Positions 1 through 64,000 of a stretch of DNA of 64,000 nucleotides are shown one piece after another. Numbering within the stretch: the first letter of the stretch is position 1; each line of letters starts with the position of its first letter. A program made the translations under genes and the position numbers. This DNA is from Asparagopsis taxiformis. Its lineage: Eukaryota; Rhodophyta; Florideophyceae; Bonnemaisoniales; Bonnemaisoniaceae. The notes under the pieces were generated by a model. It searched no databases, had not been told where the DNA came from, and saw nothing but the letters and a program-made list of their open reading frames with translations. The stretch is from positions 16,732 to 80,731 of the forward strand of contig JALQPE010000164.1 of the NCBI GenBank assembly GCA_030407315.1. Direction: 5' to 3'.

Positions 1-1866
1 CTTCTTCTTCAATGTCGGATTGAAAAACTCTTTCAAGTTCGTTTCCAAATCCTGTAAACGCGTGGTTCTCCGTCGCATTCGAACCTCACTGCTCCGGTCG
101 TCCCCTCTATACATTGCAATGGCATTGGTGAGATGCCATTGCAACTCCTTCGGCTGCTTAACCGACCCAATTGCCATCTCTGTGCTCAGAAATGACTTGC
201 GCATAATACTCTTTGGGCGCCCATACGCAGCGTACAGAGAATTTGCTATTGCAGTCACGCGACGGACGTATGTATAGAAGTCGTTCACGTCAAAGCGTCC
301 ATCCGGACGTCCACCATGAGCAGGGTTCAAGTACTCCGAAAGACCACGCAAGACGAAGACAAAGTTTTCTTCCAGCAACTCGCGCACTATCTTGTGGTCC
401 AGGTGCGTTATCCCAATCTCGTTGCGGCGCTCGGAATTGTTCAGCTCACGCAACACTTCGTCGAGAACAGGATGCTTCAGCGTTGCTATAGCCAAACGCG
501 TCCACCGCCGGGCCGTGTTCGTTGAATTCATCATCCCCATGAACTGCGCCTCGAACAATGTTCGGATGACATCAGACTCACGCAAGTCGCCAGCGTTTTC
601 CACGTTATTTGCAACAGCAATCGTACGGATGAACTGCTGGATGGACGACAAGATTCGAACCAGGGAGCGCTCCGTCAGTTGCGTCCCAGTCGTATGGTTC
701 GACTCTGCACTCTTGTGGATGATCTCATGAGGCTGAAGATCACTGTTGTCCTTGCGGCGAAGGTAGTACACATCCAGAGGCTGAGTAACCCAGCGCAAGC
801 GGTTTGCGTCCTGTGGCAGCTTGGTTCTGTGCATACGGGTGAGGCGCGTGAAGTCATCGGCAATGCTATGCATAGCATTGAGACGATGCAGTCCGTCGAT
901 CACGGTCACGTTCGCATTGGCATGGAATTTGCCATTCTGGAACAGACGCGTGTCGGCGGGCAGATGCGTGTTCTGCGACCTCAGCACCGTCACAGTGATA
1001 CGCGAAGAGCTCACATACCCCACAGCCAACATATTGTTGCGCAGGTCCTCCACGTGGTCTTCTTTCACATCCCGAAGGGTCACGGCCGGTTCCACTAGCT
1101 GCCTCACCAACACAGTCGCTCCTTCTCCGACGTAATCCGACGTCACAAACTTGGGCACCGTAATTTGCGTCCCCTGCTGCTCACGAATGCTTTCCGCCAC
1201 CTCCGGTTCGTCGTCCACCTCGGTTACGTCCTGCGTAGTAGCTTCGGTGACGTTGGAGCGAGCAGGGTGCTTCGTGCCTCCACTGGAGGCTCTAGCAGAG
1301 CGAGCAGGGCGCTTCGTGCCTCCCGAAACCGGGACGGAGCGTGCTGGATGCTTCGTACCCCCCGAACCAGTGATTTCGCCTGCCGGACCGGTACTGGGCA
1401 TCCGTCCCGAGCTGGCCTGGTTCGTCGCTGCGTTGAAGTTTGACGCTGCAGCAGGGGTACGAATGTCGCTAGGGCCATCCTCCGCAGCGGGGCGCATCAT
1501 CCGAGTATCCCAAGGGTAAAACGCCGCGGCGTATGCTCCACCCATCGTCTCCGGCGGTCCCTCGGCGCCATCAAACATGTACGGGAACGGGAGGTCCTTG
1601 AACTTGTCCTTAGTCGCAATGTTGCGCACGACGATGTAGTCCGCCTCGTCGGTTTCCGGCAGCTTGTGGTTGTGCAGCGTGCGCGGAAGGCCAACATCGC
1701 CACCAGCAGTGCTCACCGAAGCCGTCCCAATATGCACAGCCGCACCGTCCACGTCCGCAAACAAATTGACATCGACGCCGCGCTTGAGTCCGCGCGACTC
1801 CGCTGACGCGCTCACTTGATCGCCGCAAACCGTTGAAAACAAACTGCTGAAATGCGTATCCGCCAT
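1..1866 (-). CDS. ParB/sulfiredoxin-like protein of giant transposon, copy A (3' part outside window)
   Basis: The gene reads leftwards from an ATG at 1866 and stays open to the window edge. It is nearly identical to copy B at 27951-31042. The N-terminal ~190 residues are poorly conserved in composition and end in three tandem peptide repeats of the type GGTKHPARS. These are followed by a ParB/sulfiredoxin-like domain whose hallmark is VIDGLHRLNAM, a DG-x-HR-type signature of ParB/Srx folds (established for the family). Unlike copy B, the repeat stretch keeps its frame here (GGTTTCGGG rather than GGTTCGGG). The gene is divergent from the methyltransferase gene at 5715. A DNA-binding or nuclease role is inference. 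Confidence 0.6.
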   Translation of the reverse strand, partial: MADTHFSSLFSTVCGDQVSASAESRGLKRGVDVNLFADVDGAAVHIGTASVSTAGGDVGLPRTLHNHKLPETDEADYIVVRNIATKDKFKDLPFPYMFDGAEGPPETMGGAYAAAFYPWDTRMMRPAAEDGPSDIRTPAAASNFNAATNQASSGRMPSTGPAGEITGSGGTKHPARSVPVSGGTKRPARSARASSGGTKHPARSNVTEATTQDVTEVDDEPEVAESIREQQGTQITVPKFVTSDYVGEGATVLVRQLVEPAVTLRDVKEDHVEDLRNNMLAVGYVSSSRITVTVLRSQNTHLPADTRLFQNGKFHANANVTVIDGLHRLNAMHSIADDFTRLTRMHRTKLPQDANRLRWVTQPLDVYYLRRKDNSDLQPHEIIHKSAESNHTTGTQLTERSLVRILSSIQQFIRTIAVANNVENAGDLRESDVIRTLFEAQFMGMMNSTNTARRWTRLAIATLKHPVLDEVLRELNNSERRNEIGITHLDHKIVRELLEENFVFVLRGLSEYLNPAHGGRPDGRFDVNDFYTYVRRVTAIANSLYAAYGRPKSIMRKSFLSTEMAIGSVKQPKELQWHLTNAIAMYRGDDRSSEVRMRRRTTRLQDLETNLKEFFNPTLKKK

Positions 1867-2218
1867 GGTTGTTGAGTTGGAAAGGAAAAGAGATGGTTGA
1901 CGTTGACGTATTGGAGTGATGTGGATGGTAGGTTTCACGTTGCGTTGAAGAACGGTCGTGAACGCCAATCGCTGGAAATAATAACACAATAGAACCGAAA
2001 TTTTGTTAGGTACAGACCTATCGTGACCGCTGGAATGCAAGAGAGGCAATCGAGATGTGAGTGTCCGTTCGGAACGGGCCCGAGTCGGGCTCTCGAAACC
2101 TGACGAGGTGGCGTGAAGCAGGCAGTGTCCTTGATGTGTAATGTGTTAAAATTACAGCTGTCAAGCTAGGCGGCTTTTGGGGCGGCTGCGAGCACCCCTT
2201 TATCCGGGGAACACCCTG
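1867..2218. promoter_or_regulatory. Upstream region of the ParB-like gene, copy A
   Basis: This non-coding stretch precedes the ATG at 1866. It is almost the same as 27603-27950 in copy B, so the putative promoter is conserved between copies. I see no clear TATA box. Confidence 0.3.
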
Positions 2219-2417
2219 ATTTGAGTTAAAAATTGGGGTATTCTCAAAAACATGCACATGTGAACATGTTTTTGAGATGGGGGTGTGCCGTACGGCACAA
2301 TCGACCCGCCCAAATCGATGTTTTTGCAATATTTTTTTGTGCCCGAAATTTTAGAATTTCTGGGCTGGCCAGCAGTGCAATCGAGCTGGACATCCACCGG
2401 ACGTCCATTTCAGGTTG
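2219..2417 (+). repeat. Palindromic intergenic repeat, copy 1
   Basis: It contains the 34-nt hairpin (CTCAAAAACATG ... CATGTTTTTGAG) at 2243-2276, then GTGCCGTACGGCAC, and ends with a GGACATCC/GGACGTCC pair. Confidence 0.8.
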
Positions 2418-2606
2418 GTCGTGAGAGAGTGAGGCGGGACCATGATGGAACAAGGACCAAGACCTGTCCCTGACGTGTTGAGCCTGAAATCGACCCGTCG
2501 TTAGGCGCGATTTAGCTTTACAGTTAGTGTTTACAGAAGCCAGTGACAACCCCACTCGGGGCGGCGGCCGGTGCCTGGGGCCGTTGTGGCCAAATTAGAC
2601 ACCTTG

Positions 2607-2775
2607 ATTAGAATTAAAATTTGGGCTATTCTCAAAAACATGCACATGTGAACATGTTTTTGAGATGGGGGTGTGCCGTACGGCACAATCGACCGCACAA
2701 ATCAAGGTTTTTTACAATATTTTTGCTGCCCGAAATTCTACAATTTCTGGGCTGGCCAGTAATGCATTAGCTATC
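2607..2775 (+). repeat. Palindromic intergenic repeat, copy 2
   Basis: The hairpin is at 2631-2664 and GTGCCGTACGGCAC follows. The GGACGTCC end is replaced by unit-specific sequence after GGGCTGGCCAG. Confidence 0.75.
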
Positions 2776-3350
2776 TGCTCTAAACCGATTCTAACAAGCA
2801 GAAAGAATCCTCTCCTTCATGACGATGCTCTCGAATTGAGTGCAATGCAACGGACTCCCTCCAGGAGAACGACAAAGCATCGTCTTTTGCAGGCATTTCC
2901 GTACGAAAAATAATCGAAAAACATATTTGACTTTAACCTAACAGCTATCGCGAGCACCGTACTCAGCTATATTTCCTCTGTAATTTCCTTCCTCCAACCA
3001 ATCAATAGCCGCTTGGTCACAGGCTTAAAAGCCTTCCACTATCTGTCCTATCCATCGAAGACCCTCGGAGGGTTCGATCCAGGCTTCATCACCCATGATG
3101 GGTGTGCAACCCGAGAAATTGAAAATGGAACATATTGCGACAGGGACGAGATATCATTCAATGAAAGAGAAGTTCTCTTTCGTTTACTTTTTTCTAACAA
3201 GATTCTAAACGTCTACAACCCTATGTCGTCCGTCCGTTTTCATCCCGGAGAGATGTGGATGTGAGGTAAGACGCAGTGGTGATGTCGCGTTGATTCCCAC
3301 AGACGGAGGTGGAGGAGGTGGCTACGGAGGAAGCCTGGAGAACTTGTCCG

Positions 3351-3393
3351 GTACTGACATCTCACATGTTGAGAACATGTGAGATGTCAGTAC
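3351..3393. repeat. 43-bp near-perfect hairpin in first tandem unit
   Basis: Arms of 20 bp beginning GTACTGACATCTCACATGTT flank a 3-nt loop (GAG). The same structure recurs at 4643-4685 and, with one arm mismatch, at 25964-26006 in copy B. Confidence 0.8.
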
Positions 3394-3896
3394 CCATGGA
3401 TGAGAAGAAACACATGTTCAGGTCCGGTTCGGATATTCTTTCCATTAACGGAGGTGGAGGAGGCTATGGTGGAAGCCTGGAGAACATGTGAGATGTCAGT
3501 ACCCATGGATGAGAAGAAAAGCATGTTGAGGTGCGCTTCGGATATTCGATCCATTAACGGAGGTGGTGGAGGAGGCTATGGTGGAAGCCTGGAGAAGAAT
3601 AGAGTAGTCCTATACCCATGGATCACAAGAAGACGTTGTTGGGCTCCTTTTCGAAGCCCATTCGTCTCTTGAATAAATTTAGCACCCAAATCATATACGA
3701 TTGCCGAGTTGACACCCCGTATGTCTCGTTGGTAGAAATAGCAGGGGTTCCACCACTCAGCTGGCGGGAAGTAGTTACTGATTATATGAGATATGGCTTA
3801 GCTCCCGCCAAAACCGATAGCTCTGGGCTCAGGTTCTCCAAATGTGGTTATACGAATGTGTTCTGACAATGCTAGAAGACGAATATCTGCATCCTG

Positions 3897-4065
3897 ATTT
3901 GAATTAAAATTTGGGCTATTCTCAAAAACATGCACATGTGAACATGTTTTTGAGATGGGGGTGTGGCGTACGGCACAATCGACCGCACAAATCAAGGTTT
4001 TTTACAATATTTTTGCTGCCCGAAATTCTACAATTTCTGGGCTGGCCAGTAATGCATTAGCTATC
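3897..4065 (+). repeat. Palindromic intergenic repeat, copy 3
   Basis: The hairpin is at 3921-3954. The text reads GTGTGGCGTACGGCAC, so one base of the 14-bp palindrome is changed here. Confidence 0.75.
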
Positions 4066-4642
4066 TGCTCTAAACCGATTCTAACAAGCAGAAAGAATCC
4101 TCTCCTTCATGACGATGCTCTCGAATTGAGTGCAATGCAACGGACTCCCTCCAGGAGAACGACAAAGCATCGTCTTTTGCAAGGCATTTCCGTACGAAAA
4201 ATAATCGAAAAACATATTTGACTTTAACCTAACAGCTATCGCGAGCACCGTACTCAGCTATATTTCCTCTGTAATTTCCTTCCTCCAACCAATCAATAGC
4301 CGCTTGGTCACAGGCTTAAAAGCCTTCCACTATCTGTCCTATCCATCGAAGACCCTCGGAGGGTTCGATCCAGGCCTTCATCACCCATGATGGGTGTGCA
4401 ACCCGAGAAATTGAAAATGGAACATATTGCGACAGGGACGAGATATCATTCAATGAAAGAGAAGTTCTCTTTCGTTTACTTTTTTCTAACAAGATTCTAA
4501 ACGTCTACAAACCCTATGTCGTCCGTCCGTTTTCATCCCGGAGAGATGTGGATGTGAGGTAAGACGCAGTGGTGATGTCGCGTTGATTCCCACAGACGGA
4601 GGTGGAGGAGGTGGCTACGGAGGAAGCCTGGAGAACTTGTCC

Positions 4643-4685
4643 GTACTGACATCTCACATGTTGAGAACATGTGAGATGTCAGTAC
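4643..4685. repeat. 43-bp hairpin in second tandem unit
   Basis: It is identical in arms and loop to the hairpin at 3351-3393. Confidence 0.8.
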
Positions 4686-5187
4686 CCATGGATGAGAAGA
4701 AACACATGTTCAGGTCCGGTTCGGATATTCTTTCCATTAACGGAGGTGGAGGAGGCTATGGTGGAAGCCTGGAGAACATGTGAGATGTCAGTACCCATGG
4801 ATGAGAAGAAAAGCATGTTGAGGTGCGCTTCGGATATTCGATCCATTAACGGAGGTGGTGGAGGAGGCTATGGTGGAAGCCTGGAGAAGAATAGAGTAGT
4901 CCTATACCCATGGATCACAAGAAGACGTTGTTGGGCTCCTTTTCGAAGCCCATTCGTCTCTTGAATAAATTTAGCACCCAAATCATATACGATTGCCGAG
5001 TTGACACCCCGTATGTCTCGTTGGTAGAAATAGCAGGGGTTCCACCACTCAGCTGGCGGGAAGTAGTTACTGATTATATGAGATATGGCTTAGCTCCCGC
5101 CAAAACCGATAGCTCTGGGCTCAGGTTCTCCAAATGTGGTTATACGAATGTGTTCTGACAATGCTAGAAGACGAATATCTGCATCCT

Positions 5188-5385
5188 GATTTGAATTAAA
5201 ATTTGGGCTATTCTCAAAAACATGCACATGTGAACATGTTTTTGAGATGGGGGTGTGCCGTACGGCACAATCGACCGCCCAAATCGTTGATTTTTGCAAG
5301 ATTTTTTGTGCCCGAAATTTTAGAATTTCTGGGCTGGCCAGCAATGCATCTGAGCTGGACATCCCCATGTCCAGTGGCCGTCCGG
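5188..5385 (+). repeat. Palindromic intergenic repeat, copy 4
   Basis: The hairpin is at 5213-5246 and the intact GTGCCGTACGGCAC palindrome follows. It is the closest copy to the methyltransferase gene of copy A, about 330 bp upstream of its ATG. Confidence 0.8.
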
Positions 5386-5714
5386 ATGTCGCTCACCTGG
5401 TAAGCGTGATGCACCTGTGACAACCTATGTGACTGCAGTCACAGCCGCCATGGCGGCCGTGCAGTACAACACTCAAAGACAGGGAATCACAATCTTTTTA
5501 AACTTTTTCTCTACCACGTATCCGTCACAACTTATTACCTACACCGGTTACGGGTTTCAAGACCTTTCCATTGCTGTGTACCCGTATACTCTGTTCCGTT
5601 CGATATCAACCAGTGTTCCTCACGAAAGAGTGCAAACGTCACGAGATACGTCGTCAAATTTGACTGTCTCGCCGAGCGGTCGCCATCCTGTACCGAATTT
5701 CCACTCATTCCATT

Positions 5715-7127
5715 ATGACGAATAAGCGCAGGCGCAACAGCAATCCGATCGTTGACGACGCAACCGTGCCAATTCTGCGCGAACCCGCTAGCCCTTGGGA
5801 GGATTCTAGTGACATGGGTACACGTCGAAACGTAGGTCGCGCCGCCCGCGAAACTACTCTCGCTGGCAAAGACTTCCTCCGCCTCTTGCTGGATTTGTTC
5901 GCCCACTCAAGTTTCGCAGACTTGACGGACAAGCCGGGAGGTTTCACATACGCGGACCTTGGCGCTTGGGTTGCGCAGGGCACGGAAGAACAATTTCTGG
6001 CGCTGCAAGGTCGACTCAGCATGGCCTTCAGCGGTCGTTCGAAGAATGCTGGAGTCGAGGCGGATGTTGCCGAAATCGTCATGGCAGAGATGAACGTTGA
6101 GCGAGCCAAGCAGATTGTTCGTCTGGCATTACCGATTGCCGAGTTTTCAAGACAGGATGAGCGTATCGGGCAATGGGTTGAGCACTGCATCCTTTCTGGG
6201 ATCGTGCCGCAGACCTTCCTTATTGGATGTAACATGCTTCCTTCGCCACTACAGGCGCCGCAGCGCGGGGAACCAAGCGCCTTCGTTCTTGCTCCACCGG
6301 AAACGTTCGAGGTATTGATGTATTTCCAAGCGTTGTCTATCATCCGAAATCACAACAAGAACCTGCCGCGTCGCCGAATAGGCGACGCGGCCGAGGAGGG
6401 GAACGAAGCCGCACGCGTCCCAGCCCATCGGAAAAGCACTAATCGAGCTTGTTACGTGGTTCAAGTTTTATACCATGCTTGGACCGATGTGGCCTTCGCC
6501 GCAAAGTTTTCCAGCTTCGAAGAGTTGATGGCGCCGTACATCATTTTCGACAGCAGTGAGCATTGGTTTGACGTGCTCGATGAAGGTCTATTCGCACCGA
6601 TGGAGCAGAAGCTAGATCTCTACCACGACAAAGCTCCCCTATCTCATCCTGATGGATATGGTGGAAAAGTAGAGACAAGAACCAGTGCGCAGCACAGTGC
6701 ATTTAGGGACCTTGTGAGGAAGTTCTTCGACCGGTTGCAGTTTCTTATCGTCAACCCGGACCTGTACACCTGGCCGGAGTCCGACCGCTGGGGGGCGCTG
6801 GAAATATACTTGTCAAGCGGAAATCCGGACAAGCTGCCAGCGTACTTTGACACCCTCGCCGAAGACGTTATGGCTGTCCTCCGCCCGGCACCACAAGCCG
6901 CGGACGCAGAAAAGGTCCCCAAGCCGGTTGATGACACTCCCACTCGTCGCAACACAGGAGGGAGAGGTTTGGTTCCGTCGACAAGACACACAACCAGCTT
7001 GAACTTGGGCCTGGGAGGACCAGTCTTACTGCCCAAGGGCCGTCTCCCCCGTCACCGTCACCCCATGCGACAGAAGAGCAGGAAAGTGAAGGGCAGGCTC
7101 TCGCAAAGGACTTTCTTTCGGAAATGA
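5715..7127 (+). CDS. N-terminal part of DNA methyltransferase-SET protein, copy A (frameshifted)
   Basis: The ATG at 5715 begins MTNKRRRNSN, a basic start that could serve nuclear import (inference). About 430 residues match the N-terminal domain of the copy-B gene; I do not recognise this mostly helical domain. Near 6996 copy A lacks one G (CCAGCTTG against CCAGGCTTC in copy B), so the frame runs into a spurious tail that ends at 7127. The continuation is in the frame of the next entry. The first ATG after a long upstream repeat region is used as start in both copies. Confidence 0.6.
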   Translation: MTNKRRRNSNPIVDDATVPILREPASPWEDSSDMGTRRNVGRAARETTLAGKDFLRLLLDLFAHSSFADLTDKPGGFTYADLGAWVAQGTEEQFLALQGRLSMAFSGRSKNAGVEADVAEIVMAEMNVERAKQIVRLALPIAEFSRQDERIGQWVEHCILSGIVPQTFLIGCNMLPSPLQAPQRGEPSAFVLAPPETFEVLMYFQALSIIRNHNKNLPRRRIGDAAEEGNEAARVPAHRKSTNRACYVVQVLYHAWTDVAFAAKFSSFEELMAPYIIFDSSEHWFDVLDEGLFAPMEQKLDLYHDKAPLSHPDGYGGKVETRTSAQHSAFRDLVRKFFDRLQFLIVNPDLYTWPESDRWGALEIYLSSGNPDKLPAYFDTLAEDVMAVLRPAPQAADAEKVPKPVDDTPTRRNTGGRGLVPSTRHTTSLNLGLGGPVLLPKGRLPRHRHPMRQKSRKVKGRLSQRTFFRK

Positions 7128-8407
7128 GTCAGTATTGCCGGGTGTACGACGTCCCTTTCGAAGATTTGGTCAGTGCCGACGAGAGCCGAGAACACGTGCC
7201 CATCACGGGCAACGTTCAGCTCATTCTGACTGATCCGCCCTACAATGTTCGTCGTAAGAGGAACGATTCCAACTCTTCGTACGACAGGCTAACTGCAGAA
7301 GATATGCAGGCTAGCATCGAAGTGTTTGACGAGCTGTTGCGCCCCGGTGGCCACGGCATCGTGTTCTGCTCCGTTTTGCAGTTCTACGAATGGTTCCATT
7401 ACTTGGAAACGTACAAAGGACCGCAGTCAGAAGGCCCAACCGATGCTGCTGCCAGTGATGACGGGTCGGATGAAGAAGAGGTTACGTCCATGAATTCGGA
7501 CTCCGAAGCATCGCAGCACAGTGGCGAAGAAAGTGCGGATGAGGAGGAGGAGGAGGACGAGGAGGAGGAGGATGTCGTTCGGAATTCAGTTTTCTTCGTT
7601 GACGAGGTACCTCTGTTGTTTGTCCGACTACCTGGGCACCTCTATCAAATGCCGGGGCGGAAGAGGTACCAACGCATGAACATGGCAGAGGTCGCTATCC
7701 ACTTCTGGAAGCGAGGTGTTCCGTTCAAGACTGGAAGCGAGATGGTGGCCTATAGGAACCACGGATACATGGACGGCACGTACCCGGCGTGGTGCAACGT
7801 CACCATCAATATGCCCGCCATCGATTCGAATGAGATGGTGTGGCGAACAAGGAGCACAACCGGTGCTACGGTCAGAGTTCGTGCAGAGCAGAAGAGCGTC
7901 GCTCTCATGATGGAGTTGATCAGCCAGCATTCACAGCCTGGTGATATTGTTGTCGATCCATTCTCTGGCACTTTCGCAACGGGAAAAGCAGCTATGAGCT
8001 TGCCTGAGCACCGTGTTTTCGTCGGCAGTGACATGGACAAATTGTGTGTGGCACGATCGCTTCCAAAGCTGTGTGCAGTCATGTCACGTGTAATTCTTTC
8101 AAACAACACTGACATGAGGGTCACGACAGAAGCGAAACAGAGTGCTGAGAAGTTCTTGGCGTCCCCCTCTGTCACGATGCGTACACAGAGGGAACGGAGG
8201 ATCATCGAACCCCCACCTGGCCTTCCCCTGTACCAGAGGTTCCCGAAATATATTCGGCAGTACCTCTGGCAGCTGTGCCCAGAGTCGATTGCGTCGCACG
8301 AGCACATGGAAAAACCGGTACATTATTGGCCACCTTCCCTGCGCCGCTGGTTGCAAACTGAAAACCCTCGCGTGATGCGGGCACACGATTGTGTTGCGAA
8401 AAAATGA
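7124..8407 (+). CDS. DNA methyltransferase domain (N6-adenine/N4-cytosine type), copy A
   Basis: This frame carries LILTDPPYN at residues ~33-41, the catalytic motif IV (D/N/S)PP(Y/F) of amino-methyltransferases. An acidic Glu/Asp-rich linker follows at ~105-145, then DPFSGTFATGKAA at ~278, the SAM-binding motif I. The order IV before I is that of the beta class of bacterial-type N6A/N4C enzymes (established family knowledge). In copy B the frame is continuous with the N-terminal domain. Copy A ends at a TGA because the run before TGAGCG has one T fewer than copy B (GCGAAAAAATGAG against GCGAAAAAATTGAG), which separates off the SET domain. The target base cannot be told from sequence alone. 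Confidence 0.75.
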   Translation: MSQYCRVYDVPFEDLVSADESREHVPITGNVQLILTDPPYNVRRKRNDSNSSYDRLTAEDMQASIEVFDELLRPGGHGIVFCSVLQFYEWFHYLETYKGPQSEGPTDAAASDDGSDEEEVTSMNSDSEASQHSGEESADEEEEEDEEEEDVVRNSVFFVDEVPLLFVRLPGHLYQMPGRKRYQRMNMAEVAIHFWKRGVPFKTGSEMVAYRNHGYMDGTYPAWCNVTINMPAIDSNEMVWRTRSTTGATVRVRAEQKSVALMMELISQHSQPGDIVVDPFSGTFATGKAAMSLPEHRVFVGSDMDKLCVARSLPKLCAVMSRVILSNNTDMRVTTEAKQSAEKFLASPSVTMRTQRERRIIEPPPGLPLYQRFPKYIRQYLWQLCPESIASHEHMEKPVHYWPPSLRRWLQTENPRVMRAHDCVAKK

Positions 8408-8916
8408 GCGTTCGACCATCGCTGATTAAGCATCCAAATGCAGGAAGAGGGCTCTTCGCTGAACAGACATTTAATGTTGGCGACGAAGTATGTGCATACT
8501 ACGGAACTGTTGTGTACTCTGATATGAGCAAGGAGTCGATGAGGTTCGCGTACGGAGAGGGTCACATGGCGATAACGAAGGAAACATTCTTGATGTATGC
8601 CATCAAGCTGTATGCAACAGCGGAGGACGACGAAAACATCGAGCATCCAATTTGGATTGTTCCGGCTCCGTTCTGTTCGGCGCAGTTCATCAACGACCCG
8701 CGGTATTTGCGAGGTGAGGACACTCCGGCGGAAGACACCAGGCGGATGGCCAACGTCGAGTTTGTCGAGAACTACAGCAGCGGTTCGACGGGGAAGAAGC
8801 TCAAGGCGAAGGACCTAGAAAATCCGAAGATCATTGTAGTACGTGCAATCCGCGATATCTGTCCGGGGCAGGAGCTCTACGTTCATTATGGGACAGCGTT
8901 TAGAGCATGGAATTAG
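8404..8916 (+). CDS. SET-domain protein methyltransferase, copy A (split from the methyltransferase by a 1-nt difference)
   Basis: The ATG at 8404 overlaps the stop of the preceding frame (ATGA). The 170 residues form a compact SET domain. GRGLFA near the start matches the N-terminal SET motif, FINDP stands where most SET proteins have the FxNH/NHSC knot, and GQELYVHYG matches the terminal GEEL-DYG motif. The NHSC-like motif is degenerate (ND), which may affect activity. In copy B this domain is fused in frame to the DNA methyltransferase. A polyadenylation-like AATAAA lies at 8948. Lysine methylation of histone or other protein is the family role; the substrate is unknown. Confidence 0.75.
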   Translation: MSVRPSLIKHPNAGRGLFAEQTFNVGDEVCAYYGTVVYSDMSKESMRFAYGEGHMAITKETFLMYAIKLYATAEDDENIEHPIWIVPAPFCSAQFINDPRYLRGEDTPAEDTRRMANVEFVENYSSGSTGKKLKAKDLENPKIIVVRAIRDICPGQELYVHYGTAFRAWN

Positions 8917-9573
8917 GGTCACGAAAGATGTTTTCATTTCGACTACAAATAAAGCTACGTTCCAGAGTTGAAGTATATCATATAATGCAGCATGTCCAGC
9001 CACCATTAGTCCAGGGTGAAACCTATTGAGCAGTACTCGCCTGTCAAAAACCAATCGTTCACACTCTAGGTGCACTTCGTCCGAGCAGTGAACCTGACTG
9101 CTTGGTTGCTGTTATGCGTGCAGATGCAAAATACAAGACCAAGTTGAAATGGACGCCCGGTGGATGTCCAGCTCAGTTGCATTGCTGTCCAGCCCAGAAA
9201 TTCTACAATTCAGGGCAAAAAAATATTGCAAAAAACATCGATTTCAGCGGTCGATTGTGCCGTACGGCACACCCCCATCTCAAAAACATGTTCACATGTG
9301 CATGTTTTTGAGAATAGCCCAAATTTTAATTCAAATCAGGACGTCTTCCGGACATAGGGGTGCTCGCGGCCTAGCTCGACAGCTGTAATTGTACCTCATT
9401 AAATACTGTTGATGACTGCCTACCGTATACAATCTGGGCTGTTGGCGTATTCTCCGGTACTTGACCTGACCTGAACGTTCATCGCAGACCGTTGTGGTTA
9501 CCGACACTATACAGCAATCTTTTTTGTATCTCGTGCAACTCAATCCTTCCATCGCTTCCGGGAAGGCTTCATT
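8917..9573. other. Intergenic region: 3' end of SET gene, hairpin repeat and upstream of coiled-coil gene
   Basis: It holds AATAAA at 8948, the palindromic repeat at 9148-9339 and about 230 bp of unique sequence before the ATG at 9574. No gene is supported. Confidence 0.5.
9148..9339 (-). repeat. Palindromic intergenic repeat, copy 5
   Basis: It is in reverse orientation, with the hairpin at 9279-9312 and the intact GTGCCGTACGGCAC. Confidence 0.8.
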
Positions 9574-11843
9574 ATGCCGCCGCGTATTGCGAAGAAAGCT
9601 CCAAAGCCTCCGGGCCTCCAGAAAAACCGGTCAGCAGCTGCTGTATCGAGTGCCCGACAATCCCGTGCGAAGAAGCGGTGTGGGCCTACCGGCAGCATTG
9701 AACCGCGGTCCGGTAGTCGCAAGACGGACCGGCGCAGAACTGGGGATCCGCAGCGAGAAAGTGAGGAAGGAGGAACGGCGCGGAGAGAGATGGGGCTTGA
9801 CCGAGGCAAGCGTGCTCGCAGGGACAGTGAACATCATGATGATGACATGATAGTGGCTCAAAACATGTTGGAATTGCGGCAGAGTGCTATGGCAAAGGTA
9901 GTTCCTCCCGGGTTGGCAGATGCGGAGGTGCTGCAGACGGAGTCCCAGCCGGGGGTTCGCGAGACACTGGAGGCTGTGACCCCCACTGCGCCAACTATGC
10001 AGAGTACATCAGCCCCAGCAGGTAATGCAGTCAGGGACCCGAGGATAGCGGCAAGGGATGTTGTTTCTGAGCAACGTTCACAGGATGCCAACTATCATCG
10101 GCGGTCAGGTGGTACTGAGGGGAGAGAGCAGCCGGAGTGCGGGCCTCGTCACAACAGACTGTCATTGGTGCCAAATATGCGCGTAACGCCCCCGCGACGT
10201 CAGGCTATTGCCGATGGAGGACATCATAATCCCGATAGCGTGGGAGATGGGGGGACGGTGAGGGCAGAGAGGTTGCATCCGCCGGAATCCATCGATTTAA
10301 TGGCGAGTCGCATCAATGCGCAGAAGAAGAAGATCGCGGAGCTGGAAAAAAAGTGTTTAGCCAGGACATAGCAAACAAGGCGCTCACCACGGAGATAGTT
10401 GCGTTGGAGGCTAAGGTGAAGACTCTGCAGGCGGAAAATGCCAGCCTTACTGCAATTGCGAGAACAGGTAGAATCAGTGATCACGGTGGCGGTAAGTCGA
10501 AAATACAGAAAGCCATTCCTGTGAAATACCTTGGAGTTCTTAGGGCGGTTGAGGAAAACCTGACAAAGTGGTGCAAGAACGAGACTATGGAGCTGGACCC
10601 TATAGCGGAACAAACGCAGAGACGTTGGACTGGACGTACCATCGAGGTAGAGCCGGTAGAAGGGACACTTTGGAGCGAAAACGGTGTAGGATATATTGCT
10701 ACCCCTCCGGGCTATATCATCAAGAATCTGCAGTGGTATACACCTTCGTACAGAGACGAGAGTGATCTGCTGAATGACTTGGTGCGACACGTACTGCGTC
10801 AAAGTCCGTGGTGTGATGTGTTTTCCGATGAGGAGCAGCGTGTGTGCTGTCAAGAGGCTGTGGCGGGGAGCAAGGAATTGAAAGTGAAGGTGACGCAGAA
10901 ACTGTCCGACGTGATGAGTGCACGGAAGCGTAATGCGAGGGACAGATTGTTCGGTTCGCTGGGGTACACGAAATTAATGTCTAGATGCACGATGCTGACG
11001 ACGCGAGCTGAGATGGACGAGCGAGAGGAACAAAAGCGCGAAGCGTCTGAGAAGCTTTTGAAACGGGAAAGTAACGGTGATTTGGATATGGGGAGGTGGC
11101 GAACGGCACCGTTCTCAGAGCTGCGATACAGCAAAGGCTTGGTTCCTGACAGCTTCGAAATGGAAGTGAATGGTGATGCATGGTTTAACAACCGAGTAGC
11201 TGTGAATGTGCTGGACATCTTCAGGGGTTATTCGATACGACCAGAACAAGTAATGGACATAGAGACGAGCATACTAACGCTGGCGCGCCTGGATGCTTGG
11301 CTAGTGACTACTGTGGAGTGTTTGGATGAACCGAAGGGGAAAGGAGGTGCACGGCAGAAGGAGTTTACAAGGCGGTACAGTCAATATGTGGGGGTAGCTT
11401 TTCAGCAATTAGTTGGTATGGTGGTGTACTGCATGTCTTGTCTCCAAGGCTCGCAAGCAAGGGAAGAAACGGACGTTGTCGAGAGCGAACAGCGGACTAG
11501 TGCACAGTCACGGCATGTGTTTGCAAGCCGTACTGTGACGAGAGAGGCTGTTGAAGTGTGGCAAAGCGGAGAGGGGTCTGGAATTGTTCATGTCGTTGAT
11601 GATGTAAACCGCTGCTCATCACTTGTTCTAGTGTCCGAGGATTGGATTCAATCGCATATTACGTCAAACCTCGGTGCTGTAATGGATTGTGTGATTGCGC
11701 AAGGACTAATTGGCGCAGAACTTTTCGTCGTTGACCCATATGCTGGACACCTGAGTGCAAACCTGAATGTCGAAATCAATGCCCCACAGTATGGGGGCAT
11801 GGAGCGGCGCCATGCAGCCACTGCTGATAACGTTTTGGCGTAA
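9574..11843 (+). CDS. Coiled-coil protein of giant transposon, copy A (frameshifted at ~10347)
   Basis: It starts MPPRIAKKAPKPPG, with a basic, Pro/Arg/Ser-rich disordered N-terminal ~220 residues, then a heptad-like segment around residues 235-290 and a ~450-residue globular C-terminal region. I do not recognise the family. Copy A has seven A residues at 10346-10352 where copy B has eight; the frame therefore breaks at residue ~258 and resumes in the frame of 10353-11843. A second 1-nt loss near 11831 changes the last residues. The role (DNA binding, transposase partner or capsid-like scaffold) is open. Confidence 0.55.
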
Positions 11844-11934
11844 TGGAGGATGGTTGAAATTAGTGCAGTAAATGTGACGTTGACTAGAAGGCTTATCATG
11901 TAGTACATTATCAATAGAGTGCTGCGATTTAGAT

Positions 11935-13051
11935 TTATTCTTCTTCATTATCATCTGTGAACTGGTAATCAGTGTTGGTGTAGAAGCGGTTGAGATAGAA
12001 ACGGTGGTCCGACCAGTGCATTTGTTTCGTAAATGGCTTGACTGGAAAGTTACTTCGTACGATGTGCACGGTGCCAGATATAGTAGATGCAGGAATGAGG
12101 TCAAACCAAGGACCACCTGCACTGTGGGATGCAGTGTCATTGCTGTCAACGGATCCGTTGTCCGGGTCCCATGTGGACCACTTTAAACAAATGCACCCAA
12201 GTGATTTTTCCACAGCGGTTTTTGGGGCAAAGCAGGTCATATACTGAACGAAAGCGAGTTCTACAGGTTGAAACAGGTTTGGAGACTGCAGGCGTACCAG
12301 TGCCAGGACGCGCCCTACCCATATGGTTCTGTAGTCATCGGCAGTTCCGGAGATGACGACAAAGGAGTACTGCGATCTCTTTGCGGGGCCGAATGATGAA
12401 GTTGCAAAGACGCGCTGCTGCTTGTGCCTCGACACGTTTGTGGGGCGAAGCATGCCACTGTGCGGGTCAAAGTCGTCGGCATCTGGGACGTACCCTCCCA
12501 TGACGTAGGCGGACTTTACCGCGGTGACGGAAATGTCCATGTCATGTATTGGAGGGCCTTCTGCCGTGGCGCGCAGTCTAGCGAGGGTGAGGAACGCTTG
12601 TGCAGCTGTGTCACCGAGTTGCTGGAATAGCGTTATGGTGCCAGACGGGAACGAGGAGTTGTGCAGAGGCAAAAGAGTGGCAGGATCGGGCTGTCCGTCG
12701 ATATCTGCAATGAGGAGGGTTGCATCGGGCAGCAGGGAGGCAAAGTCGTGCAGTGCAACGGTGAATCCGTCGCGAACGAGTACTGCACCGTCTGTGGGCG
12801 ATATCATGCGTGCGTTTCCCAATGTGTTCGATGGGGTATGACCAGTTGGAGTGGCCAAGGAGAATTCCATGTGGCGAATAGTCTCTTCCATGGCTGTGGA
12901 GCGCCTTCGAGAGGTTTTCCTATAACTCTGTTTGAACAGAAGATGCGAGTGTTCGTAGGGGCCTGCATCAATGTGTTCCAGGGCGCCATATCTCTGCAAG
13001 TCACCGGGAAGATGGTCTAGAAGATGGAACTTGAAAGTTTTGAGACCTGTG
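11935..13051 (-). pseudogene. C-terminal half of Plavaka-like transposase, copy A, cut by insertion of copy B
   Basis: This encodes the C-terminal ~370 residues of the transposase, matching 17577-18694 of copy B almost base for base. Homology stops at 13051, where the inverted terminus of copy B begins. The N-terminal half of the same gene is at 34347-36270. The gene converges on the coiled-coil gene, as in copy B, about 90 bp apart. Confidence 0.85.
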
Positions 13052-13184
13052 CGTCTGTGTTTTCGGAAGTGGACGCGGACGTCCAGTCTCTCTAGTACGG
13101 GTCCTAGTCGGCCCCGAGATTTACTAGAACAAATGAACGTCCGCGTCCAAAAAAAAATAAAAATTTTTTGGATGCGGACGTCCA
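13052..13184. repeat. Left terminal inverted repeat and subterminal block of copy B
   Basis: It shares the first ~36 bp with the right end at about 34272-34324 and ~130 bp with the right end of copy A (51531-51664). It contains GGACGTCC and an inverted GGACGCGGACGT ... ACGTCCGCGTCC pair around an A-rich spacer. Confidence 0.8.
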
Positions 13185-13399
13185 CTTTCTCTAGTACATA
13201 TGGCGGAATACTAGGGCCCGACATCCACTTTCTCTAGTACATATGGCGGAATACTAGGGCCCGACATCCACTTTCTCTAGTACATATGGCGGAATACTAG
13301 GACCCGACATCCACTTTCTCTAGTACATATGGCGGAATACTAGGACCCGACATCCACTTTCTCTAGTACATATGGCGGAATACTAGGACCCGACATCCA
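13185..13399. repeat. Subterminal minisatellite, five 43-bp units
   Basis: Five consecutive 43-bp units, each with CTAGTACATATGGCGGAAT and a GACATCCA end, lie next to the terminal repeat. Copy A has only two units (51445-51530). Direct subterminal repeats are typical transposase-binding regions in CACTA-type elements; that role is inferred here. Confidence 0.9.
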
Positions 13400-15655
13400 G
13401 TATACAATATATCAGCGAAAACCGGGAGGGAAGAAATTACAGCGGATGGTAAATTCAGGGCCCATATCGGACCGTATTTTATTCTCTCATTTAGGAAACT
13501 GCTCGTATACAATACGTCTCTCTAGAATAGGGAATACATATCTGGTCAGAATAGGAAATAAATACCCGGTTAGAATAGGAAATAAATACCCGGTTAGAAT
13601 AGGAAATACGTATCCAGCCAGAATACAAAATACCTGTCAGCATATCGTCGATCACCCATCTCCCTCACTATCGCGTTCTCCCTACCATCCGAACGCCATG
13701 CACCACCATCCGCACATACTGCAAGAACCCTCACGACCTAGATTACAAAAATCGCTCCTTCCCAATACCATCCCCGCTTTCCTCGACACCACCCCAGCCC
13801 ATTAAATCATCAAGACATCAAACACGAACATGGTCAGCAAAATCTTACACCACTTGAAACGCACTCTCACTTCTATCGTATGCCCCAAAATATACACATA
13901 CCAGAAACACCTCACAGCTTCATTCCCCATCTTCCTACATCCCTTCTTCACTCTCCTTCAGTCCTGCCGTTCCTGCTTCACCACTCCTGCATCACATACA
14001 CAACATCAACCCCAACAGTCAGATTCAAAAGCAACGCTTACCACGACAGATATCCTAGAAACTCCCTTACTTACCTCTCATCCATCCTACACACAATACA
14101 AACCATGATCCAAAAACCTTGCAATGAATAATCAAAGTCAGCAGTCCATATCTTCGCAAAACAAGTCTTGGCGCTCAATGAAACTTACCTTCTGTCATCA
14201 ACATTCCTGCATCATCTACACAACATCGGAATCAACCACAACAGTCAGACTCAAAACCAACCTTCCATCACAGCATACTTTCAAAACTCGCACACTTACC
14301 TTCGCTCCACACAATACACACCATGACTCAATAGGCTTCCAATGAAAAATATCGCATCAACGGAAATAGTCAGACTCAAAACCAACCTTCCCTCGCTGCT
14401 TACTTTCAAAACTCGCACACTTACCTTACCCGTTCCATCCTGCACACAATAAAAACCATAAGTCACGTAATCGTGTAGCCAAGAAAAGTAGTCAGCATTC
14501 CGCATCTTCGCACAACCGGTCTGGGCGCCCAATGTGACTTACCTTCCGTCATCACTATTCCTCCATCACCTACGCAACATCGGATTCAATCGCAACAGTC
14601 AGATTGAAAACCAACGTTTCCCTCGCTACATACCCTGAGAACTCGCAAATGTACCTCTCATCCATCCTACACACAATACAAACCATGATCCAAAAACCTT
14701 GCAATTAACAATAATCATAGTCAGCAGTCCATATCTTCGCAAAGCACATCTTGGCACTCAATGAAACTTACCTTCCGTCATCAACATTCCTGCATCATCT
14801 ACACAACATCGGAATCAACCACAACAGTCAGACTCAAAATCAACCTTCCCTCACAGCATACTTTCAAAACTTCACGTACCTCTCTTCCATCCTCCGCTCA
14901 ATACACACCATCAGTCAACAGGCTTCCCATGAAAATATCGCATCAACGGAAATAGTCAGACTCAAAACCCACGCTTCCCTCAACGCATACCCTCGAGGGT
15001 AGAGGATGGAACGAAGGTACGTGCGCGAATCTTGATCAAGATTCGCGCACGTACAAAGCAAAGTCGGTCAAAGAAGATCAGTCGGTGATGAGGGCGGAGT
15101 GGAGCCTGCGGCGTCGACCGGACAGCTTTCTGCGTCCGCTTAAGTCTTGCTGTGCATACTCGAAATCATCGCCGGCAGTGAGATTGAGTATGGCCCAAGC
15201 CATGGTCTCTGATTCCCCGAACAAAGAGATCCGGATCGAGAACAACGAATATAAACATATAATCATATATATGAGAATCCATTTGCTTTCCTTACATGAT
15301 CTGTGGCATATCCGCTGTAAAGCACATTCAGATTCCACGAAGTTTGGAAATAAAAAAGTTTATTATTACAAATGAATTAATTGAAAATTCATGTCCCAGG
15401 CAGTCGTTCGTCCTTCCATGCACACGTTGCCAGCACGCAATGTGATGTAACAGTTGGAAATGATTGAACTCTCGGTTAAATTCCACCGTTGGGATGTCAG
15501 CTGGAGTGAGCACAAAACTACTACCCACAAAAACTACGAACGAACACGTTACATTCCAAGTCTCGAAAGCACCACAAAAATAAAATTGGTCGCATCTGGA
15601 CGGCACAGTCTCCCCTGTTCAGCTCGCAATCCTCCCTTTTGCGTCAAAACTCGAC
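13400..15655. other. Left subterminal and promoter region of copy B, no supported gene
   Basis: The plus strand is poor in G and rich in C and A. It contains diverged tandem repeats at about 14100-14960 (landmark AGTCAGCAGTCCATATCTTCG at 14139 and 14717, a variant at 14489), the 38-bp palindrome at 15017, and ~600 bp before the transposase ATG. Short reading frames here follow the repeat and are not convincing. Copy A has a shortened equivalent at 50337-51444 and 36271-36859. Confidence 0.55.
15017..15054. repeat. Perfect 38-bp palindrome
   Basis: GTACGTGCGCGAATCTTGA is followed directly by its reverse complement. Copy A has only one arm (around 50370-50390), so copy B has a small fold-back duplication. 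Confidence 0.9.
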
Positions 15656-18600
15656 ATGGAATGCAAGTATGAAGGGTGCTTCTACTACTGCGTAGATGCT
15701 TATGCGCTCGCGCTGCATGAGCGAACGTGTCGCTACCGTTTCAACCCCTCTCCCCAACATTTCAACAACGCTCGTGTCCCTGCCGTCACCCATGAGCCTG
15801 CTCGAAACGGCGACCATGATTCCCCGCAACCCAGCTCCCCAGACCCAGAATCTGGTCGTGCTTCCTCCAGCGACTCACCCTGTGACGCTTCACTGCCACC
15901 AACCTCAACCCCCTCCCGCGCAGACCTCCTCGTGCAATCCCTCGCCGCCAGTCTCACAACCCTCGAGTACAAGGCCGGCGCTGGCCGCGTGAGCGAAGTC
16001 ATCACCATCCTACAAGACCCCGCATTCTCCCTAGAAAAGTTCAACAGCGCCGTTCGCACCGTAGAAGAATGTCGCCACGTTACCGCTTCCATGGTCGAAA
16101 CACATTTCCGCACCGAAGGTTACAAGAGCCACATCATTCCAGACAAAACTGGTAAGTACTCGGCACAGCTGTACCTCCGCGACCCAGTCGACATGCTCCG
16201 CAGGCAGTTAGCACTGGCTAACGACCAAAATACTCTCTTCCACCCCTCCCCACAGACCGCCCCAGACGGCACCGCAATATTTTCTCATCCCCTACACACA
16301 GAATTCGCGAAAACGCTGCACCAGGTTACTAGACAGCGCGTGCAGCTCTCGGAAGATCCACAGGTCGTATGGGCAGAGGAAACTGATCCCACACCTTCCT
16401 CCTTTGCCGGCCTCCTCCAAGTGTACTCCGACAAGAGCAGCACAAGCCTCAAGAGCTCCGCAATCGTCGCATACCCCATACACGTCACACTGCTCAACTT
16501 CTCCGCCCCCCTCCGTCGCCACTGCATCCGTACCGGCCTCACCATCGTCGGGTATCTTCCGTACATTGTTAACCCTTCGTCCAACGCCTTGTTCGGTGAT
16601 GAAATGCCGACAACCTCTAGTTCTGCTAGTCGCGCTCGCAAAATTGATATTCTTCATAAAGCACTCGAAAAAGTGTTTTCGTCCCTATCCACCGCGTTCT
16701 CTTCCGGGTTCCCCTGCACAGACTCCACTGCAACTGCCCGCCAATGCTTTCCCATCCTAGCCAATTATTGCTGCGACTTTCCAGAGGCCAAAGAGCTGTC
16801 ATGCACTCGCAACAGCACTACCACCACACATCCCTGCCACCGCTGCTACATCCCCGCCACTCAACTTGAATCCACCGCGCCACACCAGCCCCGCTCCCTC
16901 GATGATACACGCTCTGCACGCCAAGAGAGCGCTCAGGAGCATACAACTGCTCCGCTCGAAGCTCTCTCCCTCCTCGAACAACACTCTGTCCTCGAATCGA
17001 CCGCTCTTTTACCCACCAACAGTCCCCTAGACCCCTACAACATTTTCTCCTTCGAGCCTCTGCACAATCTCCACCTCGGCATCTCAAAGCTCATCAAACA
17101 GTGCATTGTCCACCGCCTCAGCTCCCCAGACCTCACCACCACTGCCTCCCATTCCGGGACACCTCGCACCTTCAAGAAGGTGAAAAAATCCATCCTCGCC
17201 GGCTCAAACAGCATTCTGTCCGCTATCGAACGCGACTACTACATCACCGGTCTTCATGTCGACTTCTCCAAGGGTGAGAAGGGCACCAATTTGAACGGCC
17301 TCTTCACGGAGGACGGCATACGCGGCATGCTCGCAGCCAAAGACTATCACCATGTCGACATGGTGTTCCCTTTCATCGCAGCATTCATTGACACATGCTG
17401 TGACGAAGTAGATACAGCCCCCCTCACTTCCATCTGCACGCAATACTCTGACCTCGTCGCATGGGTCATGAAACGCGGTCGCATCAAGCACTGGACTGCC
17501 GCCGAACTAGAAAGCCTCCAGAACTCCATTTCCTATTTCAAACAATCAATGCTCTCCACCCTCGGCCCATTCCACACCACAGGTCTCAAAACTTTCAAGT
17601 TCCATCTTCTAGACCATCTTCCCGGTGACTTGCAGAGATATGGCGCCCTGGAACACATTGATGCAGGCCCCTACGAACACTCGCATCTTCTGTTCAAACA
17701 GAGTTATAGGAAAACCTCTCGAAGGCGCTCCACAGCCATGGAAGAGACTATTCGCCACATGGAATTCTCCTTGGCCACTCCAACTGGTCATACCCCATCG
17801 AACACATTGGGAAACGCACGCATGATATCGCCCACAGACGGTGCAGTACTCGTTCGCGACGGATTCACCGTTGCACTGCACGACTTTGCCTCCCTGCTGC
17901 CCGATGCAACCCTCCTCGTTGCAGATATCGACGGACAGCCCGATCCTGCCACTCTTTTGCCGCTGCACAACTCCTCGTTCCCGTCTGGCACCATAACGCT
18001 ATTCCAGCAACTCGGTGACACAGCTGCACAAGCGTTCCTCACCCTCGCTAGACTGCGCGCCACGGCAGAAGGCCCTCCAATACATGACATGGACATTTCC
18101 GTCACCGTGGTAAAGTCCGCCTACGTCATGGGAGGGTACGTCCCAGATGCCGACGACTTTGACCCGCACAGTGGCATGCTTCGCCCCACAAACGTGTCGA
18201 GGCACAAGCAGCAGCGCGTCTTTGCAACTTCATCGTTCGGCCCCGCAAAGAGATCGCAGTACTCCTTTGTCGTCATCTCCGGAACTGCCGATGACTACAG
18301 AACCATATGGGTAGGGCGCGTCCTGGCACTGGTACGCCTGCAGTCTCCAAACCTGTTTCAACCTGTAGAACTCGCTTTCGTTCAGTATATGACCTGCTTT
18401 GCCCCAAAAACCGCTGTGGAAAAATCACTTGGGTGCATTTGTTTAAAGTGGTCCACATGGGACCCGGACAACGGATCCGTTGACAGCAATGACACTGCAT
18501 CCCACAGTGCAGGTGGTCCTTGGTTTGACCTCATTCCTGCATCTACTATATCTGGCACCGTGCACATCGTACGAAGTAACTTTCCAGTCAAGCCATTTAC

Positions 18601-18694
18601 GAAACAAATGCACTGGTCGGACCACCGTTTCTATCTCAACCGCTTCTACACCAACACTGATTACCAGTTCACAGATGATAATGAAGAAGAATAA
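15656..18694 (+). CDS. Plavaka-like (EnSpm/CACTA superfamily) transposase, intact
   Basis: A single uninterrupted 1012-codon frame. It opens with a C2HC-like zinc finger (C3, C8, H21, C25), then a Ser/Pro-rich linker (~30-90). The segment around residue 260-310 (AYPIHVTLLNFS ... GLTIVGYLPYI) resembles the YLTIGN-type and LLGYLP blocks of Plavaka transposases. FPILANYCCDFPEA and a downstream C-x2-C (CHRCY), then a GISKLIKQ block, match the later conserved regions. I cannot assign the catalytic acidic triad with confidence. It should bind the element ends and catalyse excision/insertion in the nucleus. It is the only intact transposase in the window. AATAAA overlaps its stop codon. Confidence 0.8.
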   Translation: MECKYEGCFYYCVDAYALALHERTCRYRFNPSPQHFNNARVPAVTHEPARNGDHDSPQPSSPDPESGRASSSDSPCDASLPPTSTPSRADLLVQSLAASLTTLEYKAGAGRVSEVITILQDPAFSLEKFNSAVRTVEECRHVTASMVETHFRTEGYKSHIIPDKTGKYSAQLYLRDPVDMLRRQLALANDQNTLFHPSPQTAPDGTAIFSHPLHTEFAKTLHQVTRQRVQLSEDPQVVWAEETDPTPSSFAGLLQVYSDKSSTSLKSSAIVAYPIHVTLLNFSAPLRRHCIRTGLTIVGYLPYIVNPSSNALFGDEMPTTSSSASRARKIDILHKALEKVFSSLSTAFSSGFPCTDSTATARQCFPILANYCCDFPEAKELSCTRNSTTTTHPCHRCYIPATQLESTAPHQPRSLDDTRSARQESAQEHTTAPLEALSLLEQHSVLESTALLPTNSPLDPYNIFSFEPLHNLHLGISKLIKQCIVHRLSSPDLTTTASHSGTPRTFKKVKKSILAGSNSILSAIERDYYITGLHVDFSKGEKGTNLNGLFTEDGIRGMLAAKDYHHVDMVFPFIAAFIDTCCDEVDTAPLTSICTQYSDLVAWVMKRGRIKHWTAAELESLQNSISYFKQSMLSTLGPFHTTGLKTFKFHLLDHLPGDLQRYGALEHIDAGPYEHSHLLFKQSYRKTSRRRSTAMEETIRHMEFSLATPTGHTPSNTLGNARMISPTDGAVLVRDGFTVALHDFASLLPDATLLVADIDGQPDPATLLPLHNSSFPSGTITLFQQLGDTAAQAFLTLARLRATAEGPPIHDMDISVTVVKSAYVMGGYVPDADDFDPHSGMLRPTNVSRHKQQRVFATSSFGPAKRSQYSFVVISGTADDYRTIWVGRVLALVRLQSPNLFQPVELAFVQYMTCFAPKTAVEKSLGCICLKWSTWDPDNGSVDSNDTASHSAGGPWFDLIPASTISGTVHIVRSNFPVKPFTKQMHWSDHRFYLNRFYTNTDYQFTDDNEEE

Positions 18695-18771
18695 ATCTAA
18701 ATCGCAGCACTCTATTGATAATGTACTACATGATAAACCTTCTAGTCAACGTCACATTTACTGCACTAATT

Positions 18772-21057
18772 TCAACCATCCTCCATTACGCCAAAACCGT
18801 TATCAGCAGTGGCTGCATGGCGCCGCTCCATGCCCCCATACTGTGGGGCATTGATTTCGACATTCAGGTTTGCACTCAGGTGTCCAGCATATGGGTCAAC
18901 GACGAAAAGTTCTGCGCCAATTAGTCCTTGCGCAATCACACAATCCATTACAGCACCGAGGTTTGACGTAATATGCGATTGAATCCAATCCTCGGACACT
19001 AGAACAAGTGATGAGCAGCGGTTTACATCATCAACGACATGAACAATTCCAGACCCCTCTCCGCTTTGCCACACTTCAACAGCCTCTCTCGTCACAGTAC
19101 GGCTTGCAAACACATGCCGTGACTGTGCACTAGTCCGCTGTTCGCTCTCGACAACGTCCGTTTCTTCCCTTGCTTGCGAGCCTTGGAGACAAGACATGCA
19201 GTACACCACCATACCAACTAATTGCTGAAAAGCTACCCCCACATATTGACTGTACCGCCTTGTAAACTCCTTCTGCCGTGCACCTCCTTTCCCCTTCGGT
19301 TCATCCAAACACTCCACAGTAGTCACTAGCCAAGCATCCAGGCGCGCCAGCGTTAGTATGCTCGTCTCTATGTCCATTACTTGTTCTGGTCGTATCGAAT
19401 AACCCCTGAAGATGTCCAGCACATTCACAGCTACTCGGTTGTTAAACCATGCATCACCATTCACTTCCATTTCGAAGCTGTCAGGAACCAAGCCTTTGCT
19501 GTATCGCAGCTCTGAGAACGGTGCCGTTCGCCACCTCCCCATATCCAAATCACCGTTACTTTCCCGTTTCAAAAGCTTCTCAGACGCTTCGCGCTTTTGT
19601 TCCTCTCGCTCGTCCATCTCAGCTCGCGTCGTCAGCATCGTGCATCTAGACATTAATTTCGTGTACCCCAGCGAACCGAACAATCTGTCCCTCGCATTAC
19701 GCTTCCGTGCACTCATCACGTCGGACAGTTTCTGCGTCACCTTCACTTTCAATTCCTTGCTCCCCGCCACAGCCTCTTGACAGCACACACGCTGCTCCTC
19801 ATCGGAAAACACATCACACCACGGACTTTGACGCAGTACGTGTCGCACCAAGTCATTCAGCAGATCACTCTCGTCCCTGTACGAAGGTGTATACCACTGC
19901 AGATTCTTGATGATATAGCCCGGAGGGGTAGCAATATATCCTACACCGTTTTCGCTCCAAAGTGTCCCTTCTACCGGCTCTACCTCGATGGTACGTCCAG
20001 TCCAACGTCTCTGCGTTTGTTCCGCTATAGGGTCCAGCTCCATAGTCTCGTTCTTGCACCACTTTGTCAGGTTTTCCTCAACCGCCCTAAGAACTCCAAG
20101 GTATTTCACAGGAATGGCTTTCTGTATTTTCGACTTACCGCCACCGTGATCACTGATTCTACCTGTTCTCGCAATTGCAGTAAGGCTGGCATTTTCCGCC
20201 TGCAGAGTCTTCACCTTAGCCTCCAACGCAACTATCTCCGTGGTGAGCGCCTTGTTTGCTATGTCCTGGCTAAACACTTTTTTTTCCAGCTCCGCGATCT
20301 TCTTCTTCTGCGCATTGATGCGACTCGCCATTAAATCGATGGATTCCGGCGGATGCAACCTCTCTGCCCTCACCGTCCCCCCATCTCCCACGCTATCGGG
20401 ATTATGATGTCCTCCATCGGCAATAGCCTGACGTCGCGGGGGCGTTACGCGCATATTTGGCACCAATGACAGTCTGTTGTGACGAGGCCCGCACTCCGGC
20501 TGCTCTCTCCCCTCAGTACCACCTGACCGCCGATGATAGTTGGCATCCTGTGAACGTTGCTCAGAAACAACATCCCTTGCCGCTATCCTCGGGTCCCTGA
20601 CTGCATTACCTGCTGGGGCTGATGTACTCGGCATAGTTGGCGCAGTGGGGGTCACAGCCTCCAGTGTCTCGCGAACCCCCGGCTGGGACTCCGTCTGCAG
20701 CACCTCCGCATCTGCCAACCCGGGAGGAACTACCTTTGCCATAGCACTCTGCCGCAATTCCAACATGTTTTGAGCCACTATCATGTCATCATCATGATGT
20801 TCACTGTCCCTGCGAGCACGCTTGCCTCGGTCAAGCCCCATCTCTCTCCGCGCCGTTCCTCCTTCCTCACTTTCTCGCTGCGGATCCCCAGTTCTGCGCC
20901 GGTCCGTCTTGCGACTACCGGACCGCGGTTCAATGCTGCCGGTAGGCCCAGACCGCTTCTTCGCACGGGATTGTCGGGCACTCGATACAGCAGCTGCTGA
21001 CCGGGTTTTCTGGAGGCCCGGAGGCTTTGGAGCTTTCTTCGCAATACGCGGCGGCAT
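18772..21057 (-). CDS. Coiled-coil protein of giant transposon, copy B (intact)
   Basis: A continuous 761-codon frame, unlike copy A. Residues 1-220 are basic and disordered (many Arg, Ser, Pro, Gly). Residues ~235-290 have heptad spacing of hydrophobics (RINAQKKKIAELEKK onward) typical of a coiled coil. The rest is a globular region with a second charged helix (EMDEREEQKREASEKLLKRE). I find no catalytic motif and no family I recognise. It lies 77 bp from the convergent transposase gene and downstream of the methyltransferase-SET gene on the same strand. Conservation in both copies argues that it is an element function, perhaps a DNA-bridging or transposase-accessory protein (inference). Confidence 0.75.
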   Translation of the reverse strand: MPPRIAKKAPKPPGLQKTRSAAAVSSARQSRAKKRSGPTGSIEPRSGSRKTDRRRTGDPQRESEEGGTARREMGLDRGKRARRDSEHHDDDMIVAQNMLELRQSAMAKVVPPGLADAEVLQTESQPGVRETLEAVTPTAPTMPSTSAPAGNAVRDPRIAARDVVSEQRSQDANYHRRSGGTEGREQPECGPRHNRLSLVPNMRVTPPRRQAIADGGHHNPDSVGDGGTVRAERLHPPESIDLMASRINAQKKKIAELEKKVFSQDIANKALTTEIVALEAKVKTLQAENASLTAIARTGRISDHGGGKSKIQKAIPVKYLGVLRAVEENLTKWCKNETMELDPIAEQTQRRWTGRTIEVEPVEGTLWSENGVGYIATPPGYIIKNLQWYTPSYRDESDLLNDLVRHVLRQSPWCDVFSDEEQRVCCQEAVAGSKELKVKVTQKLSDVMSARKRNARDRLFGSLGYTKLMSRCTMLTTRAEMDEREEQKREASEKLLKRESNGDLDMGRWRTAPFSELRYSKGLVPDSFEMEVNGDAWFNNRVAVNVLDIFRGYSIRPEQVMDIETSILTLARLDAWLVTTVECLDEPKGKGGARQKEFTRRYSQYVGVAFQQLVGMVVYCMSCLQGSQAREETDVVESEQRTSAQSRHVFASRTVTREAVEVWQSGEGSGIVHVVDDVNRCSSLVLVSEDWIQSHITSNLGAVMDCVIAQGLIGAELFVVDPYAGHLSANLNVEINAPQYGGMERRHAATADNGFGVMEDG

Positions 21058-21717
21058 AATGAAGCTTTCCCGGAAGCGATGGAACGATTGAGTTGCACGA
21101 GATACAAAAAAGATTGCTGTATAGTGTCGGTAACCACAACGGTCTGCGATGAACGTTCAGGTCAGGTCAAGTACCGGAGAATACGCCAACAGCCCAGATT
21201 GTATACGGTAGGCAGTCATCAACAGTATTTAATGAGGTACAATTACAGCTGTCGAGCTAGGCCGCGAGCACCCCTATGTCCGGAAGACGTCCTGATTTGA
21301 ATTAAAATTTGGGCTATTCTCAAAAACATGCACATGTGAACATGTTTTTGAGATGGGGGTGTGCCGTACGGCACAATCGACCCGCTGAAATCGATGTTTT
21401 TTGCAATATTTTTTTCTGCCCTGAATTGTAGAATTTCTGGGCTGGACAGCAATGCAACTGAGCTGGACATCCACCGGGCGTCCATTTCAACTTGGTCGTG
21501 TATTTTGCATCTGCACGCATAACAGCATCCAAGCAGTCAGGTTCACTGCTCGGACGAAGTGCACCTAGAGTGTGAACGATTGGTTTTTGACAGGCGAGTA
21601 CTGCTCAATAGGTTTCACCCTGGACTAATGGTGGCTGGACATGCTGCATTATATGATATACTTCAACTCTGGAACGTAGCTTTATTTGTAGTCGAAATGA
21701 AAACATCTTTCGTGACC
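21058..21717. other. Intergenic region with hairpin repeat, copy B
   Basis: This mirrors 8917-9573. It contains the repeat at 21293-21488 and a reverse-strand AATAAA (21681-21686) after the SET gene. No gene is supported. Confidence 0.5.
21293..21488 (+). repeat. Palindromic intergenic repeat, copy 6
   Basis: The hairpin is at 21319-21352. It lies between the SET gene end and the coiled-coil gene start, at the same position as copy 5 in element A. Confidence 0.8.
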
Positions 21718-24700
21718 CTAATTCCATGCTCTAAACGCTGTCCCATAATGAACGTAGAGCTCCTGCCCCGGACGGATATCGCGGATTGCACGTACTACAA
21801 TGATCTTCGGATTTTCTAGGTCCTTCGCCTTGAGCTTCTTCCCCGTCGAACCGCTGCTGTAGTTCTCGACAAACTCGACGTTGGCCATCCGCCTGGTGTC
21901 TTCCGCCGGAGTGTCCTCACCTCGCAAATACCGCGGGTCGTTGATGAACTGCGCCGAACAGAACGGAGCCGGAACAATCCAAATTGGATGCTCGATGTTT
22001 TCGTCGTCCTCCGCTGTTGCATACAGCTTGATGGCATACATCAAGAATGTTTCCTTCGTTATCGCCATGTGACCCTCTCCGTACGCGAACCTCATCGACT
22101 CCTTGCTCATATCAGAGTACACAACAGTTCCGTAGTATGCACATACTTCGTCGCCAACATTAAATGTCTGTTCAGCGAAGAGCCCTCTTCCTGCATTTGG
22201 ATGCTTAATCAGCGATGGTCGAACGCTCAATTTTTTCGCAACACAATCGTGTGCCCGCATCACGCGAGGGTTTTCAGTTTGCAACCAGCGGCGCAGGGAA
22301 GGTGGCCAATAATGTACCGGTTTTTCCATGTGCTCGTGCGACGCAATCGACTCTGGGCACAGCTGCCAGAGGTACTGCCGAATATATTTCGGGAACCTCT
22401 GGTACAGGGGAAGGCCAGGTGGGGGTTCGATGATCCTGCGTTCCCTCTGCGTACGCATCGTGACAGAGGGGGACGCCAAGAACTTCTCAGCACTCTGTTT
22501 CGCTTCTGTCGTGACCCTCATGTCAGTGTTGTTTGAAAGAATTACACGTGACATGACTGCACACAGCTTTGGAAGCGATCGTGCCACACACAATTTGTCC
22601 ATGTCACTGCCGACGAAAACACGGTGCTCAGGCAAGCTCATAGCTGCTTTTCCCGTTGCGAAAGTGCCAGAGAATGGATCGACAACAATATCACCAGGCT
22701 GTGAATGCTGGCTGATCAACTCCATCATGAGAGCGACGCTCTTCTGCTCTGCACGAACTCTGACCGTAGCACCGGTTGTGCTCCTTGTTCGCCACACCAT
22801 CTCATTCGAATCGATGGCGGGCATATTGATGGTGACGTTGCACCACGCCGGGTACGTGCCGTCCATGTATCCGTGGTTCCTATAGGCCACCATCTCGCTT
22901 CCAGTCTTGAACGGAACACCTCGCTTCCAGAAGTGGATAGCGACCTCTGCCATGTTCATGCGTTGGTACCTCTTCCGCCCCGGCATTTGATAGAGGTGCC
23001 CAGGTAGTCGGACAAACAACAGAGGTACCTCGTCAACGAAGAAAACTGAATTCCGAACGACGTCCCTCCTCCTCGTCCTCCTCCTCCTCCTCATCCGCAC
23101 TTTCTTCGCCACTGTGCTGCGATGCTTCGGAGTCCGAATTCATGGACGTAACCTCTTCTTCATCCGACCCGTCATCACTGGCAGCAGCATCGGTTGGGCC
23201 TTCTGACTGCGGTCCTTTGTACGTTTCCAAGTAATGGAACCATTCGTAGAACTGCAAAACGGAGCAGAACACGATGCCGTGGCCACCGGGGCGCAACAGC
23301 TCGTCAAACACTTCGATGCTAGCCTGCATATCTTCTGCAGTTAGCCTGTCGTACGAAGAGTTGGAATCGTTCCTCTTACGACGAACATTGTAGGGCGGAT
23401 CTGTCAGAATGAGCTGAACGTTGCCCGTGATGGGCACGTGTTCTCGGCTCTCGTCGGCACTGACCAAATCTTCGAAAGGGACGTCGTACACCCGGCAATA
23501 CTGACTCATTTTCGAAAGAAAGTCCTTTGCGAGAGCCTGCCCTTCACTTTCCTGCTCTTCTGTCGCATGGGGTGACGGTGACGGGGGAGACGGCCCTTGG
23601 GCAGTAAGACTGGTCCTCCCAGGTCCAAGTTGAAGCCTGGTTGTGTGTCTTGTCGACGGAACCAAACCTCTCCCTCCTGTGTTGCGACGAGTGGGAGTGT
23701 CATCAACCGGCTTGGGGACCTTTTCTGCGTCCGCGGCTTGTGGTGCCGGGCGGAGGACAGCCATAACGTCTTCGTCGAGGGTGTCAAAGTACGCTGGCAG
23801 CTTGTCCGGATTTCCGCTTGACAAGTATATTTCCAGCGCCCCCCAGCGGTCGGACTCCGGCCAGGTGTACAGGTCCGGGTTGACGATAAGAAACTGCAAC
23901 CGGTCGAAGAACTTCCTCACAAGGTCCCTAAATGCACTGTGCTGCGCACTGGTTCTTGTCTCTACTTTTCCACCATATCCATCAGGATGAGATAGGGGAG
24001 CTTTGTCGTGGTAGAGATCTAGCTTCTGCTCCATCGGTGCGAATAGACCTTCATCGAGCACGTCAAACCAATGCTCACTGCTGTCGAAAATGATGTACGG
24101 CGCCATCAACTCTTCGAAGCTGGAAAACTTTGCGGCGAAGGCCACATCGGTCCAAGCATGGTATAAAACTTGAACCACGTAACAAGCTCGATTAGTGCTT
24201 TTCCGATGGGCTGGGACGCGTGCGGCTTCGTTCCCCTCTTCGGCCGCGTCGCCTATTCGGCGACGCGGCAGGTTCTTGTTGTGATTTCGGATGATAGACA
24301 ACGCTTGGAAATACATCAATACCTCGAACGTTTCCGGTGGAGCAAGAACGAAGGCGCTTGGTTCCCCGCGCTGCGGCGCCTGTAGTGGCGAAGGAAGCAT
24401 GTTACATCCAATAAGGAAGGTCTGCGGCACGATCCCAGAAAGGATGCAGTGCTCAACCCATTGCCCGATACGCTCATCCTGTCTTGAAAACTCGGCAATC
24501 GGTAATGCCAGACGAACAATCTGCTTGGCTCGCTCAACGTTCATCTCTGCCATGACGATTTCGGCAACATCCGCCTCGACTCCAGCATTCTTCGAACGAC
24601 CGCTGAAGGCCATGCTGAGTCGACCTTGCAGCGCCAGAAATTGTTCTTCCGTGCCCTGCGCAACCCAAGCGCCAAGGTCCGCGTATGTGAAACCTCCCGG

Positions 24701-24919
24701 CTTGTCCGTCAAGTCTGCGAAACTTGAGTGGGCGAACAAATCCAGCAAGAGGCGGAGGAAGTCTTTGCCAGCGAGAGTAGTTTCGCGGGCGGCGCGACCT
24801 ACGTTTCGACGTGTACCCATGTCACTAGAATCCTCCCAAGGGCTAGCGGGTTCGCGCAGAATTGGCACGGTTGCGTCGTCAACGATCGGATTGCTGTTGC
24901 GCCTGCGCTTATTCGTCAT
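21718..24919 (-). CDS. DNA methyltransferase-SET domain fusion protein, copy B (one 2-nt deletion)
   Basis: The gene starts at the ATG at 24919 and totals ~1067 codons. Domains in order are an unrecognised N-terminal region (~1-430), methyltransferase motif IV DPPY (~507-510), an acidic Glu-rich linker, motif I DPFSGT (~748) and a SET domain (~898-1067; GRGLFA, FINDP, GQELYVHYG). The frame is continuous except in the GAG repeat near 23070, where copy B is 2 nt shorter than copy A, giving overlapping frames 24919-23033 and 23112-21718. The SET junction is in frame here, so the fusion is the likely ancestral form. DNA-base methylation plus protein methylation in one polypeptide is the predicted activity. 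It is divergent from the ParB-like gene across a 3-kb repeat-rich spacer. Confidence 0.75.
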
Positions 24920-25262
24920 AATGGAATGAGTGGAAATTCGGTACAGGATGGCGACCGCTCGGCGAGACAGTCAAATTTGACGACGTATCTCGTGACGTTT
25001 GCACTCTTTCGTGAGGAACACTGGTTGATATCGAACGGAACAGAGTATACGGGTACACAGCACTGGAAAGGTCTTGAAACCCGTAACCGGTGTAGGTAAT
25101 AAGTTGTGACGGATACGTGGTAGAGAAAAATTTTAAAAAGATTGTGATTCCCTGTCTTTGAGGGTTGTACTGCACGGCCGCCATGGCGGCTGTGACTGCA
25201 GTCACATAGGTTGTCACAGGTGCATCACGCTTACCAGGTGAGCGACATCCGGACGGCCACTG

Positions 25263-25449
25263 GACATGGGGATGTCCAGCTCAGATGCATTGCTGGCCAG
25301 ACCAGAAATTCTACAATTTCGGGCAGAAAAAATATTGCAAAAAACATCGATTTCGGCGGTCGATTGTGCCGTACGGCACATCCCCATCTCAAAAACATGT
25401 TCACATGTGCATGTTTTTGAGAATAGCCCAAATTTTAATTCAAATCAGG
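25263..25449 (-). repeat. Palindromic intergenic repeat, copy 7
   Basis: The hairpin is at 25388-25421 and GTGCCGTACGGCAC is intact. It is nearest to the methyltransferase-SET start. Confidence 0.8.
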
Positions 25450-25963
25450 ATGCAGATATTCGTCTTCTAGCATTGTCAGAACACATTCGTATAACCACAT
25501 TTGGAGAACCTGAGCCCAGAGCTATCGGTTTTGGCGGGAGCTAAGCCATATCTCATATAATCAGTAACTACTTCCCGCCAGCTGAGTGGTGGAACCCCTG
25601 CTATTTCTACCAACGAGACATACGGGGTGTCAACTCGGCAATCGTATATGATTTGGGTGCTAAATTTATTCAAGAGACGAATGGGCTTCGAAAAGGAGCC
25701 CAACAACGTCTTCTTGTGATCCATGGGTATAGGACTACTCTATTCTTCTCCAGGCTTCCACCATAGCCTCCTCCACCACCTCCGTTAATGGATCGAATAT
25801 CCGAACCGCACCTCAACATGCTTTTCTTCTCATCCATGGGTACTGACATCTGCGAGATGTGAGTCACATGTTCTCCAGGCTTGCACCGTAGCCGCCTCCT
25901 CCGCCTCCGTTAATGGAAACAATATCCGAACCGGACCTGAACATGTTTTTCTTCTCATCCATG

Positions 25964-26006
25964 GGTATTGACATCTCACATGTTCAACATGTGAGATGTC
26001 AGTACC
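25964..26006. repeat. 43-bp hairpin in copy B
   Basis: GGTATTGACATCTCACATGTT pairs with the downstream AACATGTGAGATGTCAGTACC with one mismatch; it matches the hairpin at 3351-3393. Confidence 0.75.
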
Positions 26007-26539
26007 GGACAAGTTCTCCAGGCTTCCTCCGTAGCCACCTCCTCCACCTCCGTCTGTGGGAATCAACACAACATCACCACTGCGTCTTACCTCACATCCA
26101 CATCTCTCCGGGATGAAAACGGACGGACGACATAGGGTTTGTAGACGTTTAGAATCTTGTTAGAAAAAAGTAAACGAAAGAGAAGTTCTCTTTCATTGAA
26201 TGATATCTCGTCCCTGTCGCAATATGTTCCATTTTCATTTTCTCGGGTTGCACACCCATCATGGGTGATCAAGGCCTGGATCGAACCCTCCGAGGGTCTT
26301 CGATGGATAGGACAGATAGTGGAAGGCTTTTAAGCCTGTGACCAAGCGGCTATTGATTGGTTGGAGGAAGGAAATTACAGAGGAAATATAGCTGAGTACG
26401 GTGCTCGCGATAGCTGTTAGGTTAAAGTCAAATATGTTTTTCGATTATTTTTCGTACGGAAATGGCTTCGAAAAGACGATGGAGAGCATCGTCATGAAGG
26501 AGAGGATTCTTTCTGCTTGTTAGAATCGGTTTAGAGGAG

Positions 26540-26709
26540 ATAGCTAATGCATTACTGGCCAGCCCAGAACTTGTAGAATTTCGGGCAGGAAAAAAATTGC
26601 AAAATTTTATCGATTTAGGCGGTCGAAAGTGCCGTACGGCACACCCCCATCTCAAAAACATGTTCACATGTGCATGTTTTTGAGAATAGCCCAAATTTTA
26701 ATTCAAATC
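26540..26709 (-). repeat. Palindromic intergenic repeat, copy 8
   Basis: The hairpin is at 26651-26684. It is a truncated form that lacks the GGACGTCC end. Confidence 0.75.
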
Positions 26710-26902
26710 AAGGTGTCTAATTTGGCCAGAACGGCCCCAGGCACCGGCCGCCGCCCCGAGTGGGGTTGTCACTGGCTTCTGTAAGCACCAACTGTAAGGC
26801 TAAATGGCGTCTGACGAAGGGTCAATTTCAGGCTCAATACGCCAGGGACAGGTCTTGGTCCTTGTTCCATCATGGTCCCGCCTCACTCTCTCACGACCAA
26901 CC

Positions 26903-27099
26903 TGAAATGGACGTCCGGTGGATGTCCAGCTCGATTGCACTGCTGGCCAGCCCAGAAATTCTAAAATTTCGGGCACAAAAAAATTGTAAAAAATCAACGA
27001 TTTGGGCGGGTCGACTGTGCCGTACGGCACACCCCCATCTCAAAAACATGTTCACATGTGCATGTTTTTGAGAATAGCCCAAATTTTAATTCAAATCAG
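26903..27099 (-). repeat. Palindromic intergenic repeat, copy 9
   Basis: The hairpin is at 27039-27072. It is full length, with the GGACGTCC/GGACATCC pair. Confidence 0.8.
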
Positions 27100-27407
27100 G
27101 GCGTCTAATTTGGCCACAACGGCCCCAGGAACCGGAGCCGCCGCCCCGAGCGGGGTCATCACTGCCTTCTGTAAGCACTAACTGTGAGGCTAAATGGCGC
27201 CGAAAGATGGGTCGATTCCAGGCTTCAAGCCTAAGTTATGCTAGGTACGCATCTTCTTCCGTGTTTCATAATGGTCCCGCCTTACTCCCTCAACACAAAC
27301 ACTACCCAACCATCACGTTACTCATATTCCGTGCACTTTATATTAGTAGTGATCCCGCCTGCTTAGTTGCTGCAATGCGTGGATGAAGGCAGCACACGAT
27401 CAACCTG

Positions 27408-27602
27408 AAATGGACGTCCGGTGGATGTCCAGCTCAGATGCACTGCTGGCCAGCCCAGAAATTCTAAAATTTCGGGCACAAAAAATCTTGCAAAAATCAA
27501 CGATTTGGGCGGGTCGATTGTGCCGTACGGCACAACCCCATCTCAAAAACATGTTCACATGTGCATGTTTTTGAGAATAGCCCAAATCTTAACTCAAATC
27601 AG
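27408..27602 (-). repeat. Palindromic intergenic repeat, copy 10
   Basis: The hairpin is at 27542-27575, about 375 bp upstream of the ParB-like ATG. Confidence 0.8.
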
Positions 27603-27950
27603 GGTGTTCCCCGGATAAAGGGGTGCTCGCAGCCGCCCCAAAAGCCGCCTAGCTTGACAGCTGTAATTTTAACACATTACACATCAAGGACACTGCCTGC
27701 TTCACGCCACCTCGTCAGGTTTCGAGAGCCCGACTCGGGCCCGTTCCGAACGGACACTCACATCTCGATTGCCTGTCTTGCATTCCAGCGGTCACGATAG
27801 GTGTGTACCTAACAAAATTTCGGTTGTATTGTGTTATTATTTCCAGCGATTGGCGTTCACGACCATTCTTCAAGCAACGTGAAACCTACCATCCACATCA
27901 CTCCAATACGTCAACGTCAACCATCTCTTTTACTTTCCAACTCAACAATC

Positions 27951-30900
27951 ATGGCGGATACGCATTTCAGCAGTTTGTTTTCAACGGTTTGCGGCGATCA
28001 AGTGAGCGCGTCAGCGGAGTCGCGCGGACTCAAGCGCGGCGTCGATGTCAATTTGTTTGCGGACGTGGACGGTGCGGCTGTGCATATTGGGACGGCTTCG
28101 GTGAGCACTGCTGGTGGCGATGTTGGCCTTCCGCGCACGCTGCACAACCACCAGCTTCCGGAAACCGACGAGGCGGACTATATCGTCGTGCGCAACATTG
28201 CGACTAAGGACAAGTTCAAGGACCTCCCGTTCCCGTACATGTTTGATGGCGCCGAGGGACCGCCGGAGACGATGGGTGGAGCATACGCCGCGGCGTTTTA
28301 CCCTTGGGATACTCGGATGATGCGCCCCGCTGCGGAGGATGGCCCTAGCGACATTCGTACCCCTGCTGCAGCGTCAAACTTCAACGCAGCGACGAACCAG
28401 GCCAGCTCGGGACGGATGCCCAGTACCGGTCCAGCAGGCGAAATCACTGGTTCGGGGGGTACGAAGCATCCAGCACGCTCCATTCCGGTTTCGGGAGGCA
28501 CGAAGCGCCCTGCTCGCTCTGCAAGACCCTCCAGTGGAGGCACGAAGCATCCAGCACGCTCCGTCCCGGTTCGGGAGGCACGAAGCACCCTGCTCGCTCC
28601 AACGTCACCGAAGCTACTACGCAGGACGTAACCGAAGTGGACGACGAACCGGAGGTGGCGGAAAGCATTCGTGAGCAGCAGGGGACGCAAATTACGGTGC
28701 CCAAGTTTGTGACGTCGGATTACGTCGGAGAAGGAGCGACTGTGCTGGTGAGGCAGCTAGTGGAACCGGCCGTGACCCTTCGGGATGTGAAAGAAGACCA
28801 CGTGGAGGACCTGCGCAACAATATGTTGGCTGTGGGGTATGTGAGCTCTTCGCGTATCACTGTGACGGTGCTGAGGTCGCAGAACACGCATCTGCCCGCC
28901 GACACGCGTCTGTTCCAGAATGGCAAATTCCATGCCAATGCGAACGTGACCGTGATCGACGGACTGCATCGTCTCAATGCTATGCATAGCATTGCCGATG
29001 ACTTCACTCGCCTCACCCGTATGCACAGAACCAAGCTGCCACAGGACGCAAACCGCTTGCGCTGGGTTACTCAGCCTCTGGATGTGTACTACCTTCGCCG
29101 CAAGGACAACAGTGATCTTCAGCCTCATGAGATCATCCACATGAGTGCAGAGTCGAACCATACGACTGGGACGCAACTGACGGAGCGCTCCCTGGTTCGA
29201 ATCTTGTCGTCCATCCAGCAGTTCATCCGTACGATTGCTGTTGCAAATAACGTGGAAAACGCTGGCGACTTGCGTGAGTCTGATGTCATCCGAACATTGT
29301 TCGAGGCGCAGTTCATGGGGATGATGAATTCAACGAACACGGCCCGGCGGTGGACGCGTTTGGCTATAGCAACGCTGAAGCATCCTGTTCTCGACGAAGT
29401 GTTGCGTGAGCTGAACAATTCCGAGCGCCGCAACGAGATTGGGATAACGCACCTGGACCACAAGATAGTGCGCGAGTTGCTGGAAGAAAACTTTGTCTTC
29501 GTCTTGCGTGGTCTTTCGGAGTACTTGAACCCTGCTCATGGTGGACGTCCGGATGGACGCTTTGACGTGAACGACTTCTATACATACGTCCGTCGCGTGA
29601 CTGCAATAGCAAATTCTCTGTACGCTGCGTATGGGCGCCCAAAGAGTATTATGCGCAAGTCATTTCTGAGCACAGAGATGGCAATTGGGTCGGTTAAGCA
29701 GCCGAAGGAGTTGCAATGGCATCTCACCAATGCCATTGCAATGTATAGAGGGGACGACCGGAGCAGTGAGGTTCGAATGCGACGGAGAACCACGCGTTTA
29801 CAGGATTTGGAAACGAACTTGAAAGAGTTTTTCAATCCGACATTGAAGAAGAAGACTAAGGCTCGACGCAAACGCCGCCCTTCTGCTGCCAATGTGAGAC
29901 TCACTCACAAGAAGCAGCGGAATGTCGAACATGAGCCTGCTTCGCATGGCATCCGCCGCCGTTCACAGCGACTTCGCTCGACGGGGAGCACACGCCTCGA
30001 GGAAGAAGAGCCGGTTGTGGTACAACAATCCGCCGGGGAAGAAGAGCAGGCCGTTGTTGATAAACCCACCGATCAACAACAAGCCACTGCTTCCGGTGAT
30101 GAGGTTGACGAAGACTCCGCCCGTTCCCCCGATTCTGCCGTTGAGATTGTCCCCCAAGATAACCAACGTGCTGGTGCGACTCCCTCCAACCAAGAATCTG
30201 TCCATAACGTTTCGGACGAGGAAGAAAACAACAGTGCAGATGAGGGCCATGTCAAAAGCAAGGGGGTCCGCGAAGTGACAATTACACTCACTGTTCCGGA
30301 AGGAGTCGAAGTCGATGAAGACGGTTACATCGTTCGTGACTCTCCTTCTGAACACGACCTCCTGTTCGACGACCGGATGCCATCTCTTCCCGACGATTTC
30401 GAAGTCAAAGACCGAGCCGAAGGGCATCATCTGGCGCAGCGTCCCGCGGACGTCATCGCATCGGTGAGGGTTGGCTGTCTGCCCCCGATTGAGCTCAGGT
30501 TGTTATTGGAGAGTGTGGAAATCGATGAGGAGGGCAGAGAGGTGAGGTATTTGAAGCAAGTGGCGATGGACCCTGTGTTTGAGGGGCTGCATATTCCGGA
30601 ACAACATCGGGCTCGTCATCTTGTTTTCGAGATCGACACCATCTATCCGATGTTTTTCGCAGCGTGGAAGATGGCTGCCAAGGCGATGTGTGAGCCTACA
30701 TCGACGTTTCTACCCTCGAGGCTGGACTTCGCCCAGGTTGCGCGAATGTCTACAAGCTGGAAGGATTCGTATGAGGCCGGCACTGGTATGGCGTACTTCC
30801 ACAATTGCCGAACGGAAATCAACGAGCGAGGGTATACGGTGATGCACAATTTCGCGGATGTAAGCTACCTCGATGCGTCGGACAAGTTCCCATTTGACTT

Positions 30901-31042
30901 GGGTCTCATGGAAGAAATTCCTATCCAGGAATTGTTTCGGTACTTCTTGGGAACATGGGAGGGGGAGGAGGTGCTCAAGGACCCTGGGAACCGGCAGCTG
31001 TGGAGTCCCATTGTCAATACAGGGGACGATGAAACCAGATGA
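27951..31042 (+). CDS. ParB/sulfiredoxin-like protein, copy B (one frameshift at ~28570)
   Basis: The ATG at 27951 (MADTHFSS) gives ~1030 codons. After four GGTKHPARS-type repeats the frame breaks at ~28570, where GGTTCGGG has one T fewer than the other repeat units; the remainder is open to 31042. The main domain contains VIDGLHRLNAM and a following helix-rich segment with SAESNHTTG, consistent with a ParB/Srx-type domain. A basic/acidic disordered region (~620-780) follows, then a ~220-residue C-terminal domain I do not recognise. Its end overlaps the dioxygenase start by 14 nt. Family members bind DNA, hydrolyse CTP or act as nucleases; the role here is inferred. Confidence 0.6.
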
Positions 31043-31919
31043 GAAGAACCGGAATGAGGGGAGGGCTCGCTTCACGTCTACGCGCCACTGCCTGGTTGAC
31101 TATGCCGAGAACGATGAGACGCATATCGACCGGTTCAAGTTTGTGACGCGGCGAGCCCTGCTGGATGTGTGGTTGGGAATCCTTGTCCGGCTGATAGGGC
31201 TGGAGGAGTGCGGTTTACCGGGAGAAAAACTTGTCATGCCGGCATCTGGGGGACGGTTTTTGATAACGGGAAAGGGGTGTCCTCGGCAGGTCCCACACAA
31301 TGATTTCCCTGTTCCTCCTCGCGACCGCAAAGATCAACTTCCGGGTTACTTTGTTATTGCCAACGGAGATGACCCATTCCCTATCTGGGTGTGTCCAGGG
31401 TCCCACAAGTACGTCTTTTCCAAAGCGCTGGAATTAGATATGTACGCCAAGACGATGAAGCTGAAGAAGGTAATCGTTCCGCCACGTTCAGTCTTCATCG
31501 GTCACGGCCATGTACAACATGCCGGGGCAGGGCATGTCGACAGAGTTGTGTCACACACGACAACGAGGTATCACACGTATTTCAGGAATGCGTCGTATCC
31601 GATTCCCGACAATGTTTCGTTTGGTTTCATCAGGCGGTTGGGATTCGAAGAAGAAGTAATCGCCAATGCTCCGCGCCGATCTGCCAGGCAAAGTCAACCG
31701 GCACCTGTCAATGTTCGCCACAAGACAGTTGTTCCCATCCCGGTCAAGAAAGATCGTAGGCCGAAGACAGGGCAGCTCGGAATGATGCGGATGAAGACGG
31801 CAGAACGCAAGCCAGAACGCAAGCCTATATCCTACACAATTACTGATGTCCCGTTCATGCCTATTCTGCCGGGAGATCCTGATTATGATGAGGAAGAAGA
31901 ACAATTTTCCGACGGCTAG
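31029..31919 (+). CDS. 2-oxoglutarate/Fe(II)-dependent dioxygenase (PhyH-like double-stranded beta-helix)
   Basis: Counting from the ATG at 31029 (296 codons), an HxD metal motif is at H90-N-D92 (QVPHNDF), a PGSHK turn at 123-127, a distal His at H164 (HVQHAGAG) and a 2-oxoglutarate-type Arg at R180 (TTTRYHTYF). This spacing and the PGSH turn fit phytanoyl-CoA-dioxygenase-like enzymes. TET/JBP DNA dioxygenases use the same catalytic set, so hydroxylation of modified DNA bases is possible but unproven. The start overlaps the ParB-like stop (ATGA ... TGA, 14 nt); the two may be one polypeptide with a shifted frame. The tail is basic and may bind nucleic acid. Copy A's equivalent lies outside the window. 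Confidence 0.65.
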   Translation: MKPDEKNRNEGRARFTSTRHCLVDYAENDETHIDRFKFVTRRALLDVWLGILVRLIGLEECGLPGEKLVMPASGGRFLITGKGCPRQVPHNDFPVPPRDRKDQLPGYFVIANGDDPFPIWVCPGSHKYVFSKALELDMYAKTMKLKKVIVPPRSVFIGHGHVQHAGAGHVDRVVSHTTTRYHTYFRNASYPIPDNVSFGFIRRLGFEEEVIANAPRRSARQSQPAPVNVRHKTVVPIPVKKDRRPKTGQLGMMRMKTAERKPERKPISYTITDVPFMPILPGDPDYDEEEEQFSDG

Positions 31920-32199
31920 ACAGCTTAACAACAACTACTTTAGGAAACAATTATCGAGAATATAATCATCTCCTTTATCACTTTCAATCTATGAACCTAC
32001 TATAATGTACTTCCGTTCCATGCTTTCAAACTAGATTGTCCATTCCCTCGTGGGTTGGAGCATGATTTCCAGGACGATTCCCTCACATCTCTAGACTCGA
32101 TGGTCTATGCTAGAAATAGCAGAACAATTGGGTTTGTACGTGCTTCATCGCCTACTTGCTTCCGGTAATGTGTGCACGTGCACGATACACGATCAACCT

Positions 32200-32392
32200 G
32201 AAATGGACGTCCGGTGGATGTCCAGCTCAGATGCATTGCTGGCCAGCCCAGAAATTGTAATATTTCGGGCAGAAAAAATATTGCAAAAAACATCGATTTC
32301 GGCGGTCGATTGTGCCGTACGGCACACCCCCATCTCAAAAACATGTTCACATGTGCATGTTTTTGAGAATAGCCCAAATTTTAATTCAAATT
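32200..32392 (-). repeat. Palindromic intergenic repeat, copy 11
   Basis: The hairpin is at 32334-32367, downstream of the dioxygenase gene. Confidence 0.8.
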
Positions 32393-32587
32393 AAGGTGTC
32401 TAATTTGGCCACAACGGCCCCAGGAACCGACCGCCGGCCCCGATCGGGGCTATCACTGGCTTCTATAAGCACCAACTGTAAGGCAAAACCACGTCTCACG
32501 ACGGGTCGATTTCAGGCTCAATACGCCAGGGACAGGTCTTGGTCCTTGTTTCATCATGGTCCCGCCTCACTCTCTCACGACCAACCT

Positions 32588-32660
32588 GAAATGGACGTCC
32601 GGTGGATGTCCAGCTCGATTGCACTGCTGGCCAGCCCAGAAATTCTAAAATTTCCGAAAA
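32588..32660 (-). repeat. Truncated palindromic repeat, copy 12
   Basis: Only the GGACGTCC/GGACATCC end and GGCCAGCCCAGAAATTC remain; the hairpin and the 14-bp palindrome are missing. Confidence 0.7.
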
Positions 32661-34271
32661 ATCAATTTGGTGGCCCAGCATCTGCTGTGCCGAAAATTCC
32701 CGCAGTCACTTCTGATATACTATATCGTAGTAGTAGTAGTCTAGACGTGTTTCGCACTTGTACGCATCAGGGAAGGCGTCATGGAAGGTTGAGACTACGC
32801 TACTTGTGTACCGCGTCGTCTGAAATAGCGAGTAGTGTTTGTTGTATAGTTGTGGAGTATGCGTCTAGTGGTTTGTAAAGCTTGCAGAACGGGATAGGGA
32901 TGTGGGTGGCCCTATTTTATGAATACATGAATACCAATATTCAAGGGTGACAAAGCGGAAAGTCATAGGCTCGTACATGTTTGAGATTGCATAGTAGAGA
33001 AAATATTTACATCGAAATTTACATGGAGCTGATGGAGGTATTAAGGATGAGGTATGAGAGGAATAAAATTCTTCTGTGGTATGAAGATGTGTTCTGTGGG
33101 GGGATGGAATCTTGGGATGGTACAGGGGGAGGTGGAAATGTACGGAGTGCGGGTTTAGAATGGAGTGTGATTCGGAGAGGAGTGCCGACAAGCATATTAT
33201 GGGGATTGGGGAGACGCTGCGGGGTGTTGGGGTAGTGAGGGCGGAGGAGGTGTTTAGGTGGGACCGTAGGAGGGTGCGGTTGAAGTCGCCGAGAGGAGGG
33301 GGTTTTAGGAAAGTGAGGAGAAAGAAGGGGAGGGGGTGGCGTCTGTTCTGGCTGTGGTGAGTGGGGATGTGATGGAGAAGAAGGGGGTTATTGTACTTGG
33401 GGAGGGAGGGGAGTGGGAGGAAGGGTGCGAAGTGGGGGGTTGATATGTGTTTCAGAGCGGGGAGGTTTCTGGGGAGACGGCGGGGGAGCGGGAGCGTGGG
33501 CCGGTGGGGGTGGTGTATACGGTATCGAAGATGCGGATGGCGTGGGGGCATGGAGCAGCTGAGGGAGGGAGGGGTGTAGCAGGTCGGGTACGGGATGGGG
33601 AGTGAGAGGTTTTGGAAGAGTAAGCTGCAGGGGAAGTTTGTGGAGAGGGCGAAGGAGAGGGGTTGAAGGTAGAGGAGAGAGGGTATTGAAGAACAATACG
33701 TTTCAAAGGTGATGGGGAAGACCATGGTCGAGGAGATAGGGGTTTTTTTGCCCTATTCTGAGGTATTATGAGGACTGGTTATACGAAATCTGTACGGTAG
33801 AGCAGAAAAGTAGGTATCATACCTCATTCCATGATGGAATGGAGGTGTGCACCGTGGAAGCGGGGATAGGTAGCTGAAAATGCGTGCTAGAGTGGTATTG
33901 GGGGTGTTTGAGGTACAGTACGGGGGAGGTGAGCACCAACTGGAAGGGGGTGTGAGCGAGAGGATGAAAAAATTAAAGACGAAATTGGAGTCGACCGACA
34001 AGGAAAAATAGAGTGGTCGCCGTGATGGATGCGGACATCCATGTCGAGCACGGCGGCAGAAATTTCTGGGCTCGAAATTTTTGAATTTCTGAACCGGCGC
34101 CCGTCCTAGGTGGACATAGACATGGCGGAAGTCCTTCCCGAGGGGGACATCCGTGGTACTAGAAACAATGGATGTCGCCCTACTAATACTAGACGTACTA
34201 GACCGCATGGACGTCCGGTTCTAGGCGGACATCCAAAAATACTGGAGAACATGGACGTCCGCCTAGTAATA

Positions 34272-34324
34272 CTAGGTGTACTAGAGGTTGTGGACGTCCG
34301 CGTCCATTTCCGAGAACACAGACG
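34272..34324. repeat. Right terminal inverted repeat of copy B
   Basis: It ends in CACAGACG and matches 13052-13100 in reverse, with a few differences (for example TTCTCGG against TTTTCGG). Confidence 0.8.
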
Positions 34325-34346
34325 CGCCATCCCGGCTGGTCCTACA

Positions 34347-36270
34347 GTGTGTAATGGGCCGAAGGTGGAGAGCATTGATTGTTTGAAATAGGAAATGGAG
34401 TTCTGGAGGCTTTCTAGTTCGGCGGCAGTCCAGTGCTTGATGCGACCGCGTTTCATGACCCATGCGACGAGGTCAGAGTATTGCGTGCAGATGGAAGTGA
34501 GGGGGGCTGTCTCTACTTCGTCACAGCATGTGTCAATGAATGCTGCGATGAAAGGGAACACCATGTCGACATGGTGATAGTCTTTGGCTGCGAGCATGCC
34601 GCGTATGCCGTCCTCCGTGAAGAGGCCGTTCAAATTGGTGCCCTTCTCACCCTTGGAGAAGTCGACATGAAGACCGGTGATGTAGTAGTCGCGTTCGATA
34701 GCGGACAAAATGCTGTTTGAGCCGGCGAGGATGGATTTTTTCAGCTTCTTGAAGGTGTGAGGTGTCCCGGAATGGGAGGCAGTGGTGGTGGTGAGGTCTG
34801 GGGAGCTGAGGCGGTGGACAATGCACTGTTTGATGAGCTTTGAGATGCCGAGGTGGAGATTGTGCAGAGGCTCGAAGGAGAAAATGTTGTAGGGGTCTAG
34901 GGGACTGTTGGTGGGTAAAAGAGCGGTCGATTCGAGGACAGAGTGTTGTTCGAGGAGGGAGAGAGCTTCGAGCGGAGCAGTTGTATGCTCCTGAGCGCTC
35001 TCTTGGCGTGCAGAGCGTGTATCATCGAGGGAGCGGGGCTGGTGTGGCGCGGTGGATTCAAGTTGAGTGGCGGGGATGTAGCAGCGGTGGCAGGGATGTG
35101 TGGTGGTAGTGCTGTTGCGAGTGCATGACAGCTCTTTGGCCTCTGGAAAGTCGCAGCAATAATTGGCTAGGATGGGAAAGCATTGGCGGGCAGTTGCAGT
35201 GGAGTCTGTGCAGGGGAACCCGGAAGAGAACGCGGTGGATAGGGACGAAAACACTTTTTCGAGTGCTTTATGAAGAATATCAATTTTGCGAGCGCGACTA
35301 GCAGAACTAGAGGTTGTCGGCATTTCATCACCGAACAAGGCGTTGGACGAAGGGTTAACAATGTACGGAAGATACCCGACGATGGTGAGGCCGGTACGGA
35401 TGCAGTGGCGACGGAGGGGGGCGGAGAAGTTGAGCAGTGTGACGTGTATGGGGTATGCGACGATTGCGGAGCTCTTGAGGCTTGTGCTGCTCTTGTCGGA
35501 GTACACTTGGAGGAGGCCGGCAAAGGAGGAAGGTGTGGGATCAGTTTCCTCTGCCCATACGACCTGTGGATCTTCCGAGAGCTGCACGCGCTGTCTAGTA
35601 ACCTGGTGCAGCGTTTTCGCGAATTCTGTGTGTAGGGGATGAGAAAATATTGCGGTGCCGTCTGGGGCGGTCTGTGGGGAGGGGTGGAAGAGAGTATTTT
35701 GGTCGTTAGCCAGTGCTAACTGCCTGCGGAGCATGTCGACTGGGTCGCGGAGGTACAGCTGTGCCGAGTACTTACCAGTTTTGTCTGGAATGATGTGGCT
35801 CTTGTAACCTTCGGTGCGGAAATGTGTTTCGACCATGGAAGCGGTAACGTGGCGACATTCTTCTACGGTGCGAACGGCGCTGCTGAACTTTTCTAGGGAG
35901 AATGCGGGGTCTTGTAGGATGGTGATGACTTCGCTCACGCGGCCAGCGCCGGCCTTGTACTCGAGGGTTGTGAGACTGGCGGCGAGGGATTGCACGAGGA
36001 GGTCTGCGCGGGAGGGGTTGAGGTTGGTGGCAGTGAAGCGTCACAGGGTGAGTCGCTGGAGGAAGCACGACCAGATTCTGGGTCTGGGGAGCTGGGTTGC
36101 GGGGAATCATGGTCGCCGTTTCGAGCAGGCTCATGGGTGACGGCAGGGACACGAGCGTTGTTGAAATGTTGGGGAGAGGGGTTGAAACGGTAGCGACACG
36201 TTCGCTCATGCAGCGCGAGCGCATAAGCATCTACGCAGTAGTAGAAGCATCCTTCATACTTGCATTCCAT
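34347..36270 (-). pseudogene. N-terminal half of Plavaka-like transposase, copy A
   Basis: It begins MECKYEGC at 36270, as in copy B. One C is missing in a C run near 36015 (four against five), which breaks the frame at residue ~86; the second frame starts near 35995. Homology stops at 34347 where copy B is inserted. The C-terminal half is at 11935-13051. The gene is therefore dead twice over. Confidence 0.85.
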
Positions 36271-36859
36271 GTCGAGTTTTGACGCAAAAGGGAGGATTGC
36301 GAGCTGAACAGGGGAGACTGTGCCGTCCAGATGCGACCAATTTTATTTTGTGGTGCTTCGAGACTTGGAATGTAACGTGTTCGTTCGTAGTTTTGTGGGT
36401 AGTAGTTTTGTGCTCACTCCAGCTGACATCCCAACGGTGGAATTTAACCGAGAGTTCAATCATTTCCAACTGTTACATCACATTGCGTGCTGGCAACGTG
36501 TGCATGGAAGGACGAACGACTGCCCTGGGACATGAATTTTCAATTAATTCATTTGTAATAATAAACTTTTTTATTTCCAAACTTCGTGGAATCTGAATGT
36601 GCTTTACAGCGGATATGCCACGGATCATGTAAGGAAAGCAAATGGATTCTCATATATATGATTATATGTTTATATTCGTTGTTCTCGATCCGGATCTCAT
36701 TGTTCGGGATTCAGAGACCATGGTTTGGGCCATACTCAATCTCACTGCCGGCGATGATTTCGAGTATGCACAGCAAGACTTAAGCGGACGCTGAAAGCTG
36801 TCCGGTCGACGCCGCAGGCACCACTCCGCCCTCATCACCGACTGAGATTCTTTGACCGC
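36271..36859. promoter_or_regulatory. Upstream region of copy A transposase, interrupted by the chromovirus
   Basis: This is the inverted match of 15080-15655 in copy B. The last five bases, ACCGC (36855-36859), are duplicated after the retrotransposon at 50332-50336. Confidence 0.6.
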
Positions 36860-37519
36860 TGTAGTATACGTGGCAATTCCGAAATTGCAAATATTTACGT
36901 TTTTCCGCGGAATTCGAATTTCGCCGGATACGACCGGCGACAGCAATGAACGAACATTGCTGGCGCATGCGCGCGCGCAACCTGCACACGTGTGCAACGA
37001 ACGTATTGGCAACGGCCAACGGACCAACGGGTCCCTACGTGTGACCCACAAGGTCCCTTCCCATTCGGGGACGTTACGAGCAGTGTTTACACTGTAAAGC
37101 GATGCCATCGTGGCTATATAGGTATTGGCATCGTGCCGGGAGGGAAAGGGGACAAGACAACGATCGAGCAACGGCTCTAGTCTACGACTGACTTCTACGT
37201 TTTACGTTTACGTTCTGCCTAACGAGGCTTCGTCTCCGTCGAGCTGCGTACTCCCTACCCATCGCCGCACGTAAGGCTGATTGCGTGTAGTGCCTCCGGG
37301 CTTGGTTGAGAGCGCCTCCGGTGACGTACCACCTCGTTTGCTAACGTAATCCTCGCGTGGATTGTTGCGTCGTGACGCTCGTGTCTACTCGCTAACCACT
37401 CTACCTTCTACCGTTCTAACAATACAGTCAAACACCAGCGGGTGGACTGCTCGTTTCGTTTCGTAAGGACAGCGTGTCCGTAGCTCGTACCAGCTATCTA
37501 GAACTAACGTGGTTCCACA
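36860..37519 (+). repeat. 5' LTR of chromovirus
   Basis: It is 660 bp, TG...CA bounded. A TATA-like CTATATA lies at 37114-37120 and probably sets the R start. Confidence 0.95.
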
Positions 37520-37545
37520 CTGGTCTCTCGACCTAGAAGTTGCTA
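37520..37545 (+). other. Putative primer-binding site
   Basis: TGGTCTCTCGACC starts one base after the LTR and begins with TGG, the complement of a tRNA CCA end. I cannot name the tRNA. Confidence 0.5.
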
Positions 37546-37618
37546 CGAGCATAACGACAACCAACGAGGTTGAGCTCTTTTACGTTAACGAAAAGCTACG
37601 TGCTACAGACGACGGTCT

Positions 37619-40021
37619 ATGAATTACGCTGTGTCGAATTCCAGCGCGTCGCCCAGGCAACCGTTGCCAACGTCAGCGGACGCCGAAGCCGACGTGGCCT
37701 TGTCAGCAGAAGCGATCTTCGCGACTGATCGATCTATCCCGCCGGATATCGAGGCGATCGGCCAGCTACCACGTACGGTAAGCCCGTTTGAGTCCGTGAG
37801 TATGGACCCCGCAACGCGCGGTCAGCTCAACGAAGGGAACGTGACTCCCACGGCACTACGTGTAGTGTACGAAGACCTTCGAGGTCACATCGAAAGGGCG
37901 AGCGACGCGGCCGTCGACGAAGCCGTAAGGCAGAGACTCGGAGTCTCGGAGCGCGAAGCTCGTGCGTTACGTGAACGCTCAGCGACCCTCGAACGGGAAA
38001 ACGAAGGTTTACGAAACCGCCTCTCCGCCGTGGAGGGAAGACTCGACTCGTTTGTCGTAGTATTCAACGAAATCGTCGCCGGACGTTCCGCTCCGCCGAG
38101 CGGAAGCGATCCGAATTACGAAGGCTCGCGCGCCTATAACTCGCAATCCTCCCCGGCCGTTCCGGGAGGATACCCACCAACACCCGGTCCGACGACCCCG
38201 ACAACGTACGGAAGGGGGGCGACAGTGCAACGAGCCATCGCCCACCCCGACGAGACGCCACGAAGGCAATTACGTTTTAACGATACGCCAGACCACGCGC
38301 GGTCGGCGGACGCAGCACGTGCTGCGCAATTCGATACGAGAGCTCCCCCGCCACGTGAGACGTACATTCCGTGGCTGGGTACGTTCGGCACGACGGACAC
38401 GCGAGTCCACGAAAACGAACGTGCCGACGCGGTACGCTTACCAGGGAACGCCCTCGGACCCGTTTGCCACGCGTTGGCAGAGCACACGACAATGCTCGAC
38501 GCATTTGCGAACGTGGTGTCGTACCGCATGTACCGACTTAACGATGTACGTGAACATCTCTACGTGAACGAGAGTCAAAGCGTACATAAGCTCAAACGTG
38601 AGCTGGAGGGACTTTTCCCTACGTTAAAGCCGTTCTCCGGCCGGAATCCGATTACGTTACTCGGATTCCTCGCCCAAATACGTGATGGGTTCAGCACACT
38701 CGGAGTGTGCGAGGGAGTGGCAGTACGTGCGCTGCACTTCTTCCTCGACGGGGACGCCCGACGGTTCTACGATTCCCAGTGTACGACTGGTGTGATCACG
38801 ACTGATCCGACGAAGAGGTTCTCGTGGCCTCACGTAATCAACGCGTTGATCAAACGATACCTGCAAGACGACGTGCTGCAGGAGGCCTACGAAAAGGTCA
38901 CGATGATCACGCAGAGTCCTAACGAGGACGAGAATCAGTACGCTGATAGACTCGACACCGCCACGCGGGCGTGTAACTACGTGTTTACGGATCGACTCCT
39001 CGTTCACCACTACGTACGTGGTTTGCTGCCCTCGACGCGGGCAGCAGTGACGGAACGACTCCGGTCACTCCCCGAACGAGAGAGGAACGACCTCACCGTT
39101 GTGAGACGATTGGCGACGGCCGAAGGAACGACCTTCCGTGCACGTACGGCAGCTGTCGCGTCAGCCGCGAAACCGAAAGTGCGGTTTCCGGTGAAGCCTA
39201 CGTTGGCTATTTCCGACCACGAGTCGAGGAAGTTCGCGGACTACGATGAGTCCGCGTACTTACGTAATGAACGGGCTAACGAGCCCAGTTACCACGATGG
39301 TAACCTGAACATCCCCGCGAGGGACGACGACGACGTGTCGCTCGCTGCGGTTCACGTTGCCGAGAATTTGGAGGCGATCCTCTTCACGAACGGGCCGCCG
39401 CCCAACGATACGAAAACGGCAAACGAAAAGCCGGACGAGCTCGAAGCTCGATTGAACCGTCCATGCGAGGACGTGCCGAAGCTCACGAGCGAGCAGACGC
39501 AATTGGCGCACTCCGTAATCCCGAATGATTACTGGACGCTGTCGTGTTGGTCATGCCGCGAAGATGGCCACTCGACGTTTACGTGTCCGCGTCTGACGCC
39601 AGATCAACGGATCTTTTTCGCGTACAAGTACTACCTCTTCCACGTGAAGAGCAACCCACGTCAGGCTGAGTACTTCCGCCAACGAATGGCTAAACGTAAC
39701 CAGGAACGACCTGGCGAGCGAGGGAACGTGACCCCGCGGAGGTACGGCACGCCGCCTACGATACTCCGAAACCCCAATCGTGACGGGGGAAGGCCCTTCG
39801 ACAGGCGCCGCGGCGATTTTCGTAATGACCGACGTGACCCCCGCCCGTGGGCGAACGAACGGAATGGCCAGCGTAATGGCCGCAGCGGAGTCTACGTGAC
39901 GACCTCCGCTGACGAAACGCCACTCGAGGCGGAAACGAGTCACGATGACGAACGAGCTTCGTGGGCTCACGACGACAACGTGTCGAACGGCCCCGCGCCG
40001 GGAAACGACCAGGCGATGTAG
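37619..40021 (+). CDS. Gag polyprotein of chromovirus
   Basis: An 800-codon frame from the first ATG after the leader. A coiled-coil-like segment (~95-145) is followed by a disordered Pro/Arg-rich stretch, a capsid-like region (~310-520, with HFFLDGDARRFYDSQ and YADRLDTATRACNY, typical Retrotrans_gag features), and a CCHC zinc knuckle C643-x2-C-x4-H-x4-C. The tail is Arg/Asn/Gly-rich. Gag would assemble particles and bind the RNA. The end overlaps pol by at least 61 nt, with pol in the -1 frame. Confidence 0.85.
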   Translation: MNYAVSNSSASPRQPLPTSADAEADVALSAEAIFATDRSIPPDIEAIGQLPRTVSPFESVSMDPATRGQLNEGNVTPTALRVVYEDLRGHIERASDAAVDEAVRQRLGVSEREARALRERSATLERENEGLRNRLSAVEGRLDSFVVVFNEIVAGRSAPPSGSDPNYEGSRAYNSQSSPAVPGGYPPTPGPTTPTTYGRGATVQRAIAHPDETPRRQLRFNDTPDHARSADAARAAQFDTRAPPPRETYIPWLGTFGTTDTRVHENERADAVRLPGNALGPVCHALAEHTTMLDAFANVVSYRMYRLNDVREHLYVNESQSVHKLKRELEGLFPTLKPFSGRNPITLLGFLAQIRDGFSTLGVCEGVAVRALHFFLDGDARRFYDSQCTTGVITTDPTKRFSWPHVINALIKRYLQDDVLQEAYEKVTMITQSPNEDENQYADRLDTATRACNYVFTDRLLVHHYVRGLLPSTRAAVTERLRSLPERERNDLTVVRRLATAEGTTFRARTAAVASAAKPKVRFPVKPTLAISDHESRKFADYDESAYLRNERANEPSYHDGNLNIPARDDDDVSLAAVHVAENLEAILFTNGPPPNDTKTANEKPDELEARLNRPCEDVPKLTSEQTQLAHSVIPNDYWTLSCWSCREDGHSTFTCPRLTPDQRIFFAYKYYLFHVKSNPRQAEYFRQRMAKRNQERPGERGNVTPRRYGTPPTILRNPNRDGGRPFDRRRGDFRNDRRDPRPWANERNGQRNGRSGVYVTTSADETPLEAETSHDDERASWAHDDNVSNGPAPGNDQAM

Positions 40022-43000
40022 GTCACGAGCCACCCACATCGCCTGAACCCTTACGTAAAAGGGGGACGACCGACGTCGATGATTGGTCCTCCGCAGGCTC
40101 ACCGATGAACGAGAGCTACGTAAAGCTCACGGCCGCGAAGGCCAACTCGAGTCACACGACACCCGACGTGGGGGAAGAAACGAAGTCCGACGGGACGAAC
40201 GAACCTCACACGAAGAGGAAGCCTCGCAGACGAGCGAGACGCGCTACCCGGAAGCACGACGCTTCCGAGCGCGAGAAAGCCAAACACGCGGCTTATACGA
40301 AGCGTGTCGACGCAAAAGAAGCCATACGGGCTCACACGATGAAGCGACGAACCGCTAGCGAAGACGTAGACCGCGCGCCGGTCAGGACCGAACCGTTGGT
40401 CCTCGACGGGCATACGTGCCTACTTGCGTCGAAGCATTATATCGTATCCGGAACGATCGGACTAGACCTCAACGTGATGAGGGCGATTACCATCGCGATG
40501 GATACGTGCAGCGGCTACAACTTGATACGAACAAGTTTACTACCCTACGACTGGGTCGACCGCTGTCTACGTGACGAAGAGCTGCCGAAGCTCGGAGACG
40601 CCAACGGGCGACGTTTGCCTATCGAAGGCGCCATCCTGCTTCGTGTCAGGCTGGGGAACTCGCTGTTCCGCGTAAAATTCTTCGTAGCCAACACGCTGGC
40701 TGTCCCCGTTATAATGGGCACGTCGTTCATGTCGAAGCATGTCGATGCTATACGCTGTCGAGCGCAGACAATCGACCTCCATCGGGGGGATACGATACCC
40801 ATTATCGCGGAGGGCGATACGACGACTCCGTACGAGGAGGGGGAGGAGACGAATCCAAACGTGGAGCCCCCGAAACGCCGCGAGCGTAACGCGGCCTCGA
40901 ATAGGCCGAGCCGAACGTTCTCGGTTCGCCTGACGAAGTACACGCGTGTACCGGCGATGTCGCAACGGACCGTCAACGTGACGACGGATGCGACCGGACT
41001 CGTGTTCCTCGAACCGAAAGCGTCGGTGCAATTCCGGCATGGGCTGCGCATAGCCAACGGAGTGGTCGACGTAGGACCGAGAGAGACGTTCTCTATCATC
41101 GTGTCGAACTTCACGAAGAAGGACCGCGAATTGCCGAAAGGCGCAACGATTGCGTACGCGGTACGCTCCCCGCTGGGAATCGTCCCACTCAAGCGTGAGG
41201 GCGGCGAAGCCCTCGCGAAGGTCTTGAACCTACCGCTAGTCGACGCGACGACACGGACGAATACGAACGGGTTGGGCGACGAAACGCCAGACCCGTTGGT
41301 CAACGAAAAGGGGAACGACCCCGCCACGGATTGGCAGTCGACAATCGATTTGTCGCACCTCGACGACGAGGATTTACGAAAGCGCATCAACGAGATGCTA
41401 GCTACACATTCGTCAATGTGGACGAGCGGACGCCTCGGCGAAATCAATGCTACGGAGCATCGAATCGAACTCGAACCGGGCACGCGGCCCATACGTTCAA
41501 TGCCCTATCGTCAGGGTCCGGCTTTACGTACGATAGCCGAGGAGCAGATCACGAAGATGCTCAACGAAGGGGTTATCGAACCCGCGTCCAGCGAATGGGC
41601 GTCACCAATCGTGTTGGTGCCGAAGAAGGACGGATCCTTACGTTTCTGTGTCGATTACAGGCGTTTGAACGCGAAAACGATCGCTGATTCGTACCCGCTT
41701 CCTCGTATGGAAGACTGCCTTGATTCGTTGGGCGACGCCGCCATCTTCACGACACTCGATTGTAACGCCGGTTACTGGCAAGTGCCCGTCTCCGCCGAGG
41801 ACCGTGATAAGACAACGTTTACGTCTTTCATGGGAACGTATCGCTACGTGCGAATGCCATTCGGGCTACGAAATGCCCCCGCTACGTTTCAGCGGACGTT
41901 GGACATCATCCTCTCCGGAGTACGCTGGCAATCGTGCCTGGTCTACTTAGACGACGTAATCGTCTTTTCGAAAGACCTCGAGTCTCACCTGGGTCACGTT
42001 GACCAGGTGCTTTCCCTGCTACGCGCAGCGGGAGTAACGTTAAAGCTCACGAAGTGCTCGTTCTTTCAACCACGAGTTGACTACCTGGGGCACGTGATTA
42101 CCCCAGGGAAGCTGCACGTCGCAGCTCGGAACAAGGAAGCCTTTCGTACGGCTACGTTCCCACGCGACAAGACGCAATGTCGATCGTTTTTGGGCGCGGC
42201 CAACGTTTACCGCCGTTTCGTAAAGGCGTATGCCGAGATCGCTCGGCCACTCAACACGATGTTGAAGAAGGACGCTTCCCCCGATTGGACGAACCCAACA
42301 AACGCGCAAACGAATGCGTTCGAAACGTTGAAGACAATACTGGTGTCGCCACCAGTATTGCACCTTCCGAAGGCGGGACGTCCGTTCATGATCGATACCG
42401 ACGCGTCGGCGTATCAGCTGGGAGCTACGTTGCTCCAGCAGCAAAACGAAGATAAGCCCAACGAATGGGTGCCGATTGGGTACTGGTCGAAGACCCTTAA
42501 CGAAACCGAACGCGGTTACTCGGCAACGGAGCGCGAGTGCTACTCCGTCGTTTGGGCGATAACGTCGCTCCGACCCTACGTAGAGGGTCAACGATTTACC
42601 GTACGTACGGACCACGAAGCCTTACGTTGGCTGATGACGTTAACGGACGCGTCCGGACGACTACTACGATGGAGGCTACGCGTTGCCGAATTCGATTTCG
42701 AAGTCACGTACAGGCCTGGGCGCGTGCACCAGGTACCTGACGCTTTATCACGTGTGATATCTACGTACGACGACGGTCGACCCGTCGACGATGACGTACC
42801 ATCGTACGGGGACGCGGTACTCGTGACGACTCGCAGTCGGCGACAACCCACACGAAATGGGCAAGGACGAACGACGTCCGTGCGTAAAAAGGCAACGAAT
42901 GCCAGGGGTCACGACGACCCGTCGAACGAGACTCGTGATGAACGAACATCAGCCACGACGGCTGGCCACGATGGCCTCGAGTTCAACCGCGACGCGTCGC

Positions 43001-44550
43001 TCGATGACGTTCTTGACGAGGAACCGGATTTCCTCGACGAACAGCGCGCTGCTGAAGACGATTCGGCACGCGTGCCACCCGCTGACGTTCAGCTTCCCAT
43101 TACGAGGGACGAGCTTATCGAAGCTCAACGCGAGGACGCGTTCTGTCAAACGATACTGACACGACAGTCCGAGACGCAGGACGCTGCATTCTTCGAAGGC
43201 CACGATGGCCTACTCCGACGCCGGAACCCTCACGATGAGGAACGTACGCAAATCGTTGTGCCGGCTTCGTTACGGCCGCGGCTGCTGGAGTTAACGCACC
43301 ACCACGTCCTCGCTGGACATCCCGGGCAAACGCGTATGTACTATACCCTACGGAGGACGTACTACTGGCCCGCGATGGCCGCCGACATCCACGCAACGGT
43401 ACGAAACTGCGTTGGATGTGCGAAGAACCGCGTGAAGCTTCGCAAACGGACGAACCCGTTACGTTTATTCCCGGCCACGGAGCCGCTGCGAGACCTATGT
43501 ATCGACATACTAGGTCCGCTGACGAAGACCACGCGTGGCAACCGATTTATTCTCGTGATAACGGACCGCTTCACGAAGCTAACCAGAGTCGTACCTCTAC
43601 GTAATATCGATTCCGCCAACGTGGCGAGCGCGTTCGTCAACGCATGGGTCTTCTCGTATGGACCCCCACGGACGCTCATAAGCGATAACGGAAAGCAGTT
43701 CGCTGCTAAGTTCTTCCAGCGCGTCTGCAACGAGATTGGCGTAACGAACGTCTTCACGTCGACGTACCACCCCCAAACGAACGGGCAGGTGGAGCGCTAC
43801 AACAGGACGATCCTGGCGATGCTGCGCAATTACGTGAACGAAAACCAGAACGACTGGGATCGATACGCATCGGCGTTAACGTTTGCGTACAACACGCATG
43901 TGCATTCGAGCACGGGCACGACGCCCTTCGACTTGATTCTCACGAATCCACCGCCACCGTTGGCGCTACACACGTCGGTAACGAACCGCGAACTACCCGA
44001 CGGGGGAGGACGAGCCACTTACGTTCGTGAGCTCGCCACAACGATGGATAACGCGTATCGAACGCTGAAGGCCGCGCAGGCACGTTATAAACGAAATTTC
44101 GACAAACGAGTCCGTGTCTCGAATCGAAACATCCGCGCGGGAGAATACGTATTCATCGACCCGACGGACGGGACCACGAAGGGCACGAAGCTCGGCAACC
44201 ACGCGTTGGGACCGTTCCGCGTACTACGTAACGACGTACGAACGTTCGTCATCCAACGAGGAGACGTAGTTGAACGTGTCAACTCGGACCGCGTTGCGTA
44301 CGCGCCAACGCCGGCGAACGCGCCCCCGCCGGAGCCATACGATGCCACCGAGGCAGACCTCGACAAGAACCGCGACGGTCCGGCGTATGTAGTAGACGAC
44401 CTACTGAACCATCGCGTAAACGATGACGGCACCCTAGACTTCCTCGTGAAGTGGGTCGGGTATCGTAACCCTACGTGGGAGCCCCGCCGGAACGTATCTG
44501 AAGAGAGCGTCTCTCGATACTTCGCACGCGTGCGACGAGCAACAACGTGA
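39961..44550 (+). CDS. Pol polyprotein of chromovirus (protease, RT, RNase H, integrase, chromodomain)
   Basis: A 1529-codon open frame, -1 relative to gag; the true entry is probably a frameshift in the overlap, not the GTG at 39961. The protease active site is D181-T-C-S-G. RT has VDYRRLN and YLDD (662-665). RNase H has DTDAS and TDHEAL. Integrase has an HHCC finger (HHHVLAGHPG ... C..C) and D1182, D1242, E1278, the last two 35 residues apart as in D,D35E. A chromodomain (~1473-1525; FLVKWVGYRNPTWEP) ends the protein. It is full length with no stop, so the element may be functional. Chromodomains direct integration to marked chromatin in related elements. Confidence 0.95.
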   Translation: MGSRRQRVERPRAGKRPGDVGHEPPTSPEPLRKRGTTDVDDWSSAGSPMNESYVKLTAAKANSSHTTPDVGEETKSDGTNEPHTKRKPRRRARRATRKHDASEREKAKHAAYTKRVDAKEAIRAHTMKRRTASEDVDRAPVRTEPLVLDGHTCLLASKHYIVSGTIGLDLNVMRAITIAMDTCSGYNLIRTSLLPYDWVDRCLRDEELPKLGDANGRRLPIEGAILLRVRLGNSLFRVKFFVANTLAVPVIMGTSFMSKHVDAIRCRAQTIDLHRGDTIPIIAEGDTTTPYEEGEETNPNVEPPKRRERNAASNRPSRTFSVRLTKYTRVPAMSQRTVNVTTDATGLVFLEPKASVQFRHGLRIANGVVDVGPRETFSIIVSNFTKKDRELPKGATIAYAVRSPLGIVPLKREGGEALAKVLNLPLVDATTRTNTNGLGDETPDPLVNEKGNDPATDWQSTIDLSHLDDEDLRKRINEMLATHSSMWTSGRLGEINATEHRIELEPGTRPIRSMPYRQGPALRTIAEEQITKMLNEGVIEPASSEWASPIVLVPKKDGSLRFCVDYRRLNAKTIADSYPLPRMEDCLDSLGDAAIFTTLDCNAGYWQVPVSAEDRDKTTFTSFMGTYRYVRMPFGLRNAPATFQRTLDIILSGVRWQSCLVYLDDVIVFSKDLESHLGHVDQVLSLLRAAGVTLKLTKCSFFQPRVDYLGHVITPGKLHVAARNKEAFRTATFPRDKTQCRSFLGAANVYRRFVKAYAEIARPLNTMLKKDASPDWTNPTNAQTNAFETLKTILVSPPVLHLPKAGRPFMIDTDASAYQLGATLLQQQNEDKPNEWVPIGYWSKTLNETERGYSATERECYSVVWAITSLRPYVEGQRFTVRTDHEALRWLMTLTDASGRLLRWRLRVAEFDFEVTYRPGRVHQVPDALSRVISTYDDGRPVDDDVPSYGDAVLVTTRSRRQPTRNGQGRTTSVRKKATNARGHDDPSNETRDERTSATTAGHDGLEFNRDASLDDVLDEEPDFLDEQRAAEDDSARVPPADVQLPITRDELIEAQREDAFCQTILTRQSETQDAAFFEGHDGLLRRRNPHDEERTQIVVPASLRPRLLELTHHHVLAGHPGQTRMYYTLRRTYYWPAMAADIHATVRNCVGCAKNRVKLRKRTNPLRLFPATEPLRDLCIDILGPLTKTTRGNRFILVITDRFTKLTRVVPLRNIDSANVASAFVNAWVFSYGPPRTLISDNGKQFAAKFFQRVCNEIGVTNVFTSTYHPQTNGQVERYNRTILAMLRNYVNENQNDWDRYASALTFAYNTHVHSSTGTTPFDLILTNPPPPLALHTSVTNRELPDGGGRATYVRELATTMDNAYRTLKAAQARYKRNFDKRVRVSNRNIRAGEYVFIDPTDGTTKGTKLGNHALGPFRVLRNDVRTFVIQRGDVVERVNSDRVAYAPTPANAPPPEPYDATEADLDKNRDGPAYVVDDLLNHRVNDDGTLDFLVKWVGYRNPTWEPRRNVSEESVSRYFARVRRATT

Positions 44551-46847
44551 AAGGCCACGACGGCCCCCGAAAACGCACGCGAGCGTCGGGTTAAGCGCAC
44601 GCGTGCGCGACGTTGCACGATGCAACAAAGGCGACGAGCCGCACGAACGAGAAGCGAAGGCACAACGAGTGGCCGGGACGTCCACCCTTGCGTTGGGGGG
44701 GCGCGGTGCGTGCTAGAGCCGTCGCTCTTTTCGTTTTCGACACCATACGTTGGTGGAGGCACGAGCGCCAACGAAAGATTGGACGACGAGTCCACGCGCG
44801 GACGATTCACACGATGTGAAGAGCCACGACTGGCTCAACAGTGTTGAGCCAGTCGTGCGGGCAAAGGTGACGACACCACGGGCCACGGACGGACAACACG
44901 TCAGATTTTTCGCGCGAAAAAATTATACGTGGGCCAGCGGGCCATGGACGCACGGTACGAAAAATCGGGCCGATTACAGTGCGTTAATCCGGCCAAATCT
45001 CGGGACACGCGTGCCCCGAAAATTTCGTAATTTCGGCATATCACGTGAGCCATCGTGCGTCCCCGTGGACAACCGCTGACAACGAGTCGCATCGACCAAC
45101 GAGGTCAACGCCAAACAGCTCGCGAGCTAACGGCTACGTGACGCCGGAAGGCGGAGAAACGACGTAGGACGGACGCGTCCCTGGCGAAGATGGCAACGGC
45201 CTCATTACGAAACATCCCGCACGAAGCGGAACGAAGCTATACGTTAGCTGACGAATTAGACCAACGGGTCTCAGCGCACGAAGCGCGCGAGTAAAGCGTG
45301 CGAACGACGAGCCAACGAGGCCGCGACGAAGGACGGCGAACCGTATCGCCATCGTGAGGCACGACGCCGAACGCGGTAGCCACGTACGGCAACCACGGAA
45401 TGACACAGCGGTGTCCTGCCACGCGGGCATAACGAACGACGCGCGGAAGCGAAAAGCCCGCCGGCCAGTCGAACGCACGTAACGAAACACGAATACGCAA
45501 CGGCGTACAAGCTGGTAGCCAACGTAAACGGCACAGCTGAAGGCAACAAGCCGACGAAAAGTTGGCTCACGTAACAGCCTCAAACGCCCGCGGGCATGCG
45601 AAACGACTTCGTCAATCGCGTCCCCGTCGGGTTCGCAAGTCGAATGAACGAATACGCAACGGCGTAAAGGTCGAGCATTACGTATGCCCAGGTGCACGTC
45701 GCACCACATAACGAACGAGCTAACGAAACGCTCCTCGGACGCCGCGGCGAACGACGCCGCCACGCGAAACGGACTAGCGCAGCGATTGCGCCACCGGCTA
45801 ACGTGAAGCCGCGGGAACGTGAAGCGCGACGGCGCTAACGGTGTTAAAGGCCATACGAAAAGCCAAGCCCGCCGGCAAAAACGTTGTCTACGGAACTGCG
45901 ACGCACCACGACGCACTGCCGCGTACACGCAACGGCGTGAAACGTCAAGCCAACTCACGCGCGAGTCAGCCTGACGCTTAGCGAATTTTCCGTCCAGCTC
46001 TTCGGAGCAAATTAAAATTGGCACCGACGTGCTACGTGCCAGAGAGCTCGAATGCTCAACGAAATTCGACACCCGACGGGGTTATCCGCACGAGGAACGA
46101 CGGCGGAAACGAATTCCGAGATAGTTACAAAATGATAACGCCACTGGCCAACGTGAAGCCGCGGCAACGCGAAGCGCGACGGCGCTAATGACGTCAACGG
46201 CTATACGAAAAGCCAAGCCCGCCGGCCACCACGTCGTCAACGAAACCGCAACGTACTGCGACGAATTACTGCGTACACGCCGCGGCGTAGAACGTCAAAC
46301 CGACTCACGCGCACGTCGGTCTGACGTTCGACGAATTTTCCGCCAAGCTCATCGGAGCAAAATTAAAATTGGCACCGATGTGCTACGCGCTTAGGAGCTC
46401 GAATGCTCAACGAAATGCGACACCCGACGGGGTTATTCGAACGAGAAACGACGGCGAAAACGATTCCTGAGTTAGTTACTAAATGATACGCGCGCCAACG
46501 GGCTCTAAGACCGAGGTTAACGTACCACTCGCAGTGAAAAGCCGCCGCTACGCGCCGCCGCTTTGCCGAATAATTGCGTGTGATACGAACCTGCCAACGG
46601 GCACGCGCCGCCGCGAACTCGAACCACGGGCTACGTAAGCCATACGACACCCGACGGGGTAGACGCCACAACAAAAAAATTGTGGGGAGGGGCTTAACGC
46701 TAAACCCCTCCTCTCCTGCAGACGACCTGCCAAACGCAAATTACGAAGCTCAACGGAGCCATGCGATTACGCAAAGAAACAAGACGAAGTTTACGAAGCA
46801 ATACGATGCTAGAGCCGACGTGGCCTACGAACTAACCTAGGAACGAC
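44551..46847. other. Chromovirus spacer between pol and antisense ORF, no supported gene
   Basis: It holds a perfect hairpin (44825-44857), a ~350-bp sequence present twice (landmark GCCAAGCCCGCCGGC at 45862 and 46212), and a GC-rich stem around 46685-46712 (GGAGGGG ... CCCCTCC). Short frames on both strands look like by-products of the base composition. Confidence 0.5.
44825..44857. repeat. Perfect 16-bp-arm hairpin after pol
   Basis: CACGACTGGCTCAACA, one spacer base, then the exact reverse complement. It lies ~275 bp after the pol stop and could be a terminator or RNA structure. Confidence 0.8.
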
Positions 46848-49220
46848 CTAGTAGCGACGAGAACGCTTGCCCGCAGGGTCATACGGACCAGGGCCTTCGC
46901 CGCGGCTATCGTGGCTGCGGCTGCGAGTGGGCTGAACGAAGCCCGGCGCGTACGGATCGACGGTCTGCGTGACCACGGGGGCTCGCTCGCGACGAGACGC
47001 GGGATCCCTAGCGTAAGGATCCGCAGTCCCGTGACTGCGCGTATCCGAAGGGCGCGCCGGAGCGGGGTCGCGTGGCAGGTACGCCGCTGCGTGACCATAC
47101 CCGACGGGGTCGCCGAAGCCGCCGCCACTCGCGTAACCGTACGGTTCATTACGAACGCCAACGGGCGGCGCGTAACTACGAGTCGCCGCGGCGAGACGCT
47201 CCGAAATCGCGCGTTCCGTTGCCAAGCGGGCAGTCAGGTCCAACGTCTGGGCCCTGAACTCTTCGGCTGCGCGAGCCACGGACGAGATGAGGGAACGGAT
47301 AACCCAGCCGTCCGCACGAGGCGGAGCGGACATCGACGTACCGAGAAGCCGACGGGCATCCTCATCGGAGACGCGGTCGTCCAGGCTCACGAAGCGTGGC
47401 GCGCGTTCGGCCGGCGTGGCCACATTCGGACGACCGACCTGGGCAACGTTGCCCTGTTCCGTAGCCTCGCGTGGCACGACCTCTCGAGGTTCCGGCGCAC
47501 GCGGCGCTTCGTTTTGACGGCCACGACGGCCAGAACGTGTCCCTCGGGGGCGCTCGTTGCCCCCGAGGCCGCCGAAATAACCGGCACGATTGCCACGACG
47601 GCGTTCGGAACGGGAAGCGACCCGCGGCACGTAAGCCCCATCGCTACGAACGGAGACGAACTCCTGGTTATCGCCGCTTGCGTAATCGGGACGTATAACC
47701 CGATACTCCGGCCCCAACGCAAGGGCGCCGCGAACCTCAGCCAACGCGCTGGTAACGGAGACGAACGTGTCGGAACCGTCCACCGGGATTGCACGAAGCA
47801 TCTCGTAATCGGCCAGGAAGTCCAACGTGGACTCCGGCAGCAGGCACGCGCGCCCGAACACACGACGTTCCACGAACAGCGAGCACGCGAGCATCGCTGC
47901 GTGTTCGATGTCCACGGCCATGAGGAAACGTTCCTTCACGGGGGCAGGCGCGTCCTTCACGGCATCGGTGAAATAATGTACCACGCGTGGTAATAACGTG
48001 GACGACCCACGGGGGTACGGAAACTCCTCTACTACATCCGGCAACGGCGGGAAGTAGAGCTCGCTCGGGACGACCCACGGAGCTGACGCGTGCGACACAC
48101 GATAGTCGTCCGCGTTCACGTGGCGGAGAGCGAAGTGGTCATCGTACGACACGACGCTTTTGGAGATGACGCTCAACGAGAGAGCAGTCTTCCATTCGGC
48201 ACGTTGCCTTTCGGAAAGTGTCCGCGGACATACGAATACGGACGACACCGAGATGAACGGCGGTTCCTCGGGCGTCCCCTTCCATAAGTATGCGTCCATA
48301 CGGTCGACGTAGATCGCGTCGTTGACGTCACGCAACCACGAGCGGTCGCAACGTATCGACGCCGGGATCTGGTAACGTTCCGATCCCGGCGGCCCGTTGG
48401 CGAAACGACGCCCGGCTGCTCGCCCCCACGTATCTTCGGCGGAACGCATATAGTCGACGACCGCGCGGGCGTCCAGACGATCTCTAGCCAACGTGGCGAG
48501 ATCGTCATCCGTGATACCCACGCGGGGCAACGCAGCCCACGCGTGGGTCAGGACGCCTACGTTTAGCGCCGCACCGCCACGTGAGGCGGTGCCGACTGTC
48601 CCAACGGGGTCACCACCCTCCGGCGAGGGGTCCTGGCGAGGAGAACGCGGCGAGCCATCACGACGAGGCACGCCCGTGCGGGCCGCCGCCACAGCACGAC
48701 GCGAACGAGCGGCCGCTGCCATCGCGGCTACACCCATCGAAGGGGCCGCGGCATCCGGAATGATGGGTGACGAATTCCCCGAGTCGGACGCCGTTGCGTC
48801 ATCATCACGTGGGGCGACGGCCCTAGCAGCCTCGGCAGGCGTCACGGAAGCCACTAGGCGAGACGGAGCCATCGGGCGAGACGAAGAGGCGACGGCCTGC
48901 GAAGCAACGGCTTCTCCCGCCCTAACGGATGGGGCGGGCGCGACGGACGCTTCCGTCGCTGGCGGCGCACCGGCCCCGACGAGGGAGGGAGCGCCCTGCG
49001 AAGGGTTTCTCGCTCCACCTCCAGCAGAGCCGGCGGGCCGCGGGGTGTTAGCATCGGTACTGCGAGTCGTAACCATCGTGGTTACGCTGTACACGATAAT
49101 TACGACGAGTGCAACGAGCACGACGACGAGAGCCACGCGGGCTAAACGGAACAAGAGAACGAAAGGAACGGAGGTAGTAGTACCCAGCGGGGGAAGAGGA
49201 TAAGGGAGAACGAAAGGCAA
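46848..49220 (-). CDS. Antisense ORF of chromovirus, 790 codons, unknown function
   Basis: A long frame opposite to gag-pol starts at an ATG at 49220. Residues ~20-48 are very hydrophobic (VVVLVALVVIIVY) and could be a membrane anchor or signal. A Ser/Ala/Pro-rich region follows (~55-190), then a ~300-residue region with globular composition, and an Arg/Gly-rich C-terminal part with RGN, RGTRSGRRGR and repeated Tyr-Ala-Pro. I do not recognise the family. Its length in CpG-rich DNA raises the chance of a spurious frame, but the forward-strand frames across it are broken. Antisense ORFs near 3' LTRs are known in some plant Ty3/gypsy lineages; an envelope-like or regulatory role is speculation. 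Confidence 0.55.
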   Translation of the reverse strand: MPFVLPYPLPPLGTTTSVPFVLLFRLARVALVVVLVALVVIIVYSVTTMVTTRSTDANTPRPAGSAGGGARNPSQGAPSLVGAGAPPATEASVAPAPSVRAGEAVASQAVASSSRPMAPSRLVASVTPAEAARAVAPRDDDATASDSGNSSPIIPDAAAPSMGVAAMAAAARSRRAVAAARTGVPRRDGSPRSPRQDPSPEGGDPVGTVGTASRGGAALNVGVLTHAWAALPRVGITDDDLATLARDRLDARAVVDYMRSAEDTWGRAAGRRFANGPPGSERYQIPASIRCDRSWLRDVNDAIYVDRMDAYLWKGTPEEPPFISVSSVFVCPRTLSERQRAEWKTALSLSVISKSVVSYDDHFALRHVNADDYRVSHASAPWVVPSELYFPPLPDVVEEFPYPRGSSTLLPRVVHYFTDAVKDAPAPVKERFLMAVDIEHAAMLACSLFVERRVFGRACLLPESTLDFLADYEMLRAIPVDGSDTFVSVTSALAEVRGALALGPEYRVIRPDYASGDNQEFVSVRSDGAYVPRVASRSERRRGNRAGYFGGLGGNERPRGTRSGRRGRQNEAPRAPEPREVVPREATEQGNVAQVGRPNVATPAERAPRFVSLDDRVSDEDARRLLGTSMSAPPRADGWVIRSLISSVARAAEEFRAQTLDLTARLATERAISERLAAATRSYAPPVGVRNEPYGYASGGGFGDPVGYGHAAAYLPRDPAPARPSDTRSHGTADPYARDPASRRERAPVVTQTVDPYAPGFVQPTRSRSHDSRGEGPGPYDPAGKRSRRY

Positions 49221-49654
49221 CGGCCTGGATGACGATGGTGAGAGGAAGGGTGAGCGACGATCGCTATCACGTTAAGCCGCCGCTTAAATATCCTTCGGAC
49301 GACCGTTGTCGACATGCCCGCTGGCAGATTCACGAAAAGGCCGCGGCCTGCGCTCGTATCGCGCTGAATTGAAGCACACCCGCGTGGTGGAATTGGACAC
49401 TGCATCCGTTGCAGGAAAACGCCTAAGCGAGGCATTGACGTACGACGCCAACGGGCGGGCCGCGATGATTACGAAAGAGCCGGAGCGCACGCGCGCGCTC
49501 CGGCGCCGTGGCGATTCGATCAGCCAACCGGGCCATGTACGTTTCAACGAGATTTTTCGGGACAACTGCCACGTCCGCAGTTGTACCCGAAAAGGCGCCA
49601 CGGCCCCGTGTCTCAGGCGCGTCCTGACGGGCCTCGCGTGGCCGGGACGTCCAC

Positions 49655-49671
49655 GTGTGGGGGTGGGGCTG
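49655..49671 (+). other. Polypurine tract before 3' LTR
   Basis: GTGTGGGGGTGGGG lies directly before the TG of the 3' LTR, the expected place of the plus-strand primer. Confidence 0.7.
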
Positions 49672-50331
49672 TGTAGTATACGTGGCAATTCCGAAATTGC
49701 AAATATTTACGTTTTTCCGCGGAATTCGAATTTCGCCGGATACGACCGGCGACAGCAATGAACGAACATTGCTGGCGCATGCGCGCGCGCAACCTGCACA
49801 CGTGTGCAACGAACGTATTGGCAACGGCCAACGGACCAACGGGTCCCTACGTGTGACCCACAAGGTCCCTTCCCATTCGGGGACGTTACGAGCAGTGTTT
49901 ACACTGTAAAGCGATGCCATCGTGGCTATATAGGTATTGGCATCGTGCCGGGAGGGAAAGGGGACAAGACAACGATCGAGCAACGGCTCTAGTCTACGAC
50001 TGACTTCTACGTTTTACGTTTACGTTCTGCCTAACGAGGCTTCGTCTCCGTCGAGCTGCGTACTCCCTACCCATCGCCGCACGTAAGGCTGATTGCGTGT
50101 AGTGCCTCCGGGCTTGGTTGAGAGCGCCTCCGGTGACGTACCACCTCGTTTGCTAACGTAATCCTCGCGTGGATTGTTGCGTCGTGACGCTCGTGTCTAC
50201 TCGCTAACCACTCTACCTTCTACCGTTCTAACAATACAGTCAAACACCAGCGGGTGGACTGCTCGTTTCGTTTCGTAAGGACAGCGTGTCCGTAGCTCGT
50301 ACCAGCTATCTAGAACTAACGTGGTTCCACA
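49672..50331 (+). repeat. 3' LTR of chromovirus
   Basis: 660 bp; I see the same sequence as the 5' LTR. It is followed by ACCGC (50332-50336). Confidence 0.95.
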
Positions 50332-50336
50332 ACCGC

Positions 50337-51664
50337 CTTTGCTTTGTTTAGTGTAGAGGATGGACGAAGGTACGTGCGCGAATCTTGAGGGTATGCATTG
50401 AGGGAAGCGTGGGTTTTGAGTCTGACTATTTCCGTTGATGCGATATTTTTCATTGCAAGCCTATTGAGTCATGGTGTATATTGTGTTGAGCGAAGGTAAG
50501 TGTGCGAGTTCTGAAAGTATGCTGCGAGGGAAGGTGGTTTTGAGTCTGACTGTTGTGGTTGATTCAGATGTTGTGTAGATGATGCAGGAATGTTGATGAC
50601 GGAAGGTAAGTTTCATTGAGCGCCAGGATGTGTTTTGCGAAGATATGGACTGCTGACTTCGATTATTCATTGCAAGGTTTTTGGATCATGTTTTGTATTG
50701 TGTGTAGGATGGATGAGAGGTAAGTAAGGGAGTTTCTAGGATATCTGGCGTGGTTAGCGTTGCTTTTGAATCTGACTGTTGGGGTTGATGTTTTGTATGT
50801 GATGCAGGAGTGGTGAAGCAGGAACGGCAGGACTGAAGGAGAGTGAAGAAGGGATCTAGGAAGATGGGGAATGAAGCTGTGAGGTGTTTCTGGTATGTGT
50901 ATATTTTCGGGCATACGATAGAAGTGAGAGTGGGTTTCAAGTGGTGTAGGATTTTGCTGACCATGTTCGTGTTTGATGTCTTGATGATTTAATGGGCTGG
51001 GGTGGTGTCGAGGAAAGCGGGGATGGTATTGGGAAGGAGCGGACTTTTTGTAATCTAGGTCGTGAGGGTTCTTGAAGTATGTGCGAATGGTGGTGCATGG
51101 CGTTCGGATGGTAGGGAGAACGCGATAGTGAGGGAGATGGGTGATCGACGATATGCTGACAGGTATTTTGTATTCTGGCTGGATACGTATTTCATATTCT
51201 GGCTGGATACATATTCCGTATTCTGACTGGATACATATTCCGTATTCTGGCTGGATACGTATTTCCTATTCTAACTGGGTATTTATTTCCGATTCTGACC
51301 AGATATGTATTCCCTATTCTAGAGAGACGTATTGTATACCAGCAGTTTCGTAAATGAGAGAATAAAATACGGTCCGATATGGGCCCTGAATTTACCATCC
51401 GCTGTAATTTCTTCCCTCCCGGTTTTCGCTGATATATTGTATACTGGATGTCGGGTCCTAGTATTCCGCCATATGTACTAGAGAAAGTGGATGTCGGGCC
51501 CTAGTATTCCGCCATATGTACTAGAGAAAGTGGACGTCCGCATCCAAAAATTTTTTATTTTTTTTTTGGACGCGGACGTTCATTTGTTCTAGTAAATCTC
51601 GGGGCCGACTAGGACCCGTACTAGAGAGACTGGACGTCCGCGTCTACTTCCGAAAACACAGACG
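50337..51664. other. Terminal region of giant transposon copy A
   Basis: This is the inverted and shortened match of 13052-15000. It contains the G-rich mirror of the left repeats, two 43-bp minisatellite units (51445-51530), and the inverted terminus ending CACAGACG at 51664. No gene is supported. Confidence 0.8.
51445..51530. repeat. Subterminal minisatellite of copy A, two 43-bp units
   Basis: Reverse complement of the units at 13185-13399; two here against five in copy B. Confidence 0.9.
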
Positions 51665-53520
51665 TTGTAGGCCATTCTCCTGATTCACAAGTCTTTCGCG
51701 TAGGATCTTCCCCTAATAATTTGTGATTTTGCGCAGGACCTTCCCCTGTTTGAGTTTTCCTTGGATCGCTTCCAATCCATGCTCCCTTCTCCATGTTTTC
51801 CTCTTTTGAGTAATCCTCTCTTTTATCTTCTTTAGAAGTTCTTAAAACCACGTGGTATATATTGCTTTTCTTTTTTCTACACAACCTTGTGAACTGTTTG
51901 CTCGTAAGCATGTATGTCAGGCGGGAATTCCCATTCTTAGAATTTTTCTCTGCGTCCAGAGCAATTAGTCTATTTCTTTGTTTCAGTAACATACGAGATT
52001 TTTTCTAATCTATTATAGGGTTGGCCTTGGACAGCCATGATATGCCTAGGATTATGTCGTAAGCAATCCAGTCGACTATATAAGGTTTTACTCTTATCGT
52101 CGCTTCCCCTATCCGTATGGTGAAACTTTTAGAACAATTTTTCATGGAAACGATTGTTCCGTCCCATAGTTCAGCGTTAAGGTCCGTATGTTTTCCCTTT
52201 ATCTGCAGTTTATTTGCAAACTCTTTTGATATAACTACTTCTTCACATCCACTATCGACGAGGATTGAACAAGTAGGTTCGCGACTTCCTACCTGAACAT
52301 ATCCATGGAAGTTCAATAGTGTTTGTTTCTTTCCTTCACTACGATCTTTGTACGGTGAAAACGTTCAAAGCTTCACAAGGTTTGGTTCACGCAACTCATT
52401 CTTTTTTCATTTTTTATTTTTTTGTGTTTTCTGATGTTTTATGCAATGCGCTTCGGCTATAATACAATGACCCGTTGATGTGCCGAGTGCATCAAACGGA
52501 AGCGTTAGTTTTTTCCGAATTATTGGAGAATTGAGATCCCCTCTGGCTAGATTGTGCCCTTTGAACTCCAAATTGGGAGTGGTTCCTCAGTCTTCCTCCT
52601 GAGTGGTTCCTTGCAATGCAATTTGGTTTTCCGCAGACGTAACAAAGCTTATTTGCCATCCTCCTTTTCTCAGCGGGGGATAGTCGTTGGTGAAAGCCCT
52701 GGTTATAAATTCTTCTATTCTGGATGTTTCCGATTTGCATCGGTGTGGGTCCACTGGAGTATCCTGGGTAGTTCTATATGTATCCAAAGTTTGACCCATT
52801 GCTAGAGTATAACCCATCAAACTTATCAGCGATTCTCATTGCGTGATCCAATGATTCTGGTTCAACTCTTTCCACCTCTATTCGGATCTTATGTTTTAGG
52901 CCGTGGCTATAGTGGAAGATTTGTTCGTCATTCTCCATGCTTGGTATTTGCAACAGCCATCTAGAGAACTCCTTGTTGTATTCTCTGACGGAATTCAATT
53001 TTCCAGTCTGTTTCAGTTCACTGAGTATTTTTCGAGCGATCAACTCCCTGTTTACAGGTTCAAAGTGTTTCAATAGTTCCCTTTCAAACTCTTTGAAGTT
53101 ACCAATATCAACTGCATTGAGAGTTACCAACTCCCACCATTGCAGTCCATCACCCGTGAGGTAGCTAACCGCATAGGTTATCTTAGTTTTCTCCGATAGA
53201 GGAAGGGTTTGCATGTCGAAAAGGTTTCGCAAACTCTTAAACCAACTTTGGGCGTTTCGGCCACTGAACTTTTCTGGTTTACCTATCTCTAGATTATCCT
53301 TCCTTTGCTCTCTGGCTAGGTTTTGATACTGTTGGTTGCAGCATCCAATTGGCTTTGAAGGTGACTGATCTGGGATTGCGTCCGATCATATACCTGTTGG
53401 AGTGTAGGTTTTCGTGGGTAGCCTGTTGTTGCTGATGTGGAGGAGGTTGAGTAGCCTGTTGAAGTCAGTTGCTTTCGGGTGTAAGCCTATTATGAATATT
53501 TTCAGGGTCCATAATGAATT
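51665..53520 (-). pseudogene. Ty3/gypsy gag-protease relic, cut by copy A
   Basis: Reading leftwards, a degraded gag (52774-53260; LTGDGLQWWELV, FERELLKHFEP and a YNKEFSRWLLQIP block typical of Retrotrans_gag), a zinc knuckle (CYVCGKPNCIARNH, ~52660) and an aspartyl protease (52005-52316, VDSGCEEVVIS with ILGISWL) appear in different frames. A protease-RT linker follows and stops at 51664, where the giant transposon terminus begins. RT and later domains are absent. It differs strongly from the CpG-rich chromovirus in composition. Confidence 0.8.
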
Positions 53521-53659
53521 ACAGTGTACTTAGAGCGCAAAAGTGTTTTAATCTCAAGTTTCGGTATTTCACGAAGGGAATTTTAATGTTCAGGATTTTC
53601 AAAGTTGGTTCAGGAATTTTCCATTCAATGCGACTTTTATTGGTAATTCAAATGTTTTT
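53521..53659. other. Short stretch without recognisable feature
   Basis: AT-rich sequence between the gypsy relic and the zinc-finger frame. I could not find an LTR boundary. Confidence 0.3.
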
Positions 53660-54287
53660 CTATTTCTGAGTGTAATACTTGAGAACCTTGCTTACAGACT
53701 TAGCTGAGTGTTTTCCCGGTTTCTTGATTGAATTCCAGCGTTCAATGCTGCCAGTGTCAGCAGCAAGCCTGACCAACCGGAGAAGCTGCTCCTTGTGGCG
53801 GCGGTGCTCTGGGCCGAGCTTGTGTTCGTTGAAATGTAATATATTTTTGAACTCAGTATCGCACAAGTCGCACTGTAAAGAAAGTACCTTACTGTAACGT
53901 CTATCTAAATTGCTTACTGTCTTGGTTGTCCCGTCACAATTGAACAAGTGGTTAATGTGATCCTCGGTGGTGTTGTGTACAGCCCACGATTGGTGCCTCG
54001 GTTTCAATACCTGGCAAGATGAGCACCGTAGGCCAGCCTGTCCGTGATGGCTCTCTAGTCCAAATGTGGGTCCAGTGTTCAATGCGTCACCAAAAATCTT
54101 ATTGGCCAACTCGTCTTGATTCGGCAGTTATTGGCCGATTGGGGCGGCGGAAGCCGTATTAATTTCCTTCTCAGCCGTTTGTACCGGCTTGTCTGTATCG
54201 GAAATAATTTCCGTTGCCGGCGGCTGGTCAGCCGTAGCGGCGTTGTTATTGGCCTGCTCAACAGTAGGGTTGCACACTGCAATTAAA
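53660..54287 (-). pseudogene. Zinc-finger protein fragment with in-frame stop
   Basis: The 149-residue frame at 53660-54109 has CSSC, a His/Cys pair, and a U1/C2H2-like finger CDLCDTEF ... HFNEHKLGPEHRRH. The same frame continues upstream through LPNQDE to a TAA and then a further ~50 codons up to a good 3' splice site (TTTTAATTGCAG) at about 54288; a GTAAGT donor lies ~100 bp upstream. The in-frame TAA suggests decay or a missed exon boundary. I do not know its role; a transposon origin is possible. Confidence 0.4.
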
Positions 54288-54895
54288 ATTCGTTATATTT
54301 TTCTGTCAGATCGTTGATTGGGCGATGCTAACAGATGTTAGTTTCCCATAGGTTGAAATGATAAACTTACTTTTTGGGTAAAATTTTGAGGTTCACTAAT
54401 CGGCCCTTATTTCGGCTCAACTTAGGAATTGTTGTTACTGGGTGTTCTGATCTACCCGAACTCTTCCAGCAACCATTCCAGTACCTCCTTTATAGAATTC
54501 TAGATTAGCTCGTAGAATACTAAAACCACTACACTAGCCTAGCGATAGTAATTTCATAGACTCGCAGAGTAAGGTGCAAATTTAGCTTCTATTCTCACCT
54601 TGCGATCGAGACTACTATCGGTAGTGTAATGTCAACTATTATGGAACCTATTCATTCTAATAAGGGGTGTAATTTTGTAGTGTAAACTATCCAAGCGTAT
54701 TGTAAATTCCATAATGGAACTGATCCGACTGGATCATCCAGATGGACGTTACACGAGGACCCTGTTTCCGACAACTTGGCGACAATCAAGTGGTTTCACT
54801 ATTTTTGTGGTTTCGGGATTACAATGGAGTTGTCGTGGTTTGCTGACGTGAGAATTAAAATCCAAGCATTCACTCCGCCCTGCCACACCATCAAT
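54288..54895. other. Intergenic stretch left of the Harbinger element
   Basis: It contains the possible ~100-bp intron noted for the zinc-finger fragment and otherwise nothing I can name. The last three bases (AAT) are repeated after the transposon. Confidence 0.3.
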
Positions 54896-55091
54896 GGGTG
54901 CATCCGAAAATCGCCACTCCACTACTTTGCCACTCAAGTGACCAACCAAAACACGAGAAAAGTGGCGGAAATTCGCTACTTCAGATGATGTGATCCGGGG
55001 ATCCCAAGGTCGGTTCACTCCGCCACTTTACTTCCATTCCCATAGATAGTATGGATATTATCCACGTGTAGGTAAGAATCAGGTATTTGAA

Positions 55092-56318
55092 ATGAACCGG
55101 CTCTCGAAACAACACCGCCTGATAACAGCAGCTTCTGTCGTTGCAGTCTGCTCAGCGGCACTCGCAGTTATGCTCATTGTCGTGCAAAAACATCACCAAG
55201 GCATCAGGAGAAGACAGTGCAGGAGTAGGAAACCTGCAAAGTACCGCCGTTTGGCACTGTTGCGGCCAGTGCAAACTAGCTTGAGCACACCTTGGAATCA
55301 GATCTTGTCGTGTGGAACAGACGACGACTTTCTGTTATCAACTAATTTCACGAACGATATATTGTTACACAGACTGTTACCAATATTTGAGGAGAAAAGA
55401 CAGCTTTATCGCTTCGGGAGTCCGTTCCGAAGAGGACCAAAGAAAACAGGTCGGAATCCGCTGCTGAAAACAGTAGACCTTCTCGGTTTGTCACTATGGT
55501 ACATCAAGACAAAGCAGACTGTATACAGTCTGTGTCCCTTATTCGGAGTCGTAGATAGCACTATTGGCATATGGCTCGACTACAGCCTGGACGTGCTATG
55601 TAAGGCCGTGCAAACAGATACAAACTGTGAAATACGTTGGCCAAGTGTTGAAGAAATGAAACGGTCGGAACAGCTATTGACTAAGAATAGGAAGTATGGG
55701 TCACTATTAAAAGGTGTATTTGGAGTGACAGATGGTGGAAGAATGCCTTGCGCTGTGTTTTCGGACCCAAACATGCAGAATGCTTACTTTGAAGGTTTCA
55801 CACAGTCTGCGGAAGTTACAAACTTGTTCGTGTTCAATTTCTTCGGTGAGATAATTCACGCCGCTGTCAATTACCCTGGCAGCTGGCATGACACGAAACT
55901 TGCTACTGTATCTGGGTTGTACTATCCAAAGCTATCAGATGACATGACTCCTCCGGGCATGGCAATATTGGGAGACTCCGCCTTCGTCAATAACAGCCGG
56001 ATTACGAATGGTAAAATAATTAGAGGTCGAAAGGCGGGTGAAAGGTGGGATATTCCGGAGTCTGCAGCACTAGCAGCAGTTGATGTTTTGTTGCAGCGCG
56101 TCATGCCTAGCGAGCGCCAGAGCGCTGAATGGGGAATCAGAGCCATCAAAGCCCCTTTCTCAAGACTGAAAGTTTCACTTCCTCCCAACCCATCTAAAAG
56201 GCGTAGGTTGTTAACAATATGTTGTCACCTCTTTAATTTGCGGACCAGAACAGTTGGATTGAACCAAATCCGTTCGACGTATAGTAGAGACCAAACCATG
56301 CTGAACAGTAGTGCATAA
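55092..56318 (+). CDS. PIF/Harbinger transposase (DDE_Tnp_4 type)
   Basis: A 408-codon intact frame. The catalytic acids are visible as GVTDGGRMPC (first D, ~residue 217), GDSAF (second D, ~299) and SAEWGIRAIKAPFSRL (E, ~344), the HARBI1-like DDE layout with PGSWHD and KAGERWDI blocks in place. The first ~45 residues contain a hydrophobic run followed by an Arg-rich segment, the latter a possible nuclear signal. It is convergent with the Myb-like gene, as usual in the family. The protein cuts and joins the element; in the family the Myb-like partner assists DNA binding and nuclear import. Confidence 0.9.
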   Translation: MNRLSKQHRLITAASVVAVCSAALAVMLIVVQKHHQGIRRRQCRSRKPAKYRRLALLRPVQTSLSTPWNQILSCGTDDDFLLSTNFTNDILLHRLLPIFEEKRQLYRFGSPFRRGPKKTGRNPLLKTVDLLGLSLWYIKTKQTVYSLCPLFGVVDSTIGIWLDYSLDVLCKAVQTDTNCEIRWPSVEEMKRSEQLLTKNRKYGSLLKGVFGVTDGGRMPCAVFSDPNMQNAYFEGFTQSAEVTNLFVFNFFGEIIHAAVNYPGSWHDTKLATVSGLYYPKLSDDMTPPGMAILGDSAFVNNSRITNGKIIRGRKAGERWDIPESAALAAVDVLLQRVMPSERQSAEWGIRAIKAPFSRLKVSLPPNPSKRRRLLTICCHLFNLRTRTVGLNQIRSTYSRDQTMLNSSA

Positions 56319-56465
56319 ATCCAATAAATGCATCTTCTTTACTCTTTTATTGATTCTTCCATATCCGCATGACCATTTTTCTCCTTACTTCCCATGCGCT
56401 TTATCATTTCGGACATCTGATGCAACAATTCATTTGTTGGTTGGAGGTTACGCGCTATTTCTTCT

Positions 56466-57134
56466 TTAACAACCTTTTTTGTCCTCTTCTGTCAAGCATG
56501 ATGAGACATTGACCATACCAACAACTGCTTGTGAAAGCTGACCAACGTTGTCTGCCATCTCACCAACCCTATCAAGCAAAACATTATCGGACTTAGAGCT
56601 TTTCGAAGATGTATGCAGTCCATTGCTTCCCATTCTGAGATTCTTTTTATGTCTTTCATTGTGCCCCATGGCAGTTCCTTCCAGTACATCATAACTATCC
56701 CGCCCGACCGCCCCATCATTGTCATCTTCTGAAGTTCCATCGTCACTACCGAGTACTTTTGCTGCGCTTTTATTCTGAATGTCTCTGTAAATTTTCTTAG
56801 CTCTTCGAACAGGCGGAGGACAATACGGGTCACCTGTCTTCTTCTTACAGTTTGCGAGTTTGTCAAACTTGTTCTTAATCGAATCTTGATCTCTAAATGT
56901 GTTGTCCTGGTCTTCAGCCCACTTCGCGAATTTATTTGCCACTAGTGCCCAGTGGTTTGAGCCAAGCGGAAGAACTTCGGACACAATGTCAAGAAGGTGG
57001 TCCAATTCGTCATTAGAGTAGTTCGGAACCCCTGCTCTGGTCTGACGTCGCTTTCGCGCGTTTGGCGTCACAGCCAAAACAGAGTGCTGAGCGCCTTCCT
57101 CAATCGGAGTTAAGGTTATGTAGTGCAATGCCAC
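56466..57134 (-). CDS. Myb/SANT-like DNA-binding protein of PIF/Harbinger element
   Basis: A 222-codon frame, with the start uncertain because the frame opens with a GTG and no good ATG is near. Residues ~38-105 (NYSNDELDHLLDIVSEVLPLG ... HWALVANKFAKWAE ... SIKNKFDKLANCKKKTG) form a three-helix Myb/SANT-like domain with its Trp/Phe positions. An acidic linker and a C-terminal helix (LLDRVGEMADNVGQLSQAVVG) suggest oligomerisation. Such proteins are the second gene of Harbinger elements. An upstream exon may be missing. Confidence 0.75.
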   Translation of the reverse strand: MALHYITLTPIEEGAQHSVLAVTPNARKRRQTRAGVPNYSNDELDHLLDIVSEVLPLGSNHWALVANKFAKWAEDQDNTFRDQDSIKNKFDKLANCKKKTGDPYCPPPVRRAKKIYRDIQNKSAAKVLGSDDGTSEDDNDGAVGRDSYDVLEGTAMGHNERHKKNLRMGSNGLHTSSKSSKSDNVLLDRVGEMADNVGQLSQAVVGMVNVSSCLTEEDKKGC

Positions 57135-58715
57135 TTGGCGAAGCGCTTACAGCTAGGTGTTTCACCTCCAATTTTGGGCACTTTACCCAATTCTTTTAAT
57201 TCTCAACTATTTTGGACTATCTATTCTAACAGCAGTGCAATCACTGAACACGTGGCACGTGACACCAGTGATACACTGAATTGTACACTACAACTAACAG
57301 TTTACACTGTATTTACAGTGTGCCAGCGCCGCCGGCGCACCTGTCACTTAGGGTTTTTCGACCACCCCACTGTATCAGTATTTAGCCTACCTATTGGACA
57401 CCAACCACAAGGACATTTAGGGCTACAAGCCACATGTAATTTATTATTTAACTAGAGGCGAATCGCCATGTCCTTTGATTGTAAAAGCCAGCCGGAAGCT
57501 CGGTGTCCAATCTACCCCCAGGGTGCGTTTTGCCTACTGATTCAGTGTGATTCTCCCTTGGCTATGGTGCTTGGCACTCTTCCGGTGTCCCTTTTCGCTG
57601 ATTCAGCTTCTCAATGTCGGGACGCTGTATCAGCATTGCCCCTACCACGCGTCACCGGTGGTGCGCGTGCCCCTCAATCAGGTGTCTTCGGCCGCCTGGT
57701 GCCCACCCGGAGGTATGGTTGCGAGCCACTCCCAACTTGCGTTTCGCAGTCTCATTACAGCCTGCTTCGACTTTGGCTATAGTGTCTGGCCTGCTCCTGG
57801 AACCCATTCCCCGCTGTATCAGCTTTCTGCCATGGCCGTCGTGCTGGTTCAGCAACCCGCCCCCCGCCGACCAATCGGACTTGGTTATTGATGTGCTCCC
57901 AACTATCGTCTTGCAGTCTCATGGAAGCCTGCTTCGTCTTTGGCTATAGCGCGGACCGCGCCGACACTGGTCACTCAACTGATTCAGTCTGTGACTGGTT
58001 ACTCTGCTGGATCAGCTTCCCTTTCCCCGATACCACGCGTCACCGGTGGTGCGCGTGCCCTTCGATCAGGTATCTTCGGGTGCTTGGTGCCCGGCTCTTG
58101 AGCCACTGCCCCTCTTCCGCTGTACCAGTGTATCGCTGTATGCATCGCTGTACCAGCGCCCGCCCTATCCTATAGGGCTCCCCCTTCTTCTTCCCTTTTT
58201 GCTTCTTATACAGGGCACTCATCCCTTCTGTGCCTGGTGTCCTCCCTTCTTCCCTATTAGGGTTGGTGAACCACCATCCTTTCGGTGCACCACCATGACT
58301 CACCATGTGACCACAGGATTCTAGACGGATCGTCTGTATGGCCTTACAACCCACACTAAGGCAGGCGATTCGCCTTTGCTCTACCACACTCGACCCGAGC
58401 CTGACTACCGAGACAGGAGGGCTCGAACACCTCGCGGTGGCTCGCCGATTCGGCTTACAGCCAAGGCTGCCCGTTGTCGGATCGACCAAGCCATTGCACT
58501 ACAGGTTACTGTTGTATCTTCACCTTGTGTCATTACGTCATCAGATGCTACAGGAATTGTTGCGGATGGGGGAAGTGAACTCATGTCTGCTGCCCGTGTA
58601 GCTGCAGAAGGAGCACACTGGGCTTGGAAATCTGCCCTATTGAACGAATGCGAAAAACCGTCAAACGTAACTTATGGGTCAGAAACCAAACAAGAAAGGA
58701 TATGCCACTGTAATA
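57135..58715. repeat. Non-coding filler of the Harbinger element with diverged internal duplication
   Basis: A block with ACGCGTCACCGGTGGTGCGC occurs at 57647 and again at about 58037 (~390 bp apart), and a TTTGGCTATAG(T/C)G motif at 57772 and 57942. Several short frames here only follow the repeat. Confidence 0.55.
58420..58501 (-). ncRNA. Possible Pol III promoter (tRNA-derived SINE-like)
   Basis: On the minus strand TAGTGCAATGG (58501-58491) fits the A-box consensus and GTTCGAGCC (58428-58420) fits the B box, 82 nt end to end. The sequence between does not fold as a clean tRNA, so a SINE-like remnant or chance match is more likely than a functional tRNA. Confidence 0.25.
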
Positions 58716-58762
58716 ACTTGAGTGGAGGAGTGGTGTAGTGGCGATTTTCGGATGCACCCAAT

Positions 58763-59776
58763 CTCGCCGGCGAGTCTTCTAGTGGCAAAATTGGAGCTAA
58801 TCTTTTATTTTTTCAATTTAAACTAGGGTGGTTAAAAGTGGCCTCATATGAGGCCACTTGTCCGATAGACACTAGGGACGTATCAGGTTGTTGGTGTCTT
58901 TTATTTGCTGAAAATGATTCAAAATGTATGTATCACAATTGATTGTCATTGGCCAGATATTGGTTTCCAGCCACCGAGTGGCAAATAGGCCATAGCAATC
59001 AACCGGTATGATATGACAGTCGCTGTCATGCCCGTGGCCCTGTAATATACATTGAAGGGCGGCAACGGGAATATTTACATGATGTTTCAAGTCGCTTCAA
59101 GCGCAACCAGCGACTCGTTGGTTTGCAAAATTTCGCGGGCCATACCTCACAATCGTTAGTTGTTACCGAGCAGGGGCTCATGTGAGACGGGAGAAATGGA
59201 AAACAGACACTTCATGTTCCCGCGCTGGTGATGATAGCCACGAGAAGCATACAGGATTGAGAAAGACTCCCAACTTAAAATGCAAGAAACCACTTCTTTA
59301 ATTTGCGGAAATTGAAATACACACCGATTCCACTCGCCACCATCAGCAACGCGCACAACGTTCCAAAAAAACTTTTTTGTGCACCTCGTAGAAAATAGCC
59401 GAACATCAGCAACAAACAGCCAATAGAAACCGAGTACACCGCATGGAGCAGACTGCGTCAAGGTATGATCAACCATACAAGTGCAGCAATCAAGTTGCGA
59501 ATGAATATCTCGCTGGAATATATCAAACAGCGACCAGGTCGCAAAGCACAGAGCGCAACTCAATATTCCACGTTGCAAGATTGCAGTCGAAGCGATGCAC
59601 AAACACGCGCATACCATTGGTGCGCACCCTGAGATAAAGCGCCATCTCATTCCAAAAAATATCTACAATACCACCAAACCTTCAAGTCCAAGCATGCGTA
59701 TATAATCGTCGGGGCAAATTCCAGTCCATTTCCAGGCGAAACGCCCAGATCGATCCAGCACCGCGCGACTCAAATA
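58763..59776. other. Intergenic region with palindrome and a doubtful membrane-protein frame
   Basis: A perfect palindrome lies at 58836-58859. On the minus strand a frame at 59275-59457 ends in two hydrophobic segments (GCLLLMFGYFLRG; FGTLCALLMVASGIGVYF) and a basic tail, like the end of a small membrane protein, but it lacks a start without an intron. An overlapping 164-codon frame (59156-59650) has less convincing composition. I call neither as a gene. Confidence 0.3.
58836..58859. repeat. Perfect 24-bp palindrome
   Basis: AAGTGGCCTCAT followed by its exact reverse complement. Confidence 0.85.
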
Positions 59777-60805
59777 ATGCTAAATTCGTTGCCAACCTTC
59801 GTCCCATCGTCCGTACCGCATCCAGCCACCCGACGTGCATCCTCGCCCACCGTCTCGCCGGCTCGTCGCGCACCCCGCACCCACCCCGTCATGACGACCC
59901 CGCCGCCGGACAGCGGCCTCACGCGCTCGTCCGTTCCCGTGCTCATCCCCGACGTGGTCACCGTGACCGACCCGGATAAAATCCGCGAGATTTGCTCCAG
60001 TCCGGAAATTGGCCGTCCGGCCGATGGCATCTTCCCCAAGTTTATAGACATTTTTCACGCCGCCACCAAGTTTTTCAACCCCGCCGACAATGAGTTCTTC
60101 GTCGGCTTCCATTCCGATAATCGTGGCAATCAGGTGCAGCGACGTGAGGTCGTGATCAAGCAATTGGAGAAGGGCTTCTCGGATGAGCAGATTGAAAATT
60201 TCGCACGCTTGGTCGATAGTGATGCTGATGTGCAGACTTTGGGTATCGCTTGTGTCAAGGCGGTCGGTTCCCTTATTTTGCCACTGAAAGCAGGCGAGGA
60301 GGTTCCTGATGATGTTTGTATTGCCGCAGAGGGCACGCTCACGGAAACAAATGATGTTTTTAACCCCTTCAAATACTTGGCTGCCCGCAGGAGAAGACTA
60401 ACTGTAGAGAAGTATGTCAGGTCTCTACTTCCTGATGATCCGTACGCTGTAGATTATACTCATAATCTTGGTGCCGCTACACACGGCTTCGCCAGGGCAC
60501 TCTTAGCTCTTAGGGACACTACTCAGACGGATACAAGGGCTTACTTCTCAACTAAGCCTCTCGCTCGAAAAGTTCTTAGGTGTCCTTTGAAGGAAACCAC
60601 TTTGAATGGTATGTTCGATCAACCGCTCATCCCGGACAAGACTTTCTTAACGATTGACATTGGGGCTGGTCTCGAAGCTACCAATGATGACCTTTTCTTC
60701 TTTGGAACTGGGCTGCCCGAAAGGCAGTGTGCCTTCAGGACTATCGCTTTCGAGACACTCGACAAGATCCAGGCTGCCCGACCCTCCATTCAGGCATCGA
60801 GCTAG
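59777..60805 (+). CDS. Short cytochrome P450-like protein
   Basis: A 342-codon frame from the ATG at 59777; a second Met at ~39 follows a Ser/Pro/Arg/Thr-rich stretch that could be an organelle targeting peptide. VVTVTDPDKIREI (~55-67) resembles the N-terminal strand-helix of P450s, GAATHGFARALL sits where the I helix would be, and FFGTGLPERQCAF near the end resembles the haem loop FxxGxRxCxG with C318 as possible thiolate ligand. I see no clear ExxR motif, and it is shorter than usual P450s (~450-500). AATAAA follows at 60822. The assignment is tentative; the substrate is unknown. Confidence 0.45.
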   Translation: MLNSLPTFVPSSVPHPATRRASSPTVSPARRAPRTHPVMTTPPPDSGLTRSSVPVLIPDVVTVTDPDKIREICSSPEIGRPADGIFPKFIDIFHAATKFFNPADNEFFVGFHSDNRGNQVQRREVVIKQLEKGFSDEQIENFARLVDSDADVQTLGIACVKAVGSLILPLKAGEEVPDDVCIAAEGTLTETNDVFNPFKYLAARRRRLTVEKYVRSLLPDDPYAVDYTHNLGAATHGFARALLALRDTTQTDTRAYFSTKPLARKVLRCPLKETTLNGMFDQPLIPDKTFLTIDIGAGLEATNDDLFFFGTGLPERQCAFRTIAFETLDKIQAARPSIQASS

Positions 60806-61129
60806 ATTTAGGCTACTTATCAATAAATATTTTACCTCCATGTCAGGCAGATGACTACCATCGCCATAGTAACAAAAAGAAAATCGCGAGCATATGAAAA
60901 CGACCTGCACCGAAAAGATAAAACAGTTAGTCAACTATGTATGCAGAGCTTCGTGTACTCAGAAAGACAACGAGTTAAAGTTTCTATTTCCCCATCGCGG
61001 AGTCCACGTAAGTATGGATATATAACTGTTTTTCATCATCGCACACCATAACTGGGAAAAACCAACATGTACCTGTACAAAATGTTCTTCCAAGAGATTG
61101 TACTCTTGAGTCTCATTACTGCTGCATTG
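60806..61129. other. Short space between convergent genes
   Basis: Probable 3' UTRs of the P450-like and UTP4-like genes; AATAAA at 60822 serves the former. Confidence 0.4.
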
Positions 61130-63310
61130 CTACCTCCCGTACACTTTCCTGTACATGGCGTCAGGTAGCATATCTTCAACCATTCTCCATGGCCGATACG
61201 CAACAACCATTCGAGAACGACCTAGTACTGCCGATCCAATAATTGCCTTCCTGTACGGAAGAACATGTACCCCTGATGACGGCCCATCTCTTCCATCCGC
61301 CTTCCTCTTCTCCACAGAGCGTCCTTGAACTCCTACAATGTGACAAAAGTTGCTCCCAGACACCAGTACCGAATTCTCGTCGTTTGAAAAGGAAACGTAC
61401 GAGGCAATTTGTGGGAAACTATGCCGATGAGTAGTTGAGCTACCGCGGCATACCTCTATTGTCATCACCGTGTGCAGCTTGAAATCTCTAGTTGCTACTG
61501 CCAATCGCCTACCAGTCTTTGAAAACTGCATAGCACAGACGGTTGCAACCTCACTTTGTGGTGTAAATATTACCGACCACTTGACATCAGATTTTGCCCA
61601 TCCATTGAAGTCTTCGGAATAGAAAACCTTGCCTGATACGTCGCTCACCGCAACTCTTCCAGCGCGACACACTAGTTTAGCCAAACTAGTACTCGCCCCG
61701 ACTTCTTCCTTAGAGAAAGACATAATGCGATCGTCCTTGTATGCATAGATAAATTGAGCACAACGAGATATACAGATCAGACTGTCGTGGCAAAAAGCCA
61801 TGTCTATAGCACCTCGAAGACGGGAACTACAAGTTGCAGAGATGGCGCGCAAGCTGATTTTGCCGAATTTGCTCAGTTGAGCAGCTTCACGAGGATTGAA
61901 CGGTACATCGTATACACGGAATGCATCCTCGGAACATGCTGCAATGACCGCACAGTCTTCAGACATCGCGCAAGATTTCACTTCGGACTTGAAACTTTTC
62001 AATTCCATCTTCAACTCCAACGTTGGAGAAGACTGATCTGGAGGAATAAACCAGCACTCAATGCACTTTCCGTGTCGAGATAATCCCAAGCTTCTTCTAT
62101 CCATGAACTGCAGTGTGGATTGGCCCACACCGTCCATATACGGATAAATTCTAGAGATTTCCTTCTTTTCTATCAAGTCAGAGGCTCTAAAGAGGCAGCA
62201 TCGTGCGTCCATCGACCCAGATACCAAAAACCCGTCTGCTGTGCCGCTCAAACTGCGGACATCATGTGAATGCAATCGTGTTGCTCTTATAGGGAGCCAA
62301 TGATAGACACCGTCTTCGACCAGTTGCGCTTTGACACCTCCAATACCACCACCGGCACTTCCCAAAATGACGATTTCGCCATTAGGAGCCGGGGAACACA
62401 CAGCCGACCAGATAGTACCTTCAAGGCCCTCCACAGCCAATTCAGCGGTAATTGAATTCATGGCAGTAGACCACACTGAAACCATGCCACGAGAGTCGCC
62501 GCAGATTACTTCACGGCCACCAGAGACGAATTTGCAAGTCCAGATACTCACAGGCTCACCTCGAAGAGAGGCGATCTTTCCATGGCCATAAGCCGAGCCG
62601 TTTGTGGCGTTCAACCATCGTAATCCGCCTTCAGCGTCTCCACATACAACACAGCCGTCTGAGCCTCCAACGGAGGATGGTGCCCAGGAGACACACAAGG
62701 CACGCGCCGAGTTGGCCTCTGTAATTCTGACAATGTAGAATTCACTATCGCTTGGGTAGAGTTCTGCATCGGTCGGAGCAGATGGATCTCGAGATACGAT
62801 TCGAACATAGCCGTCATCACATGCAACGGCAATGGGAGCACGGGATTCGGGATCATCACGGCAAATGTCGATAGACCAGATCGCACCACCATCAATCTGA
62901 AGACGGGTATGCTCTTGTAAGGAATGAATCCCGATTCGATAGATGAATAACACGCCATCCAGACGACCAGCAACGAGGTATTTTCCACATGGGCTGAACT
63001 GCAAGCCTGTAATGGCGAGCTCTGGATTACTAGTGTCTGCGTATGTCCGACCGACAGGAGCCCAGATTGTGTTCCGATCTCTTAGCTCGATACAACCAGA
63101 GCGGGCTATGGCTACTAAAGCTCCGTTTGGAGATATAGCAACAGCGTTGATTGGAGAAACTGGCCATTTGAAGAATGCACAGGTTTGAATCTTGAGCTTG
63201 GAAAGTTTCGCACGAACTTGTGGGGATTTGCTTGGAGTCAATTCTGAAACGACTTCAGTCGTCTTGCTGGTTCTTGCACGCTTCTTTCTGTGCATAACGG
63301 AGGCGCCCAT
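61130..63310 (-). CDS. UTP4: WD40 protein, UTP4/cirhin-like component of the U3 snoRNP/SSU processome
   Basis: A 726-codon intronless frame from ATG 63310 (MGASVMHRKK; a second Met is at 6). The first ~60 residues are basic. WD-type blades follow, for example INAVAISPNGALVAIARSGCIELRD, ITGLQFSPCGKYLVAGRLDGVLFIY, IWSIDICRDD, VSIWTCKFVSGGREVICGDSRGMVSVW, VRSLSGTADGFLVSGSMDARC and, late, VCAMQFSKTGRRLAVATRD. The opening KWPVSPINAVAISP with the RSGCIEL turn, the double-propeller length and the basic ends fit UTP4 (cirhin, ~690 aa), which acts in nucleolar 18S pre-rRNA processing. Other tandem WD40 proteins cannot be ruled out. It is divergent from the lumenal-protein gene. Confidence 0.65.
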   Translation of the reverse strand: MGASVMHRKKRARTSKTTEVVSELTPSKSPQVRAKLSKLKIQTCAFFKWPVSPINAVAISPNGALVAIARSGCIELRDRNTIWAPVGRTYADTSNPELAITGLQFSPCGKYLVAGRLDGVLFIYRIGIHSLQEHTRLQIDGGAIWSIDICRDDPESRAPIAVACDDGYVRIVSRDPSAPTDAELYPSDSEFYIVRITEANSARALCVSWAPSSVGGSDGCVVCGDAEGGLRWLNATNGSAYGHGKIASLRGEPVSIWTCKFVSGGREVICGDSRGMVSVWSTAMNSITAELAVEGLEGTIWSAVCSPAPNGEIVILGSAGGGIGGVKAQLVEDGVYHWLPIRATRLHSHDVRSLSGTADGFLVSGSMDARCCLFRASDLIEKKEISRIYPYMDGVGQSTLQFMDRRSLGLSRHGKCIECWFIPPDQSSPTLELKMELKSFKSEVKSCAMSEDCAVIAACSEDAFRVYDVPFNPREAAQLSKFGKISLRAISATCSSRLRGAIDMAFCHDSLICISRCAQFIYAYKDDRIMSFSKEEVGASTSLAKLVCRAGRVAVSDVSGKVFYSEDFNGWAKSDVKWSVIFTPQSEVATVCAMQFSKTGRRLAVATRDFKLHTVMTIEVCRGSSTTHRHSFPQIASYVSFSNDENSVLVSGSNFCHIVGVQGRSVEKRKADGRDGPSSGVHVLPYRKAIIGSAVLGRSRMVVAYRPWRMVEDMLPDAMYRKVYGR

Positions 63311-63733
63311 CGCTGGAATAAAGGTAAACGACTAGGTGGGTGATATTCCAGCGAAAGTTGAGAGACACCTGGTGGCAGCAGAAGATACACACGAAACGCC
63401 GGGAAATGTACGACAGAAGGGTGCAGTTAAGTAAAAGTCAGTATCATTGTGCTATCGTCGCCGCCGAGTCCACCAGCCATGAAATTATCATACATTGTCG
63501 TGCACCAGCCAATTAAAATTAGTATACCTATTCTGTCAACTGTTTCACGTGTTGACACAGCTAATTCTGTAACTGAAAATCAGAGCAGTTTTATTTTCCC
63601 CAAAAACTAAATTTTTTGCAGCTTCACAATCTCCCACACTAACTTCAGATCTCATGCTCCCTATCAAACCAAACCAAACCACATGCTTCACTAGTCCTTT
63701 CAAACAACTACCGTCTCGCTGCACAGGGACATC
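63311..63733. promoter_or_regulatory. Shared divergent promoter region
   Basis: These 423 bp separate two divergent ATGs. I see no clear TATA box or repeat. Confidence 0.35.
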
Positions 63734-64000
63734 ATGAATCCCTCCAAAACCAGAGCGAATCAACTAGCATTCTCAACTCCAGCTCCAATTTTCCGCCGTA
63801 GTAATCAGCTTCCGTACCATGACTGCATCCCGCCAGCATTGCGAACAAAAGTTGCAGCCACGGAACGAACATCAAGATCTCAAACAGTCGCATCCCATCC
63901 CGCACCTCGCATTGATAGAAGAGCAGCACTATCCCTCTTGGCAGTATCTGCTCTATCATCTCTAATCCCACCCTCACCTTCCAACGCGCAGTACGAGAAA
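63734..64000 (+). CDS. Thylakoid-lumen protein precursor, N-terminal part (runs off window)
   Basis: The ATG at 63734 gives 89 open codons to the window edge. The first ~58 residues are rich in Ser, Ala, Arg, Thr and Pro, with few acids, like a plastid transit peptide. Then DRRAALSLLAVSALSSLIPP has a twin-arginine motif before a hydrophobic core, and SNA-Q forms an AxA-like (here S-N-A) lumenal processing site at ~85. This two-part layout marks Tat-route lumen proteins such as oxygen-evolving-complex subunits; which protein it is cannot be told. It shows that the host is photosynthetic. Confidence 0.65.
   Translation, partial: MNPSKTRANQLAFSTPAPIFRRSNQLPYHDCIPPALRTKVAATERTSRSQTVASHPAPRIDRRAALSLLAVSALSSLIPPSPSNAQYEK

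Follow-up and report, generated by a model that had tools for sequence, protein, structure and literature searches.

A very large Plavaka-type transposon of the red alga Asparagopsis taxiformis with methyltransferase-SET and ParB/dioxygenase-motif fusion genes

Organization of the element and its insertion site

The window, a 64-kb stretch of A. taxiformis DNA, contains two copies of one large element, one inserted in the other. Copy B is complete and occupies positions 13052 to 34324 of the forward strand (21,273 bp), delimited by exact ends, by an empty site in copy A, and by unrelated flanks in other copies. Inverted ends had been proposed in a first-pass annotation of this DNA, and they lie exactly at 13052 and 34324 as 34-bp terminal inverted repeats (13052 to 13085, plus strand, and 34291 to 34324, minus strand) that match at 32 of 34 bases. 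GGACGTCC motifs occur in pairs at the element ends. These also have a subterminal array built of 43-bp repeats, which at the left end of copy B spans 13134 to 13442 on the plus strand (repeat family D5). A repeat module of approximately 213 bp recurs outside the genes: it is found between ORF2 and the methyltransferase-SET gene (21260 to 21500), in several copies between the two fusion genes (25270 to 27607), and 3' of the dioxygenase gene (32188 to 32654). The CpG observed/expected ratio of copy B is 0.97.

Copy A has minus-strand orientation; its left end is at 51664, and it runs out of the window past position 1. One portion is to the left of copy B (1 to 13051) and one to its right (34347 to 51664), the latter interrupted by a Ty3/Gypsy element at 36860 to 50331. 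Copy A shares 99.1% identity with copy B over an 8.9-kb stretch. The sequence of copy A breaks at 13051, within its transposase gene, and continues at 34347, showing that copy B was inserted as a single unit, as had been claimed. The right insertion junction carries 22 bp of filler (34325 to 34346) that is absent from the empty site and has no other occurrence within the 64-kb window. No target duplication accompanies the insertion of copy B into copy A. Target duplications of 2 bp (or 2 to 3 bp) are reported for Plavaka elements (PMC12730594). Of 12 elements analyzed here, six are flanked by identical 2-bp sequences (P of 4e-5 by chance) and six, copy B included, are not. Copy B is a whole, real transposon.

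A Plavaka-family transposase and an adjacent reading frame

The transposase gene (15656 to 18694, plus strand) encodes 1,012 amino acids and matches the Plavaka profile PF18759 with an E value of 3.8e-24 and a score of 86 bits (cut-off, 26.3). Its frame is uninterrupted in copy B, in keeping with the intact transposase annotated earlier, and in all 45 scored places of the genome. Membership in Plavaka (CMC clan) is further indicated by the 34-bp terminal inverted repeats that bound the transposase. The terminal bases of every complete end examined are CGTCTGTG..CACAGACG, unlike the fungal termini given in the cited part of PMC12730594, which are TGT..ACA for PlavakaA and CATCA..TGATG for PlavakaB. 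The element is a very large cut-and-paste transposon of the Plavaka type.

The transposase gene is separated from the methyltransferase-SET gene by ORF2 (18772 to 21057, minus strand), which encodes 761 amino acids with a coiled-coil stretch and shows no purifying selection (omega of 1.0 among up to 12 copies).

Two fusion genes with four domain types

The first fusion gene (21718 to 24919, minus strand) joins a DNA methyltransferase of the N6/N4 type to a SET domain. In copy B it is divided into two overlapping frames (23033 to 24919 and 21718 to 23112), and in other copies it is a single frame of 1,067 amino acids. The intact copy from C127 matches PF01555 at residues 501 to 776 (E value of 3e-15) and, above the cut-off, PF00856 for SET lysine methyltransferases (E value of 9.8e-7). 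Both the methyltransferase and the SET-type motifs are retained in 11 aligned relatives; the VVD-type motif I is kept, and DPPY is present in seven of the 11, with deviations in the remaining four. A viral origin of this gene was considered and rejected, as all 59 loci in viral contigs match only within residues 616 to 825 of 1,067, a segment confined to the methyltransferase, which it covers in part, and outside the SET domain.

The second fusion gene (27951 to 31919, plus strand; start inferred by aligning L025 to the window) combines a domain with a ParB/DGQHR motif and a domain with a dioxygenase motif. It is split into two overlapping frames in copy B and forms one frame of 1,318 amino acids in copy C690. 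The DGxHR core appears as DGLHR, DGVHR, and DGSHR in three aligned proteins and as DGHHR in L112, which we read as a ParB/DGQHR-like domain. An HxD...H iron triad with a downstream arginine (H242, D244, H316, and R332 of P0022) is identical in all eight aligned sequences; by motif alone, this set is taken to be that of a 2-oxoglutarate/Fe(II) dioxygenase. Segments of three relatives gave no Pfam match to ParBc or DGQHR/DndB profiles up to an E value of 10, and Pfam searches with P0008 and P0022 (up to E values of 5 and 10) retrieved no TET/JBP or other 2-oxoglutarate dioxygenase family. The dioxygenase half also had no family match in NCBIfam or PHROGs, and a PDB sequence search found no relative of the ParB-dioxygenase protein. 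Both assignments are motif based and presumed. Alignments of the ParB-dioxygenase and of the dioxygenase alone found no loci in viral contigs, and a viral origin was set aside. A prokaryotic origin was considered for the dioxygenase as well: one scan gave a single locus, whose 3.4-kb contig belongs to a Moorena metagenome bin and is possibly stray eukaryotic DNA.

Of the four accessory genes annotated initially, all four domain types are present, but they reside in only two fusion genes, to which ORF2 is added. The proposed link to TET/JBP is not supported: without a profile match in Pfam, NCBIfam, or PHROGs, TET/JBP identity of the dioxygenase half was rejected, and the host has no detected C5-cytosine methylase. 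The search for the latter (PF00145), which ignores introns and recovered its control in 10 of 14 cases, gave no match in the host. In other red algae, a DNMT3 homologue is reported for C. merolae and methylation changes are reported for Gracilariopsis (PMC9861306, in the part cited here). Given the negative PF00145 search, it is not evident what substrate a TET-like enzyme directed at host 5mC would have.

Selection on the coding frames

Omega values were derived from changes unique to single copies, in sets of up to 12. The transposase presents a value of 0.45 (12 of 27 changes synonymous; P of 0.035), the methyltransferase-SET gene 0.37 (20 of 40; P of 0.0018), and the ParB-dioxygenase gene 0.32 (34 of 65; P of 5.4e-6), vs. 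1.19 to 2.81 in the two wrong frames of these three genes. Both fusions are under frame-specific purifying selection. Among the best-scoring places only, the frame is whole in 52 of 91 for methyltransferase-SET and in 37 of 56 for ParB-dioxygenase. The same fusions occur in relatives elsewhere, mostly at about 30% identity.

Abundance and association of the genes in the genome

Pattern counts that permitted two to three mismatches were made across the genome. They retrieved 2,734 ends (up to two mismatches) and 974 transposase, 947 SET, and 896 dioxygenase sites, and the reversed control patterns gave no match for any of the four, which for the ends excludes chance. The cargo genes consequently stand in a ratio of about 1:1 to the transposase. 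Were every one of the roughly 900 to 970 gene copies part of a full-length element, they would amount to up to 13 to 15% of the assembly.

Spacing was examined at zero-mismatch places from the first contigs only. Of the 100 places listed for each gene, all were used for the transposase, 76 for SET, and 97 for the dioxygenase; SET and dioxygenase places on contigs beyond the transposase list were excluded. For at least 50 of the first 100 transposase places, a SET site is present 5,042 to 5,780 bp away, on the opposite strand and in the expected orientation. A transposase-only element with accidental host genes beside it was rejected on the basis of the near-equal counts and the fixed spacing. 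These results also speak against the outcome that the first-pass annotation had named as contrary to its proposal, namely, copies with the transposase only and cargo that belongs to stable host genes. The results support a Plavaka-type transposon whose DNA-methyltransferase, SET, ParB-motif, and dioxygenase-motif cargo moved as one unit.

At least six of 10 measured end pairs span 10 to 12 kb without a listed cargo or transposase site, so that the ends can move without the genes. Among the copies examined, none retains each of the four frames unbroken within a pair of ends. The element is recently amplified and recently active.

Relation to known systems

Transposons with one captured epigenetic gene, be it TET, SET, or a DNA methyltransferase, are already known. 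The closest comparison is with the TET/JBP-bearing Plavaka elements of Agaricomycetes (Kojima 2025, PMC12730594), in which a Plavaka transposase and an oxygenase gene also share one inverted-repeat element. As far as the cited part of that report goes, the present element differs in that its dioxygenase, unrecognizable as TET/JBP, forms one protein with a ParB/DGQHR-motif domain, and in the addition of the methyltransferase-SET fusion and ORF2. The same source describes Harbinger and MuDR elements of Phytophthora that are likewise DNA transposons with a SET histone-methyltransferase domain; these belong to other transposase superfamilies, and a methyltransferase fused to SET is not described in the part cited. 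The giant Plavaka repeats of Amoebidium mainly carry tyrosine recombinases, and no methyltransferase-SET or ParB-dioxygenase is described for them in the cited part of PMC11244446.

Retrotransposons of dinoflagellates and charophytes resemble the present element in carrying their own DNA methyltransferase, but theirs are C5-cytosine enzymes (PMC5890265, part cited). The N4CMT of bdelloid rotifers (PMC8885841, part cited) is similar in that it combines an N6/N4 amino-methyltransferase of bacterial type with a chromatin domain and has a SET enzyme as partner, again in a eukaryote without C5-methyltransferases (here, none detected). N4CMT, however, belongs to the host, silences transposons, and has an SPPY motif and a chromodomain, whereas the gene described here is transposon borne, mostly has DPPY, and encodes its SET domain within the methyltransferase protein itself.

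Proposed function of the cargo

The leading reading, to which we give slightly less than even odds, is that the standard cargo of the element consists of two bifunctional chromatin enzymes, a 5mC-independent mark writer and a presumed eraser. The methyltransferase-SET protein is predicted to write an N-methyl mark on DNA, 6mA being likelier than 4mC because of the DPPY motif, and its SET half is predicted to methylate lysine, on a histone or another protein, at that site. In the second protein, the ParB-like half would bind either the element itself or DNA bearing the mark, and the putative dioxygenase half may oxidize a methyl group on DNA or protein and so reset the mark. Together, the two proteins could hold the element in a chromatin state of its own that keeps it open to transcription or transposition, in a host whose 5mC machinery, if any, escaped detection.

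Self-limitation is the best placed of the alternatives, though somewhat unlikely. Here the methyltransferase-SET protein would silence the element's own copies, making a high-copy element tolerable, and the ParB-dioxygenase would lift this silencing at certain stages. The 900 to 970 gene copies, with up to 13 to 15% of the assembly if all are full length, are consistent with such a brake, as is the bdelloid N4CMT, which marks and helps to silence transposons together with SETDB1 in a host lacking C5-methyltransferases (PMC8885841, part cited). Selection for self-silencing of transposons is nevertheless usually weak, and the near identity of the copies points to a recent spread, so any brake would be loose.

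Less probable is a role in the control of transposition, in which the DNA mark and the ParB-like protein would tell the transposase which ends or daughter copy to cut, with chromatin effects being incidental. Hemimethylation directs the transposase in bacterial Tn10 and likewise in maize Ac/Spm. The paired GGACGTCC motifs, the 43-bp subterminal array, and the fusion of a DNA-binding motif domain to a presumed eraser all fit this role, but it leaves the SET domain unexplained.

Counter-silencing in the sense of TET is improbable. By this account, the dioxygenase would remove or oxidize host 5mC, leaving the methyltransferase-SET protein a secondary role. Escape from silencing has been proposed for TET-bearing Plavaka and KDZ transposons of fungi. 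Plavaka families that include a TET/JBP gene do exist in fungi (PMC12730594, part cited); the HxD...H...R set is also intact in the dioxygenase half. Against this stand the missing TET/JBP profile match, the PF00145 search that detected no C5-cytosine methylase in the host, and the undepleted CpG of the element (0.97). Passive hitchhiking, in which the cargo was acquired a single time and has multiplied along with the element while serving no function for it, would suit the broken cargo frames in many copies and the neutral change in ORF2, but it is most improbable given the frame-specific purifying selection on both fusions and their recurrence in relatives that are mostly about 30% identical.

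For the writer-and-eraser reading, a broader claim can be framed, which is possible but on the doubtful side: that no earlier transposon is known to own, as this one would, an entire epigenetic circuit that works without 5mC, made of a joint DNA/histone writer and a recognizer-eraser. If true, a whole mark-setting system would be owned by a genomic parasite, as a fusion of a writer with a lysine methyltransferase and a fusion of a presumed reader and eraser, in a ratio of about 1:1 to the transposase. Whether 6mA or 4mC serves as an epigenetic mark in eukaryotes is disputed, and the element would offer a natural test of this in a eukaryote without a detected C5-cytosine methylase; PacBio reads of A. 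taxiformis (for L6, BioProject PRJNA809757) have been deposited and may already contain the data for it. With about 900 copies per gene, a DNA mark made by a transposon could then be a main epigenetic mark of a red-algal genome.

Structure and insertion of the element

Self-comparison placed the complete copy B at 13052 to 34324, and copy A on the opposite strand, with an end at 51664 and the remainder running past window position 1. B lies within the transposase gene of A, and comparison of the A flanks with the uninterrupted sequence of B itself revealed the empty site, where A breaks off at 13051 and picks up at 34347. This site bears out the view in the first-pass annotation of a second copy that received B as one unit, and the inverted ends described there are 34-bp termini matching at 32 of 34 positions. 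The right junction of B carries 22 extra bp (34325 to 34346) that are missing from the empty site and occur once in the window, and the empty-site comparison showed no target duplication at this insertion. Other copies read share a common terminus at the left or right end, with unrelated flanks. Identical 2-bp flanks were present in 6 of the 12 elements with both flanks read (chance P = 4e-5); the other six, B among them, lack them. Duplications of 2 bp or 2 to 3 bp are reported for Plavaka families (PMC12730594, section 20), but the termini of this element, CGTCTGTG, are unlike either of the two reported Plavaka terminus types.

Copy A also contains, near its left end, a very young Ty3/Gypsy element with a chromodomain (36860 to 50331; its two 660-bp LTRs are identical, and the duplication is the 5-bp ACCGC), and a tandem repeat of a 24-bp unit lies in its left end region (51140 to 51331). 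Adjoining A is a 408-aa frame of another transposase family (DDE_Tnp_4, PF13359; 55092 to 56318), and a 726-aa WD40-repeat protein at 61130 to 63310 is probably encoded by a host gene.

Gene content and relatives

The transposase has a Pfam match to Plavaka and a frame unbroken in all 45 scored places. The four accessory genes that the first-pass annotation listed beside this intact gene proved to be four domains in two fusion genes. The methyltransferase-SET gene has a frame of at least 1,060 codons in 52 of the 91 best-scoring genome places scored, and its intact 1,067-aa product from contig C127 matches PF01555 (E = 3e-15) and PF00856 (E = 9.8e-7). The ParB-dioxygenase gene is stop-free over at least 1,300 codons in 37 of the 56 best-scoring places scored, and the intact form from contig C690 has 1,318 aa. 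In copy B, each of the two is broken into overlapping frames. Since the ParB-dioxygenase matched none of the profile libraries and no PDB sequence, “ParB-like” and “dioxygenase” are labels based on motifs. ORF2 (761 aa) gave weak coiled-coil matches only.

Among the best 8,000 database candidates scored, 10 are relatives of methyltransferase-SET (one 99% identical, nine at 26 to 33%), six of them with both Pfam domains. In the alignment of 11 sequences, methyltransferase motif I and the SET-type residues HxxAxxG (HxxARAG in one), Y-Y/F-G, NDxRY, and Rx[AEP]N are conserved in every or almost every member, and DPPY in seven. The ParB-like and dioxygenase halves are joined in two long database relatives (P0020 and P0021) and in the 1,063-aa open frame of L112, the one such locus in the prokaryote genome scan; a further protein, P0026, has the dioxygenase half plus part of the region before it. 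A profile of the dioxygenase half found five proteins, one nearly identical, and H242, D244, H316, and R332 (P0022 numbering) are identical in all eight dioxygenase sequences. The 3.4-kb contig of L112 (WTKN01000141.1), filed under a Moorena cyanobacterial bin, is possibly stray eukaryotic DNA.

Copy number, linkage, and rearranged copies

The genome searched comprises 141.5 Mb in 3,156 contigs, with the window at 16732 to 80731 of C164. Patterns of 44 bp (≤3 mismatches) located 974 transposase, 947 SET, and 896 dioxygenase sites, and a 34-bp pattern (≤2 mismatches) located 2,734 ends; every reversed control gave 0. Gene counts this close to one another show that the element carries its cargo as standard equipment, and the contrary pattern named in the first-pass annotation, of transposase-only copies with the cargo as stable host genes, did not hold. 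If all were full length, copies would make up 13 to 15% of the assembly, an upper figure because many are truncated. Among the matches listed, a SET site lies 5,042 to 5,780 bp from the transposase on the opposite strand at 50 of 100 transposase places, and a dioxygenase site lies 6.5 to 13.3 kb from SET in the expected direction at 28 of 76 SET places; unpaired places trace in part to contig ends, nested insertions, inverted segments (C50 and C100), and partners beyond the matches listed.

Ten end-pairs are spaced 10.0 to 27.2 kb apart, and six of 10 to 12 kb enclose no gene sites among the matches listed. One of these six, an 11.07-kb element on contig C12 (264300 to 275700; L030-L031), has the same ends and many intergenic modules, with about 2.6 kb unmatched in copy B, and is nonautonomous, as no frame exceeds 161 aa. 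A module of about 213 bp recurs between genes in both copies and both orientations (21260 to 32654 and 2184 to 9371). Such modules may act as recombination points, because the methyltransferase-SET segment is inverted on C50 and C100 and a 16.4-kb element on C2860 lacks the ParB-dioxygenase gene between modules.

Selection on the cargo

Across as many as 12 copies, unique substitutions, each counted once to limit the effect of shared history in this small sample, gave an omega of 0.37 for methyltransferase-SET (20/40 synonymous, P = 0.0018), 0.32 for ParB-dioxygenase (34/65, P = 5.4e-6), 0.45 for the transposase (12/27, P = 0.035), and 1.03 for ORF2 (4/18, P = 0.61). In the two alternative frames, which served as controls, omega was 1.19 to 2.81 for the first three genes and 0.98 to 1.40 for ORF2; an earlier unweighted count gave 0.19 to 0.39 and 1.07, respectively. 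Thus, selection maintains both cargo genes no less firmly than it does the transposase.

Host genome and assembly

Thirteen phycobilisome-linker domains (PF00427) scored over the cut-off in a profile search that, among 14 control genomes, matched Synechococcus only, which indicates an alga with phycobilisomes, a red alga being the simplest reading. The report on the A. taxiformis L6 assembly (PMC12115072) gives 142.47 Mb, 3,308 contigs, 70.67% repeats, and PacBio reads with short-read polishing; if the genome searched here was built in that way, some broken frames within repeats may be assembly errors.

Possible function and novelty

Gene content, linkage, selection, and conserved catalytic motifs are the basis on which we tentatively favor a circuit of writer and eraser acting on an element-borne mark other than 5mC; its putative substrates, direction of effect, and targeting to the element are parts that we infer. 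That the cargo serves self-limitation is a rather unlikely account, and control of transposition is more doubtful again. TET-like counter-silencing is improbable: no C5-cytosine methylase candidate was found in the host genome by a profile search whose control matched in 10 of 14 genomes, and B shows no CpG depletion (ratio, 0.97). Red algae as a group are not all without 5mC, since a review (PMC9861306) describes C. merolae as having a DNMT3 homologue and Gracilariopsis as showing changes in methylation linked to stress. Mere hitchhiking of the cargo is very hard to credit.

As for the writer-eraser reading, its gene set has no counterpart in the literature searched, mostly nonsubscription papers, in agreement with the first-pass annotation, whose author knew of no described element of this kind; within the same literature, Plavaka and a SET domain occur together only in a fungal TET study. 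Known neighboring transposons carry one epigenetic gene each, whereas this element combines several. It is therefore a variation on known transposons with epigenetic cargo, in a combination that is new.
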